Origin: Nakazawaea peltata
Lineage: Eukaryota; Ascomycota; Pichiomycetes; Alaninales; Pachysolenaceae
Direction: 5' to 3'
NCBI GenBank assembly: GCA_001599355.1
Contig: BCGQ01000010.1
Span: forward strand, 186,001-250,000
DNA: 64,000 nt
Position numbers and translations under genes: made by a program. This document shows positions 1-64,000 of this stretch, piece by piece. Each line of letters starts with the position of its first letter. The stretch's first letter is position 1. Under the pieces are notes generated by a model. The model was not told the origin of the DNA and did no database searches. It worked only from the letters and a program-made list of their open reading frames with translations.

Positions 1-379
1 CAACACTATTCCAATTTTCACTGTTCATATCATTGATTTAGTATTGACCAGACTCATTGCCAAGGGCGGTATGCTGAAACAAGAGGAGATCAACAACAAA
101 AAGGCTCAAATTTTGTACGAGGCCATCGACAAGTACCCTGAATTATACGTTCAGCCAGTTGATAAGAGCTGTAGATCTCAAATGAACGTTGTTTTCACCA
201 TCAATGGAGAGGGCAACGAAGCCAAGTTCTTGAAAGAAGCTGAGTCCAAGTACAAGTTGACTGGATTAAAGGGTCACAGATCCGTCGGTGGTATGAGAGC
301 TTCGATCTATAACGCTGTTGAGTTAGAGAGTGTCGAATTGTTAGTTAAATTCATTAATGAATTTGCAGCTTCTGCCTAA
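1..379 (+). CDS. SER1: Phosphoserine aminotransferase, C-terminal part (5' end outside window)
   Basis: The frame opens at base 2 and runs to the TAA ending at 379, giving the last 125 residues of a pyridoxal-phosphate aminotransferase. Phosphoserine transaminase converts 3-phosphohydroxypyruvate and glutamate to phosphoserine in cytosolic serine synthesis. The recognisable parts are the segment TVHIIDLVLTRLIAKGG and, near the end, GHRSVGGMRASIYNA, which in this family holds the C-terminal phosphate- and substrate-contacting arginine. The PLP lysine and the N-terminal half lie outside the window. No internal ATG should be taken as the start, because the reading frame is open from the left edge. 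The family assignment is secure from these motifs; gene completeness cannot be judged here. Confidence 0.93.
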   Translation, partial: NTIPIFTVHIIDLVLTRLIAKGGMLKQEEINNKKAQILYEAIDKYPELYVQPVDKSCRSQMNVVFTINGEGNEAKFLKEAESKYKLTGLKGHRSVGGMRASIYNAVELESVELLVKFINEFAASA

Positions 380-704
380 ATTAATAGACATTTTTTCTTA
401 CAAATATATAAATATAATTTAAGTTCAATTAGAATTTTTTACAGTATTTTACAAAGCCCTTCCCTCAAAGCCCTCCCCGCACCTACTATGATCGAGTAGT
501 CTTCCCCTCACATCACCTTCTCTGTCCGTCTCCCTCGCCCCTTTACGCATCGTCTATTCTTGTGCCCCTTTTTCATATCGCCTGCGCATCTGCGCATCGC
601 CTGTCGCGTAATCTACGCGTTAAAGCTTGTGGAGGCGAAAAAGACAGGGACAGGCATTGACAGTGATTACACTGACAGCTACGATACAGTGAGAGCCTCA
701 CACA
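380..704. promoter_or_regulatory. SER1 3' region and MEC3/HUS1 promoter
   Basis: The stretch holds an AT-rich SER1 3' flank (about 380-455) followed by a pyrimidine-rich segment (about 455-560) and the leader of the checkpoint gene starting at 705. A 68-codon open frame at 560-766 overlaps the first exon in another frame and has no protein-like features. I see no RNA gene. Confidence 0.5.
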
Positions 705-1660
705 ATGAAGTTAAAGCTCTCGACTTCTCATACAGACGCATTGAAAAGTATGTATTACGTTGGTAGTTATCACGTTGTCTATCCATTTACTAACACTCAT
801 CAGATGCCCTTGGGGTCGCCCTCTCTTTAAGAAAGTTCTGTGTCTTGAGATTCACCGAATCTCATTTACATGTTGTCTCGCTGTCTTTGAATGAACCACA
901 AGTATGGTCGAAACTATCGAAGGAGCTGTTTGACGTTTACGAGGTGGAGTCTATTCGTGACAATATAATACTGTTAGAGATCAATGTTGAACCCTTATTC
1001 CAACTGTTAAAGAACTACGAGAGAGCCAATTCAGACGAGTTATCCATTAGATTACAAAGAAAAGCATCCAATGGCTCGGGAGGTACCAAATCGAAGCTGC
1101 TTCTGACCTTGGCTGTGTTCTACAATGAACATCTAAGTGCTACTTCTACTGTTCTGCATACATTCAGAATCCCAATTAGATTATTGAAGAAAGAAAGTGA
1201 CGAGAGAATTATTGAACCCTCATTAGTTAATGTTGATTTATTGATGACTTTACGAAGAGATATTGTTCCTTTATTCAGAAGGATTGATAGATATAAAAAG
1301 ACCTCTAATATATTGAATATATCCGCGTCGAGGGATGGATATCTTGGGTTCACAATCCAAGAAGAACTCCGATCTGTGACGATATCATGGCGAGCCAAAT
1401 TAGAACTGCAAATCCTTGATAATTCCCAGACTCAATCACAAAACGTTTCTCAACCTTCCGTGGATCCCTCTCAACCTGTCAATGTTCTGGTTCAATTGAA
1501 AGATTGGAGATTAGGTCTGAGGTTATGTGAGTTAAGTGATAAAGTTACTCTTTTCATGGGACAGAATGAGCTGCTAGTGTTACATTGCAATCTTGACGAT
1601 GTGTCACCTTGTGAAGTGGTTTACTTCATTAGTAGTGTGAATAGATACGAAGAGATTTAA
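705..1660 (+). CDS. MEC3: Hus1/Mec3 checkpoint clamp subunit, two exons
   Basis: The model is join(705..747, 804..1660), 299 residues. The intron 748-803 is 56 nt, with donor GTATGT, branch TACTAAC at 788-794 and acceptor CAG at 801-803. Splicing joins MKLKLSTSHTDALK to NALGVALSLRKFCVLRF, which restores the N-terminal strand and helix of the Hus1 family. The body shows the family pattern (VWSKLSKELFDVYEVES, then EINVEPLFQLLKNYERA, then HTFRIPIRLLKK) and ends in a PCNA-like C-terminal strand, YFISSVN. Hus1 (Mec3 in S. cerevisiae) forms the PCNA-like 9-1-1 clamp with Rad17/Rad9 and Ddc1/Rad1 at DNA lesions and activates Mec1/ATR. The neighbouring GCD7 repeats the S. cerevisiae YLR288-YLR291 neighbourhood and supports orthology. 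An annotation ignoring the intron would start near 845 and lose about 28 residues. Confidence 0.85.
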
Positions 1661-1987
1661 CGAATAGATCTGATTAGACATATTTAACGCCTCCTGGCAT
1701 TAAATAGAACTAACCAAAACTGTATATTATGATATGGGGCCAGATAATTACAATTACACCAGAAGATGCAATCGTACTCAAAAGCCGGCCCTTCACTTTA
1801 AAAGGTCTTGATTTGGCCCGTTACCTTATTGAGATAGATCTCGAAGGCATCCAGCTCAAGATCTGGTCATAGAAGGACCAGACCGAGCGAGGCAAAGGGC
1901 AATGATTCGTTGAGGACGAATTTGAGATTTAATTCAGAGGTGATATCGCTGCTTACAGGCAGGTTCAAACGGTGCAAAAAGATGAAC
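1661..1987. other. Convergent 3' intergenic region, MEC3/GCD7
   Basis: This lies between the 3' ends of two converging genes. It contains an ATG-initiated open frame of 47 codons at 1729-1872 on the + strand (ending KIWS) with ordinary amino-acid composition. I recognise no family, see no splice signals that would extend it, and do not call it a gene. No RNA gene or repeat is apparent. Confidence 0.4.
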
Positions 1988-3144
1988 TCAATCAAGAGTC
2001 ACATCCTCGGTTTTATAATTCTCTATAACAATTCTGTAAATAAAGCTTGGAGCAAAACCACCACTATAATAATCCTAGTTAGTAACGTATCAATTGAGAT
2101 TTGAAAACAATGTAAAAATACATACATATTGGTAATGTAAATGTCGATATTATCAGGGACAACGTAATCGAATAATGGGTTGGTGACCTCACAGTTTCCC
2201 ACAAGTTGAGAATCTTGGTAAGGAATCACACTACCCGAATTTCCCACAAGAATGAGACTATCTCTGTCAAATGGATAAGTAGGACTGAATTTGTACAAAC
2301 CAGCAGTGACAAAGACTGGAGTCCTGTGTTCTTTGGCACATTCACAGCATGCAGCAACACCAGCATTGGAGATGCAGCCTCCATTGGCAAATACAGATCT
2401 GGCACCGACAATCACTTTTCCCACACGGGACATCACAGCGTATACGGTGGAATCTGGAATGACGACTGTTTCTATATTGGCCTCAGCAAGGCTCTTTGCA
2501 AAATTATGGGCGATCTGGGTATCATCAGGGAACGATTCGGTGACCAAAACGGTGAACTTTCTCTTCAGTCTCAGTTTAAGAAGGAAATTGAGCACGGTTC
2601 TAGATCCAGGTGTAGGTGTTAATAACACTTCATTATCATGAATCAAATCTACACTCATGGTCTCAATATTTTCACTAATAGAAGAGATTTCATCCATCAA
2701 ATCACGAATTCCTTGGATTACCACCGATCTCAAATCTGAACTTTTCACAGTACCCACCTTCTTATTGTTATTATTGTTATTATTAGTAGAAAGTAACAGG
2801 AACATCGAGTTAATCATGGCAGTTTGGTTATCTCCTTGGTTGTGACTCATCTCATCCTCAGTTATCTCATCTCTGATCATAGATAATACTCTCCTTACCA
2901 CATTACCACTACTGAACTCTCTTGGTTGCAGCAGAATCAACTTCTTACCGGTCTTTCGTACTATCTCCAACAATTCGTCCGGGTGATGCCAACGAGACAT
3001 CGAGATGACTCTCATTAATAACTGACATGTTTCGAGTGCTACTTGATATGACCCAGAAATTTGTCTTCTCTTCAATCGAGTCGTCATTGCATCCACATGT
3101 GGATCAATATCATGACTTCTTTCTTTATTGGTGTTCATTGACAT
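1988..3144 (-). CDS. GCD7: eIF2B beta subunit, two exons
   Basis: The model is complement(join(1988..2063, 2126..3144)), 364 residues, close to the 381 of S. cerevisiae Gcd7. The 62-nt intron 2064-2125 has donor GTATGT, branch TACTAAC and acceptor TAG. It replaces a spurious read-through tail with IGGFAPSFIYRIVIENYK, the C-terminal signature of eIF2B alpha/beta/delta proteins. The Rossmann-like C-terminal half is clear: LTPTPGSRTVLNFL, VLVTESFPDD, IPDSTVYAVMSRV, VIVGARSVFANGGCISNAG. eIF2B is the guanine nucleotide exchange factor for eIF2, and the beta subunit belongs to the regulatory subcomplex that senses phosphorylated eIF2 alpha. An asparagine run near residues 121-127 is a low-complexity linker. 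The upstream region carries a TGCACGACCTTT element at 3260-3271. Confidence 0.93.
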
Positions 3145-3259
3145 CTCAACCCACTTCTAATCTGTCTATACACTTCTCTCTATAACTCTGTAAGGCCTCG
3201 ATCTTCCAGTTTGGAAATAGGTGAGAAAATTTTTCGATTTCCTAATTTGGAATTGGGTG

Positions 3260-3271
3260 TGCACGACCTTT
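3260..3271 (+). promoter_or_regulatory. TGCACGACCTTT promoter element upstream of GCD7
   Basis: This 12-mer lies 116 bp upstream of the GCD7 start codon, in the gap shared with the SRP68 3' end. The same word recurs upstream of several other genes in the window (for example 34794, 37823, 63352). The binding factor is unknown to me. A (CA)n run at about 3374-3390 lies between it and SRP68. Confidence 0.45.
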
Positions 3272-3405
3272 AGAGGGGTTTAGTCACCGGGGGACCATTG
3301 GGATCATAGGATCATTGGGGATCAGATATTGAAGCATTGAAGTACTACAGTACTGCTCTACGTACTACCATTCTACACACACACACACACAAACACCACC
3401 TTTTA

Positions 3406-5040
3406 TTAACGTCCTCCAAATAATCCAAAGAACGACTTCTTATCCTTCAGTTCATCACCCTTCAGCTCAACAGAGTCAACCGTCTTCTGACTACCCTCAT
3501 AATCGATATAATTAAAGGCAATATCGAAAAGAACTGGCTTCTGGTGAATCAATTGGAACTTCTTAACATTGACTAACTTCGAGAAATCAGCTGGAATGTT
3601 CTTCAAATTGTCCGAGTAATATTGATCAGCATTGAAATGGTTCTGTTTAGAAAGATAATAGTCGGTGACCAGTTGTAATTTGGATACTTGTTGACTAAGA
3701 GACTCCTTCAATGAATCCAAATCAGACACTTGGGGTAATTGTGGTTCAGAAGAGAGGTCCTGGTTGTAATCACAATTCTCGATCATTTGTAACAGCTTAT
3801 AATATAACAGTAAAGCTTGCTTGAAATGGTTTTCCAATAAATGAGATTCCAGTAATTTGGTCAACTTAAGGATTTGGTAGTACAACTCGTAAATCTCAAG
3901 GCTCTTCCATATGCCCTCATCATTATAAACACCTGGTAACTCCTTAGTCAGACTCAAAGTTTGAGAAATGTTATCCAACAATTTAACCGATTTCTTGATA
4001 GCAGCAGCCGATTTGGATCCAATGTCTTCCAATAAAGTCAGATCTCTTTGAATCTTCAAGAAATTCAACTTGTAATTTACATATGTCAATAAGATTTGAG
4101 AGTCTTGGCTCTGTTCATCATTGTACTCATCCAGATGCTTTTCCATCTCTTGCTTATGGTGCTCCAAGAGCTCCTGCCAAGCCAGTAATGGAGAATCATA
4201 AGTCAACACATTGTTGTCATTGATTTTGGACTGTTTCGATTGCAGATCCAGCAACAATCTCGAGGTGTCCTCGTTATGGATTTGACAAGTGAACTTAGAC
4301 CAAGATACTTCCTTTATTAAATCCATCTCTTGGTCCTCTTGTTCGAGAACGGATTCATCGATATACTTCAATCCATTTTTGGTGATCGATTTGGTGTCTT
4401 GTTGTAATTGATTTCTGGCGATTTGGTTCAAGTTTGGAGATACAGATTTACTCAACTCGGAGTTGTACAAAGCCAATTTGAATACCGGGTCGACCTCATT
4501 CACCAAGATATCGGTAACGATCTCATCGTTGTTCTTCAATTGTTGCAAACCCAAACGGGCAAACGAAAGCGCAAACAACGAGTCTACCCAGCGCTTTCTG
4601 AATACCAAATAGGATCCTTCGATAATGGCCAGATAAATGTACAATTCCAATTTCAGCAGATCATCTAGGTTGGAAGACTCGTCTACTATCAGAGTCAACT
4701 TCAGCATATTCTGAAGACATTTACGGAACTTGGACTGAGCGAATCTTTCCTTCAGTTTAGATGATTGTACGGAAATAACCCATTTGGTTTCCAAAGTGTA
4801 AAGTAAATCCCTTTCGATGGTGAGCAATAAGATTTCACCCACTTTCGGATTGGACTCGAAATCAGATGCCCCAATCTCATGCTTCCTATAGTTCTTGGTG
4901 TTCTTGTTCTTCAACGACAGACCGGCTCTGAGCTTGGCCAATCTTTTGTTGATTCTGTGTCTTTCGGCATGGAAATCACTTGCTGAAGACAACGATTTCA
5001 GGAATCTGTTGCCAAATGTAGCCACTAATACCGATTCCAT
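3406..5040 (-). CDS. SRP68: Signal recognition particle subunit SRP68
   Basis: This is a 544-residue protein. The first ATG of the frame is at 5040; upstream codons are in frame but begin with TTG, so the start is MESVLVATFGNRF, which aligns with the N-terminus of yeast Srp68. The N-terminal RNA-binding helical region (DFHAERHRINKRLAKLRAGL, then IERDLLYTLETKW) and the YLVFRKRWVDSLFALSFARLGL segment are typical. The middle is helical TPR-like repeats, and the C-terminus ends in KKSFFGLFGGR, comparable to the short glycine/aromatic tail of SRP68 proteins. SRP68 pairs with SRP72 on SRP RNA in cotranslational targeting to the ER. S. cerevisiae Srp68 has 599 residues. No intron is visible. Confidence 0.88.
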   Translation of the reverse strand: MESVLVATFGNRFLKSLSSASDFHAERHRINKRLAKLRAGLSLKNKNTKNYRKHEIGASDFESNPKVGEILLLTIERDLLYTLETKWVISVQSSKLKERFAQSKFRKCLQNMLKLTLIVDESSNLDDLLKLELYIYLAIIEGSYLVFRKRWVDSLFALSFARLGLQQLKNNDEIVTDILVNEVDPVFKLALYNSELSKSVSPNLNQIARNQLQQDTKSITKNGLKYIDESVLEQEDQEMDLIKEVSWSKFTCQIHNEDTSRLLLDLQSKQSKINDNNVLTYDSPLLAWQELLEHHKQEMEKHLDEYNDEQSQDSQILLTYVNYKLNFLKIQRDLTLLEDIGSKSAAAIKKSVKLLDNISQTLSLTKELPGVYNDEGIWKSLEIYELYYQILKLTKLLESHLLENHFKQALLLYYKLLQMIENCDYNQDLSSEPQLPQVSDLDSLKESLSQQVSKLQLVTDYYLSKQNHFNADQYYSDNLKNIPADFSKLVNVKKFQLIHQKPVLFDIAFNYIDYEGSQKTVDSVELKGDELKDKKSFFGLFGGR

Positions 5041-5645
5041 GATATGTTTCTGCCCTCCCGCTGTTGCTATCAATAACGCCTTCTTATCGTTAAGCGCTGT
5101 TGGAAAATTTTTTTCACTTCGACGACGTTAACTATGGAAGGGTTAGCAGAAAAAGGGAGAGCAAATAATTGTTGTAAATTGCTCTGGTAAGAGGGGTGAT
5201 GGGAGAGGGGAGAGGGGTTGGGAGGAGAGGGATTAGAGGGGATGCAGAGGCTGCTCTGAGGACAATAATGAGATTTTTGAGAGAATATAGAGGGTGTGTT
5301 GGTGTTATATTGATTGCTGTTAAGGTCACTTCAATTAAAGTTTGAACTTTATATTTTATATATTCTCTTCTGTGCTCTGCTGTTTATTTAGGGGTGATCT
5401 TATTGTTTAAGTTTGTGGTTGTTTGGGGTGGGTTGAGATACTTTGTGGTACTTTGTGGTGTTTTGTGGATATTTAGTTTGAGTATCCTATTATCGTTTCC
5501 TTCGACATGATTACACAAACCAGAGCATAATTTATCTTCTCATTTGCTAAATATATCTTTACTAAACACCTATAAGAAAGGGATAAAATCTGCTTTCTGT
5601 GTTAAATCTGCTGAAGCATCCGGCCGCTTCGCAGAAACACCACAA
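5041..5645. promoter_or_regulatory. Divergent promoter, SRP68 / Rua1-like gene
   Basis: About 600 bp separate the two start codons. The middle (about 5180-5260) is purine-rich (GGGAGAGGGGAGAGG). At 5436-5465 there is a repeated TTTGTGGT-type motif. A seven-codon upstream frame, 5507-5530, precedes the Rua1-like start. A 65-codon open frame on the minus strand (5132-5329) is proline/leucine-rich low complexity and is not called a gene. Confidence 0.45.
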
Positions 5646-6689
5646 ATGTCCAACGACTATTTTGAAAGCCATATATCCGATTTTTTGAGATATGGCTTAG
5701 GTGAGGAATACATGGAGTTGGATCAAGACGACCATGATTTCATTAGTAACATGAATTCTGATGCTAATGAAATCCCCATTTTACATAGTAGTCTTGGTGA
5801 GGTAGCTATTGATGTGGGACACCCAATTGCTGAATATTCCGGCTTGGTTCATCTTCCTGTAAGGCATGAGGAAGTAATACCTCATGAAATTGGACTTGGA
5901 GATTTCATGACTGAACTCAACACAATACAGCCTAAGAGGGAAATATCCACAGAAGCTACTCAAGATTTAACAACTGCTGAAACTTCTTATGATCCTAGTT
6001 CCACAAGTAGTTGTGATCCTCTTCCTACAGAAACAGAAGAGTTCACGAAGTTGGAATCTCGTGATATGTCAGTAATAGAACATCTATTAAATATAATTCG
6101 AAGTCGGAATCAATTCACTGATATTTGGTTTGTGGAAGAAGATGAATATTTCATATATGAGAGGAGTAATGTGACTAGAGGTTCCTCAAATATGAAACAA
6201 CCTCATAATCTGAGACTGCAATACTTACCATGTGTTCGCCGTCAAGCAAAAAAACCAGGAACCCCACTGAAAGATTACATGTACACGTTGAATGAACAAG
6301 GAAAATACCAAGCTGTGATTCCTCCATCAAATAATAAAAAAGGCAAGAAACCCAAGGACACTTCACGTAACAAAGAAGGTCTCTGCCCTTATTGCCGTTA
6401 TGTATTCTTCACCGAGTTCAAAAATTCCAGTTACCTTCACCATCTCAACAAACAACATGGAGTTTTTTCCAATGGTGAATTAATTCCTCTCCCAACTGAC
6501 TATGGGATTTATATGCGGTGCTTTACCAAAGGGGGTGACAGCAGTATGTATGAATGTGTTCAATGTGGAGAATGCAATAAAATAATTCCTCTCAGCGAAA
6601 CCAGTAACCCCCAACGGAAACTTCTCTCATACCTACGTCATTACAGTGATAACCACAAGAGAGGTTGTAAACTCGACTACAAGAAGTGA
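5646..6689 (+). CDS. Rua1-type zinc-binding transcription regulator
   Basis: The first ATG is at 5646 (MSNDYFESHISDFLRYG), giving 347 residues; in-frame codons upstream lack an ATG. The N-terminal half is acidic and disordered (about residues 1-150), as in an activation region. The C-terminal half carries two zinc-finger-like units: GLCPYCRYVFFTEFKNSSYLHH ending in KQHGVF, then YECVQCGECNKIIP with a downstream LRHYSDNH. The CPYC...NSSYxxHLxxxHG...PTDYGIY pattern matches the C-terminal domain of Ustilago Rua1-like regulators (PF14616 family). Such proteins are nuclear DNA-binding regulators in fungi and have no well-studied S. cerevisiae counterpart. The domain call rests on motif memory, and the target genes are unknown. 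Confidence 0.6.
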   Translation: MSNDYFESHISDFLRYGLGEEYMELDQDDHDFISNMNSDANEIPILHSSLGEVAIDVGHPIAEYSGLVHLPVRHEEVIPHEIGLGDFMTELNTIQPKREISTEATQDLTTAETSYDPSSTSSCDPLPTETEEFTKLESRDMSVIEHLLNIIRSRNQFTDIWFVEEDEYFIYERSNVTRGSSNMKQPHNLRLQYLPCVRRQAKKPGTPLKDYMYTLNEQGKYQAVIPPSNNKKGKKPKDTSRNKEGLCPYCRYVFFTEFKNSSYLHHLNKQHGVFSNGELIPLPTDYGIYMRCFTKGGDSSMYECVQCGECNKIIPLSETSNPQRKLLSYLRHYSDNHKRGCKLDYKK

Positions 6690-6990
6690 TATTACCCCCA
6701 ATTTATACCCCCAATTTATATTTCCTATTCAGGAAACTCGATACAGCCCCTATTAACACCCTCCCACATTTTACTTCGCCAACTTTGCAATTTACGAAAA
6801 AAGAATTCCCATGTGATTTATAGTCAGCCCCCATCTTGCCTCTTTCTTACCCTTCTAGCCCCTCTTTCCCATACTTTTTCCCTGACTAAATTTGCATGTG
6901 ATTTCACATGCATCACCCCTCAAAAAGAATATAAATCGATGAGCTCCCCTGGGATGAATTTAATTATTTTACTTTAATAAACAACTTACA
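6690..6990. promoter_or_regulatory. Promoter of peroxisomal ABC transporter with E-box palindrome
   Basis: A direct repeat of TACCCCCAATTTATA lies just after the Rua1-like stop codon. At 6894-6911 there is an 18-nt inverted repeat, GCATGTGA-TT-TCACATGC, containing TTTCACATGC, which matches the inositol/choline response element bound by bHLH Ino2-Ino4 in yeast. A second CATGTGATTT lies at 6810-6819. They sit 80 and 172 bp before the ATG at 6991. Confidence 0.45.
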
Positions 6991-9159
6991 ATGAATAGAG
7001 CGCTGAAATTGTATGGGCGGCATAGGAATGTCATATTAAAGACTTCTTATGTCGTTTTGATTCTCTACACAATAGCTAGTAATGGCTCGCAGAAAAAGAG
7101 TCGTGGGCGTAAAAAGGGGGACGATGAGGGGGCGGAAAAGTCGAGTAAGAGTGGATCTAAGGTGAAACTAGATCGCAAATCGTTGCTCATTTTATTTCAA
7201 GACATTATTTCTGGATCTGTTATTCGGAAATTGGTGCTTCAAATAATCCTTTTGATAGTAAGACTGCTTTTGACGTTGAAAGTGGCATCTCTTGATGGGT
7301 TGATTGTCTCTAGTTTGGTGAGTCAGCGGTACCGTAAATTCGGGAAAAGGTTAGGATTTTGGATGCTTTTAGGAATTCCACTGGCAATTGTAAATTCTTC
7401 ACTTTCTTTTACTGAAGAAATCCTTGCTCAAAATGTTCGTGAAAATTTGACTAAAAGACTCTTAAAATCTTATTTGCCTGATGACAATAAGAGCACTTTG
7501 TACAAATTGATCAACAAGCTGGAAATTACCGATCCTAACCAAAGAGTTACTACAGATGTAGAGAGATTTTCGCAATCTTTGGCTTCTTTACCATCTCAAA
7601 TCTTGAAACCAATGTTAGATCTCTTACTTTGTGCAAACCAATTATCTTCTAGTGGGTCCAATTCAGCTGAAGGTGTCTTATTTTTGGGTTTAATAACTCA
7701 TTTCTCTACCATTCTTTTGAAAAATTTCACACCCAACTTCATTAAGCTTTCCCACAAGTCAAATGAATTGGAAAACAAATTCCATATGACTCATAGTAAG
7801 GTGATAGATAACTCAGAAGAGATTGCTCTTCTTCGTGGACATCAAAGAGAGTTAGATATCCTGGATATGAACTACTTTGAGTTGGAAAATTTCAAGAAGA
7901 TGGAATTTAGAAGACTTTTCGTATATGACTTCACCATGAGTTTCATCGTAAAATACTTCTGGGGTGCCTCTGGTTTGGTTTTATGTGCTATTCCTGTGTT
8001 CACTTCTAAAGATGTCAGTAAAGATCATATTTCTAGTAATTTCATTACCAATAGAAGGTTATTATTGAGTGGATCCAATTCTGTGGGTCGTCTTATTCAA
8101 AGTAAGAAGAACATTCAAAACTTGACAGGTTACACTGCCAAGATTATAGAGTTCAAGGAGCATTTGGATAAGATTAACCTGGAACAAGAGTTGGAAGAAG
8201 AGAACACTGAACAGATACAACAGATTCAAAACACCAAAGAAGATCCTCTTATTGCGGGACCAAATATTAACTACGGAGACGAGATAACATTTGATAGAAT
8301 TCCATTAATTACTCCAATGGGAAACCAGTTAGTCGCCGAATTATCATTCTCCATAAGAAGAGGTGATAATTTGTTAATTATCGGACCAAATGGGTGTGGT
8401 AAATCTTCTCTTTTCAGAGTTTTGGGAGGACTTTGGCAAGTTCATAATCCAGGTCAATTGACTATTCCATATTCTAGAAAAGATTTGTTCTATTTACCAC
8501 AAAAGGCTGTCTTAACTATTGGAACCTTGAGAGAACAAATGATTTATCCAGATTCTTTAGAAGACTATGAAAATAACCCTAAAAAGAGTGATCTGAAATT
8601 GATCAAATTGTTAGAAATTGTCCAATTAGGGCATTTGATCGATGACAATATCAAGATCATCCAAGAACAGACAGATACTTTGTCTAGCTCAGAAGTATTA
8701 TTTGGCGACAATGATTACAGCAAGATTTCTTCACCTTTAGATTTGGTACGTAAATGGCCAGATGTGTTGTCTATTGGCGAGCAGCAAAGATTACTGATGG
8801 CCAGATTGTATTACCATGAACCTAAATTCGCCGTATTAGACGAGTGTACTTCTTCTATTTCTCAAGAATTAGAACAAGAATGTTACAAATACGCCATAGA
8901 TACATTAGGAATTACAGTTCTCTCCGTATGTCACCGGACATCTTTATGGAAATTCCACCAATATCTACTTCAATTTGACGGGAAAGGGAATGCGAAATTC
9001 GGCGAATTCGACCCAATCAGCAGATTAGAATACCATAATGAGAAGTTCGATGTAGATCATAAAGTGAAGGAACTCTCAAGACTCGAAAAAAGATTAAAAG
9101 ATTTAAAGAAAATACAAAGAGATCAACAGAAGTTCAATGCCCAACTTATATCTATATAA
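6991..9159 (+). CDS. Peroxisomal fatty-acyl ABC half-transporter (ABCD family, PXA1/PXA2)
   Basis: The product is 722 residues, one transmembrane domain fused to one nucleotide-binding domain as in ALD/ABCD half-transporters. Membrane segments appear near residues 15-30, 75-100, 125-145 and 310-330. The family EEA-type motif is NSEEIALLRGHQRE (about residue 270). The ATPase part has Walker A GPNGCGKSS (about 466), signature LSIGEQQR (the third residue is I rather than the usual G of LSGGE), Walker B FAVLDE and the H-loop SVCHRTSLWKFH. Pxa1 and Pxa2 act together to import activated long-chain fatty acids into peroxisomes for beta-oxidation. I cannot decide from sequence alone which of the two this is. 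The 3' end overlaps the convergent regulator gene by 8 bp. Confidence 0.85.
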   Translation: MNRALKLYGRHRNVILKTSYVVLILYTIASNGSQKKSRGRKKGDDEGAEKSSKSGSKVKLDRKSLLILFQDIISGSVIRKLVLQIILLIVRLLLTLKVASLDGLIVSSLVSQRYRKFGKRLGFWMLLGIPLAIVNSSLSFTEEILAQNVRENLTKRLLKSYLPDDNKSTLYKLINKLEITDPNQRVTTDVERFSQSLASLPSQILKPMLDLLLCANQLSSSGSNSAEGVLFLGLITHFSTILLKNFTPNFIKLSHKSNELENKFHMTHSKVIDNSEEIALLRGHQRELDILDMNYFELENFKKMEFRRLFVYDFTMSFIVKYFWGASGLVLCAIPVFTSKDVSKDHISSNFITNRRLLLSGSNSVGRLIQSKKNIQNLTGYTAKIIEFKEHLDKINLEQELEEENTEQIQQIQNTKEDPLIAGPNINYGDEITFDRIPLITPMGNQLVAELSFSIRRGDNLLIIGPNGCGKSSLFRVLGGLWQVHNPGQLTIPYSRKDLFYLPQKAVLTIGTLREQMIYPDSLEDYENNPKKSDLKLIKLLEIVQLGHLIDDNIKIIQEQTDTLSSSEVLFGDNDYSKISSPLDLVRKWPDVLSIGEQQRLLMARLYYHEPKFAVLDECTSSISQELEQECYKYAIDTLGITVLSVCHRTSLWKFHQYLLQFDGKGNAKFGEFDPISRLEYHNEKFDVDHKVKELSRLEKRLKDLKKIQRDQQKFNAQLISI

Positions 9160-11560
9160 AAGTCATATCAATATTATACATATCGACCACGTCGACCCAA
9201 CTTTTATTCAAATCCCAACTTAATTGTAGCACCTCACGGATCTTCTTACAAATAGAGTTACCTATATGGAACTGGTCGGTCAAACGATTGAGGAAGAATT
9301 GTCTTTGGTCATCGGAGAGCAGCTCCAGCAGCAGAGTGAAGATACTGAACGATGAACAAATTTCCAGATTGGATCCAGGAGGGATCTTCTCCAAGAGAAG
9401 TACCATGATCTTATTACAAAGAGATTGGATCACGACACTGTCTTGAGGGAACAAGAAGACACGACGATACAAATGGATCAATAACAGTGAATAAAAGAGC
9501 TCGTTGGTATATCTGAGCACACTGAGATTACTATCGGCCAACATTCCACCGTATTTCAGTGAAGAGCCTTGGAATATCTGACCCAAATTCTCACGGATCT
9601 CGACTGCTCTCAACACAAGGAAATGAGGAAGGTTTTGATCTGGTTGCTGCAGTTGTAATTTCAATACTTGATTGGCATCTCTGATCAAACTGATCAACTC
9701 CGTAGCAATTTGTAAAAACCGGAAATCAAATCCCAGGAACATATCGATGCCAGCATCTTCATCATGGTTGTAGAAATATTGGTTATATTCTTGGGAGTTT
9801 TGAGTCGGTTTGGGGAGAGCAGAACCCCCGGTCCTCAAAGGAGTCAGCAAAGTACTCAAGGTATCTATATATACAAACCACATCACAAGGAATTGAGAGA
9901 CATTCATACCTTTATTCAGCAATTCTGGTCCATGATTAGACACAGAAACTGGCAACTGATCGTGCAGTTGGAAACTTCTGGAGCTCTCTAATAAAAGTCT
10001 CTTATCAAATGGGTTTCTTAAACCACGTTTGATCAAGATTTGTTTAGCTCCTTGTACATGTAATTTCCAGTTATTCTTAACAGAAGTGAACAGATCGAAA
10101 GAACCAAGCATCAATACCAACAGCAAGGTCAAATCACTTTTACAGGTATTTTCATCTTCTAAAAGTAAGACCAAATCTTTCATACATCTTGAGATCAACT
10201 GATCCAAGATTTCCTCTGGTTCTTTTTGGCCCAACATCACCGAACGATGAGTGATCCCAAACAGAATCAAAATAGAGAGGATACTTTCGTTGGTCATAGC
10301 CAACCTAGGCAATATCACCTTGAACGGATTCTCTTTATAAGCGTTCAGAGGCAGAGGAACCAAAGTGTTGGAAGTGACGTCTCTGAAGAAATGGAATGAT
10401 TCTAAATAGTAAGGGACATTAAGTAACAAGTCTGGCAATGGTGATAAGAGACTTGGGATATATAACTTTTCAGATCCACTGCTGGAGCTTGAACTAGTCG
10501 ACATAGCTGGACTATGAACAAGTGTTTTAATTTCGTTATTGTATTCCAGTAATGCTTTATCATGTTCGTCTTTTACAGTAACTACATTATCCACACCTGA
10601 GATCTCTCCATCTAGCACCTCTTCGTCTTCCTCCTCTTCTTCTATCAATTGTNCCCCACCCATAGGACGAGCCGAGAACCGCGGGTAAAATGGATGTGAC
10701 AGCACCACATTCTTCTCAGCATTAAGTGTCTTCTCGATCTTGATCAAATCTTCATGATAAGTATCGAACTCGAAAAGCAACTCGTCAATTTGCTGAGCAG
10801 GAGCATTTCTTAAAAGCTGAGTTTCAACTCCCATTGTCGGCACCAGCTCCTCCTCAAATAATGAGTCCATTAATGGCTTTATAACAGTATTAATAGGACT
10901 GTCTATACTACTAGTAGAGGGGGTATTTGCTTCCAAATCATTGACCAAGTTCAAATTCTCACGATGGTTACCCAACATATTGTCCAAAACCGAATTTAAA
11001 GACAGAATCCCCGGAGCCAAACTGTCCTTCACATAATGAGCCATATAATTATCTCTCTTTGGCCTATGATATGAGTAAGTGGGGGTGGATACTATAGGTT
11101 GGGATGGGGCCAGGGGGGCCAGTTCAAGCTGAGGTGTCTTTGGTGGAGCCATTTTCATCACTGAAACTCCAGGGATCATCATTACTTTCTCTTTTTTAAT
11201 AGTTCTCAACACCGGCTCATCGTCAGCCTCATCGGGTCCTCTTTTCTTAGGCGGCTGTTGTGAAGAGCCACCCAGTGGCGGCGGCAGTCCACCCTCCCAT
11301 ACAATATCTCTACTATAATCACAAGGACGGCCACGACGTTCACATCTCGTACATGAAGGTTTCTTCTCATCACATTTGGTCTTCTGTCTCTTGCATTCCT
11401 TACACCCATTCCTACTCCTCTTGTATTTCATGGCTCTTTTTCTGCCCAACTGAGAAGAGCCTGATGGGTTCAGTGATTCCGGATCAAGCGGGAACCCAAT
11501 TTTCAGATCACCGTTCTCGTTCATCTGAAACTCTACACCACTATTATATGCGTCATTCAT
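9152..11560 (-). CDS. Zn2Cys6 transcription factor with Fungal_trans_2 domain
   Basis: This is an 802-residue protein starting MNDAYNSGVEFQMNENG. The binuclear zinc cluster at about residues 50-85 reads CKECKRQKTKCDEKKPSC, then TRCERRGRPC (spacing C2C6C6C2C6C). An acidic and serine-rich stretch follows (about 300-365), then a helical regulatory domain (YLESFHFFRDVTSN to LHVQGAKQILIKRGL) typical of the Uga3/Lys14-type Fungal_trans_2 family. It is expected to bind CGG half-sites in the nucleus; target genes are unknown. One codon is undetermined because the window has an N at 10653 (residue about 303), probably an assembly ambiguity. The stop codon overlaps the end of the peroxisomal transporter gene. 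Confidence 0.82.
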   Translation of the reverse strand: MNDAYNSGVEFQMNENGDLKIGFPLDPESLNPSGSSQLGRKRAMKYKRSRNGCKECKRQKTKCDEKKPSCTRCERRGRPCDYSRDIVWEGGLPPPLGGSSQQPPKKRGPDEADDEPVLRTIKKEKVMMIPGVSVMKMAPPKTPQLELAPLAPSQPIVSTPTYSYHRPKRDNYMAHYVKDSLAPGILSLNSVLDNMLGNHRENLNLVNDLEANTPSTSSIDSPINTVIKPLMDSLFEEELVPTMGVETQLLRNAPAQQIDELLFEFDTYHEDLIKIEKTLNAEKNVVLSHPFYPRFSARPMGGXQLIEEEEEDEEVLDGEISGVDNVVTVKDEHDKALLEYNNEIKTLVHSPAMSTSSSSSSGSEKLYIPSLLSPLPDLLLNVPYYLESFHFFRDVTSNTLVPLPLNAYKENPFKVILPRLAMTNESILSILILFGITHRSVMLGQKEPEEILDQLISRCMKDLVLLLEDENTCKSDLTLLLVLMLGSFDLFTSVKNNWKLHVQGAKQILIKRGLRNPFDKRLLLESSRSFQLHDQLPVSVSNHGPELLNKGMNVSQFLVMWFVYIDTLSTLLTPLRTGGSALPKPTQNSQEYNQYFYNHDEDAGIDMFLGFDFRFLQIATELISLIRDANQVLKLQLQQPDQNLPHFLVLRAVEIRENLGQIFQGSSLKYGGMLADSNLSVLRYTNELFYSLLLIHLYRRVFLFPQDSVVIQSLCNKIMVLLLEKIPPGSNLEICSSFSIFTLLLELLSDDQRQFFLNRLTDQFHIGNSICKKIREVLQLSWDLNKSWVDVVDMYNIDMTFI

Positions 11561-11711
11561 TATTATTTAGTCACCATTATTATACATTAAATAAAACAAG
11601 AGCAAGAAGAGGCAGGTGAAAAATCTTGGACAGCACAATACGAAAATGAGGGATGACCTCGCTAAGCGGTCCTGGGGGACACTTTTTCCTAATTAGGAAG
11701 TCCGATGCGGT

Positions 11712-13943
11712 TCATGATGAAAAATCGATAATTTGATTCTTCTCCATGATGGGATGGCTATGGTTGGTACCTGGCCAAGCACTGATGGTTTTTTGTTTTT
11801 TATCTGGGTTGTAGAATATATACAGAGTGTCATCTTCATCGTCGGAGTCTTCGGCCTTATTGGTAGACCCATCGATAGTCTCTTTGTAGTTCATTTCTAT
11901 ATGGGAATTATTCCTAATCAATTCAAGTTCGGTACCGAGTCTTGAGATGAGTTCTTCTGACCATTGGGGTGATGGAGATCTTAAAAGCTCCTCTAACTTG
12001 TCTACAATGATCTTCTTCAAGTTGAAGATCAATTTTAACCCGAAATTTCTGTCCACCGGTAAATTTGTAGAAAGAACTTGAAGTAAATTCTTAAATAATC
12101 TGATCAACCGGAAGAATCCTCGGCATTCATGAGATAAGAGGACAGGAGAATTCAACAGGAGAAGTGCTGCATAGTATAGAAGTACATGAATGTGGGTAGG
12201 ACAGAATTTTATCGAGTTCATCACATCATTGTCATATAAAATCAACTGAATGATATTGAAAGCCGAAGTTGTAGCGATATGAGATGAGAGGACCGAGTCT
12301 TCTTCAGCCAAAGGTCTCTTCAGTACATTCCCTTCATTACCTTCCTCCTCATCACTGTCTTCACTCTCATCCTCGTCACTACCATCATCCTCTACACCTC
12401 CCTCTATCATCTCTTCGAATCTTTGCTCATCCCATGACAGAAATACCAGGTCTTTACCCATCAAACTGCGAATAAACTTGGAATTTACATGCATTTTCGC
12501 AAAGTTATAATAAACCAACGTACTTTTAGAAGACCAAGCATTCGATTCAAACCCATCAAGAGACCCTAATAATACAGTCCAATGCACCATCCATTTATCG
12601 AGGTCCAAATTGGTATTGTAGGGGATCCCAAATCTTGAAGGATCCAACAGACCCCATGACCGGCCCTCAAAAATCTCACTGGTGATCAAACTATACTCCA
12701 CCTGAGATACTAACCGAATATCTTGGTAAAGATTAGTGGAATCGTCTATTTTAGTGATCAAATTCTTCGTCAGTAACAAAGGTTCTCGATTATATGCCAA
12801 CAGTTGCTGGCCGTCTAACAGGTACAACAAATACCAAAGACGGAGTCTATTAAGGTTTGAGATCTTAGGGTCAGAAGAAGGTAAATTTAAACCGATATTC
12901 TTGGCTAATTGGATGGCCATCCCAGTGAAATTAGGATTCAACCAAAATCCTGCTAATGCCAAGCTGAGAATTAAGTAAAACGAGTCTCTCTTGTCCTCAT
13001 TTTCACGTTGGATGAGAACCAGAGACACAAGTTGTGAATCTACAAGTGACTTTAAGACCCCATTAAACTGTACAAGTCGGAGATTATGGCATGAGCTCAT
13101 GAAGGAAATCATAATCGCAAGAAGGTGATTTGTATGGTATAAATAAGCGAGATCTTCTTGACTTAGAAGCGTGAGACCGTAAAGTTGTGATGAGAAATTG
13201 GTATTAAAGAAGTCAAGAGCCTCTTTTAACTGCTCAAGTGATATTATCTCCGACAATACAGAAGGTTCTATTCTACGACGTTTACTTAATTGAGTATCAG
13301 AGCTCCAAGAGGAGGGGTTGACGTTTGAGTGGTACTCACGAGACCCACGGGTCACTCCATTGGATACGGTATTCGTAGTCAGCTCGATAAACTCAGACAA
13401 TTTCCTCTGGTCATCCACCGACAATGTACCATTTTTTATGTTAGCCAATAAAATATCCATACTGACTGAAGGAGAAGGTGGGACGGTGGTCAGTGGGGTC
13501 AGCAGTGGAGTCACAGGACCTCCATTTGAAATATTAAACACACTCTCCTTCGCTGTCTCGATCACATTCTTGAAATTAGACACCTTATATTCGTACGAGC
13601 ACTCCAAAGCATGTTTTAAACACCTTTTACAAGGGCTCGTATAATCACCATTATTGTTAAGACATTTCACCTTGGCTTTACGGCATCCAGTACAAGCTTT
13701 GATCCTCTTTTTCTCATCTGAGCCTCCATTTGCGCTATTACTAACATTCTTTGTTGCAGCGGCACCTTTATTTGTCCCTCCTGACGCCAGCAGAGGGTCT
13801 ACCACAGACGTTCCCTTCCCCATGGAATCTTCTTCAGAAGCTCCAGAGAGATTTGGAGGGGCAGCTGTGGAAGTTTGCAGGGGCTTTTCCTTCGGCAAAC
13901 TCCAGTTCTGGATCAACTCTCCAGGAATCTTCCGTTTGGGCAT
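11712..13943 (-). CDS. Zn2Cys6 transcription factor (War1/Leu3-like organisation)
   Basis: This is a 743-residue protein from ATG at 13943. The zinc cluster at about residues 82-115 is KACTGCRKAKVKC, a ten-residue loop, then CKRCLKHALEC; the long third loop differs from the usual five to six residues. The middle homology region has the fungal regulator signature LRLWYLLYLLDGQQLLAYNREP (about residue 365). An acidic run at about 525-545 and an acidic C-terminal stretch (EDSDDEDDTL) may be activation segments. It lies in tandem with the preceding zinc-cluster gene (150 bp gap) but the two are not similar enough in their clusters to look like a recent duplication. Targets are unknown. Confidence 0.82.
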   Translation of the reverse strand: MPKRKIPGELIQNWSLPKEKPLQTSTAAPPNLSGASEEDSMGKGTSVVDPLLASGGTNKGAAATKNVSNSANGGSDEKKRIKACTGCRKAKVKCLNNNGDYTSPCKRCLKHALECSYEYKVSNFKNVIETAKESVFNISNGGPVTPLLTPLTTVPPSPSVSMDILLANIKNGTLSVDDQRKLSEFIELTTNTVSNGVTRGSREYHSNVNPSSWSSDTQLSKRRRIEPSVLSEIISLEQLKEALDFFNTNFSSQLYGLTLLSQEDLAYLYHTNHLLAIMISFMSSCHNLRLVQFNGVLKSLVDSQLVSLVLIQRENEDKRDSFYLILSLALAGFWLNPNFTGMAIQLAKNIGLNLPSSDPKISNLNRLRLWYLLYLLDGQQLLAYNREPLLLTKNLITKIDDSTNLYQDIRLVSQVEYSLITSEIFEGRSWGLLDPSRFGIPYNTNLDLDKWMVHWTVLLGSLDGFESNAWSSKSTLVYYNFAKMHVNSKFIRSLMGKDLVFLSWDEQRFEEMIEGGVEDDGSDEDESEDSDEEEGNEGNVLKRPLAEEDSVLSSHIATTSAFNIIQLILYDNDVMNSIKFCPTHIHVLLYYAALLLLNSPVLLSHECRGFFRLIRLFKNLLQVLSTNLPVDRNFGLKLIFNLKKIIVDKLEELLRSPSPQWSEELISRLGTELELIRNNSHIEMNYKETIDGSTNKAEDSDDEDDTLYIFYNPDKKQKTISAWPGTNHSHPIMEKNQIIDFSS

Positions 13944-14293
13944 ATTCTTTGAGCTTTAAGACGCCTTGAAGGTGAAAATCGCACCCCTAAGTCACTTTTG
14001 TCGATAACTTGACCTCGGGTTTCGGGTCTGAGCGAAAGAATTGTAAAATGCTAAGGAAATAATAATAGTTAAAATTGTAAAATGCTCAGGAATATGTGCG
14101 CGGAGATGGGAAGAGATGGGGGAGGAGTAGCAGAGATTAGGCGGGGGACAGGCGGGGGAACAGGCAGAGAACTCACGGGACGTACGCGCGCACAACACCC
14201 AAGAGGCAATTCATAAAGGTTTACTCAAAACACAGTACCTCAATATCATAGCAAGATCAATAACAAAACCATCAATATATCTCATCTTATGGC
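13944..14293. promoter_or_regulatory. Divergent promoter, zinc-cluster regulator / ATG101
   Basis: It contains two copies of TTGTAAAATGCTNAGG, at 14041-14056 and 14075-14090, 34 bp apart. The same word occurs at 27769 and, without the last bases, at 44930. A G-rich segment with two GGCGGGGGA units lies at about 14138-14160. No RNA gene is seen. Confidence 0.5.
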
Positions 14294-15094
14294 ATGGAAT
14301 TCGAACTAACACTCACCCTCACTCAACACCAATCCGTGCATCTTAAAGATTTCCTCAACGGCATCATCAATACCATCTTCTTTCATCGCGTGTTTAGACA
14401 GGTGGTGCCGTCAAGTGAGCTCTTCTTGAATCGGGTGGAATACCCTGTTCTCGAAGGAGATTTGCATCTAGGTTATCTCATCAATGAACGACTTGAACAA
14501 TTAGCACTGGAACTGCGAGCCGCCGCCGCCACTAGACCTAGCGCTCGCTCTTATCAATCTTCTAATTTGAGGATCAAATTCTACGAACAAGTAGATGAAT
14601 ACACAGGGACTTTAGAGAACTTCTGGGAGGTATGGAATTTGAAAGTCATTGTATTATCGGGAGATTCAATGACAGAAATGAGATCATCAGTCCCGGCATT
14701 GGGTTCAAGTGGTACTGCTCTCAGTAATCATAGTCTTCAAAGTGATAAAGAGCCTCAACACCTGTCTACAACAGGTACTACCACGGGTACTACAACACCT
14801 CTTAACCAAGAAGAGGAGATTGAAAGATTAGTAGAGTTGTTCGAAAACAATCTCTTCAATATTTTAGATATTATCGACTACAATAAGAGTCATATACCTC
14901 CGATCACCTCATTTGATGGATTCCCTTATGAGATAGAGGTAAGTAGGAGTGAAGAATCGCGTGGCGGGACCCGCGATAGTCAAAATCAGGCTCGTGTCAC
15001 CAGTTCAGGTAGCAATACCAGTAACTACTACGTTCAAGGAGAAGAAATCTTGAAAAGTGGATTCAAATTCATCAAGAAGATGTTAAGTGAATAG
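14294..15094 (+). CDS. ATG101: Autophagy protein Atg101 (HORMA-type)
   Basis: The product is 266 residues. The N-terminal helix-strand LKDFLNGIINTIFFHRVFRQVVP, the VEYPVLEGD segment, a strand ending FYEQVDEY, and the central FWEVWNLKVIVL strand reproduce the Atg101 fold signature; the C-terminal FDGFPYEIEVSR and the final EILKSGFKFIKKML match its closing strand and helix. An inserted low-complexity loop (about residues 136-175, serine/threonine rich) and another at 220-245 explain the greater length compared with about 220 residues in animals. Atg101 pairs with Atg13 through HORMA domains in the Atg1 complex that starts autophagosome formation. S. cerevisiae lacks it and uses Atg29-Atg31, so its presence says this lineage keeps the ancestral arrangement. 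TUF1 converges from the right. Confidence 0.85.
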   Translation: MEFELTLTLTQHQSVHLKDFLNGIINTIFFHRVFRQVVPSSELFLNRVEYPVLEGDLHLGYLINERLEQLALELRAAAATRPSARSYQSSNLRIKFYEQVDEYTGTLENFWEVWNLKVIVLSGDSMTEMRSSVPALGSSGTALSNHSLQSDKEPQHLSTTGTTTGTTTPLNQEEEIERLVELFENNLFNILDIIDYNKSHIPPITSFDGFPYEIEVSRSEESRGGTRDSQNQARVTSSGSNTSNYYVQGEEILKSGFKFIKKMLSE

Positions 15095-15302
15095 TTATAT
15101 AATTCTAATGTGATTACGTAAGCCAACCTAATTGGTAAAAATGAGCTGTACACGACTTTCTCTTATTTTATCCATTCATGCACTACCTTTTATAGCTATC
15201 GTTAAAGATCTCGGGGGAACTTTGGAGAGACATGGAGAGACTACGCATAGATTCTTCTTCATCCTAATAAGAATACTTTAACTATAAACAGGAACACGAG
15301 GT

Positions 15303-16604
15303 TTACTCGATGATTCTGGTGATCAAACCAGTACCAACAGTCTTACCACCCTCTCTGATGTTGAAACGTTGACCAACTTCCAATGGGGTTGGGTGCAACA
15401 AAGAGCACTCCATTTCAACGTTGTCACCTGGCAAAACTTGGGCAGAGTGGTCAGCACCTTCTGGGAAGGTCAAGATGACGGTCTCATCGGCAGTTCTAAC
15501 AAACATTTGAGGTCTGTAGTTCTCACCGAATGGAGAGTGTCTTCCACCTTCATCCTTGGTCAAGATATACAAAGAAGCCAAGAATTTGGTGTGGGCCTTA
15601 ACAGTGTTTGGCTTACACAAGATCATACCTCTCTTAACGTCGTCTCTCTTAATACCTCTCAACAAGATACCGTTGTTGTCACCAGCCATAGCTTGGTCCA
15701 ACTCCTTCTTGAACATCTCAATACCGGTAACAGTGGTCTTAATTGGCTCCTTGTTGAAACCGACAATTTCAACTTCGTCACCCTTCTTCAAAGTACCACG
15801 TTCAACTCTACCGGTGACGACAGTACCTCTACCAGAAATGGAGAAAGAGTCCTCAATTGGCATCAAGAATGGTTGCTCCAAATCTCTCTCTGGGGTTGGG
15901 ATATGTTCATCAACAGCGTCCAACAATTTCATAATAGCCTCAGATCCAATCTCTGGTCTCTTACCTTGCAAAGCCATCAAAGCAGATCCCATGATAACAG
16001 GGGTGTTGTCACCGTCAAAACCGTAGACACCCAACAAATCACGCATTTCCATCTCGACTAATTCCAACATCTCTTCGTCATCGATAGCATCAACCTTGTT
16101 GACGAAGACAACCAAGTTTTGGACACCAACTTGTCTGGCCAACAACAAGTGCTCTCTGGTTTGAGGCATTTGACCATCGGAAGCGGCAACGACAATGATA
16201 GCACCGTCCATTTGGGCGGCACCGGTGATCATGTTCTTAATATAATCACTGTGACCTGGACAGTCAACGTGGGAGTAATGTCTCTTGTCGGTTTCATACT
16301 CAACGTGGGCGGTAGAAATGGTGATACCTCTGGCTCTTTCTTCTGGAGCTCTGTCAATGGATCCATAGTCCAAGAAGTTGGCGGCACCCTTCTCAGACAA
16401 AACCTTGGTGATGGCAGCAGTCAAAGTGGTCTTACCGTGATCAACGTGTCCAATGGTACCAATGTTGACGTGGGGTTTGGAACGGTCAAAAGTAGCGGCG
16501 GTTCTCAATTGGATACGTTGAGAAACGGCGACTCTCTTAGCAGCGGCTCCGCTAAAAACCTTAGCAGATGCAAAGATGTTTCCAATAGTCTTAGTAGAGA
16601 ACAT
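15303..16604 (-). CDS. TUF1: Mitochondrial translation elongation factor Tu
   Basis: The product is 433 residues with a basic, serine-rich presequence ([19 protein letters not shown], about 40 residues) followed by a bacterial-type EF-Tu. GTPase motifs are GHVDHGKT (G1), the switch I region [17 protein letters not shown] (G3), NKVD (G4) and GSAL (G5). Domains II and III follow ([32 protein letters not shown]). It carries aminoacyl-tRNA to mitochondrial ribosomes in the matrix. Codon use is strongly biased to the frequent set, as expected for a highly expressed gene; several long antisense open frames here are by-products of that bias. Confidence 0.97.
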
Positions 16605-16968
16605 TTTGGAGATCTATTCGAATCAATACTTCAATCAATTCCTTTCAGCAAATGATAAATAGCCAATTTTTGGTTCGATTTTTCCAATTTTCGAAAAATT
16701 TTCACCGTATGGTTATGAGCACACGCCCGGGGAGGACGGGAGGGCACAAAGGGGGAGAAAGTACTTGATTAGGAAGTTCAATATACGTTTGAAAATATGA
16801 TTTCCAGATATAGAAATATCATGAATTAGGCAAATATATGAATACCCAAGTAGGAAAGTTCCATTTATAGTAACAGACTATCATATGCTCCGACGACTTT
16901 GTTCACTAGTCATTTATTCAGCTTCAAGAGGAGTCTAGAGACAAGCTAGGGTAGCATTAGGAGTCGTT
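16605..16968. promoter_or_regulatory. Divergent promoter, TUF1 / PEX6
   Basis: About 360 bp, AT-rich next to TUF1 (AATTTTTCG-type runs at 16670-16705), with a GC-rich island near 16720-16745 (CGCCCGGGGAGGACGGG). I recognise no specific site and no RNA gene. Confidence 0.4.
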
Positions 16969-19900
16969 ATGATCAACAATAGCACGACACTGCTCACGGC
17001 CTCGGTGGTCTTCCGCCAAACGGAAGAATATGGCCTTGACCATGTCAATATTTCAAAGGATTTGTATGAAGAGATGTTTGGAGCTGAAGGAGGAGAAGAA
17101 GGTGATAACAATTTGGGGGTTAATGGTGGTGAGGATATCTCCAGAGGATTTAATGATGGGTCAGTCCTTATGGACGGGTCTCTTGAGGAAGAAAATGTCC
17201 ATATCAATGGCCAATTCTCCAATGGGACCTCTCCCCTCTTTGCCTCGATCAAGTTGATAGGTGAATGGTCGGATTTTGAGTATCAATTGCATCATGTCTC
17301 GGTGAAATTTGATCTCCCACCTCGTACAGTTGAATTGAACAATATATCAACTTTGCTCAAATTCAAAAATCAGATCACTGTCCAATCGTGTCATATCATC
17401 CCGGTCCCTGCCAGTGTAGTACCCCTGTTGAAGAGAATCATTGTCAGTTTTCCACAGGAGGTGTATGATGTGATGCAGACATTCACCAAACTGAATCTCA
17501 CACATGTAATTTCAACATCCTGCTACTCGGATATCGTGCGGAAGGGTGATCTTTTGCGTAATCTCAATGGAATCGTAATCCAATGTGAACCTCTTAACCA
17601 GGGACTTCTTTCATCTGACACAGAAATCATAGTAGTCAGGGAAACCAAGGAGACTCTCTCTCAAACCAACTTAAATAACTCAAAACCAACTACAGAAGAT
17701 CTTATCGAGTCTATTCCCTTCAATTTCCCTCAATATCTCTCATCTCCCAACACCATCAACCTGCTAAGCTTCAAATTGGAGCCCTTGAGGTCAAAAAATC
17801 ACATCTGCTCACCAGCTCCTGGCCCAAAGGATGACGACGAGATATTTGCTTTCGTTAAATTCTCCCAACTTGTAAAATTGAATGTCTTCAGTGGAGATTT
17901 AGTCCGCTTCAAATGCTCTCTGGACTCTCAACCTCGTTATTTACGTATATTCAGCTTCTCCGAGCCAAATAATTACAAGTCGGACACCATCTACATGAGC
18001 CCATTGTATTGGATAAATCTTGAATATCCCGAACAAATCAGAATTGAGAATAATGAGGGCCAGCCACACACCGACAATGCCCTGGTACTGAAAAAGGTCA
18101 CCATAGAAAGAGTAGTTTCACCTGTAACATTATCTAAATCCTACCAACATTTGTTCTTATCGAACTTAAAACACTATTTTGAGACCAAGCATCGACTCGT
18201 ATTTGAAGGACAGCTCATTCTGATCCCAATAGACAGTATTTTACTGACCTCTATCCCCTCAGAAGAGCTCCCTGAGATTATTCCTCAGGGCAATTGTGAT
18301 ATGATTCTGTGGTTTAGAGTTAAAGATATCGAGTCAGACTCGGCCCAAGAGGCTGACCAGTATATAATTGACTCTAATATCACTAAAATGATCCAGTCGG
18401 GAACTGTGAAGCTGTCTCCTCCTGATAACAGATCTCATTACTATGAATATCTCAACATTGAGAAAGTGTATTATGGTCCGCAGCCTAGACATGCTCAAGA
18501 GTTCCACAAAATAATCTCAACCTCTTTAGATAAACCAGTACTACAGACTTCTGTATTGTTACATTCCCAATCTCGAGGAATTGGCAAGTCATTCCTCGTC
18601 CAACAATGCTGTATTACATTGGGAGCTCATTTATACGAGTTAGACTGCTTTGAGGTCTTGATCCCTGGAGCAGATATGAAGACTATTGGGTCTATTAGAG
18701 GTAGACTTGATCGCATTGTAGAGAGTTGTAGTCAGGGTTCCTCGTTGGTGATCTACATGAAGCATATCGAGCTGTTGAGCAAGAAGAAAGACGTAAAACA
18801 GGATAATTTGGTTCTTAAATTGGCCGAGTTGATCGATGACTATATAAAATATGAGGGTGTAATTGTAGTGGGTTCATGTGGTGACCCAGATGAGCTCAAC
18901 CCGTTAGTAAGAAACAAGTTTAAATTTGAGATCGAGCTCTCGATTCCAACCCAAGATGAAAGAGCTGAGATATTCAAATTCTGGCTCGATTCTCTGCTGG
19001 CCCCAGGAGATGAGTATATATTTAAACTTCGTGATGATCTCTCTTTGGAGTCATTGGCCATCCAGAGTGCTGGATTATCCCCTAGGGATTTGTATTCTAT
19101 TGTAGAGGTGACCAAACAATTGGCATTGGACGAATGGGATGACACTATTGAGTCTCTGTATTATATAAATGGAGGATATGTCAGCTTGACCCCAGAGTTA
19201 TTTGAAAAGGCTATAAACGATGCCAGAAGCAAATTCAGTGACTCTATTGGAGCCCCTAAGATCCCTGATGTTAAATGGGAAGATGTCGGAGGATTGGATC
19301 TCGTCAAGGACGAAATATTGGATACTATCGACATGCCATTGAGACACCCAGAGTTATTTGCCAATGGGTTGAAGAAAAGATCGGGTATCTTGTTCTATGG
19401 ACCTCCTGGAACCGGAAAAACATTGTTACTGAAGCTGATCCTGACCAATTTCTCATTGAATTTCTTCAGTGTCAAAGGTCCGGAGTTATTGAATATGTAT
19501 ATTGGAGAAAGTGAGGCTAATGTGAGAAAGGTGTTCCAAAAGCTGAGAGACTCCAAACCTTGTGTAGTCTTCTTTGATGAGTTGGATAGTGTAGCACCTA
19601 AAAGAGGTAACCAAGGTGACAGTGGAGGTGTGATGGACAGAATAGTCTCGCAATTACTTGCAGAGTTGGACGGTATGAGCTCTAGTGGTGGTGATGGTGT
19701 CTTCGTTGTGGGGGCCACCAACAGACCAGATTTGTTAGATGACCTGCTTTTGCGTCCAGGTAGATTTGATAAAATGTTGTATCTTGGTATTTCCGATACT
19801 GATGAGAAGCAGTATAACATTTTACAGCTGTTGACCCGGAAATTCGATAAAGAGCCGTCGTTGGACTTGATGAGTATTGCTCGTCAATGTAGTTTCACTT

Positions 19901-20190
19901 TTACTGGAGCCGATTTCTACGCTTTATGCTCGGATTCTATTTTGAATGCCATGCTCCGAATTTCAGGTAAAATCGATGAGAGGATAAAAATTCTTAACCT
20001 GGAAAGAGACCCCTCCGAACCGGAGATCACTACTAGATACTTCTTTGACAAAATCCTGACTTCTGAAGATGTAAAGGTGGTCGTAAGTGAGGCCGATTTC
20101 CAAAGACTGCTCCGTGAATTGACTCCCTCTGTTTCACAGGATGAATTAGATCATTATTTGAACATTAAGAAGTCATTCGAGCAAAATTAA
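16969..20190 (+). CDS. PEX6: Peroxisomal AAA ATPase Pex6
   Basis: This 1073-residue type II AAA protein has a divergent N-terminal region and a degenerate first ATPase domain (SRGIGKS, about residue 536, with no canonical Walker B). The second ATPase domain is canonical: VGGLDLVKDEILDTIDMPLRHPELF, Walker A GPPGTGKT (811-818), MYIGESEANVRKVFQ, Walker B VVFFDELDS, and a GATNRPDLL sensor. GPELLNMYIGESEANVR and RGNQGDSGGVMDR mark Pex6 rather than Pex1. Pex1-Pex6 extracts ubiquitinated Pex5 from the peroxisome membrane. Codons 821, 823, 825 and 926 are CTG and fall where the family has alanine (LLAKAIA; DDALLRPGR); codon read as L in QKLRDSKPC is likewise CTG at an alanine position. These sites are the best evidence here for the altered genetic code. 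Confidence 0.96.
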   Translation: MINNSTTLLTASVVFRQTEEYGLDHVNISKDLYEEMFGAEGGEEGDNNLGVNGGEDISRGFNDGSVLMDGSLEEENVHINGQFSNGTSPLFASIKLIGEWSDFEYQLHHVSVKFDLPPRTVELNNISTLLKFKNQITVQSCHIIPVPASVVPLLKRIIVSFPQEVYDVMQTFTKLNLTHVISTSCYSDIVRKGDLLRNLNGIVIQCEPLNQGLLSSDTEIIVVRETKETLSQTNLNNSKPTTEDLIESIPFNFPQYLSSPNTINLLSFKLEPLRSKNHICSPAPGPKDDDEIFAFVKFSQLVKLNVFSGDLVRFKCSLDSQPRYLRIFSFSEPNNYKSDTIYMSPLYWINLEYPEQIRIENNEGQPHTDNALVLKKVTIERVVSPVTLSKSYQHLFLSNLKHYFETKHRLVFEGQLILIPIDSILLTSIPSEELPEIIPQGNCDMILWFRVKDIESDSAQEADQYIIDSNITKMIQSGTVKLSPPDNRSHYYEYLNIEKVYYGPQPRHAQEFHKIISTSLDKPVLQTSVLLHSQSRGIGKSFLVQQCCITLGAHLYELDCFEVLIPGADMKTIGSIRGRLDRIVESCSQGSSLVIYMKHIELLSKKKDVKQDNLVLKLAELIDDYIKYEGVIVVGSCGDPDELNPLVRNKFKFEIELSIPTQDERAEIFKFWLDSLLAPGDEYIFKLRDDLSLESLAIQSAGLSPRDLYSIVEVTKQLALDEWDDTIESLYYINGGYVSLTPELFEKAINDARSKFSDSIGAPKIPDVKWEDVGGLDLVKDEILDTIDMPLRHPELFANGLKKRSGILFYGPPGTGKTLLLKLILTNFSLNFFSVKGPELLNMYIGESEANVRKVFQKLRDSKPCVVFFDELDSVAPKRGNQGDSGGVMDRIVSQLLAELDGMSSSGGDGVFVVGATNRPDLLDDLLLRPGRFDKMLYLGISDTDEKQYNILQLLTRKFDKEPSLDLMSIARQCSFTFTGADFYALCSDSILNAMLRISGKIDERIKILNLERDPSEPEITTRYFFDKILTSEDVKVVVSEADFQRLLRELTPSVSQDELDHYLNIKKSFEQN

Positions 20191-20342
20191 TAGAATGCTA
20201 CTAGATCAACACTCCATTCACTACTCTTCAATTACCCCCAAATTTTTATAGTAGAAAATAATATTTTTTTTACCCCTATTTTACAGTGTGAGCGCGGGGG
20301 CTCATAACCTTTCATAACTATGTAAATGATAAATTATAATGA

Positions 20343-22475
20343 CTATTTAGATGCATTTATTTGGGTGGAGAATTGGGCAAAAGTGTCTGAAAGTAAATCA
20401 ATATCGGTGTCAAGCTCAGTAGTTGGAGTAGAGACAGAAGGGACCACTATAGAAGGAGATATTGTAGGGGCTAATCCGGTAGATTCGTGCTTCAGAGTTT
20501 GTCGTTTTAAAAACTCAATTTCATTGAGCAAAGTAGCTTCTTGGGTCTTCAACTGGCGAATTTGGGACTCTTTAGGCTCTAAAACACTTTGCAATTCTGC
20601 TAATTTCAGTTTCATATTGTTTAATTCAACTTTTAACAGCTCATCCTGAGTACGAAGCTGTCTATTCTTAGCTAATAACGACTGTTCATAGTCCAAACGG
20701 TCATTTTTGAACTTTTTATGCTCTTCTCTCAACTGTTCGTAGTTTCTCATCAACAGCAGATTCTTTGACTGCTGAAGTTTGAGATCTAGCAGCGACAGTT
20801 GCATGATCTTAATGTTTTTCAGGTCATTCGAGAGCTGTTCATATACCGATTTAAGACGTTTCTCATTCAATTGTTTCAAATAAGTGACGAAACTTAACTC
20901 ATTCCGTACAAGTAAAAGCTCTCTTTTATAAAAATCGAGATCTTCATGAGACAGAACGGTACAACCAGTGATATTATGACTACTATTACTAGATCCAATC
21001 GAACCTATAGAAGTTTTACGCTTTGAATAGAGCTCTTTATGAGTCGCCATGAGCAGAGCTGCAGATACTTCCTCAATTACTTCATCACTACGAGAGAAAG
21101 ATCCTGTTCTGGACTCTGCTCGAGATTGTATTTGAGACTCTGCCCTAGATTCTACTCTTGATTCTACCCTTATATCTCTCAATTGCATACCTCCAATGAC
21201 GTAACCAATACAAGTATTGGAGATCTCATCGGCACTACCGAGTTGTCCACTCAGAACCCAACTGACTTCCTGCTCTGTAGATTCCAAGAGAACGAAATTA
21301 CGATGAGTTTTAAATCTGTCTTGCAAAAGGCCGAGGGTTATGGATTTGATCTCGTAGAAATCGTAGCGAGAACTCGAGTACAAGATTTCTTGGGCCAAAT
21401 TGTGCATTTCCGGGAGCCCGAGAATCGTTTTACCAGCATTACGAAGAAACAGAGTCAAATTTAATGGGAATATCCCATATAAATACAGAAGAAGCTTAAA
21501 ATAATCGAGCTCAAACCATTGATCTTCATCGTCCGCAGCAATGGAGTCCCAATTATGACCCTGCTGAGACATAGGATCACTCTTCTCCAATTTAGGAGTC
21601 ATATCTTCCTCATCTGCTTCCAATGTAAGCATAACCAATCGCACATAGCAGAGAAGTAATGCGTTAACCGACTTTGCAAGTACCTCTTTCGGAAGATTTG
21701 GGATTAAAAGTGTAAGACAGTTGGTAGCAGCATTCAACAGAACCTTAGAGTCATCATAATATAAACATTTTACAAGGTTCGACGATACTACATCTTCAAT
21801 TACAAGCAGATCAGTCTCAGAAGAGCTACCTCCTGCTTTCAACAAGACCAAACCGATCAAATCCAAACCTAAAAGACGCTGCTCTGCACTAGATAGGCTC
21901 AGATCTAACTTATTCCATACATATCTTCCCAAACCAGTGCACTGTACTATCCTAACAAGGAGATCTTCACAATTTGCTCGCACAAATCTGCTTCTTTCCT
22001 GGCGATGCTCTGTTATCGATGGGCTGATCACATCGATTTTACCCACATACGTATCAATTATGTATGAAACAATGAACTCGGCACAACTAGATCCCTTGAT
22101 AATGGCCAAATTCACAAGAAAGTCCCTCGAAAATGAGCAGAGTGTCAAATCGTAACCAGCACTATCAAGAGAACACTTCAAATACCGCTTGACAAATACC
22201 ATCAAATCGTCATGCTGAAGAAGGTCGGGACACAATTTCAGAAGCACCTCGACGAAGAGCAACTCTTTATCTAGATTGTTCTCCTTGATGAGACACTTTT
22301 CATATACATTATAGAGCGTTTCCACCACTTTGTGAATCTCCGAAATCAGTTCAATACCGAGGGTTTTACTGACATTATTTGACAGAGAAGCGGCCCTCAA
22401 AGTGGTACGGATATCGTCTCCTAGCACTTTGTCGCCATCTCCAGCGAAAAATTGGTCCAATTTACGCCTGAACAT
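20343..22475 (-). CDS. TSC1: Hamartin (TSC1) homologue
   Basis: The product is 710 residues. The N-terminal half is helical-repeat-like with LFVEVLLKLCPDLL, DLMVFVKRYLK and, at about 325-350, FELDYFKLLLYLYGIFPLNLTLFLRNAG, which resembles the hamartin core (LYGxFPxNxxxFLR). A serine/arginine/glutamate repeat (VESRVESRAES, about 430-455) precedes a long C-terminal coiled coil (about 510-680), the part that binds tuberin in TSC1 proteins. TSC1-TSC2 is the GTPase-activating complex for Rheb, upstream of TORC1. S. cerevisiae lacks both, while fission yeast and some budding yeasts keep them. The alternative would be another coiled-coil scaffold, but the domain order and the LYGxFP motif favour hamartin. 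No TSC2 or RHB1 gene is in this window. Confidence 0.72.
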   Translation of the reverse strand: MFRRKLDQFFAGDGDKVLGDDIRTTLRAASLSNNVSKTLGIELISEIHKVVETLYNVYEKCLIKENNLDKELLFVEVLLKLCPDLLQHDDLMVFVKRYLKCSLDSAGYDLTLCSFSRDFLVNLAIIKGSSCAEFIVSYIIDTYVGKIDVISPSITEHRQERSRFVRANCEDLLVRIVQCTGLGRYVWNKLDLSLSSAEQRLLGLDLIGLVLLKAGGSSSETDLLVIEDVVSSNLVKCLYYDDSKVLLNAATNCLTLLIPNLPKEVLAKSVNALLLCYVRLVMLTLEADEEDMTPKLEKSDPMSQQGHNWDSIAADDEDQWFELDYFKLLLYLYGIFPLNLTLFLRNAGKTILGLPEMHNLAQEILYSSSRYDFYEIKSITLGLLQDRFKTHRNFVLLESTEQEVSWVLSGQLGSADEISNTCIGYVIGGMQLRDIRVESRVESRAESQIQSRAESRTGSFSRSDEVIEEVSAALLMATHKELYSKRKTSIGSIGSSNSSHNITGCTVLSHEDLDFYKRELLLVRNELSFVTYLKQLNEKRLKSVYEQLSNDLKNIKIMQLSLLDLKLQQSKNLLLMRNYEQLREEHKKFKNDRLDYEQSLLAKNRQLRTQDELLKVELNNMKLKLAELQSVLEPKESQIRQLKTQEATLLNEIEFLKRQTLKHESTGLAPTISPSIVVPSVSTPTTELDTDIDLLSDTFAQFSTQINASK

Positions 22476-23095
22476 CGGTGTTTATCGAGAGTTAATTGGA
22501 TATCAAAAGAGTTTGTCATATGATTTTCTGAAATCCTTCCCTTTGATATCTCTGCCCACAGCTCTGCCAAAATAAAATATTTTCCTTCCCTGCCTCCGCC
22601 TAATTTTCAGCCTTGGTCCCTAGCTTTTTTTTTCAACGGTATTTAGTAAACTGCTGCGCTTTGACTGCAATTAATAAATGATGAGCACTAACATAAACTG
22701 TACTCTGCTAAGGGGTTATTTCCACTAGCTCCTAGAGTGTGGGGAAAATGAATGAATAAGCAAGGAGAGGGGTAATCAGGGTTGCTTCTCTTAATTTCAC
22801 AAAGGGCTTGGAGTTCGGATACTCACAAATCTCGGATGTGTCGGTTTACAACTGTCACCAAAAGAAGCAACAGACAGATGTCAATCCATATTATATGATC
22901 TAATTGCGTTATTTGCGCTCCTGTCCGAAAACAGTGCCAGGGTCCAGAAGCGGATTACCAAAACAGGAAATCATAATTTGCTAAACACGCCACTGGCGGA
23001 GATAATGCTCCTAAGGTTTAATATATAAGAGGCCCAAGGGGGGTTATTTGTGAAAGAAAGTATTCCCGCCATCACAATTGAAGCAGATATTAAAG
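22476..23095. promoter_or_regulatory. Divergent promoter, TSC1 / aldo-keto reductase
   Basis: A 620-bp region. Next to the reductase gene there is a TATA box (TATATAAG, 23022-23029) 67 bp before the ATG, as expected for an inducible gene. TTTAGTAAAC at about 22642 contains a TTAGTAA core resembling Yap1-type sites; one copy only, so weak. No RNA gene is seen. Confidence 0.45.
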
Positions 23096-24067
23096 ATGAG
23101 TATTAAAATAAACAATAAAATTGGCTACGGAACTATGGGTCTTACCTGGACCATGGCCCCTCCAGCAGAAGAACAGTCTTTTGAGCTGATCAAGACAGCT
23201 ATTGACAACGGCTGTGACATTCTTGTTTCGGGGGAATTTTACGGAATTAAGCCTGTGGAGTCCAATTTGATTTTATTACAAAAATTCTTCAAGACGTATC
23301 CAGAGTTGAGATCCAAGGTTAAAATCTCTGTCAAGGGAGCCTTTGATCTTGCTTCTCATCTCCCTGATGGTTCTAAAGAAGGTATCACCAAAAGTATCAA
23401 CAATATTTTGAAATACATAGATTTTATCGATATCTATGAATGTGCTAGAGTTGATGTCAGAGTTCCAGTTGAAGACACCATTGGTTACATCAAAGAATTT
23501 GTCGATCTGGGAAAGGTAGGCGGTATTGCTTTATCTGAAGTTAGTGCTGCTACAATTAAGAAGGCCGCAAGTGTTCATACTATTAGTGCCGTTGAGGTTG
23601 AATTCTCTCTTTGGGAAAGAGCTATTTTAACAAACGGCGTCTATGACACCTGTTTAGAGTTGGGAATTCCAATCTTGGCTTATTCTCCTGTTGGTAGAGG
23701 TTTCTTTACTGGTACTTTGAAATCTTTCGAAGACACCAAGACTTTAGCTGACGGTAGAGTTCGTTTTGACAGATTTAACAACAAAGAAGCCTTTGATCAC
23801 AATTTGGCCCTTTTACAAAAAATTGAAGAGATTGCTAACAGAAAGAAAGCAACTCCAAGTCAAATTGCTTTAGCTTGGATTCTTCAATACAAGGGAATTA
23901 TTCCAATTCCAGGTACTACTAAGCCATCTAGAGTTCTTGAGAACTTGGCTAGTGCCGATATTGACTTTACCAAAGAAGAATTTGAAGAAATTAACAAATT
24001 TTTGGAGACTTTCACTCCTCTGGGGTTGAGATATAACGCTCAAATGGAGGCATTCTTAAATCTTTAA
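23096..24067 (+). CDS. Aldo-keto reductase, pyridoxal reductase type
   Basis: The product is 323 residues from ATG at 23096 (MSIKINNKIGYGTMGLTW); the in-frame upstream codons start with TTG and are not used. The fold is a TIM-barrel aldo-keto reductase. The family tyrosine-lysine positions are partly recognisable (SGEFYG, about residue 50; KISVKGAF, about 77), with YSPVGRGFFTGTL, and the NADP site near PIPGTTKPSRVLENL. The arrangement matches the yeast pyridoxal reductase group (S. pombe Plr1, S. cerevisiae YPR127W), which reduces pyridoxal to pyridoxine in the cytosol with NADPH. A TATA box lies 67 bp upstream. Substrate is inferred from the family. Confidence 0.8.
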   Translation: MSIKINNKIGYGTMGLTWTMAPPAEEQSFELIKTAIDNGCDILVSGEFYGIKPVESNLILLQKFFKTYPELRSKVKISVKGAFDLASHLPDGSKEGITKSINNILKYIDFIDIYECARVDVRVPVEDTIGYIKEFVDLGKVGGIALSEVSAATIKKAASVHTISAVEVEFSLWERAILTNGVYDTCLELGIPILAYSPVGRGFFTGTLKSFEDTKTLADGRVRFDRFNNKEAFDHNLALLQKIEEIANRKKATPSQIALAWILQYKGIIPIPGTTKPSRVLENLASADIDFTKEEFEEINKFLETFTPLGLRYNAQMEAFLNL

Positions 24068-24378
24068 ATAAGAGTCAGTTTTTTTTATGTCTATTATTAT
24101 AATTTTATTTTGAGTTACGATATCACCTATATAGTAGGCTTATTCATATGATCATTAATATCATAACTGATGAAGTGATCGTTTTCGTTTTTCTCGTTTC
24201 TCTGCTTCTTTAAAGGTTCCCCAAATTTGACATTGGTTTAATTTCTTTTTCTCTCCTAGCGAACCCTGAAAAAGGGATACATGAAGTCGTGCGTATATAC
24301 CCAAAAACCTTTTTAGGAATTATATTAGAGGCAAATCGAGTCGAATTATCTGACTACCATCTGGCTAGGACGATAGTC
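24068..24378. promoter_or_regulatory. Promoter of the DUF4743/Nudix gene
   Basis: 311 bp. A T-run and AT-rich 3' flank of the reductase gene (24075-24110) are followed by the upstream region of the Nudix gene. GAAGTCGTGCG at 24283-24293 is the reverse complement of the recurrent CGCACGACTTC-type promoter word, 86 bp before the ATG. No RNA gene is seen. Confidence 0.4.
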
Positions 24379-25302
24379 ATGTACAGTTTAGGAGATTTAT
24401 TGGACCAATTGGACTCGTTCGACACTGAACAGGCCGGCATTTACAAATTTGTGTCTCATGATGGTGTAAAAATCGGATATATCATCCCAATGGTAGCTAA
24501 AGCATTAGAAGATCATAGCGATGTGGTGAGAGTAAATCACGCGTCATTGACTGTACAAATTCTTGAGAAATACACCGATTTTGAGCTGAGGAATGCACTG
24601 TTCGCATCTATACTGGACAAATGGCGTCTGGCTGAAATGTTTGACCAATTGAAAGGTTGGAGAAATGAGCTTTATACCATCTACAATCCTACTCACACAC
24701 CATACATGTTGATCGAGCGTAGTTTTAGTACTTTATTGGGAGTCATCACTTATGGAGTTCATATTAATGGATATTTACCACTGGAGGAAAGTGAAGATGG
24801 AGAAATGAAATTATGGATCCCAAGAAGATCTTATAAAAAGCCAACTTGGCCAGGATTATTAGATAATACCGTTGCTGGAGGACTTGGTCATCCATATGGA
24901 ATTTTTGAGACTTGTGTTAAAGAATGCGGGGAAGAAGCAGGTCTTTCTGAAGAATACGCCCGTAAACATTTGACCTCAGTTGGTGTAGCCACTTATATCT
25001 ATCAAAAAACTACAGATTTAACCTCAGAAGATGCCGTCATTCAGCCAGAAGTCGAATATTTATATGATTTAGTTCTTCACAAAGACACAGTTCCTCATCC
25101 AGAAGATGGAGAAGTCCATGAATTTTATTTAATGGGTGTCGAAGAGACCTTAAAACGCTTGAAAGCTGGAGAATTCAAATACAACTGCGCGGGAGTCGTC
25201 CTTGACTTCTTAATTAGGAAAGGAGTTCTCGAAGTGGACCATCCAGACTATCTCAAGATCCAACAAAAGATGCATAGAATTCTTCCATTCCCTACGAGAT
25301 GA
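24379..25302 (+). CDS. DUF4743 plus Nudix hydrolase (YJR142W type)
   Basis: The first ATG is at 24379 (MYSLGDLLDQLDSF), giving 307 residues; upstream in-frame codons begin at a GTG and are not accepted. The N-terminal DUF4743 region (FVSHDGVKIGYIIPMVAKAL, about residues 25-45) is followed by a Nudix domain whose box is GGLGHPYGIFETCVKECGEEAGL (GX5EX7REXXEEXGU pattern with K in place of R before ECGEE). LWIPRRSYKKPTWPGLLDNTVAGGL precedes it, as in thiamine-diphosphate-damage hydrolases. The S. cerevisiae relative YJR142W hydrolyses oxidised or damaged thiamine diphosphate analogues in the cytosol. The specific substrate here is inferred from the family. Confidence 0.82.
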   Translation: MYSLGDLLDQLDSFDTEQAGIYKFVSHDGVKIGYIIPMVAKALEDHSDVVRVNHASLTVQILEKYTDFELRNALFASILDKWRLAEMFDQLKGWRNELYTIYNPTHTPYMLIERSFSTLLGVITYGVHINGYLPLEESEDGEMKLWIPRRSYKKPTWPGLLDNTVAGGLGHPYGIFETCVKECGEEAGLSEEYARKHLTSVGVATYIYQKTTDLTSEDAVIQPEVEYLYDLVLHKDTVPHPEDGEVHEFYLMGVEETLKRLKAGEFKYNCAGVVLDFLIRKGVLEVDHPDYLKIQQKMHRILPFPTR

Positions 25303-25326
25303 AATATCTGAAAAATTATATTAGTT

Positions 25327-27615
25327 TTATTTAGAGTAATGTAACTTGATTCCGAACCATTGTCTGGCCTTAACATCTGGAATAGATAAACTGGTATTAC
25401 CATAAGTGATTGGAGCGAAGAAAATAAAAGTCCAAATCAAAATGGCCAAAATCATACCAATGGTACTGATTAAGAAGAACATTTGAATTGGATTTGAATC
25501 TGAATTCTTACTCTCTTCATCTTTGAATTCCTCATTTCTACCATCGGTGAAATAAAACTCTAACATTGCTCCTGTGAACAAGGCCAGAATCAAATGCAGA
25601 GGCAAATAATGATGTAAGAATTTTTGTCTTGACATTAAGAAGAATGGGAAATAATGACAAGCCCAACCAAGGAAGAAGAAACCAATCGAATTGTATAATC
25701 TAGATCTCAGTTTGTCGTTCAAAATTAACAAATTTCTGCGTCTGGTCAATTGGTCTGCAAGAACAATACCAACAAATGACAATAAGAAGGCTACTTCCAA
25801 GCACCATCCAAAGATATTACCGATGAAGTAGATCTGTTTCTTATCAGCCTCATTACTCCAGAATGAAACTCCACTCAAAGACATTGGCCACATGCTTGGA
25901 TCCGACAGGAATGGATGTTCCGAACTTAATTTGTTATTATGCTCAAACATTAATCTTTGCAATTCGGCCCATTTCTTCAAGAAGGGCAATTTAGTAATTT
26001 CCTTAGGAACGTACTCCAATCTTGAATCATTGAGACCGATAATTTCGTCAAAGTACCAAATGTTCTCGGCAGTTTGAACGTTCTTATTACCGTTGATTTC
26101 TTGTTGGTTGAAACCCCAATCAGGTAATAACTTGAGGTTCTGAGTCCACATGGCAACTACTGTTGGGACATGGATGATCTTGATTAACGAGGCCTTAGTT
26201 TGTAAAACGCTGGTCTTTTTCTTATCCAATGGGTCCAAACGGAACAAAGTGTTATTAAATTGCTCTGGAGTCTCGGCCTGTTCTGGATTCATTACGATGA
26301 ATTCTTCATTAGTAGGATATAATGGGGACAGAACATCATGAGTTAACAAGATTCCCTGAGTAACCTTGTGTCTTAATCTGATAGTGTCACCTTGTTTAAC
26401 GGCCTGACCAGGTTTTTGATCCTCTTTAGCAACAGCAGGAGTCAGAGGAAGAATTTCCCAATAATTCAACTCATCATTGGCTTCCAATACACCAGTAACT
26501 TGTTGACCTTGAGATGAAACTCTACCATCTTCATAACGTAATGGATAATTATACAAATGACTGTGCAAATAGGCACCAGTGTCCTTATGTTTGATAGTAA
26601 TAACATCGTAGTAGTTGATTTGCTTGGCCTCTCTAGCCAAAGGTGAATCACCCAAAGTAGATTGGAATTCTGGGGACATGAACAGATCTCCAGGTCCAGA
26701 TTTTGATAAGATTTCAAAATGGATCCAGAACCACATCAAATAAATCATGAATGGGAATACAATTAATCCACCGAAGCGAGCAGTGAAATGTTTACCAAAT
26801 TCTGTCATAGTTAAACCTCTCTTGACGTCTAATAAATTCCATAAATCGACAGCTACCAGGACACCAATGGTGAAGAAAGTGAAAACACCGACATATTTGG
26901 TGGAGATCACACAACTTAAGGCAATTCCAGTTAAGAGTAACCATTTCCACCAATCGAATGAGAACGGATTATGTCTTTGTTTAGAGAATCTTACGTACAG
27001 ATACAACGACAGAGCAACAGATACGATCAAAGTCAGATCTAATAAGATCAAACGGGTCTCACAAATGTGCAGATTGTCAAATAAGACAAGGGACAGCAGT
27101 AATGTGGCCAGAGGAATCGAATAACCACACTCCTTCATAGTGTTAAACATCAAAGGCACAGTCAGCAGACCCAAGACGGCACTCAACAGACGTAATGGGA
27201 TATATGGGACATTGTTGGCGATATAACTGTCACCAATGTTGTCGAATTTGAATTTCCCACTAAATCCAATGATATACCCAACAAAGGCAATCAACAATTT
27301 AGCAAATGGAGGATGTAAATCGAAGAAATAGGTTCTTTCTAAGTAATACAGGGCGAATTTTCCGAAATGAACCTCATCGAAAACAACCTCGTCCGGGTAT
27401 GAGATACTGTAGTACCTTGTAGCGAACAGTAAAATGGTCAATGCCATGTTAGCAGCTTTGTAATACTTCTCACTGGAACCTGCGATGAATGAATTTCCAA
27501 CCAGCTTAGAAGTAACAGCAGTACCGTACTCTGAGGAGCTAGAACTTGACATTGTAACAGCGCCAACGCCCTCATCGGCGGCTGACTTTCCCTTGGTTCT
27601 CTTTTTCAATGCCAT
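25327..27615 (-). CDS. PMT4: Dolichyl-phosphate-mannose-protein mannosyltransferase
   Basis: The product is 762 residues, the same length as S. cerevisiae Pmt4. The N-terminal membrane part has the catalytic DE in the first luminal loop (YPDEVVFDEVHFGKFALYYLE, about residue 78) and HPPFAKLLIAFVG. The luminal MIR domain spans about 310-510 (YYDVITIKHKDTGAYLHSH; LRHKVTQGILLTHDVLS), followed by LLPDWGFNQQEINGNK and a C-terminal group of membrane segments. Pmt4 acts as a homodimer in the ER and mannosylates membrane-anchored Ser/Thr-rich proteins; the motif order and the HLPDWGFQQQEI-type signature separate it from Pmt1 and Pmt2. The product does not carry a KDEL-type tail, ending IKLHYSK. Confidence 0.94.
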   Translation of the reverse strand: MALKKRTKGKSAADEGVGAVTMSSSSSSEYGTAVTSKLVGNSFIAGSSEKYYKAANMALTILLFATRYYSISYPDEVVFDEVHFGKFALYYLERTYFFDLHPPFAKLLIAFVGYIIGFSGKFKFDNIGDSYIANNVPYIPLRLLSAVLGLLTVPLMFNTMKECGYSIPLATLLLSLVLFDNLHICETRLILLDLTLIVSVALSLYLYVRFSKQRHNPFSFDWWKWLLLTGIALSCVISTKYVGVFTFFTIGVLVAVDLWNLLDVKRGLTMTEFGKHFTARFGGLIVFPFMIYLMWFWIHFEILSKSGPGDLFMSPEFQSTLGDSPLAREAKQINYYDVITIKHKDTGAYLHSHLYNYPLRYEDGRVSSQGQQVTGVLEANDELNYWEILPLTPAVAKEDQKPGQAVKQGDTIRLRHKVTQGILLTHDVLSPLYPTNEEFIVMNPEQAETPEQFNNTLFRLDPLDKKKTSVLQTKASLIKIIHVPTVVAMWTQNLKLLPDWGFNQQEINGNKNVQTAENIWYFDEIIGLNDSRLEYVPKEITKLPFLKKWAELQRLMFEHNNKLSSEHPFLSDPSMWPMSLSGVSFWSNEADKKQIYFIGNIFGWCLEVAFLLSFVGIVLADQLTRRRNLLILNDKLRSRLYNSIGFFFLGWACHYFPFFLMSRQKFLHHYLPLHLILALFTGAMLEFYFTDGRNEEFKDEESKNSDSNPIQMFFLISTIGMILAILIWTFIFFAPITYGNTSLSIPDVKARQWFGIKLHYSK

Positions 27616-27955
27616 CTTAGTCAGGTAAACTTCAACAGTTCAATTGACTGAACATTCAACTTTGTATAAATTGAAAAAATAACAACTCACAGTCTGTCCC
27701 ACCCAAGCCCTGCGAACACGTAAGCCGAGCGCGCAGAGCATAAGGCGGGTGAACCTGTCATTGAAAAGTTGTAAAATGCTCAGGGTTATGGGATACTCGA
27801 TTTGGAAATGGGAGTACACGACTAATAAACTGGAACACCGTGTTTGGATTATGATATTTAATACACGACTATTTCATAGGGGCACACGCTCTTAAAGAAC
27901 AATTACACGATGAGATTTTGATGAGATTGTGATGAGATTGTAGTGGGATAGGGCG
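27616..27955. promoter_or_regulatory. Divergent promoter, PMT4 / MGM101
   Basis: It combines three copies of two recurrent words: TTGTAAAATGCTCAGG at 27769-27784, and TACACGACTAAT (27815) and TACACGACTATTTCATA (27862-27878), the latter 78 bp before the MGM101 ATG. A GC-rich segment lies near 27720-27750. No RNA gene is seen. Confidence 0.5.
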
Positions 27956-28810
27956 ATGTTGAGATATACAATTAGAAATATTGGGGCTAGAAGTGCCCCG
28001 AATTATAGACAAACACGTCTGATATCACAATGGAATACAATGGCTGAACTGTTCATGGACCCACCAGGGGCTAAGAAGACAGCCGTACGCGCTTCTGGTG
28101 GCGCTTCTAAAGTGGTGAAACTGGCTGGTGTGACCTCTAGTGGAACCAGTAGTAGTGCTAGTACAAGTACTCCTGAAGTGAAGAAAGCTGGGACCGCTGC
28201 AGTTGAGTCCAAATCCCCGGCCGAGTCTCCCCTCTTCTCTCTTAATGATACCCCCTTGGCGTCTACTGGTACAGGACACAATTGGTCTGACTCGTTCCAT
28301 GGACTTGGCTCTCAATCGTTTGAGCCAAGAATCCAAGAAATCTTGCTGGAACCAATTGATGCCGAAGATATCGAGATCACCCCAGATGGGTTGCTTTATT
28401 TACCAGAGATTAAATATCGTCGTGTATTGAATAGATCATTTGGTGCTGGAGGATGGGGTTTACTGCCTCGGTCTGAGACTATGATCCAAAAACTGGGTCT
28501 TGGAGGAACATTGACACGTGAATATCTGTTGATTTGTCAAGGTAGGTTGATTGGTATTGCTCGTGGTGAACAAGACTTCTTCTCTGATAAGGGAATTCCA
28601 ACACTGAGTGAAGGTTGTAAATCTAACGCTTTAATGCGTTGTTGTAAAGATCTTGGTATTGCCTCAGAATTGTGGGATCCAAAGTTCATTCGTAAGTTCA
28701 AGAAAGAACATTGTGAGGAAGTGTTTGTCGAACATATCGTTAATAAGAGAAAGAAGAAGATTTGGAAGAGAAAGGATGGATCTGTCGAGTATCCGTTCAA
28801 AAAGACTTGA
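27956..28810 (+). CDS. MGM101: Mitochondrial genome maintenance protein Mgm101
   Basis: The product is 284 residues. The N-terminus [21 protein letters not shown] is a basic mitochondrial presequence. A disordered Ala/Ser/Lys linker (about 35-95) precedes the conserved Rad52-like core: [59 protein letters not shown], then [26 protein letters not shown] and a basic C-terminus. Mgm101 binds single-stranded mtDNA in nucleoids, anneals complementary strands and is needed for mtDNA recombination and maintenance. Two TACACGAC words lie in its promoter. It ends 13 bp from the converging HVA22-like gene. Confidence 0.95.
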
Positions 28811-28823
28811 ATATATTGAGGTT

Positions 28824-29751
28824 CTATAAATTTTTACGAAGATTATTGTAGCTTTTACGTAGTTTTGGCACTTTGAGAGTGGTATTGGAGCTTGAAGAGG
28901 TCTCCATTCCTTGGAAATCTGGCATAGATACACTTCTATTTGGGCCCATTTCTCCACTATATGACTTTGAACGTTGTTGATGTTTCTGCAGATGCAGGGA
29001 TTGACTAGAACTTCTATATTTCGATATGAAATCACCAATACCTGAGATTGACCGTTCGAATTTGCGTCTTAAAAATGGAAGATTCCCATCCTGATCAATA
29101 AATTGGAATAAAGCCCAATTTAAAACGCTTCCTTGGTAAACCGATTCGAATTTCTGACTTAAAAGAGGTCCAGATTGTGAATTGAGCCCTGTAAACTTTC
29201 CTATAATGCCAGATACTGGCGATAACATCCCTCCAAGGGCTCCTCCAAGAGCCCCTCCAACTATAGGAGTGGAATTAACCAGCGTTATATCACTCCGGTT
29301 CTTTGTAAAACTCGATAATTTAGAATCTATATACTGTAGCCCATTCATACGAGTCTTTTCATCGACCTCGACCTCCAATACTATCCCCTCAATTAAGACT
29401 TTTGAGCCTTGCCATTGAGGGAAATATAACCAGATGCAAAGAAGGGGATGAATCAACCCAATGAGACCATTTAATAAGGGAACCCGCTTCAATTCAGATA
29501 AAAGTGCATAACATACCCAATATCGACACCAAGGAACCATTAATTTGAGTATCACTACGTCTCCGGCTCCATTGCCAATACCCGAGATTTCGGCATCTGA
29601 GGCTCGGCTTTTATAAAATTGGAACAGTTGAAGGGTGAGTACAAAAGGTATCACAAACGTGAAAAAGAAACTGAATTTGTTAGTAAGATGGGGTAAGGAA
29701 TGGGTGGATCTGACTAGAAGTGAGTTGGACTTACGATAAATACCACAACAT
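28824..29751 (-). CDS. HVA22/REEP (TB2/DP1)-like membrane protein, probable two exons
   Basis: Preferred model complement(join(28824..29670, 29735..29751)), 287 residues, starting MLWYLSFFFTFVIPF. The 64-nt intron 29671-29734 has donor GTAAGT, branch TACTAAC and acceptor CAG. The membrane core PWCRYWVCYALLSELKRVPLLN and PLLCIWLYFPQWQGSKVLIEG matches the TB2/DP1/HVA22 pattern (W-x-YW...LPQ-x-GA), the reticulon-like family that shapes ER tubules (Yop1 in yeast). A glycine-rich stretch (VGGALGGALGGML, about residue 155) and a serine-rich basic tail follow. Without splicing, an upstream ATG at 29762 gives a 312-residue frame with a different, basic N-terminus, so both forms are possible. Yop1 itself is shorter, so this is likely a diverged paralogue. 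Confidence 0.6.
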
Positions 29752-30227
29752 TGTGGTCTCATCAGTATTGTGGGTATTGATTGTTAGTTAGATTTGAATA
29801 GGGGGCTGCGCGGGGGTGCAGGCGGGAGATGGGCGGAAAAATAGTGACAAGGCTGAGTGGACGGGAGGGAACGCACAAAAGAAGAGAGAGAAAGGGAAGG
29901 AAAGCACAAAGGGAGGGAAAGGGAAAGGGAGGGAAAGGGAAAGGGAAACGAAAGGAGGGACCCAAAGGAAGAAAGGAGGGAAGGGTGCGCGGTTAGGGGG
30001 TAGTTGGTATGGAAAGAAGGGAGAGCCAGTAAGGGAAATCCAGTAGGGGAAATCCAGTCGGGCATGGCAGCGCAGTAGGAAAGAGCCGGCGGTAGGACAG
30101 AGCCGGGCACAGCACATAGCCGGGCACAGCACATAGCCGGGCACAGGGCACAGCACAAGACACTACACTCATATTATATATATTTGATTTGATGTATTAG
30201 AAAAGATGTAGAGATTATACATGAACC
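29752..30227. repeat. HVA22-like gene promoter / RPS4 3' region with short tandem repeats
   Basis: A purine-rich tract (about 29870-29990, GGGAAAGGGA units) is followed by about 2.7 copies of a 17-bp unit, AGCCGGGCACAGCACAT, at 30101-30146, and by a looser AAATCCAGTAGGGG repeat at 30025-30062. Several open frames up to 124 codons cross this region on the minus strand, but they consist of Pro/Ser/Leu repeats generated by the tract and are not called genes. Confidence 0.6.
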
Positions 30228-31323
30228 TTACAAACCGTTGTTAGCTCTTCTTCTGTCACGCTCCTCAGCAATGGTCAACTTAATACCCTTACCCTTTGGC
30301 AAGGAAACATAAGGCTTACCAGCTTCACCAATGATGAAAACGTTAGACAATCTGGTGACGAAAGCGTTGTCCAAAGAGTCCTTGATGTGAACCAAGTCGA
30401 AACCACCCTCGTGTCTTTCACGGTGAGTGATAACACCAACTCTTCCCAAGTTACGACCACCAGTGACCATGACCAACTTACCAGTGTCGAACTTGATGAA
30501 CTCTTGGATCTTACCGGTGGCCAAGTCAATCTTAACGGTGTCGTTAACCTTGATGTCTGGGTCTGGGTATCTGATAGTTCTACCGTCGTGGGTGACCAAG
30601 TATGGAATACCCTTCTTACCCAATTGAACTCTCTTAACCTTACCCAACTTGTAGGAAGCCTCCTCAGCGGTGATTCTGTGGACGGCAAATCTACCCTTAA
30701 CGTCGTAGACCAATCTGAAGTTCTCGTTGGTAGCCTCCAAAGTGATGACATCCATGAAACCAGCTGGGAAAGTGGTGTCGGTTCTAACCTTACCGTCAAC
30801 CTTGACGTGTCTTTGCATCAAGATAGCCTTGACTTCACGACCGTTCAAAGCGTACTTAAGACGGTTTCTCAAGAAGACAACCAATGGCAAGGACTCACGC
30901 AACTTGTGTGGACCAGCAGATGGTCTTGGAGCGTAAGTACCGGATAACTTGTCAAGCATCCAGTGGGATGGAGCTGCGAGACGTTTGAGATGCTTCTTTC
31001 TGTAAAAAATTCAGTTAGTATATAATTTCTTCTTAGTAGGGTTAGGTCATAAGACATGTGATGATGTTAGGATATCGTATAAATGGATCGATTCAAAAGT
31101 AATGTTCAACTAATGTTCTTCATTTCACTTTCATATTCAACTGAATACACCTTCATTTCCATTTCTTTCCTTTGCTTCCTTCTCTTGATCGTTAAAAAAT
31201 TTTCACCAATATTCTCATAATGTCCCAATGTTGATCGTATCCATTTCATCCCAAATACATATCCATATCATCATCTTGTCCATGATCCCTTCATTCAGTT
31301 CACACATACGGTCCTCTAGCCAT
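30228..31323 (-). CDS. RPS4: 40S ribosomal protein S4 (eS4), two exons
   Basis: Model complement(join(30228..30999, 31310..31323)), 261 residues, the exact length of yeast Rps4. Exon 1 is only 14 nt (ATGGCTAGAGGACC, MARGP); the 310-nt intron 31000-31309 has donor GTATGT, branch TACTAAC and acceptor CAG. Exon 2 resumes [20 protein letters not shown]. The S4 RNA-binding domain ([35 protein letters not shown]) and the KOW-type C-terminal part are present, ending RRANNGL. The first-exon position right after MARGP matches the intron placement of S. cerevisiae RPS4. The intron shows no convincing snoRNA boxes. The high-bias codons mark a highly expressed gene. Confidence 0.97.
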
Positions 31324-31736
31324 TTTGCTTAACTATTCTTTAATATAATATGATACTATACAAAGTCGATAGATTTCTTATAATTTGAATTCATATATAA
31401 AAAAAAATATATATGAAAAAATTGAAGAAAAAAATTTTTGCTACGAAGAAAAAAAGCTGAAAAATTTTAATGTAAAGTTAAGGGAAGGTGATTTTTGTTA
31501 CGCACAAATGAGGAGGGGAGAGGAAAAGAGGAGTGTCGAAAGGGGGGAAATTGGAGTGCGCGTGCACGACTATTTAATGGGGGCTGCGCATAGTTAATTG
31601 AGGGGTGACGCAGGTCACACATTGGGAGGGCAAGGTGCCCTAAACACAAACATCATAACACCAAAACCTATTTTTATATTTCCTTAGATTACATCATAAC
31701 ACCAATAACATAACATCGTATATTGAATTAAATTAT
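31324..31736. promoter_or_regulatory. RPS4 promoter and Upc2-like gene 3' region
   Basis: 413 bp. An AT-rich part (TATATAAAAAAAAATATATATG near 31393-31415 is AT-rich; only its core is quoted as TATATAAAAAAAAATA) adjoins RPS4. At 31563-31578 the recurrent word TGCACGACTATTTAAT occurs, about 240 bp upstream of the RPS4 ATG. Polypurine stretches follow at 31505-31545. No RNA gene is seen. Confidence 0.45.
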
Positions 31737-33443
31737 CTACAGTTCTATCACCAGCTTTGGCATCTCAAGCCAAGATTTGTACTCATCAGGAAGGATGCTC
31801 TCGATATTAGCGATTTCCCTCTCGAACATTGTCTTCCTAAATAACGAAGTATTAAAGAAATGAGTCTCCTTCTTACAACAAGCCAGTATTAACATCAAAA
31901 AGTGCAGCATAATTATCAAAGATCTTGGCTCTTGTTGCAGTAATAACATACCGAACTCTCCACTTAAGATCATTGGCCAACGTAAGTAGAATCTGAGAAC
32001 ATCATTTTCATGGACAATCGATTCATTATTGGATAATATGTTGTACTCACGGTGTAAACATTTAATAGCGTCGAGCAAAGCCAAACTCTCAATAGAAAGC
32101 AGAGTTTGAATGTTACTTCCACGCTGCCTCTTGCGATCACCACCATAATTAATATCATCATAACCATCGTCATTACTGTCATCTCCTGCTACTGAACTAC
32201 TAGAACTGGAATGAGAATCATGCGGCAGACTGAATCCGGTCGATGAGACTGGAGAAACTTCTGTCACCACTTCAAGGATTTGTTCATTTGGACAACGACT
32301 TGACACGTTAGGTGATGAGTGGAACAGTTTGGTTAAAAGCAGTGGATTGTACTTAGTTGAACAAACACATCCTACCAATCCATACAAATACGAAGGGAAG
32401 AAGATATAATCAGTAAACTTGGCGATGTCGGGTACGTTATCCAGTAATGAATAATAACTCAATGGGACAGCACTGGTGGAAGCCCTTGTACACATCTGAT
32501 GCATTAATGGAATCACATCACCAGTGATAACACGTAAATCCATCGATTTCTTAACAAACATCGGATCACAAATGGTCAATGTAGGATAATAAATATAATT
32601 TAATAATTCCAACATTTGCAGCAGCATATCAGCCACGATTTGTTCGGTCACCAACTTTGGTTGTCGCAGCAGTTCACGCAGTTCTTCTTGATACAGATCA
32701 AAATTCATCTTCAGTAACACCAAATAATCATTAACAGTCTTACTTTTGAAGTCTAAGAAATCGGTCTCCCCACTTAACAGATCGTGGTACATAGAAGCAA
32801 ATAAAACTGACAACATTATATGACAAACGTGCATATATTGGAAAGAAAAATGGGGTAATTCACCCCATGGCTTCGAATAAGTTGGGATGGGAGAAACACG
32901 AAGGTAAAAAACCTTGGTGAAATACAACAACAGCTTGTTATTGATCTTAGTATGATTGAGGTAAGAAGGGAACTTGAAATCTCCCTTATTAGAACTCAAC
33001 TCAAAACGCTGATCTTGAACAGATTGGATCACCTCATAACTTGGCATAGAAGAATTTTGAATAAAATCTAACGATGACATCTCACGGTCAATCTCCTCCA
33101 TCATTTTGTTTTGGTCTGGGGACAACGGTTCAAGTCCACAACGTGGGAAATAAGTTTCTGGAAGGGTGAAAACCTTGGTTTCGGCCGGGATATAAAGACC
33201 TGAAGGAGACTCTATATCATGTCTTACCTTGGTGTAGACACATTCGTCCCCTCTCTTGATACATCTGTCACATTTAGGCAACCCCTCATCACACTTCAAT
33301 GTTTATTAGTAAGCTTCCTCATTAATTAAGCGCTGTTTGATTGTACATACCTTCACCTTTCTTTTACGACAAGATTCACACCCATATCTTGATCTGGTGC
33401 GCTTGCTGTCTTTTGCTTCAAAGTCGTCGCGATATCCCACCAT
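31737..33443 (-). CDS. Zn2Cys6 transcription factor, Upc2/Ecm22-type, two exons
   Basis: Model complement(join(31737..33293, 33351..33443)), 549 residues. The 57-nt intron 33294-33350 has donor GTATGT, a TACTAAT branch and an AAG acceptor. It splits the zinc cluster: exon 1 encodes RYGCESCRKRKVK, exon 2 resumes CDEGLPKCDRCIKRGDEC, giving C2C6C6C2C6C. Retention of the intron reaches a stop within 15 codons, so only the spliced form makes a DNA-binding protein. The C-terminal part has FYLRWPMILSGEFGMLLLQQEP and SLIIMLHFLMLILACC, which resembles the ligand-binding domain of sterol regulators of the Upc2 type (WPxxxSxEF...EPxALII). The sterol-sensing role is an inference from that pattern only. 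Confidence 0.75.
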
Positions 33444-33683
33444 CTTATCTGATTTCACTAAGCACCGGCTCCTGCAGTTAAAGTTGGAATATTATTAGCT
33501 GGGCCCTTTATTACTGTTGCTTTAGCTGCGCGGGAGGATCATTTAGCTGGATGTGGCAAAAGAAAACGATGCGGAGGGAAGGTGAAGGGCAGCGTGGAAA
33601 AGTGCGCGGGAAAGGGAGTACAGGAAGGGGAGTGCACGGCCTGCGCAAAAAATGACAGGGCAAGGCTTGTAAGCAGAGAAGGG

Positions 33684-34698
33684 CTAGAGTTTTTTTTTCT
33701 TGGGTGAGGAAGTGAGTAGGTCGATTATGGAGTGTTTTTTTGGGGGTGATTTTGAGTGGGTTTTTAGGGGTGATTTTTTCAGGTGACGGGGGGAGTTAGG
33801 GGAGGGGCTATGGGAGGGGCCAGTGGTAGGGGTAGCACTAGAACCTGGTATAGATTGATCAACTGACTCTTCTTTCTCCTTTTTCACTTTTTTAGGACTC
33901 CTCCTCATCATATCGAAAATATCAGCTTTACGTATCTTCCTCTTTAATTCTTCCCCACTACTAGCCATATGATTCACTTTAGTAGAAACTTCATACCATT
34001 GGATATCTGATTCATCATAAGGTTTTAAATCCAGCAGCAGCAGCTCCAGTAAACTATGACCTTCTCCTAACCAATCGTCAAATTCTTTAGTATGTGGACG
34101 TAATACTATCGGCATACGGTCGTGTAACCAACGAAGTTGTTCTGGAGCTTCCCCCGTCACTATACTAAAACTCCACACTATAGAGCCATCGGAGAATTTA
34201 CATTGGTCGTACACTCCGGCCAAAAATAGAAGATCGCCAGAATTTTCCCCAGTCACAAAGAATGGTACTTTGTTATTTTTAGACCATTCATAATATCCTT
34301 CAATGGGAACCACACATCGTTTACATTTCCTCCACATGATCGCCTCCTTACTAAGAATGGTCTCCTTACGAGCATTAAATCTTTTCCATTGTTGCTGTTG
34401 AAGACCTTCTTTGGTTTTGGTCCAACTCGGAATAAATCCCCAATTCATATATTGTAACACATGAGAATCATCACTAACAAAATAAACTGGCAGATTCCTC
34501 GTCGGTCCTATATTGTATCTGTAGTTCTTATCTAGCTGGGCTTGCTCATCTCTGACCTCATTTACAGGTAGATTATGTATATTTTGAAGATTATCTACCA
34601 ATTCCCATGGTTCCTATCGTTTGAGTCAGTATAATCAGTAGCAATCACATCATCATTTTGACTCCACTTACCAATCCCATAGCATACCTGCCACACAT
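33684..34698 (-). CDS. SRAP-domain protein (HMCES/YMR114C family), two exons
   Basis: Model complement(join(33684..34613, 34672..34698)), 318 residues. The 58-nt intron 34614-34671 has donor GTAAGT, a TACTGAC branch and acceptor TAG. Exon 1 is nine codons, MCGRYAMGL, and carries the catalytic Cys2; exon 2 continues EPWELVDNL. The other SRAP residues are present: FNARKET (Asn), IEGYYEWSKN (Glu) and RWLHDRMPIVL (His). HMCES-type proteins form a DNA-protein crosslink with abasic sites in single-stranded DNA and shield them from cleavage. The C-terminal 70 residues are basic and proline/serine-rich. It is divergent from MGR3 across 184 bp, matching the YMR114C-YMR115W pair of S. cerevisiae. Confidence 0.9.
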
Positions 34699-34793
34699 TT
34701 TACCGATGCTTTCCACAGTTTGCCTTAACCTGAAGGGATACACTTAAATAGTGAGTATATTGATAAGTTGCTCAAATGAGATTTATCCCTAAA

Positions 34794-34810
34794 TGCACGA
34801 CCTTTCATAT
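34794..34810 (+). promoter_or_regulatory. TGCACGACCTTTCATAT promoter element
   Basis: This element lies 73 bp before the MGR3 ATG, in the 184-bp divergent promoter shared with the SRAP gene. It extends the recurrent word to TGCACGACYTTTCATA, identical over 15 of 16 positions with the copy at 37823-37838 before MED11. Confidence 0.5.
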
Positions 34811-34882
34811 AAAAAAGAAATCTAAGGCAAATTTAAGTGAGGGCGCTTAAGACTAACTTGCTGGAATATTAAGTCACCCAAT

Positions 34883-36418
34883 ATGATACATGGAGGTGGG
34901 GTACTGAAGTCCATATCGAGACAGTTGGTAAAGGAATGTCGGAGATTCCCATCGGCTCGCCAATTGGGCCGTCAACAGTCCACTCTCAACTATTTCCAGA
35001 ACAAGAAGAAACTTCCCCAGCCTTTACCAGGGCAAATCGGTCCGAACAACCCGCAATATGCTCATTACTACCGTCCAAGGAAGCCTATTTCATGGGGTAA
35101 AGTGTTTATTTACTCTATTCTGGCCATTGGAATATCAGGGTATGCTCTGTATGAGCTATTCTTCCCGAAACATACCTTCCCCTCCGAGGTTCTGAAGATC
35201 TTGAGGAAACTGTTGTGGGCAGAGAGTGAGAAAGAGGAGCATAATTACGAGAAGCTGGTGTCTATTTACAAACAACTGTTGGAGAAATGCGATGAGTTGA
35301 AATTAGACCCAATTTCTGACGAATACACCGGAATTCAGATCAAGATTGGAGAAATGCTCGAAAAATTGGGTAAAATCGATGAGGCCGTCGATATCTATTA
35401 TGATATCTCTCAGAATTACTTCAAATTCTTACAAGAGCACATCCATGATCCTCCTAATGATATCACCAGACATTTAGTTCAAAAAGATTTGAGGATCATC
35501 ATCAAAATTGCAGAATTAACCCAAGATCATGTCCAATTTTTATCCTCATTATTGACCATCCATTTGGATATTGCTTTGCATGAAGTTATTAAGAGATTAG
35601 TACTGCGTGGTCAATCATATCAAGAATTAGTTGCCCTGAGCCATCATGCCGCAAACCTGGAACTTCAAGTATCCGGCGATGGGTTTGTCAGTGATCCTAC
35701 AAGTGTAATCGATACAGAAATTTGGGACCCATTCAAGGAGGAATTCTTCAATGCTCGCGATTTACTTAGTGCATTGTATTTGCTGTCAAAAGGGCCTCTG
35801 TTTGCCATGACTCATAAAACACAGACCCTTTGTTGGATGATCTTACTGAAAATGCCAATCGGAGAGACAATGTTAAACACTTGTAATTTACTGTCATTAT
35901 GTTTCTTGACCTCAGAGAATTTTGAGGCCGAAGAGTTGAGACTGAAGAAGAAGTTGAGAGAGACAGATTCCATTGATAAATTGCCCGAGAATTTCCTGAC
36001 CATCGAGGAGTATCAAATTCATTTGAATGCTCAGATATCCAAGTCACGTGACGTGAAACAAGTGTTTATTGAGAAACTGTTGCAATTGTATGTGAAGCTG
36101 ATTGAAAATTGTAAGAAAATTCTGCCTAAACAGCGGACAACGGAGATCGAAGAGGCCACTGTGTTACTGACTTATGGTGCGGGAGTTGTGAATTTGCATT
36201 TGGGGCACTACGATGAAGCAGAAAAGTATTTGAAAGAGCTGATTTTAAGGGCCAAAGGTTCAGGAAATGATTTTGAAGTCAAAGAACTGGAAAGAGAATT
36301 GACGAAATTGGCTTTAGAAAGAGAGAGATTGGCATCTGGAGGTAAATCTAATCAAGAAATGAAAGAACTGCGTCCATCTGAAGCGTTTGTCGATGTCCAA
36401 TTTGAAAGAAACACTTAG
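34883..36418 (+). CDS. MGR3: i-AAA protease adaptor Mgr3 (TPR membrane protein)
   Basis: The product is 511 residues (S. cerevisiae Mgr3 has 501). A basic N-terminal presequence (MIHGGGVLKSISRQLVKECRR) precedes one membrane segment (WGKVFIYSILAIGISGYALY, about 71-90), and the rest is soluble TPR-like helix pairs (KIGEMLEKLGKIDEAVDIYY at about 149; GAGVVNLHLGHYDEAEKYLKEL at about 433). With Mgr1 it hands substrates to the Yme1 protease on the intermembrane-space side of the mitochondrial inner membrane. Its position beside the SRAP gene and ASC1 repeats the YMR114C-YMR115W-YMR116C order, which supports Mgr3 over other TPR proteins. Confidence 0.85.
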   Translation: MIHGGGVLKSISRQLVKECRRFPSARQLGRQQSTLNYFQNKKKLPQPLPGQIGPNNPQYAHYYRPRKPISWGKVFIYSILAIGISGYALYELFFPKHTFPSEVLKILRKLLWAESEKEEHNYEKLVSIYKQLLEKCDELKLDPISDEYTGIQIKIGEMLEKLGKIDEAVDIYYDISQNYFKFLQEHIHDPPNDITRHLVQKDLRIIIKIAELTQDHVQFLSSLLTIHLDIALHEVIKRLVLRGQSYQELVALSHHAANLELQVSGDGFVSDPTSVIDTEIWDPFKEEFFNARDLLSALYLLSKGPLFAMTHKTQTLCWMILLKMPIGETMLNTCNLLSLCFLTSENFEAEELRLKKKLRETDSIDKLPENFLTIEEYQIHLNAQISKSRDVKQVFIEKLLQLYVKLIENCKKILPKQRTTEIEEATVLLTYGAGVVNLHLGHYDEAEKYLKELILRAKGSGNDFEVKELERELTKLALERERLASGGKSNQEMKELRPSEAFVDVQFERNT

Positions 36419-36489
36419 GGACTTGTACATAACTACAAAATAAAAATATATTGAATTATCTTTTATTACCTCGGGTCAAGTTAAATAAC

Positions 36490-37649
36490 TTAGTTAGAGG
36501 TCATAACTTGCCAGACACGGATAACGTTGTCGGTGTAACCGGAGAACAAGTTTTGACCGTCAGCAGACCAAGCCAAAGAGATGGCTTGTGGGTCCTTGAC
36601 AGAGGTGGAAGAAGCAAACTCTGGCTTCAACTCGTCGACAACCTTCTTTTGCTCCAAGTCGAAGATCTTGATGGAGGTAGAAGTGGCAGCGGCCAACCAG
36701 AATCTGGATGGAGAGAAGGCCAAAGCGTGGATCTCGTCACCAGCGTTCAAGGTGAACAAAGCACTCTTGTGGGTCAAGTCCCAGGTGATGATGTCACCGT
36801 CCTTACCACCGGAAGCAACCAAGGTTCCGTCTGGGGAGACGGTCAAGGCAGAAACGTAACCGGTGTGACCAACGTAGTCGGCGGTCAAGGAGAAGTTAGA
36901 AGCGTCCCAAGACTATTATAATGTTAGTAAAATCCTTCTCTTAGAGTGAAGATAGTGTCCTGCACTAATTAACTATGAGCATCAGAGATCTTGGTGATAT
37001 TTTTATGTCTCATTCGGGTTCAAAGAACTCGTCTGAAGTAGCAAATAATATTAATACATCATTTTGTAAAAGTATAGCTCATAGTCAGTAGTACTACAGG
37101 ATCGAAAAATTGTAAACTTACCTTAACCAACTTGTCCCAACCAGCAGAGACGATGGTGTTCTCAGAGTCCTCAGATGGAGAGAATCTGACAACAGAAGCC
37201 CAGTCGGCGTGAGCAGACAAAGTAGCAGCACACTCACCGATGGTGTTCCAGACCTTGATGGTCTTATCTCTGGAAGCAGAGACGATCTTTCTGGAGTCTC
37301 TAGAGATGGAGACGGACAAAACGTCACCCTTGTGGCCAACAAATCTCTTAGCACATTGACCGGTCTTCAAGTCCCACAATCTGATGGTGTGATCCCAAGA
37401 AGCAGAGAAAGCGTAAACTCCATCTGGGGCAATGGCAACATCTTGAACGATGTGAGAGTGACCCTTCAAAGACTTCTTAGCAACACCGTAAGCGTGCTCG
37501 TCTCTGGTTAATTGCCAGGTGATCAAGGTCTTGTCTCTGGAAGCAGAGACCAACAAGTCTGGGTTGGCTGGGGTGGTGGCCAAACTAGTGACCCAACCGT
37601 TGTGGCCCTCTAAGGTACCTCTCAAAACTAAAACTTCTCTGGTAGACAT
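36490..37649 (-). CDS. ASC1: RACK1 homologue Asc1, two exons
   Basis: Model complement(join(36490..36912, 37122..37649)), 316 residues. The 209-nt intron 36913-37121 (GTAAGT donor, TACTAAC branch, TAG acceptor) hosts the U24 snoRNA. Splicing joins GWDKLVK to [16 protein letters not shown]. Seven WD40 repeats run through the protein ([69 protein letters not shown] at the end). Asc1 sits on the 40S head near the mRNA exit and acts in ribosome quality control and signalling. The intron position with U24 inside is also that of S. cerevisiae ASC1. The gene is highly codon-biased. Confidence 0.97.
36978..37066 (-). ncRNA. SNR24: Box C/D snoRNA U24 (snR24) inside the ASC1 intron
   Basis: On the minus strand, box C ATGATGT lies at 37062-37056 and box D CTGA at 36985-36982. 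They are flanked by an inverted repeat CTATGAGC/GCTCATAG (37084-37077 with 36980-36973) that would bring the boxes together. Between them are TTTGCTACTTCAGA and ATCACCAAGATCTCTGA, closely matching yeast snR24 antisense elements, which direct 2'-O-methylation of 25S rRNA (C1437, A1449, G1450 in yeast numbering). The ends are estimated as about four bases outside the boxes. Release from the spliced lariat is the expected route. Confidence 0.88.
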
Positions 37650-37822
37650 TTTTATATTATTAATCTATTGATTGATATTCCAATCCAAGGGATGAAAAGA
37701 TGATTGAATTTTTTTTAAGGTGAGAGAATTAGAGCGAGTTGAAAAATTTTTCAGTGCGTTAGTGACACGGTGAAAAATAGGAAAGATGGGGATGGTGAAT
37801 GGCAGAAGTAATTTGATATGTG

Positions 37823-37838
37823 TGCACGACTTTTCATA
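37823..37838 (+). promoter_or_regulatory. TGCACGACTTTTCATA promoter element
   Basis: It lies in the 229-bp divergent promoter between ASC1 and MED11, 41 bp before the first MED11 ATG (131 bp before the second). It is the same word as at 34794-34810, in the same orientation relative to the + strand gene. Confidence 0.5.
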
Positions 37839-37878
37839 CATTTATCGGAGTGATATGCACTACCTTTTTATTATCTGA

Positions 37879-38412
37879 ATGTGGATTGAAGGTGGGGAGC
37901 CTAGAGAGAAGCCTAGAGAGAAGCCTAGAGAGAAGCTAAAGGAGAGCCTAGAGGGAGTCTTGATAACGATGAGCCTGGACAATGACACCTTACCGGGTAC
38001 AGAGAACCAATCTACGGATTCCAATCTCAAATACATCCACGAAAGATTGGAGAAACTCAATGACATCGACTCCAAATTGGTGACGTCTCTCTCTGATTTG
38101 TCAATGATTTTAGAGACACTTCGAGATGGAAAGGCTCTTAAAGAGGAGTCTAATGAGATGCGAGATGCGTTAGAAACCCGGTTTCAACAGAATGTCGGCT
38201 CATTCTACGGTAATTTAAGTAATGCATCGGTCTTATTACGTAAAGAGATCAAGAATTTAGACGACAAAATATCAGCTGGAAGCTCTACAACGGAGGAAGG
38301 ATTGAATATCTTACCTATAAATATCAATAAGAAGGCGGTATGGACCGGGGAATTCAAATTGAAGCAAGAGATCACTAATTTGGACTCGATACTACCGTCC
38401 GATAATAAATAA
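37879..38412 (+). CDS. MED11: Mediator subunit Med11
   Basis: The frame gives 177 residues from the ATG at 37879, or 147 from a second ATG at 37969 (MSLDNDTLPGT). The longer start adds KPREKPREKLKE, encoded by three copies of a 12-bp repeat, and may be leader sequence. The conserved core is YIHERLEKLNDIDSKLVTSL, then QQNVGSFYGNLSNASVLLRKEIKNLD and ILPININKKAV, all matching yeast Med11, ending in a helix that closes the bundle. Med11 pairs with Med22 in the Mediator head and contacts TFIIH. The neighbours reproduce the YMR110-YMR116 order of S. cerevisiae, where MED11 is YMR112C. The 3' end overlaps HFD1 by 38 bp. Confidence 0.88.
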   Translation: MWIEGGEPREKPREKPREKLKESLEGVLITMSLDNDTLPGTENQSTDSNLKYIHERLEKLNDIDSKLVTSLSDLSMILETLRDGKALKEESNEMRDALETRFQQNVGSFYGNLSNASVLLRKEIKNLDDKISAGSSTTEEGLNILPININKKAVWTGEFKLKQEITNLDSILPSDNK

Positions 38413-39946
38413 TCAGCAATATAACCACCAAAATACCACTTACGACCAGCAATTCAGGACTATCAAGGATGTTTGTAGAGATACGACCAGTTCTTTTGAG
38501 CCACAAAGGTTTACGGTCAAGGATACGAAGAAGCCATTTCTGTTTAGTCGATGTGTATACTGGATATCTCAATTTCAATAACATTTCGGCAATCCAAGGC
38601 TGTTTAACAACAGGTCTTGTATGGGTGAACAGATCGATCGAATATTTACCGTGATAAGATCCATAGCCACTGCTACCGACACCACCAAATGGAAGTGTGA
38701 CTACGGCAACTTGCAGAGTGTTATCGTTGATGACAACAGATCCCGATCTAATTATGTCTTTGATATGTTGAACTTCTTTTTTAACTTCTGAATAAATGTA
38801 CATCAGTAATGGACAGTCATGTCCATTTTGGATAATTTGTTGTAATCCCAGGTCTACATTGTCATCATACGTGACAATTGGCAATATTGGGGCAAAAAGC
38901 TCTACCTGCATTGTAGAATCTTCCCATCCCACTTTATCAAGAATTACGGGATACATAGATCTGGTTTGTTCTTCACATTGAGTCAATCCACCAGTAACAA
39001 ATTCACCTTTTGTCGAACTCAATGTAGCCATTGTACGTTCATACAGTCTTTGATTGACTAAATGAGTTTGTTGTACCAGCACAAGAGCAGTATCGGGATA
39101 GAATTCTTTCTCCAATACATACTTCATCAGTTCTACTAAGTCTTTTCTGATCTTCGAGTCACATAAAACATAGTCTACAGCCACACAAGTTTGGCCCATA
39201 TTCATAAACCGTCCCCAAAGAATCTTTCTCAGGATGGTTTTATAGTCTTTAGAACTGTTAGCGGTGACAATAGCAGGACTCTTACCACCCAACTCCAAAA
39301 TAGTTGGAGTCAATTGTTTAGCAGCGGCAGTGGCTACAATTTTACCCACAGTTTGAGAACCAGTGAAGAATATCAAGTCCAATTTCTGTTCAAGCAACAC
39401 CTTCGTCTCTTCTACACCTCCATTGACTACCCTGAATATCTCTGGATCCAAGGTTTCTGTGAGCATCTCAGTGAATTTTGAGGTGAATTTAGGAGTCAAT
39501 TCAGATGGCTTCAAAATACAGCAATTACCCAGAGCAATCGCTCCAATAACAGGTGAAAGAGCAAGCATCAATGGGTAGTTATACAGCCCAATAACCAAAA
39601 CGACACCTAAAGGTATCTTTTCCAATTGAATACTGGAGATCAAATACAGCAAGGGCGTCAGGTAAGGCTTCTCTGGGGCCACCCATTTCTTCAAATTCTC
39701 CATTATCTCCACCAACTCATCTCTCAAGAAAGTGTATTCAAACAGCTTGAACTCGAAGTGTGGTTTATTGAAGTCCTCTTGGATCAGCAACGACAACTCA
39801 TCGATGTGATCTTCTAAAGCAAAGTACAATTTGCGGAGCTGATCTAGTCTGAAATCGAGGGTTCTCAATTTGGCACCGCCGGTGGTATGGAACGAGGATC
39901 TCAAGTCGGAGACGTGTTTTGGAATTGATGATAATGGGGTGAACAT
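38375..39946 (-). CDS. HFD1: Fatty aldehyde dehydrogenase Hfd1
   Basis: The product is 523 residues (S. cerevisiae Hfd1 has 532). It is a class-3-type aldehyde dehydrogenase: NAD site IGLYNYPLMLALSPVIGAIALGN and LIFFTGSQTVGKIV, catalytic Glu in ILELGGKSPAI, catalytic Cys in NMGQTCVAVDYVLC, and PFGGVGSSGYGSYHGK. A C-terminal membrane segment (LLVVSGILVVILLIIYYRTV, about 497-516) anchors it, as in Hfd1 and its animal FALDH relative. Hfd1 oxidises long-chain aldehydes from sphingolipid breakdown and takes part in the 4-hydroxybenzoate branch of coenzyme Q synthesis; it sits on mitochondria and lipid droplets. It is convergent with MED11. Confidence 0.93.
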   Translation of the reverse strand: MFTPLSSIPKHVSDLRSSFHTTGGAKLRTLDFRLDQLRKLYFALEDHIDELSLLIQEDFNKPHFEFKLFEYTFLRDELVEIMENLKKWVAPEKPYLTPLLYLISSIQLEKIPLGVVLVIGLYNYPLMLALSPVIGAIALGNCCILKPSELTPKFTSKFTEMLTETLDPEIFRVVNGGVEETKVLLEQKLDLIFFTGSQTVGKIVATAAAKQLTPTILELGGKSPAIVTANSSKDYKTILRKILWGRFMNMGQTCVAVDYVLCDSKIRKDLVELMKYVLEKEFYPDTALVLVQQTHLVNQRLYERTMATLSSTKGEFVTGGLTQCEEQTRSMYPVILDKVGWEDSTMQVELFAPILPIVTYDDNVDLGLQQIIQNGHDCPLLMYIYSEVKKEVQHIKDIIRSGSVVINDNTLQVAVVTLPFGGVGSSGYGSYHGKYSIDLFTHTRPVVKQPWIAEMLLKLRYPVYTSTKQKWLLRILDRKPLWLKRTGRISTNILDSPELLVVSGILVVILLIIYYRTVVSSPN

Positions 39947-40195
39947 TGGTGAGGTTGGGGGAGCGATATGTTGGATGGGAGTTCTCTTTATTGTTAAGCG
40001 CGGTTGTAATTTTCTGGAACGAAATGGGGTAACCCCTGATTAACCGGAAATTGCTCATGAATTACGAATATTGTTCTTGGCTGGAAGGATCAATTTTTAT
40101 ATTATGCGCACATAAATCCCCGCATTAACCGGAAAGCTACATCTATTGACGGTAAGTAATAAATATTTATTTAGTTCGTAGTTCACATATGGATT

Positions 40196-40912
40196 TTACA
40201 TAAAGTCTTCTGGACGGTTTTGTTCACGATAGGCTTCCTTTCCCTTGTGTTGTAAACTTTGGTAACCTTTGATGTTTTCTTTAACGTGTTCAGAGACATT
40301 TTCCAGAGTCTCTTTAACATCATCGATTAATTCTTCCTTGGTGGCAGTGGAAGAGCCAAAGTTTTTCAGGTCAGAATTCTCGGTAGCTGAATCATAAACA
40401 TCTTTCAGTTTTTGAGACAGCTGTTCGGTAGCTTTGTGCAGTTTTTGGGTCAGCTCTTCAGTAGCTTGGTGCAGTTTTTGAGTCAGCTTTTCAGTAGCTT
40501 CTTGAGCTTTACCAAGACCATCAGCAGCTACTTCTCCAGCCTTTTTATTGGCAGTGTCAACCAGTTCCTTGGCTTTCCCTGTGATATCAGTCTCCTTGAT
40601 GGATTCCAGAGCATCTTGGGCTTTACCAAGACCGGCAGCAGCAGCCTCACCAACCTTATGATTAACAGTGTCCAGCAGCTGCTTTACCTTTCCAGTTAAA
40701 TCTGTTTCCTTGACAGCTTCTGTAGCCTCTTGAGCCTTACCGAGTCCATCGGCAGCCACCTCTCCAATTTTCTTGTTCAACGAAGACAAGGTTTCCTTGG
40801 CAGAATCAACAATAGAATATTGTTGGTAACGGTATACAGCAGGTCTGCTGCCGTTATAAATGGAGGCCATCAAAGGTCTCTTAGCGTTTTGCATTAAAGT
40901 GGATCTGAACAT
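40196..40912 (-). CDS. LEA-like mitochondrial stress protein with three repeats
   Basis: The ATG is at 40912 (MFRSTLMQNAKRPLMASIYN), 238 residues; a longer in-frame extension starts at TTG and is not accepted. The N-terminus, about 35 residues without acidic side chains, is a mitochondrial-type presequence. Three repeats of about 38 residues follow (KIGEVAADGLGKAQEATEAV, then KVGEAAAAGLGKAQDALESI and KAGEVAADGLGKAQEATEKL, each leading into a KETDxTGK helix in the first two), then a short LTQKLHxATE triplet. The composition (Lys, Glu, Ala, Thr, no Cys in the mature part, very hydrophilic) is that of group-3 LEA proteins, which protect membranes and enzymes during drying or cold. I do not recognise a named yeast orthologue. 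The function is inferred from composition only. Confidence 0.7.
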   Translation of the reverse strand: MFRSTLMQNAKRPLMASIYNGSRPAVYRYQQYSIVDSAKETLSSLNKKIGEVAADGLGKAQEATEAVKETDLTGKVKQLLDTVNHKVGEAAAAGLGKAQDALESIKETDITGKAKELVDTANKKAGEVAADGLGKAQEATEKLTQKLHQATEELTQKLHKATEQLSQKLKDVYDSATENSDLKNFGSSTATKEELIDDVKETLENVSEHVKENIKGYQSLQHKGKEAYREQNRPEDFM

Positions 40913-41262
40913 TGTATGATATTTTATTTTGTTGAACAATTAAACTTCCAAACGGTACTAGGGTTTATTTACCTCTATTTATACCAACATCTTAATAGCA
41001 ACACAGCAACTATTCTCGAAGGCTGTACCCTTCTCGTGCTCATCTCATCAACAGCAACACACCCCCTTCTGCAGCAATTCATATGCATCCCCTTTTTGCT
41101 TGCTCTTACCTCTTTGGGTAATATCCAATATTACTTTAATAGGCAATCTAAAATTTATGATATTTTTCACAAATTGATCAGATATGAACGACCTTTTGAC
41201 CTTGAATCGAGATTGAAGAGTTCAAGTAGAGACCAAGATAGTGATTGTCGAGGTTTAAGAAG
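40913..41262. promoter_or_regulatory. Divergent promoter, LEA-like protein / AIM10
   Basis: 350 bp. TGAACGACCTTTTGA at 41185-41199, 64 bp before the AIM10 start, is a one-mismatch relative of the TGCACGACYTTT promoter word. The centre is C/T- and AT-rich without clear structure. No RNA gene is seen. Confidence 0.45.
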
Positions 41263-43020
41263 ATGAAAATGCAACAAGTTAGACGGTATACTGGTCTTGT
41301 GACCAAGAAGACCGGACTTTCTTCTGCTTTAGGGGCATCTACCAAACAAAATTCCCATTTCTTCATGACTCCTCAGAAGTTGACTAAGAAGCAAATCAAA
41401 GCCCTTCCTACTCATGAGTTATTACAGAAATTGGGGTATATAAGACAGCCACGTCCAGGCCTTGTACATTGGTTACCCATGGGACTCGCTACATTACGTC
41501 AATTGGAGGATATTATCCATTTCCGGATGCGTGAAATCGACGCCATAGAAGTTTCATTGTCCTCACTTTCAGGTAAGGAATTGTGGGAGAAGACTGGCAG
41601 ATGGGGGAACACCGAGCTCTTCAAATTGGAAGATCAAAAGGAGAAGGAGTATTGCCTTGTGCCAACCTGTGAAGAAGAAATCACCACTTTGATAGCAGAC
41701 GATTTGTTGAGTAGTAAAAACTTACCATTATTACTGTACCAAATCTCGAGAAAATATAGAGATGAAAAGAGACCAAGAGCAGGGTTATTGAGAGGTCGTG
41801 AATTTGTGATGAAAGATCTGTATTCCTTCCATTTGACTCAAGATTGTGCTATGCAGATGTTCCACAAGGTCAATGATCTGTACCGTCGAATTTTCCAGGA
41901 TTTGAAGGTCCCATTTGTATCACTGAAGGCAGACTCTGGAGATATTGGGGGTGATTTATCGGTAGAATGGCACTACCTTCATGAAAATGGAGAGGACACT
42001 TTATTTACTTGTGATAATTGTGGAAATGTGTCTAATAGTGAGGTCTGTACAAGTTTTAGTGACGAGAAGGTGGACGAGGTCAAGGTCCTGTACTATACAA
42101 ATACCTCCAAAGACACATTGATCTGTCTTTACTACCCACTGTCCAGAACGTTGGTCCCACTGTTTCTGAAAGAGTTTATAAGTGACATTGACTTGAAATT
42201 TAGAGATGAAGAGAAGATTCTTCTGATCTTCAGAGATGCAGATGAGAATGATTTCTTAAGCAAAAGCATCGTAAGAGTAATGGACTCGAGATTGCATGAC
42301 AGATCGAACTTCCCAGACCTCGAAGTCCCATATCATAGAAGTACTTTCTCGACTTTGACCGATATTCCATTAGTTGAGCTGGAACTGGGGGAAATCTGTG
42401 GTGAATGTGAGGAAGGTGTCTTAATGACAGACCGACTGATCGAAGTAGGTCATACTTTCTTCTTAGGAGATAGATATACAAAACCGTTAGAGGTGGAATT
42501 ACAAGGGGAAGATGTGTTAATGGGATGCTATGGAATCGGTGTCTCCCGGTTAGTTGCACTGATTGTCGAGATGACCAGAGATGATCTTGGATTATGCTGG
42601 CCTCTGTCGATTTCTCCATACCAAGTGACATTCATCAATGCTCCTGTTGAAGATCCCGAAGAGTTCAGCAAAAATGTCGGCATCATGGACGTCATAGCAA
42701 ATTCGTTAGCTGCGAACGACCGTGTGCGCATTCAAAAGGATCTTCGTGAAAACGTCTCTTTTGGGCGTAAGATGATGGATTCCAAAATGCTTGGTATTCC
42801 TTTACAGGTGGTGATCGGTGGTAAATTCCCTAAGGTGGAAATTGAAGTGAGGGGTAAAAGATACGGAGAAGGGCCATTTGAAGTTGATAAATTATACGAG
42901 AATTTGGCGTCTCGATACGAATGGGAAATGATAAGAGATGACCCGAAAATCGGAGAGAAACATACGTTGCATATCGATGGGTTAGCTGATGTTATTCGCG
43001 TTTTACTCCAGGACTTGTAA
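41263..43020 (+). CDS. AIM10: Mitochondrial prolyl-tRNA synthetase
   Basis: The product is 585 residues from ATG at 41263 (MKMQQVRRYTGLVTKKTG), with a basic presequence; upstream codons in frame begin with TTG. The bacterial-type ProRS core has GLVHWLPMGLATLRQLEDI, LVPTCEEEITTLI (motif-2 entry), YQISRKYRDEKRPRAGLLRGREFVMKD, then GDLSVEWHYL and YGIGVSRLVALIVE (motif 3), followed by an anticodon-binding domain (PYQVTFINAPVE; DSKMLGIPLQVVIGG). Codons 186 and 206 are CTG and fall in MKD-A-YSF and ND-A-YRRIF, alanine positions of the family. It charges mitochondrial tRNA-Pro in the matrix. A promoter word TGAACGACCTTTTGA lies 64 bp upstream. Confidence 0.92.
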   Translation: MKMQQVRRYTGLVTKKTGLSSALGASTKQNSHFFMTPQKLTKKQIKALPTHELLQKLGYIRQPRPGLVHWLPMGLATLRQLEDIIHFRMREIDAIEVSLSSLSGKELWEKTGRWGNTELFKLEDQKEKEYCLVPTCEEEITTLIADDLLSSKNLPLLLYQISRKYRDEKRPRAGLLRGREFVMKDLYSFHLTQDCAMQMFHKVNDLYRRIFQDLKVPFVSLKADSGDIGGDLSVEWHYLHENGEDTLFTCDNCGNVSNSEVCTSFSDEKVDEVKVLYYTNTSKDTLICLYYPLSRTLVPLFLKEFISDIDLKFRDEEKILLIFRDADENDFLSKSIVRVMDSRLHDRSNFPDLEVPYHRSTFSTLTDIPLVELELGEICGECEEGVLMTDRLIEVGHTFFLGDRYTKPLEVELQGEDVLMGCYGIGVSRLVALIVEMTRDDLGLCWPLSISPYQVTFINAPVEDPEEFSKNVGIMDVIANSLAANDRVRIQKDLRENVSFGRKMMDSKMLGIPLQVVIGGKFPKVEIEVRGKRYGEGPFEVDKLYENLASRYEWEMIRDDPKIGEKHTLHIDGLADVIRVLLQDL

Positions 43021-43051
43021 ATAGAACATTAAATTTTTTATTTGTTTAGAA

Positions 43052-43666
43052 TTAAAACAATTTGCCGGTAATTTTGGCAAAGACGTGTAAGATGACGACA
43101 CTGACGACAAAACCAACAGCCAATACCAAGATGACAATAGGATCAACCTTCAAACCTTGGGCTTCGTCGGTGAATAATTTCAACATAGTAGAAGAAGATC
43201 CACCAGCACCGGCAGCTCTGGTAGAAGTTGGAGTCAGTTGCAGCAGTTGCAACTTCTTTTCAGCAGCAGTTTTTCTTTTTTGTAAGGTTTTGGCACCACC
43301 TGGGACTTGAGACTAGGGGGGTTGTTAGTAAGGGGATGGAAAGGGGCAAGGCAAGGGGAAAGACAAGGCAGGGCAGATGGGTTGGATAATAGGATAACAT
43401 TGGGAAGTACTATGGGGTAAAATTCATATATGAAGCAGTTTTTCGATATCTCAATCAGAAACTCACTTCTATTCGAGAATTAGCTCAGATCGCCGCCATA
43501 ATAAACTTTTCATACTCTCCCTTAATCAAGAATCTTCGACGTTAATTGACGAGAACAACCCTTGAAAAATCATACATCCAACAGTTTTGACGACACAAAT
43601 TGATCTCCTCAATCTCCTAACACAAAATTCTGGCCTGATTCCCCTCCATTACATTATACTTACCAT
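43052..43666 (-). CDS. SBH1: Sec61 beta subunit (Sbh1 type), probable two exons
   Basis: Exon 2, 43052-43312, encodes SQVPGGAKTLQKRKTAAEKK through VILHVFAKITGKLF with a single membrane segment (VDPIVILVLAVGFVVSVVILHV) and the PGGxxTLQKRK signature; it has no suitable ATG. The best splice partner is an exon that is just the ATG at 43664-43666, directly followed by GTAAGT; intron 43313-43663 is 351 nt with a TACTAAC branch and CTAG acceptor. The product is 87 residues starting MSQVPGG, close to the 82 of S. cerevisiae Sbh1. It is the tail-anchored beta subunit of the ER translocon. The membrane core is certain; the single-codon exon is inferred from splice signals. Confidence 0.85.
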
Positions 43667-45476
43667 TATGGTTATATCGGTTATACCCCTTTATCGTTAT
43701 TATAACACGGTGGTGAAGATATTTTTGCTTCGTTGAAAAAAAGGTAGTGCTGGTTTTTTGTGGGATTTGCGCGGTGAAACCACGTAAGAGGGAAAAAGAC
43801 TGGGAAAGGGAGCTGGGCAGTAGACAGGGGATACGAAGGGAGGAGAGATAGGAAGGGAGAGATGGGGAGGGAGAATGGGAGGGGATGAAGCAGATGCGGA
43901 GAATTAGACTAATTGGGATCTCAGTGAGTGTCGGCAGTAGAAGGTGAAAGATATAGAATACACAGATTTTAAGTAGTATGACCTACATATCGAAGAGAAA
44001 AAAGTAAGCCAAATCAAGTAGGGTGAAAATTGACATAGTAAATCTCTATGGGTGTAGGTAATACTAAGGCTGTTAGAGCCGAGTATTAAAATGCCGAGTA
44101 TTAAAATGCCGAGGCGTGTTAATCACAATTTCATGAGGTAACTGCTCTGAAATACTGTAATTTACTCATACAAACTGTGTTAGTATTATGTTGTAGATCA
44201 AGAGCAGGTCTATTGTGTAGTGACTCTTCTTGTTAGAGTGTGTGATATATCTCACTATAGATTATCTACGGCAGAAAGTAGGAGAAAGAGAGTGAAAAAT
44301 GGAAAAAAAAAACATTCATATTTAGCGCACTACAATTTCATAGACTGAGAGGAGATTAGTGCGCTACAATTTAGAGAAAATTTATAGTGGATTTACGAAA
44401 GATATTTTAGCGTGAAATGATGAACTACTTACTTAAAATAGTAAGGGTGAGGAATTAGTTCTTCTATCATAGTCCAGTTAAGGTCTCGATCTTAGTTGTC
44501 TTTTTGATCCCTTACTGTCTGGCATAGTGTCTGTTGTAGTGCCTGTCGTAGTGCCTGTCGTAGTACTTGTCTACTATCATTACTGCCCCTTCTTTCTCTG
44601 CTAACCCCTGTCCTTCCCTCTATACTCTCCTCTCCCTCCTCGCTACCTCCTCCCATAAAGTCGTGCACCTGTCTCTCATGCACATGTATTTTTTGTCTGC
44701 GCAGTGTATCGCGCCGTAGCCAATAAGAATTCATCAATACATAATGATTACTATTACAAGATTTGAAGGGGATATGATAACAATCAGATCTGAACACTGA
44801 AGGAGGAACTAAACCACAACTAAGTATCATGAACCACTTCAAGACTACTTTGTATCCAAATTTCTCTCTCCAGCATCCCCTTCATCCCTCAAACCCTTTC
44901 TCCTAACATTTATGTCAAACTGCACAATCTGTAAAATGCTTATGTGAGATCGGATAAGATCTGAGGATGAAATAGTAGAGAAACAGAAGATCAGCTGACC
45001 CCATGCTACAGCCTTTCACTTCATGATCTCGCCATTTACGATCTCCTTGTCTCTGTCCCTGTTCCTGCTCCTCTCTCTGTCTCTGTCTGTCTCTGTCCCT
45101 ATCCCTTCCTTGCCCTCCATCACCTCCCACTGAAGAAAAAATTTTCCTTAAAAAGGCGAAAACAAAGAAAAAAATCGCATAAAATCTGGGAGGCCCGCAC
45201 TTTTCTTCATCAAAACTTATTTTGTAAGCAGACTGGAGCATCTCATTAGGAAGCACTAGAGAAGGAAAGAAGGAGAGTGAACGAAGCGCTGTGAACCGAC
45301 ATCGTGATCTATTGCACAATTTTTGATTTTCATACACCCACCGCCAAGGTTCGCCCGACCGTTCCACTCCGCTTCATAACGACCTTTTTTTTGTAACGAG
45401 ATAAGACTTTTTGACGACAAAACCCAACACAGTTTTATAGATCTTTGACGATAATATTACGACTTAACGAATTTAG
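43667..45476. promoter_or_regulatory. 1.8-kb region between SBH1 and PIN4 without a recognisable gene
   Basis: It contains two 17-mers differing at two positions, TTAGCGCACTACAATTT (44322) and TTAGTGCGCTACAATTT (44356); a tandem 15-bp unit GCCGAGTATTAAAAT (44078-44107); a reverse TGCACGACTTT word (44668-44658); TGTAAAATGCT at 44930; and a TCTCTG-type pyrimidine tract near 45055-45105. Minus-strand open frames of 116 and 150 codons there are low-complexity or have no protein-like features. The length suggests a complex PIN4 promoter or long leader, or an unrecognised noncoding transcript. I found no tRNA or snRNA pattern. Confidence 0.45.
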
Positions 45477-47618
45477 ATGATGGATTTAAGACAGTTTTCA
45501 CAGACTCCAACTAATTTGGATCAACAGCTGAACCGCAGACCTTCTATTTCTTCCATGTCTTCGGCATCAGGTTATGCTTCTTCAACTTATGGAGCCAATA
45601 ACACGCCATCTAATGCTAATAATGGGAACTCTTCGATGAATACGATTCATCCAAACACCACTGGCAACTCATTATTGAGTTCAAGAATCACTCAATCGAG
45701 ACATTTTGCCAATAATACTCCATCCAACACTTCAAATTCCAACGCTTTGAACAATCAGAACCTTGCTTTTAATTCAACTTGGTTGCCACAACAACCAACT
45801 AATGGTATGTTGAATGTGACTCCATGGATCGAACAACAAGCTCAGGTATCTCCATTGGTCAACTCGAGTCCTTCTTCCAATGTGATAAACATTCAACATT
45901 TGAGTATGAGTAGTTTGTCTCCGGCCGAGAGTGGGAATTTCAACCTCACTTCAACCGCGGCTTCTTCACCTTCGCAGAATGCCAGAGGTTCGAAACTGAA
46001 ACCATCTCAACAGCAGCTGCAAGAATCGCTGTCTGGATCTCCTCAACTGATGGACTCCTCCAAGACAACCCTTGCCAGCACGAAAAATGAATCTGACGAC
46101 AATATGACGACCAAGAACAACACCAATGACGACGACCTGGCTACAGCAGGCTCTGCTAATGCTGCTGCTAAGTCTACGAGTGCTAATAATGACGACGATG
46201 ACTTGATTCCTACTGCCATCGTCATTAAAAATATTCCATTTGCTATCAAAAAAGAACAATTGTTAGAAGTTATGACTAAATTGAACTTGCCATTACCTTA
46301 TGCATTCAATTACCACTTCGATAATGGAGTTTTCCGTGGTTTGCTGTTTGCAAACTTCACTTCTACCGATGAAACAACTATGGTTGTTACTCAGTTGAAC
46401 GGTAGAGAAATTGGGGGTAGAAAATTGAGGGTCGAGTATAAGAAGATGTTACCAGCCCAAGAGCGTGAACGTATTGAGAGAGAGAAACGTGAAAAACGTG
46501 GTCAATTGGAGGAGCAACATAGAAGTGCCTCTCAAACGTCTTTGGCCTCGTTATATTCTGTTGGATCCGCTCCTCTGGGTGTAAAAGTTCATCAATTAAA
46601 TGGTGCCCCAGGTATGACCGGACCTCCTTCTGTTGCTGGCTCTTCTGCCGTTCCAAGTAGCAGTGCTCTCAATGCCAGTTCTGCTGGTGTTATGAGTGGT
46701 TTCAATGGTATGCCTATGGGTTCCATGGGTGCCTCTAATGGAGGTGCTCCGGGATTCCCAGCCACTGACCGTTTGTACGCCAATTTAGTTGGCATTCAAC
46801 CTCCTTGGAATTTGGACTTTAATGACCCAGACACCTTGGAATTATACTCTCAGTTATTATTATTCCGTGACGATAAGGATAGAAGTTACCTGGAGTTGGT
46901 TTATCCAGCTACTTTAACTGCTAATCAACGTAAAGTAATTCCAATTTTGCTGAATTTCATGAGATTAGTCGAGTCTTACGAAAATGGGTTAATAATTTTG
47001 AGAAGAAAACAGCCGCAAACTCCTGGATCTCAAGCCCAGTCGGCTCCTCAATCTATGCTGCAACCTAACCCATTGTTCAGATCTCAAAGTCAAAGTTCTT
47101 TGGGTTTGTTACAACAATCTAACTCTACTCCTCAAAGTGCCAGATATAGACAAGGTGGTCTGCCATCTCAGCAACCACCATCTCAACAACAGCAGCAACA
47201 ACATCAGCTGTCAGCTCTGGCTCTGCAATTGGCGCAACAACTGGCCCTGCAACTGGGGCTGGCTGTATCTCTCTCACTGAACCAATCTCCTCAACAGCCA
47301 CTCAAATCGGTTCCAACGAATTTCATGAACAAATCGTCTTCCAATTTGGCTTCGTTGAGAAACCCAGGTGGTGCCACTGCTACTCCATCTCCTCAACAAT
47401 CCAACCAACCTCAGCAAATGTACATGGGATATCCTCCATCTTCGGCTAGTTCGTCTCAAAATGGTTTTTTCCCTAACTCCCATGCGCAACAAATGTACCA
47501 AGGTGGTTACCAAACTGCGCCAACCCACCCTCATCAATTGCATCAATCTTTTGATCAATCTAAGGCTTATTTGGAAGAGAGTTTACTTGCAAGTGTTGAG
47601 AATCTCACCTTTGAATAG
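45477..47618 (+). CDS. PIN4: RRM protein Pin4/Mdt1
   Basis: The product is 713 residues. A long Ser/Asn/Thr-rich N-terminus (1-235) leads into one RRM at about 245-325: TAIVIKNIPFAIKKEQLLEVM (RNP2), FNYHFDNGVFRGLLFANFTS (RNP1 region) and GRKLRVEYKKMLP, followed by the basic helix AQERERIEREKREKRGQLEEQH. A second conserved block (PPWNLDFNDPDTLELYSQLLLFRDDKDRSYLELVYPATLT, about 440-480) and a Gln-rich tail complete the Pin4 pattern. Mdt1/Pin4 contributes to G2/M progression and DNA-damage survival, interacts with Rad53 and is also linked to mRNA stability. SAS3 and TOD6 follow as in the YBL051-YBL054 region of S. cerevisiae. Confidence 0.92.
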   Translation: MMDLRQFSQTPTNLDQQLNRRPSISSMSSASGYASSTYGANNTPSNANNGNSSMNTIHPNTTGNSLLSSRITQSRHFANNTPSNTSNSNALNNQNLAFNSTWLPQQPTNGMLNVTPWIEQQAQVSPLVNSSPSSNVINIQHLSMSSLSPAESGNFNLTSTAASSPSQNARGSKLKPSQQQLQESLSGSPQLMDSSKTTLASTKNESDDNMTTKNNTNDDDLATAGSANAAAKSTSANNDDDDLIPTAIVIKNIPFAIKKEQLLEVMTKLNLPLPYAFNYHFDNGVFRGLLFANFTSTDETTMVVTQLNGREIGGRKLRVEYKKMLPAQERERIEREKREKRGQLEEQHRSASQTSLASLYSVGSAPLGVKVHQLNGAPGMTGPPSVAGSSAVPSSSALNASSAGVMSGFNGMPMGSMGASNGGAPGFPATDRLYANLVGIQPPWNLDFNDPDTLELYSQLLLFRDDKDRSYLELVYPATLTANQRKVIPILLNFMRLVESYENGLIILRRKQPQTPGSQAQSAPQSMLQPNPLFRSQSQSSLGLLQQSNSTPQSARYRQGGLPSQQPPSQQQQQQHQLSALALQLAQQLALQLGLAVSLSLNQSPQQPLKSVPTNFMNKSSSNLASLRNPGGATATPSPQQSNQPQQMYMGYPPSSASSSQNGFFPNSHAQQMYQGGYQTAPTHPHQLHQSFDQSKAYLEESLLASVENLTFE

Positions 47619-47982
47619 TTCTACGAACTTTATGAGACAGGTTGCTTTACCTATAATTTACATTTTTAACTTTATTTGTTATGATATCTCTATCAATATA
47701 TGAACTATACTATGTGGATGTAGTGTGTTTAGTCTGTATGTGTTGTCTCAGTGCTCTTCCCTTTCTCTGTCCCTTTCTCTTTCTCTTTCTCTCTACCCCC
47801 TTAGTAGTCCCAAGATCCTTCCCGAATAGACTCGGAGCAAAATATCAAGTTGATGATTTTTCATATTTTGCTACAAACGCGAAACGCCAAATCTCAAAGC
47901 TTACGTAATACATCGAAGAGCTTTAAGAAAACATAAGAAGAGCTTCAGATCCGAGATGGATGTAGTGTGGTAAGTAACTAGT
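47619..47982. promoter_or_regulatory. PIN4 3' region and SAS3 leader
   Basis: AT-rich PIN4 3' flank to about 47720, then a pyrimidine tract (CCTTTCTCTTTCTCTTTC, around 47770-47795). A five-codon upstream open frame (ATG at 47956, stop at 47971-47973) lies ten bases before the SAS3 start codon and could damp its translation. No RNA gene is seen. Confidence 0.45.
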
Positions 47983-49734
47983 ATGGTATCAACACGGCGA
48001 TTCAAAGATGAGAATGCAAAAGAAGCCGTTCCCAATTATAATATGGACGATCCCATCGAAATATATAACCCTCTGGTACGATTCTACAAACTGAGAGTAA
48101 ATGGAGAGAGAAGATATGTGGTAAAGATAAGTTATGATCCTGAGCGTGGTCTGCATTTGACTCCAGTTCATAATGAGAGAAGGGGACGACCAAGGAAATA
48201 TGAAGCTGGATCGACTGGTGGAGTGCGATTGCTCAAAGTCAATTTCAAGAAGAACAAATTGAAACCCAGCTCCACTACTAAACGAAGATACGAGACTCCT
48301 CCAGCTGCTGATTCAGACTCTTCTGATGAAGAGGATTCATTTTCGGTTCCATTCAATGGGATATTGAGCTTCGAAGACGCCAGTACATATAATACTCGAC
48401 TGAAAACTGAGGATAGAGAAGCATTCATTAGCCTGTTCCCACCTCCCAATGAAAACCAAGGACGCATTAGGGAGGTTTGTATAGCGGGACACGACATTGA
48501 GACATGGTACACACTGCCTTATCCTGAAGAGTATGCGCTTTGCAATAAATTGTACGTTTGTGAGTATTGCATGAAATACATGAATTCTGCCATGATATAT
48601 AAAAGACACCTGATGAAATGTCGCTGGACGAACCATCCACCAGGTTGTGAGATCTACAGAGATGTGTCTGGTAAGACCGGGGTGTCGATTTTTGAGGTGG
48701 ACGGTCGTAAGGAAACTGTCTACTGTCAAAATCTTTGTCTTTTCCTGAGACTTTTTCTTAACTCCAAAACTCTTTATTACGATGTGGATCCATTTATGTT
48801 TTATGTGCTCGTGGAGCATAAAACTGAGGGGGGTTATCATTTTGTGGGATATTTTAGTAAAGAAAAGTTGAACTCTACCAATTATAATGTCAGTTGTATA
48901 TTAACGTTGCCGTTATATCAAAGAAAAGGATATGGAAACTTACTCATTGACTTCAGTTACTTGTTGACTCGTCGTGAATTCAAAGTGGGTACTCCCGAGA
49001 AGCCCTTGAGTGACTTGGGGCTCTTAAGTTATAGGAACTATTGGTGTGTAACTGTATGTTATCTGCTTCGAGAGATGATTAGATGCACTAGCGATATATC
49101 AGTACTGGAAATTTCGAGTTATACTGGGATGATTCTGAATGATGTGGTGACTCTGTTGGAATTAATGGGTTTTTTGGTTTCATCTGATGAACAAAACTAT
49201 TCGATAATGGTTGATTTGTCGAAACTTGAACTTATTATTGAGAATTTCGAAAGGAAGGAGTATATTACACTCAAGCTGGACCGACTTCTTTTCAAGCCAG
49301 TAATATTGGGACCATCTGGAGGTATTAACACTACGTCAACTATGGTGTTGACACTGGATTCGAATGAGATGAGTGGAATTCTGCTGATTGTGGGATTTTT
49401 AAAAGATGATTTAGATGATTCTAGGACTGTAGAAAGTCAGACTATGGATGTAATTAGAGGGAGGGGATCGGGTGCGGCACCAGTTGTTGAGAAATTGAAT
49501 GGATATGTAGTTTGTAAGGGAGGGGATTATGATGTGGGTGGTAGTGAAGAAGAAGCAGAGGAAGAAGCAGAAGAAGAAGCAGAAGAAGAGGGGTTGGAAG
49601 ATGATGAAGAGGAAGAGGAAGAACTAGATGATATCGAACCCGAAGATTCAGACTCTCTCGATGACGAATATACCCTGGACGAAGACGCCGAAGACCCTGA
49701 TGATGATGATGTAGAAGACTACGAAAGTTCATAA
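47983..49734 (+). CDS. SAS3: MYST histone acetyltransferase Sas3
   Basis: The product is 583 residues. After a basic N-terminus with a VFSVPFNG-type linker, the MYST domain spans about 160-440: a C2HC zinc finger (CEYCMKYMNSAMIYKRHLMKC, with the family HPPG), the catalytic cysteine in NYNVSCILTLP, the acetyl-CoA loop YQRKGYGNLLIDFSYLLTRRE and PEKPLSDLGLLSYRNYW. The long acidic C-terminal tail (about 520-583, repeated EEAEEEAEEE encoded by a purine repeat) is a hallmark of Sas3. Sas3 is the catalytic subunit of NuA3 and acetylates histone H3 K14 and K23. Gene order with PIN4 and TOD6 supports orthology to YBL052C. A short upstream open frame precedes the start. Confidence 0.9.
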   Translation: MVSTRRFKDENAKEAVPNYNMDDPIEIYNPLVRFYKLRVNGERRYVVKISYDPERGLHLTPVHNERRGRPRKYEAGSTGGVRLLKVNFKKNKLKPSSTTKRRYETPPAADSDSSDEEDSFSVPFNGILSFEDASTYNTRLKTEDREAFISLFPPPNENQGRIREVCIAGHDIETWYTLPYPEEYALCNKLYVCEYCMKYMNSAMIYKRHLMKCRWTNHPPGCEIYRDVSGKTGVSIFEVDGRKETVYCQNLCLFLRLFLNSKTLYYDVDPFMFYVLVEHKTEGGYHFVGYFSKEKLNSTNYNVSCILTLPLYQRKGYGNLLIDFSYLLTRREFKVGTPEKPLSDLGLLSYRNYWCVTVCYLLREMIRCTSDISVLEISSYTGMILNDVVTLLELMGFLVSSDEQNYSIMVDLSKLELIIENFERKEYITLKLDRLLFKPVILGPSGGINTTSTMVLTLDSNEMSGILLIVGFLKDDLDDSRTVESQTMDVIRGRGSGAAPVVEKLNGYVVCKGGDYDVGGSEEEAEEEAEEEAEEEGLEDDEEEEEELDDIEPEDSDSLDDEYTLDEDAEDPDDDDVEDYESS

Positions 49735-49829
49735 ATTTGTATATTGATAGCAATAAAGTATATAGTATTTTGAATTGAAATGAATGTTGTAAGAAATAAA
49801 ATAGAACGAAAACTTTTGGTGTTATCAAA

Positions 49830-51128
49830 CTAGAAGGTATTCAAGATACTCCCTAAACTTGGAAGCTTGATAGATTTCTTTTTGGCAGCAAGGTCATGAG
49901 ATGACGAAATGTGAGAGTGAGGAACTGGCCTGGAGGATGAGTTTTGGGAAGAGTTGTTTAAACTGGAAGGAGGCTCATGCAGAGGATCCAAGATTGAGAT
50001 GGAGTTCTGGCGAGACATGAACCCAGTTGGTGGAACATTTGAAGATGAAATTGAGTAACTGCGATGATTATGCAGTGGAGGAGTGGCCGTTGTTGAAAGT
50101 GTGGAATTTTTACGTTGGGAACGGTTCTCCAAGTATTCAATTCGCAGCCAAATATCCATTTCTGATTTCGAAGGAAGCAAGATACTAAGTTCTGAGAAGG
50201 AAAGTTCACGCTCACGACGAGAAAGAAGAAGGTCATCTTCATCTTCGTCCCAATGATGAGTTGGTTGGAAGAAATGTTGTTGCAGGAGCAGGTGTGGGTT
50301 TGAGGCGGCACTGCCGTTGGAATTCAATGGGCGAAGGTGGTGTGGATAAAGGTGTTGATGGTTCATGAAGCCATTTGAGCCTTGAGGAGCAGAGGTGGAA
50401 AGTGGGTCCTCATGGTTGTAATAGAATGATGAAGTAGCCAGTGTGGTAGCTGAGGAATAAGATCTTTGTCTTGAGGTGGAAGTAGAGGTGGAAGCCGAGG
50501 CTGTTCCATAAAGTCTGTTATTTCCACTGACATCCTCGGAAGAAGAAGTGGAATGGGTGGAGTGAAGATCTGTGAAAGAACCACTACGGCGAGAACGAGT
50601 ATCATTATCGATCTCAAGTGCAGCTGAAGACTCTCTGGCGCTGCCAGCACGCAACATCGAGGTAAGCGGCGGGGTAGACGAGACGGAACTCGAAGTAGTG
50701 GAAGATGTGGTCAGCAGTAACAACGAGTGACGTCTCACTATATTCTTTGGTTGAATAGTAGCTGTGGAAGTGGAGCTGATGGGAGCCGCCGAAGGAGTTG
50801 GTGTGGAGCTGATAGTGATACCGGAAGATGAGATCGAGTTGGACGAACCGTCATCGAGCAGTTGTGAAGATAATGGAAGTCCACCGCTCTGGGAAGCCCC
50901 TTTCAAAGACCCAGAACGTAAACGACGCCAACGGAACTGACACAGGTTGGGCGTACGGTTAGCAAAGTGCGACAGGATTTCTTTCCAACCCAACTTCTGC
51001 TGTTCTTTCAATTTTCTGAGTAAAATGTCGTCTTGTGGATCCCAGGATGAGGGAGTCCTGGCGAACAGTTTCATCTTAACTTCCTCAGTCATCTTGGCGT
51101 TGGTCTCTTGTGAGTGTCTCCTCTTCAA
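49830..51128 (-). CDS. TOD6: Myb/SANT repressor of the Tod6/Dot6 type
   Basis: The product is 432 residues. The single Myb/SANT repeat, about residues 27-74, reads SSWDPQDDILLRKLKEQQKL, then GWKEILSHFANRTPNLCQFR and WRRLRSG, very close to yeast Tod6 and Dot6. The rest is Ser/Thr-rich and disordered, with a RRHSLLLL-type site and RERELSFSELSILLPSKSE as a conserved short motif, and a basic C-terminal end. These proteins bind the PAC element (GCGATGAG) of ribosome-biogenesis promoters and recruit Rpd3L; TORC1 and PKA kinases inactivate them. Basic-serine sites such as RRHSL fit that regulation. S. cerevisiae has two paralogues; a single gene here would be the pre-duplication form. TOD6 is YBL054W, beside SAS3 and PIN4. 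Confidence 0.88.
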   Translation of the reverse strand: MKRRHSQETNAKMTEEVKMKLFARTPSSWDPQDDILLRKLKEQQKLGWKEILSHFANRTPNLCQFRWRRLRSGSLKGASQSGGLPLSSQLLDDGSSNSISSSGITISSTPTPSAAPISSTSTATIQPKNIVRRHSLLLLTTSSTTSSSVSSTPPLTSMLRAGSARESSAALEIDNDTRSRRSGSFTDLHSTHSTSSSEDVSGNNRLYGTASASTSTSTSRQRSYSSATTLATSSFYYNHEDPLSTSAPQGSNGFMNHQHLYPHHLRPLNSNGSAASNPHLLLQQHFFQPTHHWDEDEDDLLLSRRERELSFSELSILLPSKSEMDIWLRIEYLENRSQRKNSTLSTTATPPLHNHRSYSISSSNVPPTGFMSRQNSISILDPLHEPPSSLNNSSQNSSSRPVPHSHISSSHDLAAKKKSIKLPSLGSILNTF

Positions 51129-53671
51129 GTGGTTGGTGCCGTTCGATTAGATTTTTGAAAAATGGCCAAGGGGAGAAAAAATCGAAAAACGGACGAACGT
51201 TTTTCTTCCAGCGTTGAATGAGCTTTTTGCGTCGGGGAATTTGGAGAAGATTTGGGGCAGAAATTGAAAAAAAAAGGAGGAGAGAGAAGGGGCAGATCGG
51301 GAAAAAAGGTGATTCTCGTTGGCACCGAGAAGCGATGGGGAGGGGGGCAGAAGAGGGTGGGATGATAAAGGAGGGGAGCTGAGGAAGGGGAGGGGATGAG
51401 TTTTCTATTTTAAGCAGCTCATTAGTGTTGTCAACTCAGGTTGGGTATTGTGTGACTTGGGGTTTCGTCTTGGAATTTCTCCGTTGATATAGAGAGGGTT
51501 TATAAGGTTGGCTATAGGGCCGATGAGAAAGGGTGGGGAGGTTGAAAAAGAATTTTATGTAAGTTTGATGTCTTTGGAAGAGGGTTTCTGTGCCCATGTA
51601 GTAAGTACTTTTAGTCTATCATCGATGTCTTTTCAGTGTCTCGCTATAATCGGCCAATAAGCTGACCGAATCACAAAAGAAGCTCTATGTTCCAGAGAAA
51701 AATAGGACAATAATTGTGTGCGTTGGCTGCAAAAGGGCAGATCAATTTCGTTTTTTTTGTCCTCGCGGGTTTGATTTTATCAGCTGCGCGCGACTCGGCC
51801 CTTTGTCAATGCGGAAACGGATAAATTTATGGCTGAGCCGAATATCGTGATCTTTCACCCTCAATAACTCAAAAGATCAGGTGCTTCAAGAAATCCGATG
51901 CATTAATGTACAATCTAGAGAGTTCCGAATAGAGACTCATTAACCTTAAAATTTGACTACCCCGATGAGCTCTCCTCATCTCTCAATCTCACATGAGCAA
52001 TAAAATGCAACATTGCCCTGAATGTCCGCGGCTAGAGAGTGCATGACACAGAATTGCCCTTTTTTTCTTGCCCTTTTTTCTTTCCATCCCTCCACCTCGG
52101 TGCGTGATGAGATGAGGAGAGACCGAAATGGGCGCTCTTGAGGGTCTTCGTCGTCGAATGGGGAAAGTATCGGAAGTAGATAAAAAGGTCCCTGAAACAA
52201 ATAAAATCACTAACTATCGTTCACAGATACATTATATAATCTACAAATGTTGTTTAAGATAAGTTTATTCTCAAGACTATCGTATTCTCCTGAACATCTT
52301 CCCCTTCCGACAAAATTTCCGCCCTGTCTATCAGATTGTCGATTCCTTATCGGTCTCACGCTTGACGGGAATAACTCGAGTCTAATGCATTTGATTGTGT
52401 GCTTATTTTTCAAATCTTCTCCGTTTTTCCTAAATAGGATAACCCTAATTTTTGCGTGTGCGTGAATTCCCGCTATTTCCCTGACCTTGCCCTACCTTGA
52501 AGCCTTGGGCAAAAGGGCAAAAGGGCACGGGCACGATGAGCATCTCTCGCTCCACACGTTTGCTATAACTGACTACCGGGCTATCTTCCACTGCGCACAT
52601 TCCGCTATCGGACCACGATGCAAAAAAATCGTGTACGGAATTACACAAGCTGAGACAAGAGGAGAACCATTAAGCCGCTGGCCAATAAAGGGGCATCTTC
52701 TGCATAAGTTGAGCTAAAAAATGTGGGTCTTCGCTGGATGTGCTTGCACTGATAATTCAGAGAGCTTTTCCCGCTTCGTTAACATAAATTTCACAATATC
52801 TATACCGCCTCATATTTGACACTTTCATCTCTCACAGTTTCTTCTCCGTAAATAGAAATATACGATCCCCAATTCAACGTTTCCAGGGTGTGGATAGTTT
52901 ATGATCAACGTGGCTTTGATTTCATCATTCCATCTTTCCTCTATTTCACTTAAGAGCAATGCTGCATTGTTATGCGTGTGCCTGTCCAAGAGCAATTTCT
53001 TAGTTTGCACGACCCTTTCCTCGCCTAGCTCATCTCTGTATGATTTTTCACTAAACTGCTAGGCTCAACTACTGGACTGATCTTGACAGGATGGCTTTAT
53101 CAATCATGGAGTCTGGAAGGTAATACTCTCCAATCAGCCTCACCTACACTCTGCTTCGTCTCTCTATATCTTCCACGCGTATATCACCCCACTATCTAAT
53201 ACCCTGCGCATGGCTCCCTGCACCCCCTCCGCTTATATTTGCTCCTTGCTCTTTGCTCTCTCACCTATTTTTCATATGCGCAATAGAAAACGTTCGATGC
53301 ATGACAGGCTGAGAAACACCCCCAATTTTTAGTACGGAGTACCACAGATATTTTGATTGAAATTTCACCTGCCTTCGAAACACAATAGCAATTGCATCAT
53401 ATCACAGCAATTTTACCCCAACACTAGTAACGGTCAATTGTTCTCGTCAATTGCTGTTTGTTCCTACATTTGCTCGTGCATCATCTCGATTTACTATAGC
53501 AAATCTGAAAACTTATATAAATAGGAGCCAAGCTTTTAGAGTATCAGTTCAGTAGATTCGTTAACCTCGCTTATCTAACGAAATTGATTATCACCACCAC
53601 CACAGATAAATCAATTACTTAAGAACAGGCGTAACTACTTAAATAAGAAAATTACTATAAACTATCACACA
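51129..53671. promoter_or_regulatory. 2.5-kb region between TOD6 and the large repeat-protein gene
   Basis: No open frame exceeds 76 codons. Five copies of AAAAGGGCA (51731, 52511, 52519 on +; TTGCCCTTTT at 52054 and 52068 on -) cluster here. Three TTTGCTC copper-response-like words lie at 53238, 53252 and 53469, a TGCACGACCCTTT word at 53006, and a TATA box TATATAAATA at 53514-53523, 149 bp before the ATG of the repeat gene. The layout resembles a long, regulated promoter of one gene, perhaps with a noncoding transcript. No tRNA or snRNA pattern was found. Confidence 0.5.
53514..53523 (+). promoter_or_regulatory. TATA box of the large repeat-protein gene
   Basis: TATATAAATA stands 149 bp upstream of the ATG at 53672. 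A perfect TATA box with a long upstream region is typical of stress- or nutrient-regulated yeast genes. Confidence 0.6.
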
Positions 53672-56600
53672 ATGGCTAACGGATTTGTTTCGAAACTGCA
53701 ACAGGGACTCTCTAATACCTTTGGATCTAATCCTGAGGGAGAAGTTAGTGGCCACTACAAAAAGGTGTCTAACTTTGAATCCGAGAACTCGACTGAGGGA
53801 AACACAATTGCCCCAAATGACAATGCCAATGTCAAGTATACCTCAATGGTTGATCTGGTTGTCTCAGATGACATTCTGGCTGATGGTAAGGCTCAATTGA
53901 AGCCAAAGGACGTTGCCCCAACAGATTTGAAGGGAAAGAGTAATGATTCTGGTAACATTGCAGCTCAAGCTGTAGGTGCCAATAATGCACTGAAGGATCA
54001 ATCCACCACTCTTACTGGTTCTCAATCAGGTGCAAGAGGTGATATCACTAACTCTGATAACTTGGAGACCACTAAACTGAGAAATTATGACGAGCTTAAG
54101 AAGGAGTCCAGTAACACTTCCACTACTCAATCTGCCGCAAGCGGTGGAATTATTGGGGGTATTATCGGTGCAGTAACTGGCAGGTCCAGTTCTTCTCAAA
54201 CCTCTTCACCTGTTACTGATGAGAACAAGCATGATTCTGCTTTGACTGAGTCTGGTGATTCTCATTACAAAAAGAAGGGCAATTCCTCGGAAACTTCCAA
54301 TACTCAGTCTGGAACTGGGTATGGTGTTTCTGGCTCGGACAGATCAGCCCATTCCTCTTCTCATCCTACTGGTGCTACTGCCAACGTCACTGAACCAGTT
54401 GACGCATCTGCCAGACCAGCAGGTTCAACCTCCAACACCGCTGCTGCTGTCGGCAGTGGTGGTATCCTTGGGGGCATTATTGGTGCAGTAACTGGTAGTG
54501 GATCCCCAAATTCTGCTAATGCCACCACTTCTACTGCAGAGTCCAATTATGATGATAAGACCCACGCTCCAAATTCCACTCCTAGAAACACTTCTTTGGG
54601 AGGTGCTTCTAAGACTTCACTGGATCAAAAGACTTCAACTGCAGGAACTTCTGACACTTCAAAGTTGGAAGAATCCACTTACACCAAACACGGAGTCGTC
54701 CCAGGTGCTTTCCCAGATGAATCTGAATGGAAAGACCACAGTCAAGACTCTAAAACTGATAAAAGTGCTTCTGTAGTTCACACCTCTGCTGATGACTCTC
54801 ACTTCAATGAGGCTGCGGCAGCTACAGGTGGAGGAGGTATTTTAGGAGGTATCATTGGAGCCTTCAGTGGAGGAAATGGAGCTACTACTGGTACTAGTAA
54901 CACCACCAGTGCCAGTACTACAACCGGAAACGGAGCCACTACTGGAAATGCTTCAGTTGCAGATTCAGATGCAAGTGTCCGTTCGTTGAAAGGTACTCCT
55001 GGTGTTACTGCTGCTTCCTCATCTGATGAAATCTCCAAATTGGATTTGAAGATCTCCAAGATTGAGAAGCGTCTTAAGGATCTTGAGCTTGATATTGAAG
55101 GCGACCGTTCTAAGACTGAAAAGAGCATCAATTCATTGGAACAATCCCATTCTAAGAAGACTTCTGAATTAAGTGCAATTGAATCTCAAAAATCTACCAA
55201 CAACAAGAAGTTACTGCAATTGCAAGAGGAACGTTCTGACATTGTTAACAGGTCAAGAGAGATTGACGCTGAGTTAAACACTTTGCAAGCATCTGGATCT
55301 TCAAGCAAAGAAATTGATCTGTTACAGTCCAGAATCTCTAAGGTCAAACAGCAAAATGATGGTTTGGGTAAAAAGTTGAACTCTAGCTCTCATTCAGGCC
55401 ATTCCGGTCACTCAGGTGCTGCAGCCACTGGAGCTGTCGGCGGAGGTGTAGCTGCTACAGCAGCTTCTCTTGCTGCTGCTCGTCATGGCCATAGTACTAC
55501 TGACGAAAGTGTAAAGAAGGGACAAGGTTCTACAACTTTATCCCCTACCGGAGAAAGAGTTTCGGAAAAGGCTCCTCACTCTGCTCAAGGACAAAAGCAG
55601 TATCTGGAGCAACATGATACTGAGAATTCCGTATACCCAGATCATGAAAATGTCAATGCTCCTGTAGCCGGAGCTTCTGGAACCTTAAATACTGATTCTT
55701 CACAATCTAAAAATAAGCAGTTGGACTCTGACAAAGTTTCCTCAAGAGCTCAATCGATTCTTGAGAAGATTCCAGGTATTAGTAAGAAAAGAGCTGCTGC
55801 TGTAGGTGCCACTGCTGCCGGTGGTGCTGTAGCTGCTCACTCTTACATGGAGGGAGACTCTAAAGAGAAAGCCCAAGCTAAAGGCAAGCAGGAAATGAGA
55901 CTGCAGGAAGTATCCCCAAATACGAAATCTTCCCAAACAACTTCCAATTCCTCAAAACCAACTGCTGATACTCTGTCGGGCCAAAATACAGTTCTCGGTA
56001 CCAAGCAGCCAATTTCAGGATCTGATTTTGACCATCAAAAGTTTGGTAACACTGCAGGTCAAGGTTTAGAAAAATCCGGTGTAGACAACAAATATACTGG
56101 AGCCGGAGGGGCAGCTATTGGTCTGGGAGCAGGTTATGCTCTGACTAAGCTTGGCCACAGCGATCATCATGGTAGTATGAAAGAGTCTGGTCCAGCTGGT
56201 GCTCCAACTGATGATGAATATGCTACTGGAAACAGACATCATCATTCATCGCACACCCAGAAGCAACTGGGTCCTGCAGGTGCCCCATATGACAACGACT
56301 ACACTACTGGTGAAAAGCATCATCACAAGCAACCTCACCAATCTAATGTTGGTCCTGCCGGTGCTCCTTACAATGATGATTACACTACTGGAAACACAAC
56401 TCATCACCAAAAGCACCATGGAGTCGGTCCAGCAGGAGCTCCATACAATGATGAATTTGTTACTGGTGAAGAGCATCCTCAAAGATCACTTGATCCTTCT
56501 CACAAGACTGAGCTGGGATCTCATAACAAGACCTCTGGAACCAAGGAGTCCCTGTTTGGTTCCGACTTTGATCATAAGAAATTCGGTAACACCGCTGGTC

Positions 56601-58519
56601 AAGGTTTAGAAAAGGCAGGAGTTGAAAACAAGTATGCTACTGCAGGAGGTGCTGCCATTGGTCTGGGAGCTGGATATGCTCTGAGTAGAGTCGGTCAAGA
56701 CAAGAGTCTGCAACAATCTACTCAACCAACAACTCATTCTTCTAGAGGCTCTGATCATATTTCTAGCCAAGGTGATTCAAGAGTTCTGGAAAGTGGAGCC
56801 ACTGGCACGAGCTCTGGTAAGAACTCAGCCTTTGGTTCTGACTTTGACCATAAGAAGTTTGGTAACACTGCTGGACAAGGTTTAGAGAAGGCAGGTGTTG
56901 ACAAGAAGTATGCTGGAACTGGTGGTACAGCTATTGGTCTGGGAGCTGGATATGCACTGACCGAAATGGGTCAGAACAAGAACCTGACTTCAAATGCTGA
57001 ACAATCGACTAATGCTGGTTACACCCAACAAGGTGAACCAACTAGTCTGAATGGTGCTACTGCTGCTACTGGTGCTCCTGGTGCTCCTGGTGCTAACAGA
57101 ACTTCTGGAACTACCGGAGCTACTGAATCCACTAACCCTCAAACCGGATCAAAGAACTCGGCCTTTGGCTCTGACTTTGATCGCAAGAAGTTCGGTAACA
57201 CTGCTGGACAAGGTTTAGAGAAGGCAGGTGTTGATAATAAATATGCTGGAGCTGGAGGTGCAGCTATTGGTCTGGGAGCAGGTTATGCACTGACTAAAAT
57301 TGGTCAACATCCCCAAACCGAAGGTACAACTTCCAATGACTCAACTGGAAGGGGTTACGCCAGTGGTGAAACCCAAGCACAATCTGGTCGTTCTGCTTCT
57401 GATGCCACTTGTGGTGAACACAGTTCTAGACCAAGCCATCAACAACAATCAACTGGCAACACCGACTCGCTGTATGATTCTGAATATGGTGCTAGAGACA
57501 CTGTTGCCGTTGACAACCACCAAGCCTCAAAGTATCCTAACAATTCAGCTGAAGAACACTCATCTCATAAGGGAGCTTATGGTGCTGGTGCAATTGGGGG
57601 TGTCACTGGAGCTGCCGTAGGAGCAGGAGCTGCTTCGAGCTCGCCTAAATCCAGCAAATCCCATAAATCTGAGCCTTCCTCGCCTTCTTTGAAACAGAAG
57701 ATCCAAAGTGCCTTCAAGTTGGGTAAGAAGGACAAAGGTTCCGATCAATTGCATGGAACTACTTACGAAGATCCTGCTTATAATGAGCACGCATACAAGA
57801 ACCGTAAAGATGGAACTTACTCAACTGGAGATGAAGATCTTGGAAACCCTCAACATCCAAACACTCGTGATGTTGGTGTTAGTGGTTCTGGGGGGAACTT
57901 TGCTTCTCCTGAAGAACGTAGACGTTATCAAGAGTCTCAAGGTGAGCCTGTAACCGACAATGAGGCCGCTCTGTTCAATGCCAAAAAAGGGGGCGTTGGT
58001 ACAATCAAAGATCCAAGAACTGGTAAGGATGTGACTGGATCTTCGGCTGGAGCTGATAGACAGAACAAGGAGGCTAGAAGCGGTGAGAATTACGGAGCTG
58101 GTGGTGCTGCAACTGGTGCAGCTGCAGGTGCCATTGGAGCTACAGGGGCTACAGCAGCTGTATCGGGTCATCATGGAGGTTCTACAAGAGCTTCTGGAAA
58201 CGTTGCAGGCCACCCTTCTGGAAACACTACAGGCCACTCTTCTGGAAACACAAACTCTAACCCTAACGACTTCATTGATATCAAAGTAGTTGGTGCTCAA
58301 GACAAGTCAGAAGCAGCAGCCATCGCAGCTACTGTTGTTAAGGAAAATAGAAACCAACCTCATGGATCATTCGATACTAAAGAGGTTGTCGTTGATGCAT
58401 CTGAGTTCAAGCAAACCCATGGCTCAGATTTCATGAGACGTTTCAACGAACAAGATAAGGCGGTTGTACATCAAATGGAAAATGCAGCTGGTGCTAAGAA
58501 TACTTCTATTGCCCATTGA
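53672..58519 (+). CDS. Unrecognised 1615-residue repeat protein with glycine zippers
   Basis: I do not recognise a named orthologue. A single 4848-bp frame encodes, in order: a polar N-terminus; three blocks of GGI(I/L)GGIIGA(V/F)(T/S)G at about 158, 263 and 388; a coiled coil at about 452-570; an Ala/Gly-rich segment near 580-610 and another near 700-725; then four copies of a roughly 45-residue unit, GSDFDHKKFGNTAGQGLEKA followed by GV(D/E)NKYAGAGGAAIG, at about 783, 963, 1055 and 1166. Four copies of GPAGAPYNDDYTTG with histidine runs lie between units 1 and 2 (about 840-945). The end, from about 1533 (DFIDIKVVG), is less repetitive. There is no signal peptide. CTG inside the repeats should be read as Ala, so GLGAGYALTK becomes GAGAGYAATK, a glycine-zipper-like helix. 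The hydrophilic, repeat-rich design suggests a stress or cortical scaffold protein, an inference only. Confidence 0.85.
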   Translation: MANGFVSKLQQGLSNTFGSNPEGEVSGHYKKVSNFESENSTEGNTIAPNDNANVKYTSMVDLVVSDDILADGKAQLKPKDVAPTDLKGKSNDSGNIAAQAVGANNALKDQSTTLTGSQSGARGDITNSDNLETTKLRNYDELKKESSNTSTTQSAASGGIIGGIIGAVTGRSSSSQTSSPVTDENKHDSALTESGDSHYKKKGNSSETSNTQSGTGYGVSGSDRSAHSSSHPTGATANVTEPVDASARPAGSTSNTAAAVGSGGILGGIIGAVTGSGSPNSANATTSTAESNYDDKTHAPNSTPRNTSLGGASKTSLDQKTSTAGTSDTSKLEESTYTKHGVVPGAFPDESEWKDHSQDSKTDKSASVVHTSADDSHFNEAAAATGGGGILGGIIGAFSGGNGATTGTSNTTSASTTTGNGATTGNASVADSDASVRSLKGTPGVTAASSSDEISKLDLKISKIEKRLKDLELDIEGDRSKTEKSINSLEQSHSKKTSELSAIESQKSTNNKKLLQLQEERSDIVNRSREIDAELNTLQASGSSSKEIDLLQSRISKVKQQNDGLGKKLNSSSHSGHSGHSGAAATGAVGGGVAATAASLAAARHGHSTTDESVKKGQGSTTLSPTGERVSEKAPHSAQGQKQYLEQHDTENSVYPDHENVNAPVAGASGTLNTDSSQSKNKQLDSDKVSSRAQSILEKIPGISKKRAAAVGATAAGGAVAAHSYMEGDSKEKAQAKGKQEMRLQEVSPNTKSSQTTSNSSKPTADTLSGQNTVLGTKQPISGSDFDHQKFGNTAGQGLEKSGVDNKYTGAGGAAIGLGAGYALTKLGHSDHHGSMKESGPAGAPTDDEYATGNRHHHSSHTQKQLGPAGAPYDNDYTTGEKHHHKQPHQSNVGPAGAPYNDDYTTGNTTHHQKHHGVGPAGAPYNDEFVTGEEHPQRSLDPSHKTELGSHNKTSGTKESLFGSDFDHKKFGNTAGQGLEKAGVENKYATAGGAAIGLGAGYALSRVGQDKSLQQSTQPTTHSSRGSDHISSQGDSRVLESGATGTSSGKNSAFGSDFDHKKFGNTAGQGLEKAGVDKKYAGTGGTAIGLGAGYALTEMGQNKNLTSNAEQSTNAGYTQQGEPTSLNGATAATGAPGAPGANRTSGTTGATESTNPQTGSKNSAFGSDFDRKKFGNTAGQGLEKAGVDNKYAGAGGAAIGLGAGYALTKIGQHPQTEGTTSNDSTGRGYASGETQAQSGRSASDATCGEHSSRPSHQQQSTGNTDSLYDSEYGARDTVAVDNHQASKYPNNSAEEHSSHKGAYGAGAIGGVTGAAVGAGAASSSPKSSKSHKSEPSSPSLKQKIQSAFKLGKKDKGSDQLHGTTYEDPAYNEHAYKNRKDGTYSTGDEDLGNPQHPNTRDVGVSGSGGNFASPEERRRYQESQGEPVTDNEAALFNAKKGGVGTIKDPRTGKDVTGSSAGADRQNKEARSGENYGAGGAATGAAAGAIGATGATAAVSGHHGGSTRASGNVAGHPSGNTTGHSSGNTNSNPNDFIDIKVVGAQDKSEAAAIAATVVKENRNQPHGSFDTKEVVVDASEFKQTHGSDFMRRFNEQDKAVVHQMENAAGAKNTSIAH

Positions 58520-59131
58520 TGATATGAGATTTTTTTAGTTTGATTTTTTCTGCTTGATTTGTATTTATATGAGTTATATAGTGTATTTAGAGGGTGTGTG
58601 GTGGCACCGCTAAATTACTAATAAATTATCTATGATTAGACTAGGTGTAGTGAAGGTGGAGAGATTACGATGGAGGGGGGAGACTACGATGGGACATTGA
58701 GGGGATGAATGATTGGGCTGAGTAATAAATTTGACGTTGTAAATGCTTATAAATTGTGCAATGACGATGTCTTGGTATTAATTGTATGTTCCTCATGCTC
58801 CCCCATCATATGCCCTCCCCCTCCCCCTACCCCTCCCTCCTTATCTGTATATGCTTATCCCCTCTATATGAGATCTGAGACACCCCTTTTCTCACTCTTT
58901 TTCTCACTCCCCCTTTAGAGCCGCAACCGCCCTAGCACTCATAGTAGCACTCAAATTAGTACCGCTCGGTGCTTTAATTACCAATTTCGGAAATAATCTC
59001 CCAAACAAGAAATTCTCAATCTGACAGCGCGAAAGAAAATTAGCTCAAAAATCTTTAAGACTCGCGATGGATTTAAATTGAAGGGAAGGAGTGATCTTAA
59101 TAAAGTTATAGAAGTGAACATCCATCTCAAG
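58520..59131. promoter_or_regulatory. Repeat-gene 3' region and GVP36 promoter
   Basis: 612 bp. Two GAGANTACGATGG units (58660-58692) and a C-rich tract (CCCTCCCCCTCCCC-like, about 58806-58835) with a repeated TTTTTCTCACTC stand out. No open frame over 69 codons and no RNA gene is seen. Confidence 0.4.
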
Positions 59132-60091
59132 ATGTCTTTCAAGTTTGACTTATCATCTTTGCAACAGCAATTGCAACAAACATCGCAACAATTCTCACAA
59201 CAACTTCAAACTGGGTTGGAGCAAGTGACCAAGGAGCTGAGCTCTTTGAACGACAACTTGCAACCATTTTTGAAGCGTACTCAGAGATTGCTGCAAGAGA
59301 AGTTGGGAGGTATCAGTGATATTTCCGAGTTACCACGTGAGTACATTGAATTGGAGAAGAAGGTGGATGATTTGAAGAAGGTTTACTCCAAGATTTTGGA
59401 TGTGACTGACCAATACGGTTTGGAATCGTATGATTATCCACCACATTTGAAGGAGAATTTCACTGAGGTGACTAAGTCATTGACCGAGAAGTTACAAAGT
59501 TTGTCTCAGGCCACCACTACTCTGGAGCTGGAGCTGATTTTGACTTCTTCTAGTGACAAGAAACTGATCCCAAAGACTTTCCATCACCAATTGGGTAAGG
59601 CCACCTCTGCTCCTGCTAGCACTTCGGATGAAGATGCTTCTGAGGCTTTGATTAAGCTGTTGGTTAAAGTCAGTGAAGTTGAGTTCAAGATCGGTGACGA
59701 GAGATTGAAACAGGACAAAGAAGTTATTATTGATTTCAACAACAAGATCAAGAACATCTTGAGTACTCAATTCTCCAGCACTTCCAACTACAGAAAGAAC
59801 GTTGAGAATGCTCGTATCACCTTTGACGTATTACGTTCTGAGCTGAAACAATATGAGGAGTCTGGTTCTGTTCCAGAACTGTTGCAACAAAAGTTGGACT
59901 CTGCTGAGGATGATTTAGTCAATGCCACCGAGATTGCTGTCGAGTCTATGAAGAAGTTGATCACCCCTCTGGAGCCAATTAACTTATTCAAAGTCTACAC
60001 TAAGATCCAATTGAACTATCACAAGAACGTTGTTCTGTTATTGACCGAATTGGAGAAGGATTTGGAACTGATTCCAATTGATGAAGAGTAA
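59132..60091 (+). CDS. GVP36: BAR-domain Golgi vesicle protein Gvp36
   Basis: The product is 319 residues from ATG at 59132 (MSFKFDLSSLQQQLQQTSQQ; 326 in S. cerevisiae); the longer frame upstream begins with TTG. The N-terminal amphipathic Gln-rich helix and the BAR helices (LKRTQRLLQEKLGGISDISELPREYIELEKKVDDLKKVY) match Gvp36, as do YDYPPHLKENF and the C-terminal helices. BAR proteins sense or bend membranes; Gvp36 acts in Golgi and endocytic traffic. Codons 131, 133 and 135 are CTG in TTxExExIL; Gvp36 has small residues there, consistent with Ala decoding. Confidence 0.88.
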   Translation: MSFKFDLSSLQQQLQQTSQQFSQQLQTGLEQVTKELSSLNDNLQPFLKRTQRLLQEKLGGISDISELPREYIELEKKVDDLKKVYSKILDVTDQYGLESYDYPPHLKENFTEVTKSLTEKLQSLSQATTTLELELILTSSSDKKLIPKTFHHQLGKATSAPASTSDEDASEALIKLLVKVSEVEFKIGDERLKQDKEVIIDFNNKIKNILSTQFSSTSNYRKNVENARITFDVLRSELKQYEESGSVPELLQQKLDSAEDDLVNATEIAVESMKKLITPLEPINLFKVYTKIQLNYHKNVVLLLTELEKDLELIPIDEE

Positions 60092-60221
60092 ATATTAATT
60101 ATATTCTATTTTGAGATCGTGATTGTAAACAGTATTATTCTATATACAGAGTAGTATTATTCGTAAAGCGTAATGGCTAAGCGTTGTAGTGGTTAAGCGT
60201 TGTCGTGGTGATCATGGTTCA

Positions 60222-60911
60222 TCAATGAAGTTGGGAACAGAGAGAGTTGTTCTTGTTGACACCTAAAGCGATTCCAACCCTATTGAAGAACACTTCTCCA
60301 AAGGCAATTCCCAATACTACGGCAAAGAAGTAGACAACCACATAACTCATGGCAGCGATCATTAAAGCGTATCCGAACATGGCGACTAAGAAGGCAAGTA
60401 CCAATCTAATAATATCTTTGAAAAATTCGTTCATTCCTGGAGCGAATATTTGTCTTAACATCGAAGGTTGGGATTTTTTGTGAGAATGCATACCAAATTT
60501 AGTATCCGAAGCCGCACTCTCGTCATCACCAGCGCATTCGCAGTTCTCCTCAACCTCCACTATAACAGCGTTGTTATAGTTATGGAATATCTTTTGTTCA
60601 ACGTACAGTGACAAGAAGGATAAACCTCTGAACAGGAAACCCAAGAAAAACAAGAAAACAAAGATTCCGAACAGTTTAGCACCATTGGACAGTTTCAAAC
60701 TCTCGAAAATAATAGGGTAATCGGTGTATTTCGTGGTGAAATAGTAGTTCATCGACATGTCCATGTCCATATCCATATCCATTGAGGAAGAGTCATCGGA
60801 AGAATCACTTGATGAAGTGGAGGTTGCATCGGCGATAGTGGAGGTCATGGTCATGGTCATAAGCATGCCGTCCATAGTCATGGTGGTAAGGTATTCAGTA
60901 ACAGAACTCAT
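60222..60911 (-). CDS. CTR-family copper transporter
   Basis: The product is 229 residues. A Met-rich extracellular N-terminus (MDGMLMTMTMTS, then MDMDMDMDMSM near 44-55) binds Cu(I). Three membrane segments follow: LFGIFVFLFFLGFLFRGLSF (about 82-101), then after a Cys-containing loop (EENCECAGDD) the MIAAM motif in the second (MxxxM), and GIAFG in the third (GxxxG), both diagnostic of CTR channels. A His/Lys stretch (MHSHKKSQPS) lies in the cytosolic loop. These trimeric proteins take up copper at the plasma membrane (Ctr1, Ctr3) or release it from vacuoles (Ctr2); I cannot tell which from sequence. The promoter to the right carries a dense array of copper-response elements, which favours a plasma-membrane, Mac1-regulated role. 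Confidence 0.87.
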   Translation of the reverse strand: MSSVTEYLTTMTMDGMLMTMTMTSTIADATSTSSSDSSDDSSSMDMDMDMDMSMNYYFTTKYTDYPIIFESLKLSNGAKLFGIFVFLFFLGFLFRGLSFLSLYVEQKIFHNYNNAVIVEVEENCECAGDDESAASDTKFGMHSHKKSQPSMLRQIFAPGMNEFFKDIIRLVLAFLVAMFGYALMIAAMSYVVVYFFAVVLGIAFGEVFFNRVGIALGVNKNNSLCSQLH

Positions 60912-61581
60912 TGTGGTTGTGGTTGTGCTTGTGTGTGTTACCCCATCAGAACCATTTGTGTCAGGATCTGCTCCCCTTTAAATATAAGGGCTGGAATAAC
61001 CGCCAGAGCATAAAGAAAAAAAAATTGCTCGTCTAGCGCGCATCTGAAAATTTGCTCATATTTCCTGATTTGGAAGGGGATGGTGCAGATTAGAGGAATT
61101 GTGTGAGAGAAAAAAGGGGGAGCGAGAAGGGGGAGAAGAAGAGAGGTAGGACGCAGGGTTAGAGAGCAAATATGCCAAGCAACAGGGGTATATTTGCTCT
61201 TATGGACCTTATGGGTACACTGATCCTCATCCGTGTCTGCTCATCCGATTTGCTCATCCGATTTGCTCATCCAATTTGCTCACCGCTATTTGCTCACTAT
61301 TATTTGCTCACTATTATTTGCTCACCCCTGCCCTCCCCTGCTCATCCCCTTTTTTCATCCTAATTCGCTCACCTTTTTCCTTATTAGCCCGCCGTCGCTT
61401 AAATCCTCTGAGCAAATTAAAATTAATTTTATGCTCCCCTTTCAAGATCTTTTTGTAGCAAATTACGAATTGAAAATTTTATTCAGATGAGGACGGCGCT
61501 AAGAACAGGCTGAGAGGATACATCGCTACCCTACGTTACTATATCTCGCGCTGCCCTACGCTACCCTACGCTACCATCGCC
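60912..61581. promoter_or_regulatory. Divergent promoter, copper transporter / PRP45
   Basis: A 670-bp region. The CTR side has an AT-rich TATA-like core (TTAAATATAAGGG, about 60978-60990). The array of TTTGCTC sites at 61051-61416 fills most of the middle. The PRP45 side has a repeated CTACGCTACC motif (61550-61575). No RNA gene is seen. Confidence 0.6.
61051..61416. promoter_or_regulatory. Array of copper-response elements (TTTGCTCA) in the CTR promoter
   Basis: Eight TTTGCTC sites on the + strand (61051, 61193, 61249, 61262, 61275, 61289, 61303, 61317) and two on the - strand (61164-61170, 61409-61416), ten in all. Nine carry TTTGCTC followed by A or a near variant. Six of them, 61249 to 61324, form a tandem array with 13- or 14-bp spacing, preceded by a one-mismatch unit at 61236. 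TTTGCTC(A/G) is the element bound by yeast Mac1 when copper is scarce; S. cerevisiae CTR promoters have two. The array is 140-500 bp upstream of the CTR start codon. Binding is inferred. Confidence 0.75.
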
Positions 61582-62730
61582 ATGAACAGCAAAAAGCTCG
61601 TAGTACGAGAAAATGAAGATATTTCAAACGTGGTACTGAGACATGGTCACTCCTCTGACAGAGTCATTCAATCCTCCTATAATGACTTGGTTCCAAGCAG
61701 AGATGAGTACTCCCTGGGGCAGTTACTGAGACCAGATGAGAAGCTGGTAGAAGGTGAGACCTTGCTGACCCAACTGCTGCTTAATAAGATTGTTGAACAA
61801 AAACTTGGCGCTCAGTCGCTGTTTCTGTCCCTGCTGAACTCTCTGAGTATATCAAAGGATAAAAATGGAGCTACTTATATTAGATACAAATCATATAGTC
61901 TGTTGAATAGTGAACCATTTGAAAGGGTGATCAAGATTGTTGATAAACAACTTGATCCTATGCTGCCTGCTCTGAAATTCAAGGTGACTAAGACTCCACT
62001 GCGTCCACCTTCACCTCCACTGCCTATTCTTCATCAAACTGGAACAGGATCTGCCAATTTCAATAGTAAAGATTGGCATATTCCTCTGCTGGTATCGAAT
62101 TGGAAGAACCAAAAGGGTTTCACCATTCTGATAGATAAGAGGATGTCATATTTAGATAAAGATAACAAGGAAGAAGAGATCAATCTGGAGAAATTCTCTC
62201 TGTTAAGTGAGCTGTTACAAAAAGCTGAGCAAGAGGCTAGAGAAGAGATCAAATTGAAGCAACAAATGCAGGTAAAATTAAAGGAAAGAGAACAACAAGA
62301 GAGAGAATATAAATTGCGGGAGTTAGCAAGTAGATCTGGATCAAATTCTGCCACTGGTTCCAATGCTATCTCTTATTCAACTGACTATAAAAGTGCCAAA
62401 CAAAGAGAGATTAGTAGAGAGGAAAGACGTAGAAAAGCCGAAAGAGAACTCAAATTATCACAACAAAAGAAGACCCTGGCTCCTCCTGCTGCTCCTTCTC
62501 TCGATAAATCCAATGTAGATGCCAGACTTTACTACAAAGCCTCATCTTCTAACAATAATGCCGTCTACGATGGAGAATTATTTGAAGATAAAGATGTGAT
62601 GGAAACTGTTTATCGTAATAGTGCGGGAACAGGAGATGAAGATATCAGATCACTGCAACCTGTAGTATTTGAGAAAGGCGAAACCAAAGACGAACTGGAT
62701 CCTCCACTGAAGAAACCAAGAAATCTGTAA
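61582..62730 (+). CDS. PRP45: Spliceosome factor Prp45 (SNW/SKIP)
   Basis: The product is 382 residues (379 in S. cerevisiae). The SNW domain is recognisable from RPPSPPxPILHQ and IPxxVSNWKNQKGFTILIDKR, followed by a Lys/Glu/Arg-rich helical stretch (EREQQEREYKLRELASRSG; SREERRRKAERELKLSQQ) and DARLYYKA and ELFEDKDVMETVYR near the end. Prp45 is a component of the NineTeen-related complex in active spliceosomes. Codons 65, 66 and 147 are CTG at alanine positions (TQAALNKIV; PPSPPAP), strong support for CUG-Ala. POP5 converges from the right, as YAL032 and YAL033 do in S. cerevisiae. Confidence 0.94.
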   Translation: MNSKKLVVRENEDISNVVLRHGHSSDRVIQSSYNDLVPSRDEYSLGQLLRPDEKLVEGETLLTQLLLNKIVEQKLGAQSLFLSLLNSLSISKDKNGATYIRYKSYSLLNSEPFERVIKIVDKQLDPMLPALKFKVTKTPLRPPSPPLPILHQTGTGSANFNSKDWHIPLLVSNWKNQKGFTILIDKRMSYLDKDNKEEEINLEKFSLLSELLQKAEQEAREEIKLKQQMQVKLKEREQQEREYKLRELASRSGSNSATGSNAISYSTDYKSAKQREISREERRRKAERELKLSQQKKTLAPPAAPSLDKSNVDARLYYKASSSNNNAVYDGELFEDKDVMETVYRNSAGTGDEDIRSLQPVVFEKGETKDELDPPLKKPRNL

Positions 62731-62766
62731 ACTACATAGTGTAATATAAATGATGCTATTATATGA

Positions 62767-63201
62767 CTAAATAATCTCCACATCATCGGCTAATATGGAG
62801 TCAGTAAGTTGTCTATTACGACGGATTGCGTATTGTTCACATTTCTTGATGGTCCCACTCACACGGGAGACTCGCACCACACATGGTTTACCTCCAATAT
62901 TATCTATGGTCAGTACGGCGGCACAGACGATCCTATAGTATTCTCTTGGGCACCTTAGGATCCCGGTGCTGGTCAGATTTGAGAAATATTTGATCACCAA
63001 AGTAGTGCTAGCGACACCAGAACCGAAATTCCCAGCTAGTTCATCAATAGCCAGTCGCACTAACTTGATGAGGATCTTGGTGTTGATTGACTGAGGGGTC
63101 AGTTGCCTTAGTGAAAGGGAGTAATTGGAGGAGATGGATGAGATCTCTGTTGGGGGGTATAAAACCTCAAAAAGGATGTATCTTGTTTTTAAGCGGACCA
63201 T
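62767..63201 (-). CDS. POP5: RNase P/MRP subunit Pop5
   Basis: The product is 144 residues. The start MVRLKTRYILFEVLYPP is nearly identical to that of yeast Pop5. A RRM-like fold follows: SINTKILIKLVRLAIDELAGNFGSG, then STTLVIKYFSNLTSTGILRCPREYYRIVCAAV and LTIDNIGGKPCVVRVSRVSGTIKKCE. Pop5 pairs with Rpp1 in nuclear RNase P (tRNA 5' end) and RNase MRP (rRNA). The upstream 160 bp include TGCACGACCTTTTAGTGA at 63352-63369. Confidence 0.95.
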   Translation of the reverse strand: MVRLKTRYILFEVLYPPTEISSISSNYSLSLRQLTPQSINTKILIKLVRLAIDELAGNFGSGVASTTLVIKYFSNLTSTGILRCPREYYRIVCAAVLTIDNIGGKPCVVRVSRVSGTIKKCEQYAIRRNRQLTDSILADDVEII

Positions 63202-63749
63202 AACTTCTGGGAGGGAATGTGATGGAAGTGATTAGGAGGGTGATATGGAGTGATATGAACGGTGATATGCTGATGGGGGGGTTGGTGGAGTAGTGATATT
63301 TGGAGAGAAGAGAAGAAGAGAAGAAGGGAAGAAGAGAAGGAAATTTGAGTGTGCACGACCTTTTAGTGATAAATTGCTGAGGAATCGATGGAGGATCTGA
63401 ATGGCAGGTAATCGGTCTAGGGTGGAGATGAGGGTAGTGAGAGCATTAGTGAGAGAATGCAGCGAGAGGAAATAGCGAGAGAAAGTAGTGAGGTGAGCAG
63501 CATCCGAGAGTGGTGCAGGGGACGGCTGTTGCCGGGCACTGGGCACTGGCCTTCTGCCGGGCACTGGGCACTGGGCACTCTGCTCATCGCAAAAGAAAAG
63601 AAAAAAATTTTCAACCTCTCCCTAAAAAGCTCTGGCGCAAATGGATAAAAAAAACAGAAGGATTAGAGGGCTGGTAGGTTGAAGTGCAGTAGTGAACCGA
63701 AGGTATACCACAGTTATCGGATAGTTATACGACATTTACAATCCAGAAT
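63202..63749. promoter_or_regulatory. Divergent promoter, POP5 / ELP3, with GC-rich repeat
   Basis: 548 bp. It contains an AGAAGA run (63302-63342), the word TGCACGACCTTTTAGTGA (63352-63369), and repeated CCGGGCACTGGGCACTGG units (63532-63589) resembling the GCCGGGCAC repeats at 30101. Open frames through it are low complexity. The ELP3 side is plain AT-rich. No RNA gene is seen. Confidence 0.45.
63352..63369 (+). promoter_or_regulatory. TGCACGACCTTTTAGTGA element upstream of POP5
   Basis: Identical over TGCACGACCTTT to the copies upstream of GCD7 and MGR3. It is 151 bp from the POP5 start (opposite orientation) and 381 bp from the ELP3 start. Confidence 0.45.
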
Positions 63750-64000
63750 ATGCCTCCAAAATCAAAACAACGTTTAGCGCCCGAAAAAGAACGGTTCCTC
63801 CAATGTTGTGGTGACGTCTCTTTGGAGCTTGTGGCTTCCTTGAAATCTTCAAATAAAGACATCAATTTAAATGGGTTGATCATGAGATATTCGAAGAAAC
63901 ACAAATTGAAATCGATGCCTCGTTTGACCGATATCATCAGCTCGATCCCAGACCAGTACAAGAAATACTTGATCCCCAAATTGAAACTGAAACCTGTCAG
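63750..64000 (+). CDS. ELP3: Elongator subunit Elp3, N-terminal part (3' end outside window)
   Basis: From ATG at 63750 the frame runs to the window edge, 83 codons. It reads MPPKSKQRLAPEKERFLQCC, then LNGLIMRYSKKHKLKSMPRL and IISSIPDQYKKYLIPKLKxK, the N-terminal region of Elp3. The radical-SAM and acetyltransferase domains lie beyond the edge. Elp3 makes the cm5U34 precursor on wobble uridines of tRNA. Codon 80 is CTG at the alanine of the near-universal PKLKAKP motif, which supports CUG-Ala. The coding region is not terminated within the window. Confidence 0.9.
   Translation, partial: MPPKSKQRLAPEKERFLQCCGDVSLELVASLKSSNKDINLNGLIMRYSKKHKLKSMPRLTDIISSIPDQYKKYLIPKLKLKPV

Follow-up and report, generated by a model that had tools for sequence, protein, structure and literature searches.

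CTG codons at conserved alanine sites and a CAG tRNA with G3:U70 point to a CUG-Ala nuclear code in a yeast genome

How is the codon CUG read in this yeast? The question was raised by the 64,000-nucleotide stretch analysed here (the window). The initial annotation had placed CTG at conserved alanine positions of several independent genes, proposed a CUG-Ala code, and suggested a tally of CTG columns and a search for a CAG tRNA with alanine identity as checks. Genes of the window that bear on the question are listed in Table 1.

Table 1. Genes of the window with CTG counts and Pfam scores (bits, CTG translated as Ala/Leu/Ser)
Gene	Position	Strand	CTG codons	Pfam scores and remarks
SRP68	3406..5040	-	20	SRP68 204.7/184.7/198.7
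mitochondrial EF-Tu (named by eye)	15303..16604	-	0	33 GCN; P = 2e-6 at mean window share
PEX6	16969..20190	+	24	AAA 197.1/182.5/185.3
PMT4-type protein O-mannosyltransferase	25327..27615	-	21	PMT 275.6/268.3/277.8 (Ser slightly best)
ribosomal protein S4-like (named by eye)	30228..30959	-	0	14 GCN; P = 0.004
aldehyde dehydrogenase	38375..39946	-	16	Aldedh 251.3/230.5/243.2
AIM10, ProRS-like	41263..43020	+	14	tRNA-synt_2b 101.8/103/95.6 (Leu slightly best)
MYST-family histone acetyltransferase	47983..49734	+	17	MOZ_SAS 250/242.6/248.7
GVP36 (BAR_2 domain)	59132..60091	+	12	BAR_2 223.7/218.6/220.5
PRP45 (SKIP/SNW)	61582..62730	+	28	SKIP_SNW 164.5/151/163.4
ELP3 start (gene runs past window)	63750..64000	+		locus L111

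CTG codons were tallied in six genes: PEX6, PMT4, PRP45 and ELP3, which lie or begin in the window, and Prp8 and RPC2 from elsewhere in the same genome. Solved-structure orthologs served as reference, with one match per piece. The tally covered PEX6 from codon 694 (the preceding part aligns poorly, with mixed residues), PMT4 from 57, RPC2 up to 932, PRP45 codons 16-215 and the entered blocks of Prp8; AIM10 was aligned later and stands outside it. The six genes contain 167 CTG codons, 130 of them inside the entered alignment blocks. Six of the 130 are opposite gaps, leaving 124 ungapped sites.

Alanine was found opposite CTG at 69 of the 124 sites, followed by serine (11), proline (9), threonine (7) and leucine (2). 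At sites with flanks at least 60% identical, alanine accounted for 54 of 88. GCN codons were opposite alanine at 95 of 170 sites, the alanine share being 56% for CTG and GCN alike. In a codon classifier trained on the other codons, the log2 likelihood of CTG favored alanine over serine by 126.5 bits; 55 of 55 other codons tested were recovered in a leave-one-codon-out control. The enrichment at conserved alanine positions is thus far above chance and is for alanine, not leucine or serine, as the initial annotation had held.

The 13 codons singled out beforehand, which lie in PEX6, AIM10, PRP45 and ELP3 and at codons 131, 133 and 135 of GVP36, are all in-frame CTG and were correctly placed. Most of those aligned face alanine, as had been claimed. 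PEX6 codons 821, 823, 825 and 926 are all opposite alanine in the solved Pex6 structure, and CTG/Ala sites adjoin Walker A. The tallied part of PEX6 (codons 694-1071) holds 10 CTG; codons 859, 954, 1030 and 1047 are likewise opposite alanine, 730 is opposite cysteine and 1011 opposite a gap. ELP3 codon 80 is opposite alanine in the three Elp3 alignments shown, and over the whole gene 12 of 15 CTG face alanine in the best-matching Elp3. In AIM10, 3 of 7 CTG aligned to the best bacterial ProRS match are opposite alanine (186, 206 and 433) and the others opposite Phe, Val, Gly and Ser; codon 186 is opposite Gly in the third alignment shown. PRP45 codon 66 faces alanine in the three alignments shown. 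The claim failed for PRP45 codon 65, opposite Asn (9l5r) or Val (SNW1), and was mixed for codon 147, opposite Pro (9l5r) or Ala (SNW1). The 20 tallied CTG of the PMT4-type gene face Ala 11, Ser 3, Thr 3 and Leu 1 times. PRP45 is the weakest case, with Ala 4, Pro 6 and Gln 3 among 21 ungapped CTG sites in its best match. Neither PRP45 nor the N-terminal piece of PRP8 (alanine at 2 of 8 sites) would have decided the code alone.

Among the non-alanine residues, Pro, Gln, Arg, Leu and Met make up 19 of 55 opposite CTG and 10 of 75 opposite GCN (P = 0.005). One-base neighbors of CTG would give such an excess. No weight was given to this signature because PRP45 contributes 11 of the 19 residues.

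For domain scoring, CTG was translated as Ala, Leu or Ser and the 21 Pfam family matches common to all three codings were compared; families missing under any coding (such as AAA_16 and Acetyltransf_1) fall outside the comparison. Summed over the 21 families, some of them overlapping, the scores were 2732.0 bits for Ala, 2671.6 for Ser and 2588.4 for Leu. Ala was the best coding in 16 families, Ser in four (PMT, MIR, zf-MYST and AAA_21) and Leu in one (tRNA-synt_2b). Outside the window, Ala outscored Leu in all seven domains of Prp8. Ser had a small lead over Ala in several domains of RNA polymerase and WD40 type, and a few WD40-type families scored higher with Leu than with Ala (e.g. WDR55, 87.4 vs 81.9).

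CTG is not rare, as had been noted at the outset. The 31 ORFs of the window contain 380 CTG codons (24.6 per 1000), and 92 ORFs outside it show 22.3 per 1000. CTG makes up about a third of alanine codons and occurs as often as the most used GCN codon. Over 25 window ORFs, the CTG share correlated negatively with the AGA share (rho -0.61, P = 0.001) and hardly with the TTG share (rho -0.09, P = 0.65). Avoidance of CTG by highly expressed genes is suggested, mainly by two genes.

A tRNA gene with anticodon CAG was located by pattern search of the genome (G000:C4:81426-81498). The pattern gave 46 matches, and the loci of 30 were cut out and scanned. The gene scores 50.9 bits against the Rfam tRNA model (gathering score 29). 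It carries G3:U70, A73 and a short variable loop, and was thus the CAG tRNA with alanine identity and without a long variable arm that the initial annotation had proposed to look for. It also has A35 and G37; A35, G37 and A73 are identity bases for LeuRS. In a DNA search for a second copy the gene matched only itself. A DNA search with a tRNA-Ala query gave six matches, all Ala and none of them the tRNA-CAG, which a TGGC-D-arm pattern likewise did not pick up. The tRNA family search of the whole genome yielded no CAG tRNA among the 63 scored of 608 candidates, and ARAGORN found no tRNA in the window.

CTG codons lie opposite alanine and the CAG tRNA carries G3:U70; therefore the nuclear code is almost certainly NCBI table 26, with CUG read as alanine through a tRNA-CAG charged by alanyl-tRNA synthetase. 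Alanyl-tRNA synthetase does not read the anticodon. It would charge the tRNA-CAG because this carries the G3:U70 identity pair in its acceptor stem, and the tRNA would then pair with CUG and deliver alanine. Judged from gene and alignments, charging with alanine and the presence of alanine at CUG in proteins are predicted, and the yeast probably belongs to the known CUG-Ala clade (order Alaninales). The order Alaninales exists in NCBI taxonomy.

A serine reading of CUG, known from the Ser1 (Candida) and Ser2 clades, would fit serine being the second commonest residue opposite CTG, and Pfam scores for Ser coding that come near those for Ala and exceed them in 4 of 21 families. It is nevertheless very improbable: it lies 126 bits below alanine in the classifier, the tRNA-CAG has no long variable arm, and an intronless Ser/Leu-type tRNA-CAG pattern (intron-bearing forms lying outside it) gave six matches, none of which was a tRNA by ARAGORN. 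That the standard code applies and CTG is merely frequent at leucine sites can be practically dismissed. ARAGORN names the CAG tRNA 'Leu' because it applies the standard code, and the single family scoring best as Leu is set against 19 of 21 in which Leu coding falls below Ala. In the alignments, leucine is opposite CTG at 2 of 124 sites and opposite the other Leu codons at 328 of 442.

An ambiguous code, with CUG mainly alanine plus a measurable share of leucine, is unlikely. The leucine share would arise because tRNA-Ala(CAG) has G37, A35 and A73 and because tRNA-Leu(UAG), whose gene is present in the genome with a 120-base intron, may wobble onto CUG. Passages of PMC5951914 ascribe to G37 that the Candida albicans tRNA is charged with leucine at about 3%, and describe CUG as read by tRNA-Leu(UAG) in species that lack a tRNA-CAG. 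Against such ambiguity, CTG occupies conserved alanine sites adjoining PEX6 Walker A and in Elp3. In Pachysolen, more than 99% alanine is given at CUG in the relevant part of PMC8645108, where an earlier figure of 10% leucine is called mistaken.

With CUG taken as alanine, the origin of the tRNA was considered by comparing tRNA-Ala(CAG) with 18 other tRNAs of the genome, covering part of the isotypes. Its similarity score is 28.5 to Val(UAC) and 25.0 to Ala(AGC). At bases that distinguish these two, the D and anticodon arms are Val-like by 12:4 and the remainder is Ala-like by 10:4. On this sequence comparison tRNA-Ala(CAG) does not look like a recent duplicate of the genome's own tRNA-Ala genes, and its body appears mosaic, slightly nearer to tRNA-Val(UAC). 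It is conceivable, if doubtful, that it is a remoulded tRNA-Val or a Val/Ala mosaic rather than an anticodon mutant of tRNA-Ala, with CUG then becoming a major alanine codon. The anticodon of a tRNA-Val would have changed from CAC to CAG by a single base (C36 to G), and the G3:U70 alanine identity would have been acquired in the acceptor stem. CUG, once a rare leftover, would have risen to about a third of alanines, highly expressed genes perhaps excepted. Three patterns for tRNA-Val(CAC) gave 0, 0 and 18 matches, and among the 15 listed none was clearly a tRNA by eye; one further match falls by its coordinates in locus L017, where ARAGORN finds Ala tRNAs only.

Annotation under the standard code turns about one in three alanines of this genome into leucine; therefore table 26 is required. 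As the abundance of CUG demonstrates, a codon that has been reassigned can come back into use at conserved sites. A change from GCN to CUG by a single silent step is impossible, as at least two bases differ. CUG is abundant despite this distance from any GCN codon, and the genome is therefore a good test case for the spread of a reassigned codon. Because the tRNA body is mixed, the origin stated for the CUG-Ala tRNA can be put to the test.

Pachysolen, Nakazawaea and Peterozyma, cited beforehand as precedents for CUG-Ala, are correctly named according to passages of PMC5951914. The genome resembles the Alaninales CUG-Ala code (table 26) in having CUG at conserved alanine sites and a CAG tRNA with alanine identity. 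A Leu- or Ser-type tRNA-CAG was not found with the intronless pattern or among the tRNA candidates scored. In the same passages, CUG is described as a relatively rare codon of clades with a changed code, tending to occur in orphan genes or where alignment is poor, and the new tRNA of the clade is derived from tRNA-Ala by anticodon mutation. Here, in contrast, CTG is abundant (22-25 per 1000) and occurs within conserved regions of Prp8, Elp3 and RPC2, and the tRNA-CAG body is about equally near to tRNA-Val. As in CUG-Ser1 (Candida) and CUG-Ser2 (Ascoidea, Saccharomycopsis), the same codon is reassigned through a new CAG tRNA, and G37 is shared with the Ser1 tRNA as described in that source. Unlike in both, CUG here is alanine, the variable loop is short and CUG is abundant. 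The CUG-Ala code change is rare and already known from one yeast group; in this genome CUG matches ordinary alanine codons in frequency.

For alignment, CTG was translated as X to keep it from steering the result, and proteins were aligned to sequences of solved structures (PEX6, PMT4, PRP45 and ELP3 from the window, the last starting inside it and completed from the genome; PRP8 and RPC2 from elsewhere in the genome). Alanine stood opposite CTG at 69 of the 124 ungapped CTG sites that entered alignment blocks. The others were Ser 11, Pro 9, Thr 7, Gln 4, Asn 4, Glu 4, Val 3, Arg 3 and Leu 2, with a few further residues found once or twice. At the 88 sites with flanks of at least 60% identity, the counts were led by Ala 54, Ser 7, Pro 7, Thr 5 and Leu 2. 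GCN codons (the four standard alanine codons) faced alanine at 95/170 sites (56%), equal to the share of CTG, and leucine codons other than CTG faced leucine at 328/442. For every other codon with at least 3 sites, the standard amino acid ranked first. Residue distributions were also used as a classifier. Leave-one-codon-out testing, for which codons with <5 sites, Met and Trp were set aside, recovered 55 of 55 other codons; applied to CTG, the classifier favoured Ala over Ser by 126 bits.

By gene, alanine was found at 12/15 ungapped CTG sites in ELP3, 9/12 in RPC2, 8/9 in PEX6, 11/20 in PMT4, 25/47 in PRP8 (three pieces with 2/8, 12/19 and 11/20) and 4/21 in PRP45; PRP45 or the first PRP8 piece, taken alone, would be insufficient to decide the meaning of CTG. 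AIM10 was aligned later, outside the tally; its best match had alanine opposite 3 of 7 CTG sites (otherwise Phe, Val, Gly and Ser). The initial annotation had named 13 CTG codons as alanine positions, and all lie in frame at the positions it gave: PEX6 821, 823, 825 and 926, AIM10 186 and 206, PRP45 65, 66 and 147, ELP3 80, and GVP36 131, 133 and 135. Its finding is real and was correctly read as CUG-Ala (NCBI table 26), the ortholog tally being enriched for alanine, not leucine or serine.

For ten proteins, Pfam scans were made with CTG coded as Ala, Leu and Ser in turn. The 21 family matches shared by all codings (some families overlap) summed to 2732.0, 2588.4 and 2671.6 bits, respectively. 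Alanine scored highest in 16 families, serine in 4 (PMT, MIR, zf-MYST, AAA_21) and leucine in 1 (tRNA-synt_2b of AIM10, 103 vs 101.8 for alanine). Scans of the same kind covered seven proteins encoded elsewhere in the genome. In Prp8, alanine exceeded leucine in 7/7 domains and equalled or exceeded serine in 7/7 (one tie). The other six were less clear-cut: serine scored slightly higher than alanine in several domains of RNA polymerase or WD40 type, and leucine scored higher than alanine in a few (e.g. WDR55 of a WD40 protein, 87.4 vs 81.9).

As had been proposed, CTG is not rare. The window spans 186001-250000 of contig C10, and its 31 main ORFs contain 380 CTG codons (24.6 per 1000 codons; GCT 25.3, TTG 38.2), i.e. 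32.7% of 1161 alanine-coding codons. Elsewhere in the genome (11.63 Mb, 11 contigs), 92 ORFs, not proven genes, from a non-random sample of stretches picked for tRNAs and a few genes had 806/2491 (32.4%; 22.3 per 1000 codons). CTG was absent from mitochondrial EF-Tu (0 vs 33 GCN, P = 2e-6) and ribosomal protein S4 (0 vs 14 GCN, P = 0.004), both named by eye. These counts suggest that highly expressed genes avoid CTG; the broader correlation is mixed. A low-complexity protein of the window contains units of type GGAAIGxGAGYAx, in which x is CTG at the same two positions in at least four units (both by eye).

Features located in the window and elsewhere in the genome (C4, contig of the genome).
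Feature	Location	Strand	Size or score
tRNA-Ala(CAG) gene	C4:81426-81498		50.9 bits (gathering score 29)
tRNA-Leu(UAG) gene (locus L101)	C4 near 804530	-	208 bases; 120-base intron, mature form 88 bases
snR36 H/ACA snoRNA	window 1730-1902	-	83.5 bits
SNORD24-type snoRNA	window 36978-37068	-	41.4 bits (gathering score 41)
WD-repeat ORF	window 37059-37649	-
Low-complexity protein	window 53672-58519	+	1615 aa

The SNORD24-type snoRNA overlaps the end of the WD-repeat ORF, which resembles ASC1/RACK1 by eye. In baker's yeast snR24 lies inside the ASC1 intron, and this arrangement may be conserved here.

The predicted tRNA with CAG anticodon and G3-U70 was found outside the window by pattern search. 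It carries A73, U33 and G37, its variable loop is five bases long, and there is one mismatch, U6-U67; a T-run follows immediately downstream. G3-U70 and A73 also occur in the genome's tRNA-Ala(AGC). ARAGORN labels the CAG tRNA 'Leu' simply because this program uses the standard code. The U6-U67 acceptor-stem mismatch is shared with tRNA-Leu(UAG) (the latter by eye). G3:U70 is the alanine identity pair. With codon positions, gene and gene features directly observed, we infer that the tRNA is expressed, most likely charged by AlaRS via G3:U70, and that it then most likely reads CUG. AlaRS and SerRS require no particular anticodon bases, according to PMC5951914.

Some leucine might leak in at CUG. 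G37, A35 and A73 of the tRNA are LeuRS identity bases, and the genome holds a tRNA-Leu(UAG) gene; a tRNA of this kind reads CUG in yeasts lacking a CAG tRNA (described in PMC5951914), so its U34 modification matters here. With leucine at 2/124, the tested sites give no sign that it matters.

In global alignment, tRNA-Ala(CAG) scored 28.5 against tRNA-Val(UAC), sharing 52/73 aligned bases, and 25.0 against tRNA-Ala(AGC), sharing 49/73. A further 18 tRNAs whose variable loops are short, covering some of the isotypes, served for comparison: both scores lie at the top end of those between isotypes (equalled or exceeded by 3 and 4 of 145 pairs), and 6 of 8 isoacceptor pairs score higher. Where Val and Ala tRNAs differ, 16 bases are Val-like and 14 Ala-like; D and anticodon arms split 12 vs 4 and other regions 4 vs 10 (summed by hand, anticodon included). 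Because scores and bases are mixed, the gene does not appear to have arisen recently from the genome's own tRNA-Ala genes by anticodon mutation. Six tRNA-Ala(AGC/UGC) genes were located by DNA search on another contig, C9, and a search with tRNA-Ala(CAG) matched only itself. A single change would convert tRNA-Val(CAC) to a CAG anticodon; pattern searches of the genome found no tRNA-Val(CAC) gene, though one may be present. Drift from an ancient tRNA-Ala would be no less likely than derivation from tRNA-Val(CAC).

Among the papers listed by literature searches, supplements aside, none was found to describe CUG as abundant in a CUG-Ala yeast, and we do not claim this as unreported; a codon-use survey omitted the five CUG-Ala genomes, as noted in PMC6701816. 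The Nakazawaea peltata stretch adds another example of an already known code. In code-changed clades, according to PMC5951914, CUG is relatively rare and tends toward orphan genes or poorly aligned regions, whereas here it is common, also inside conserved cores, a use unexpectedly heavy for a reassigned codon.
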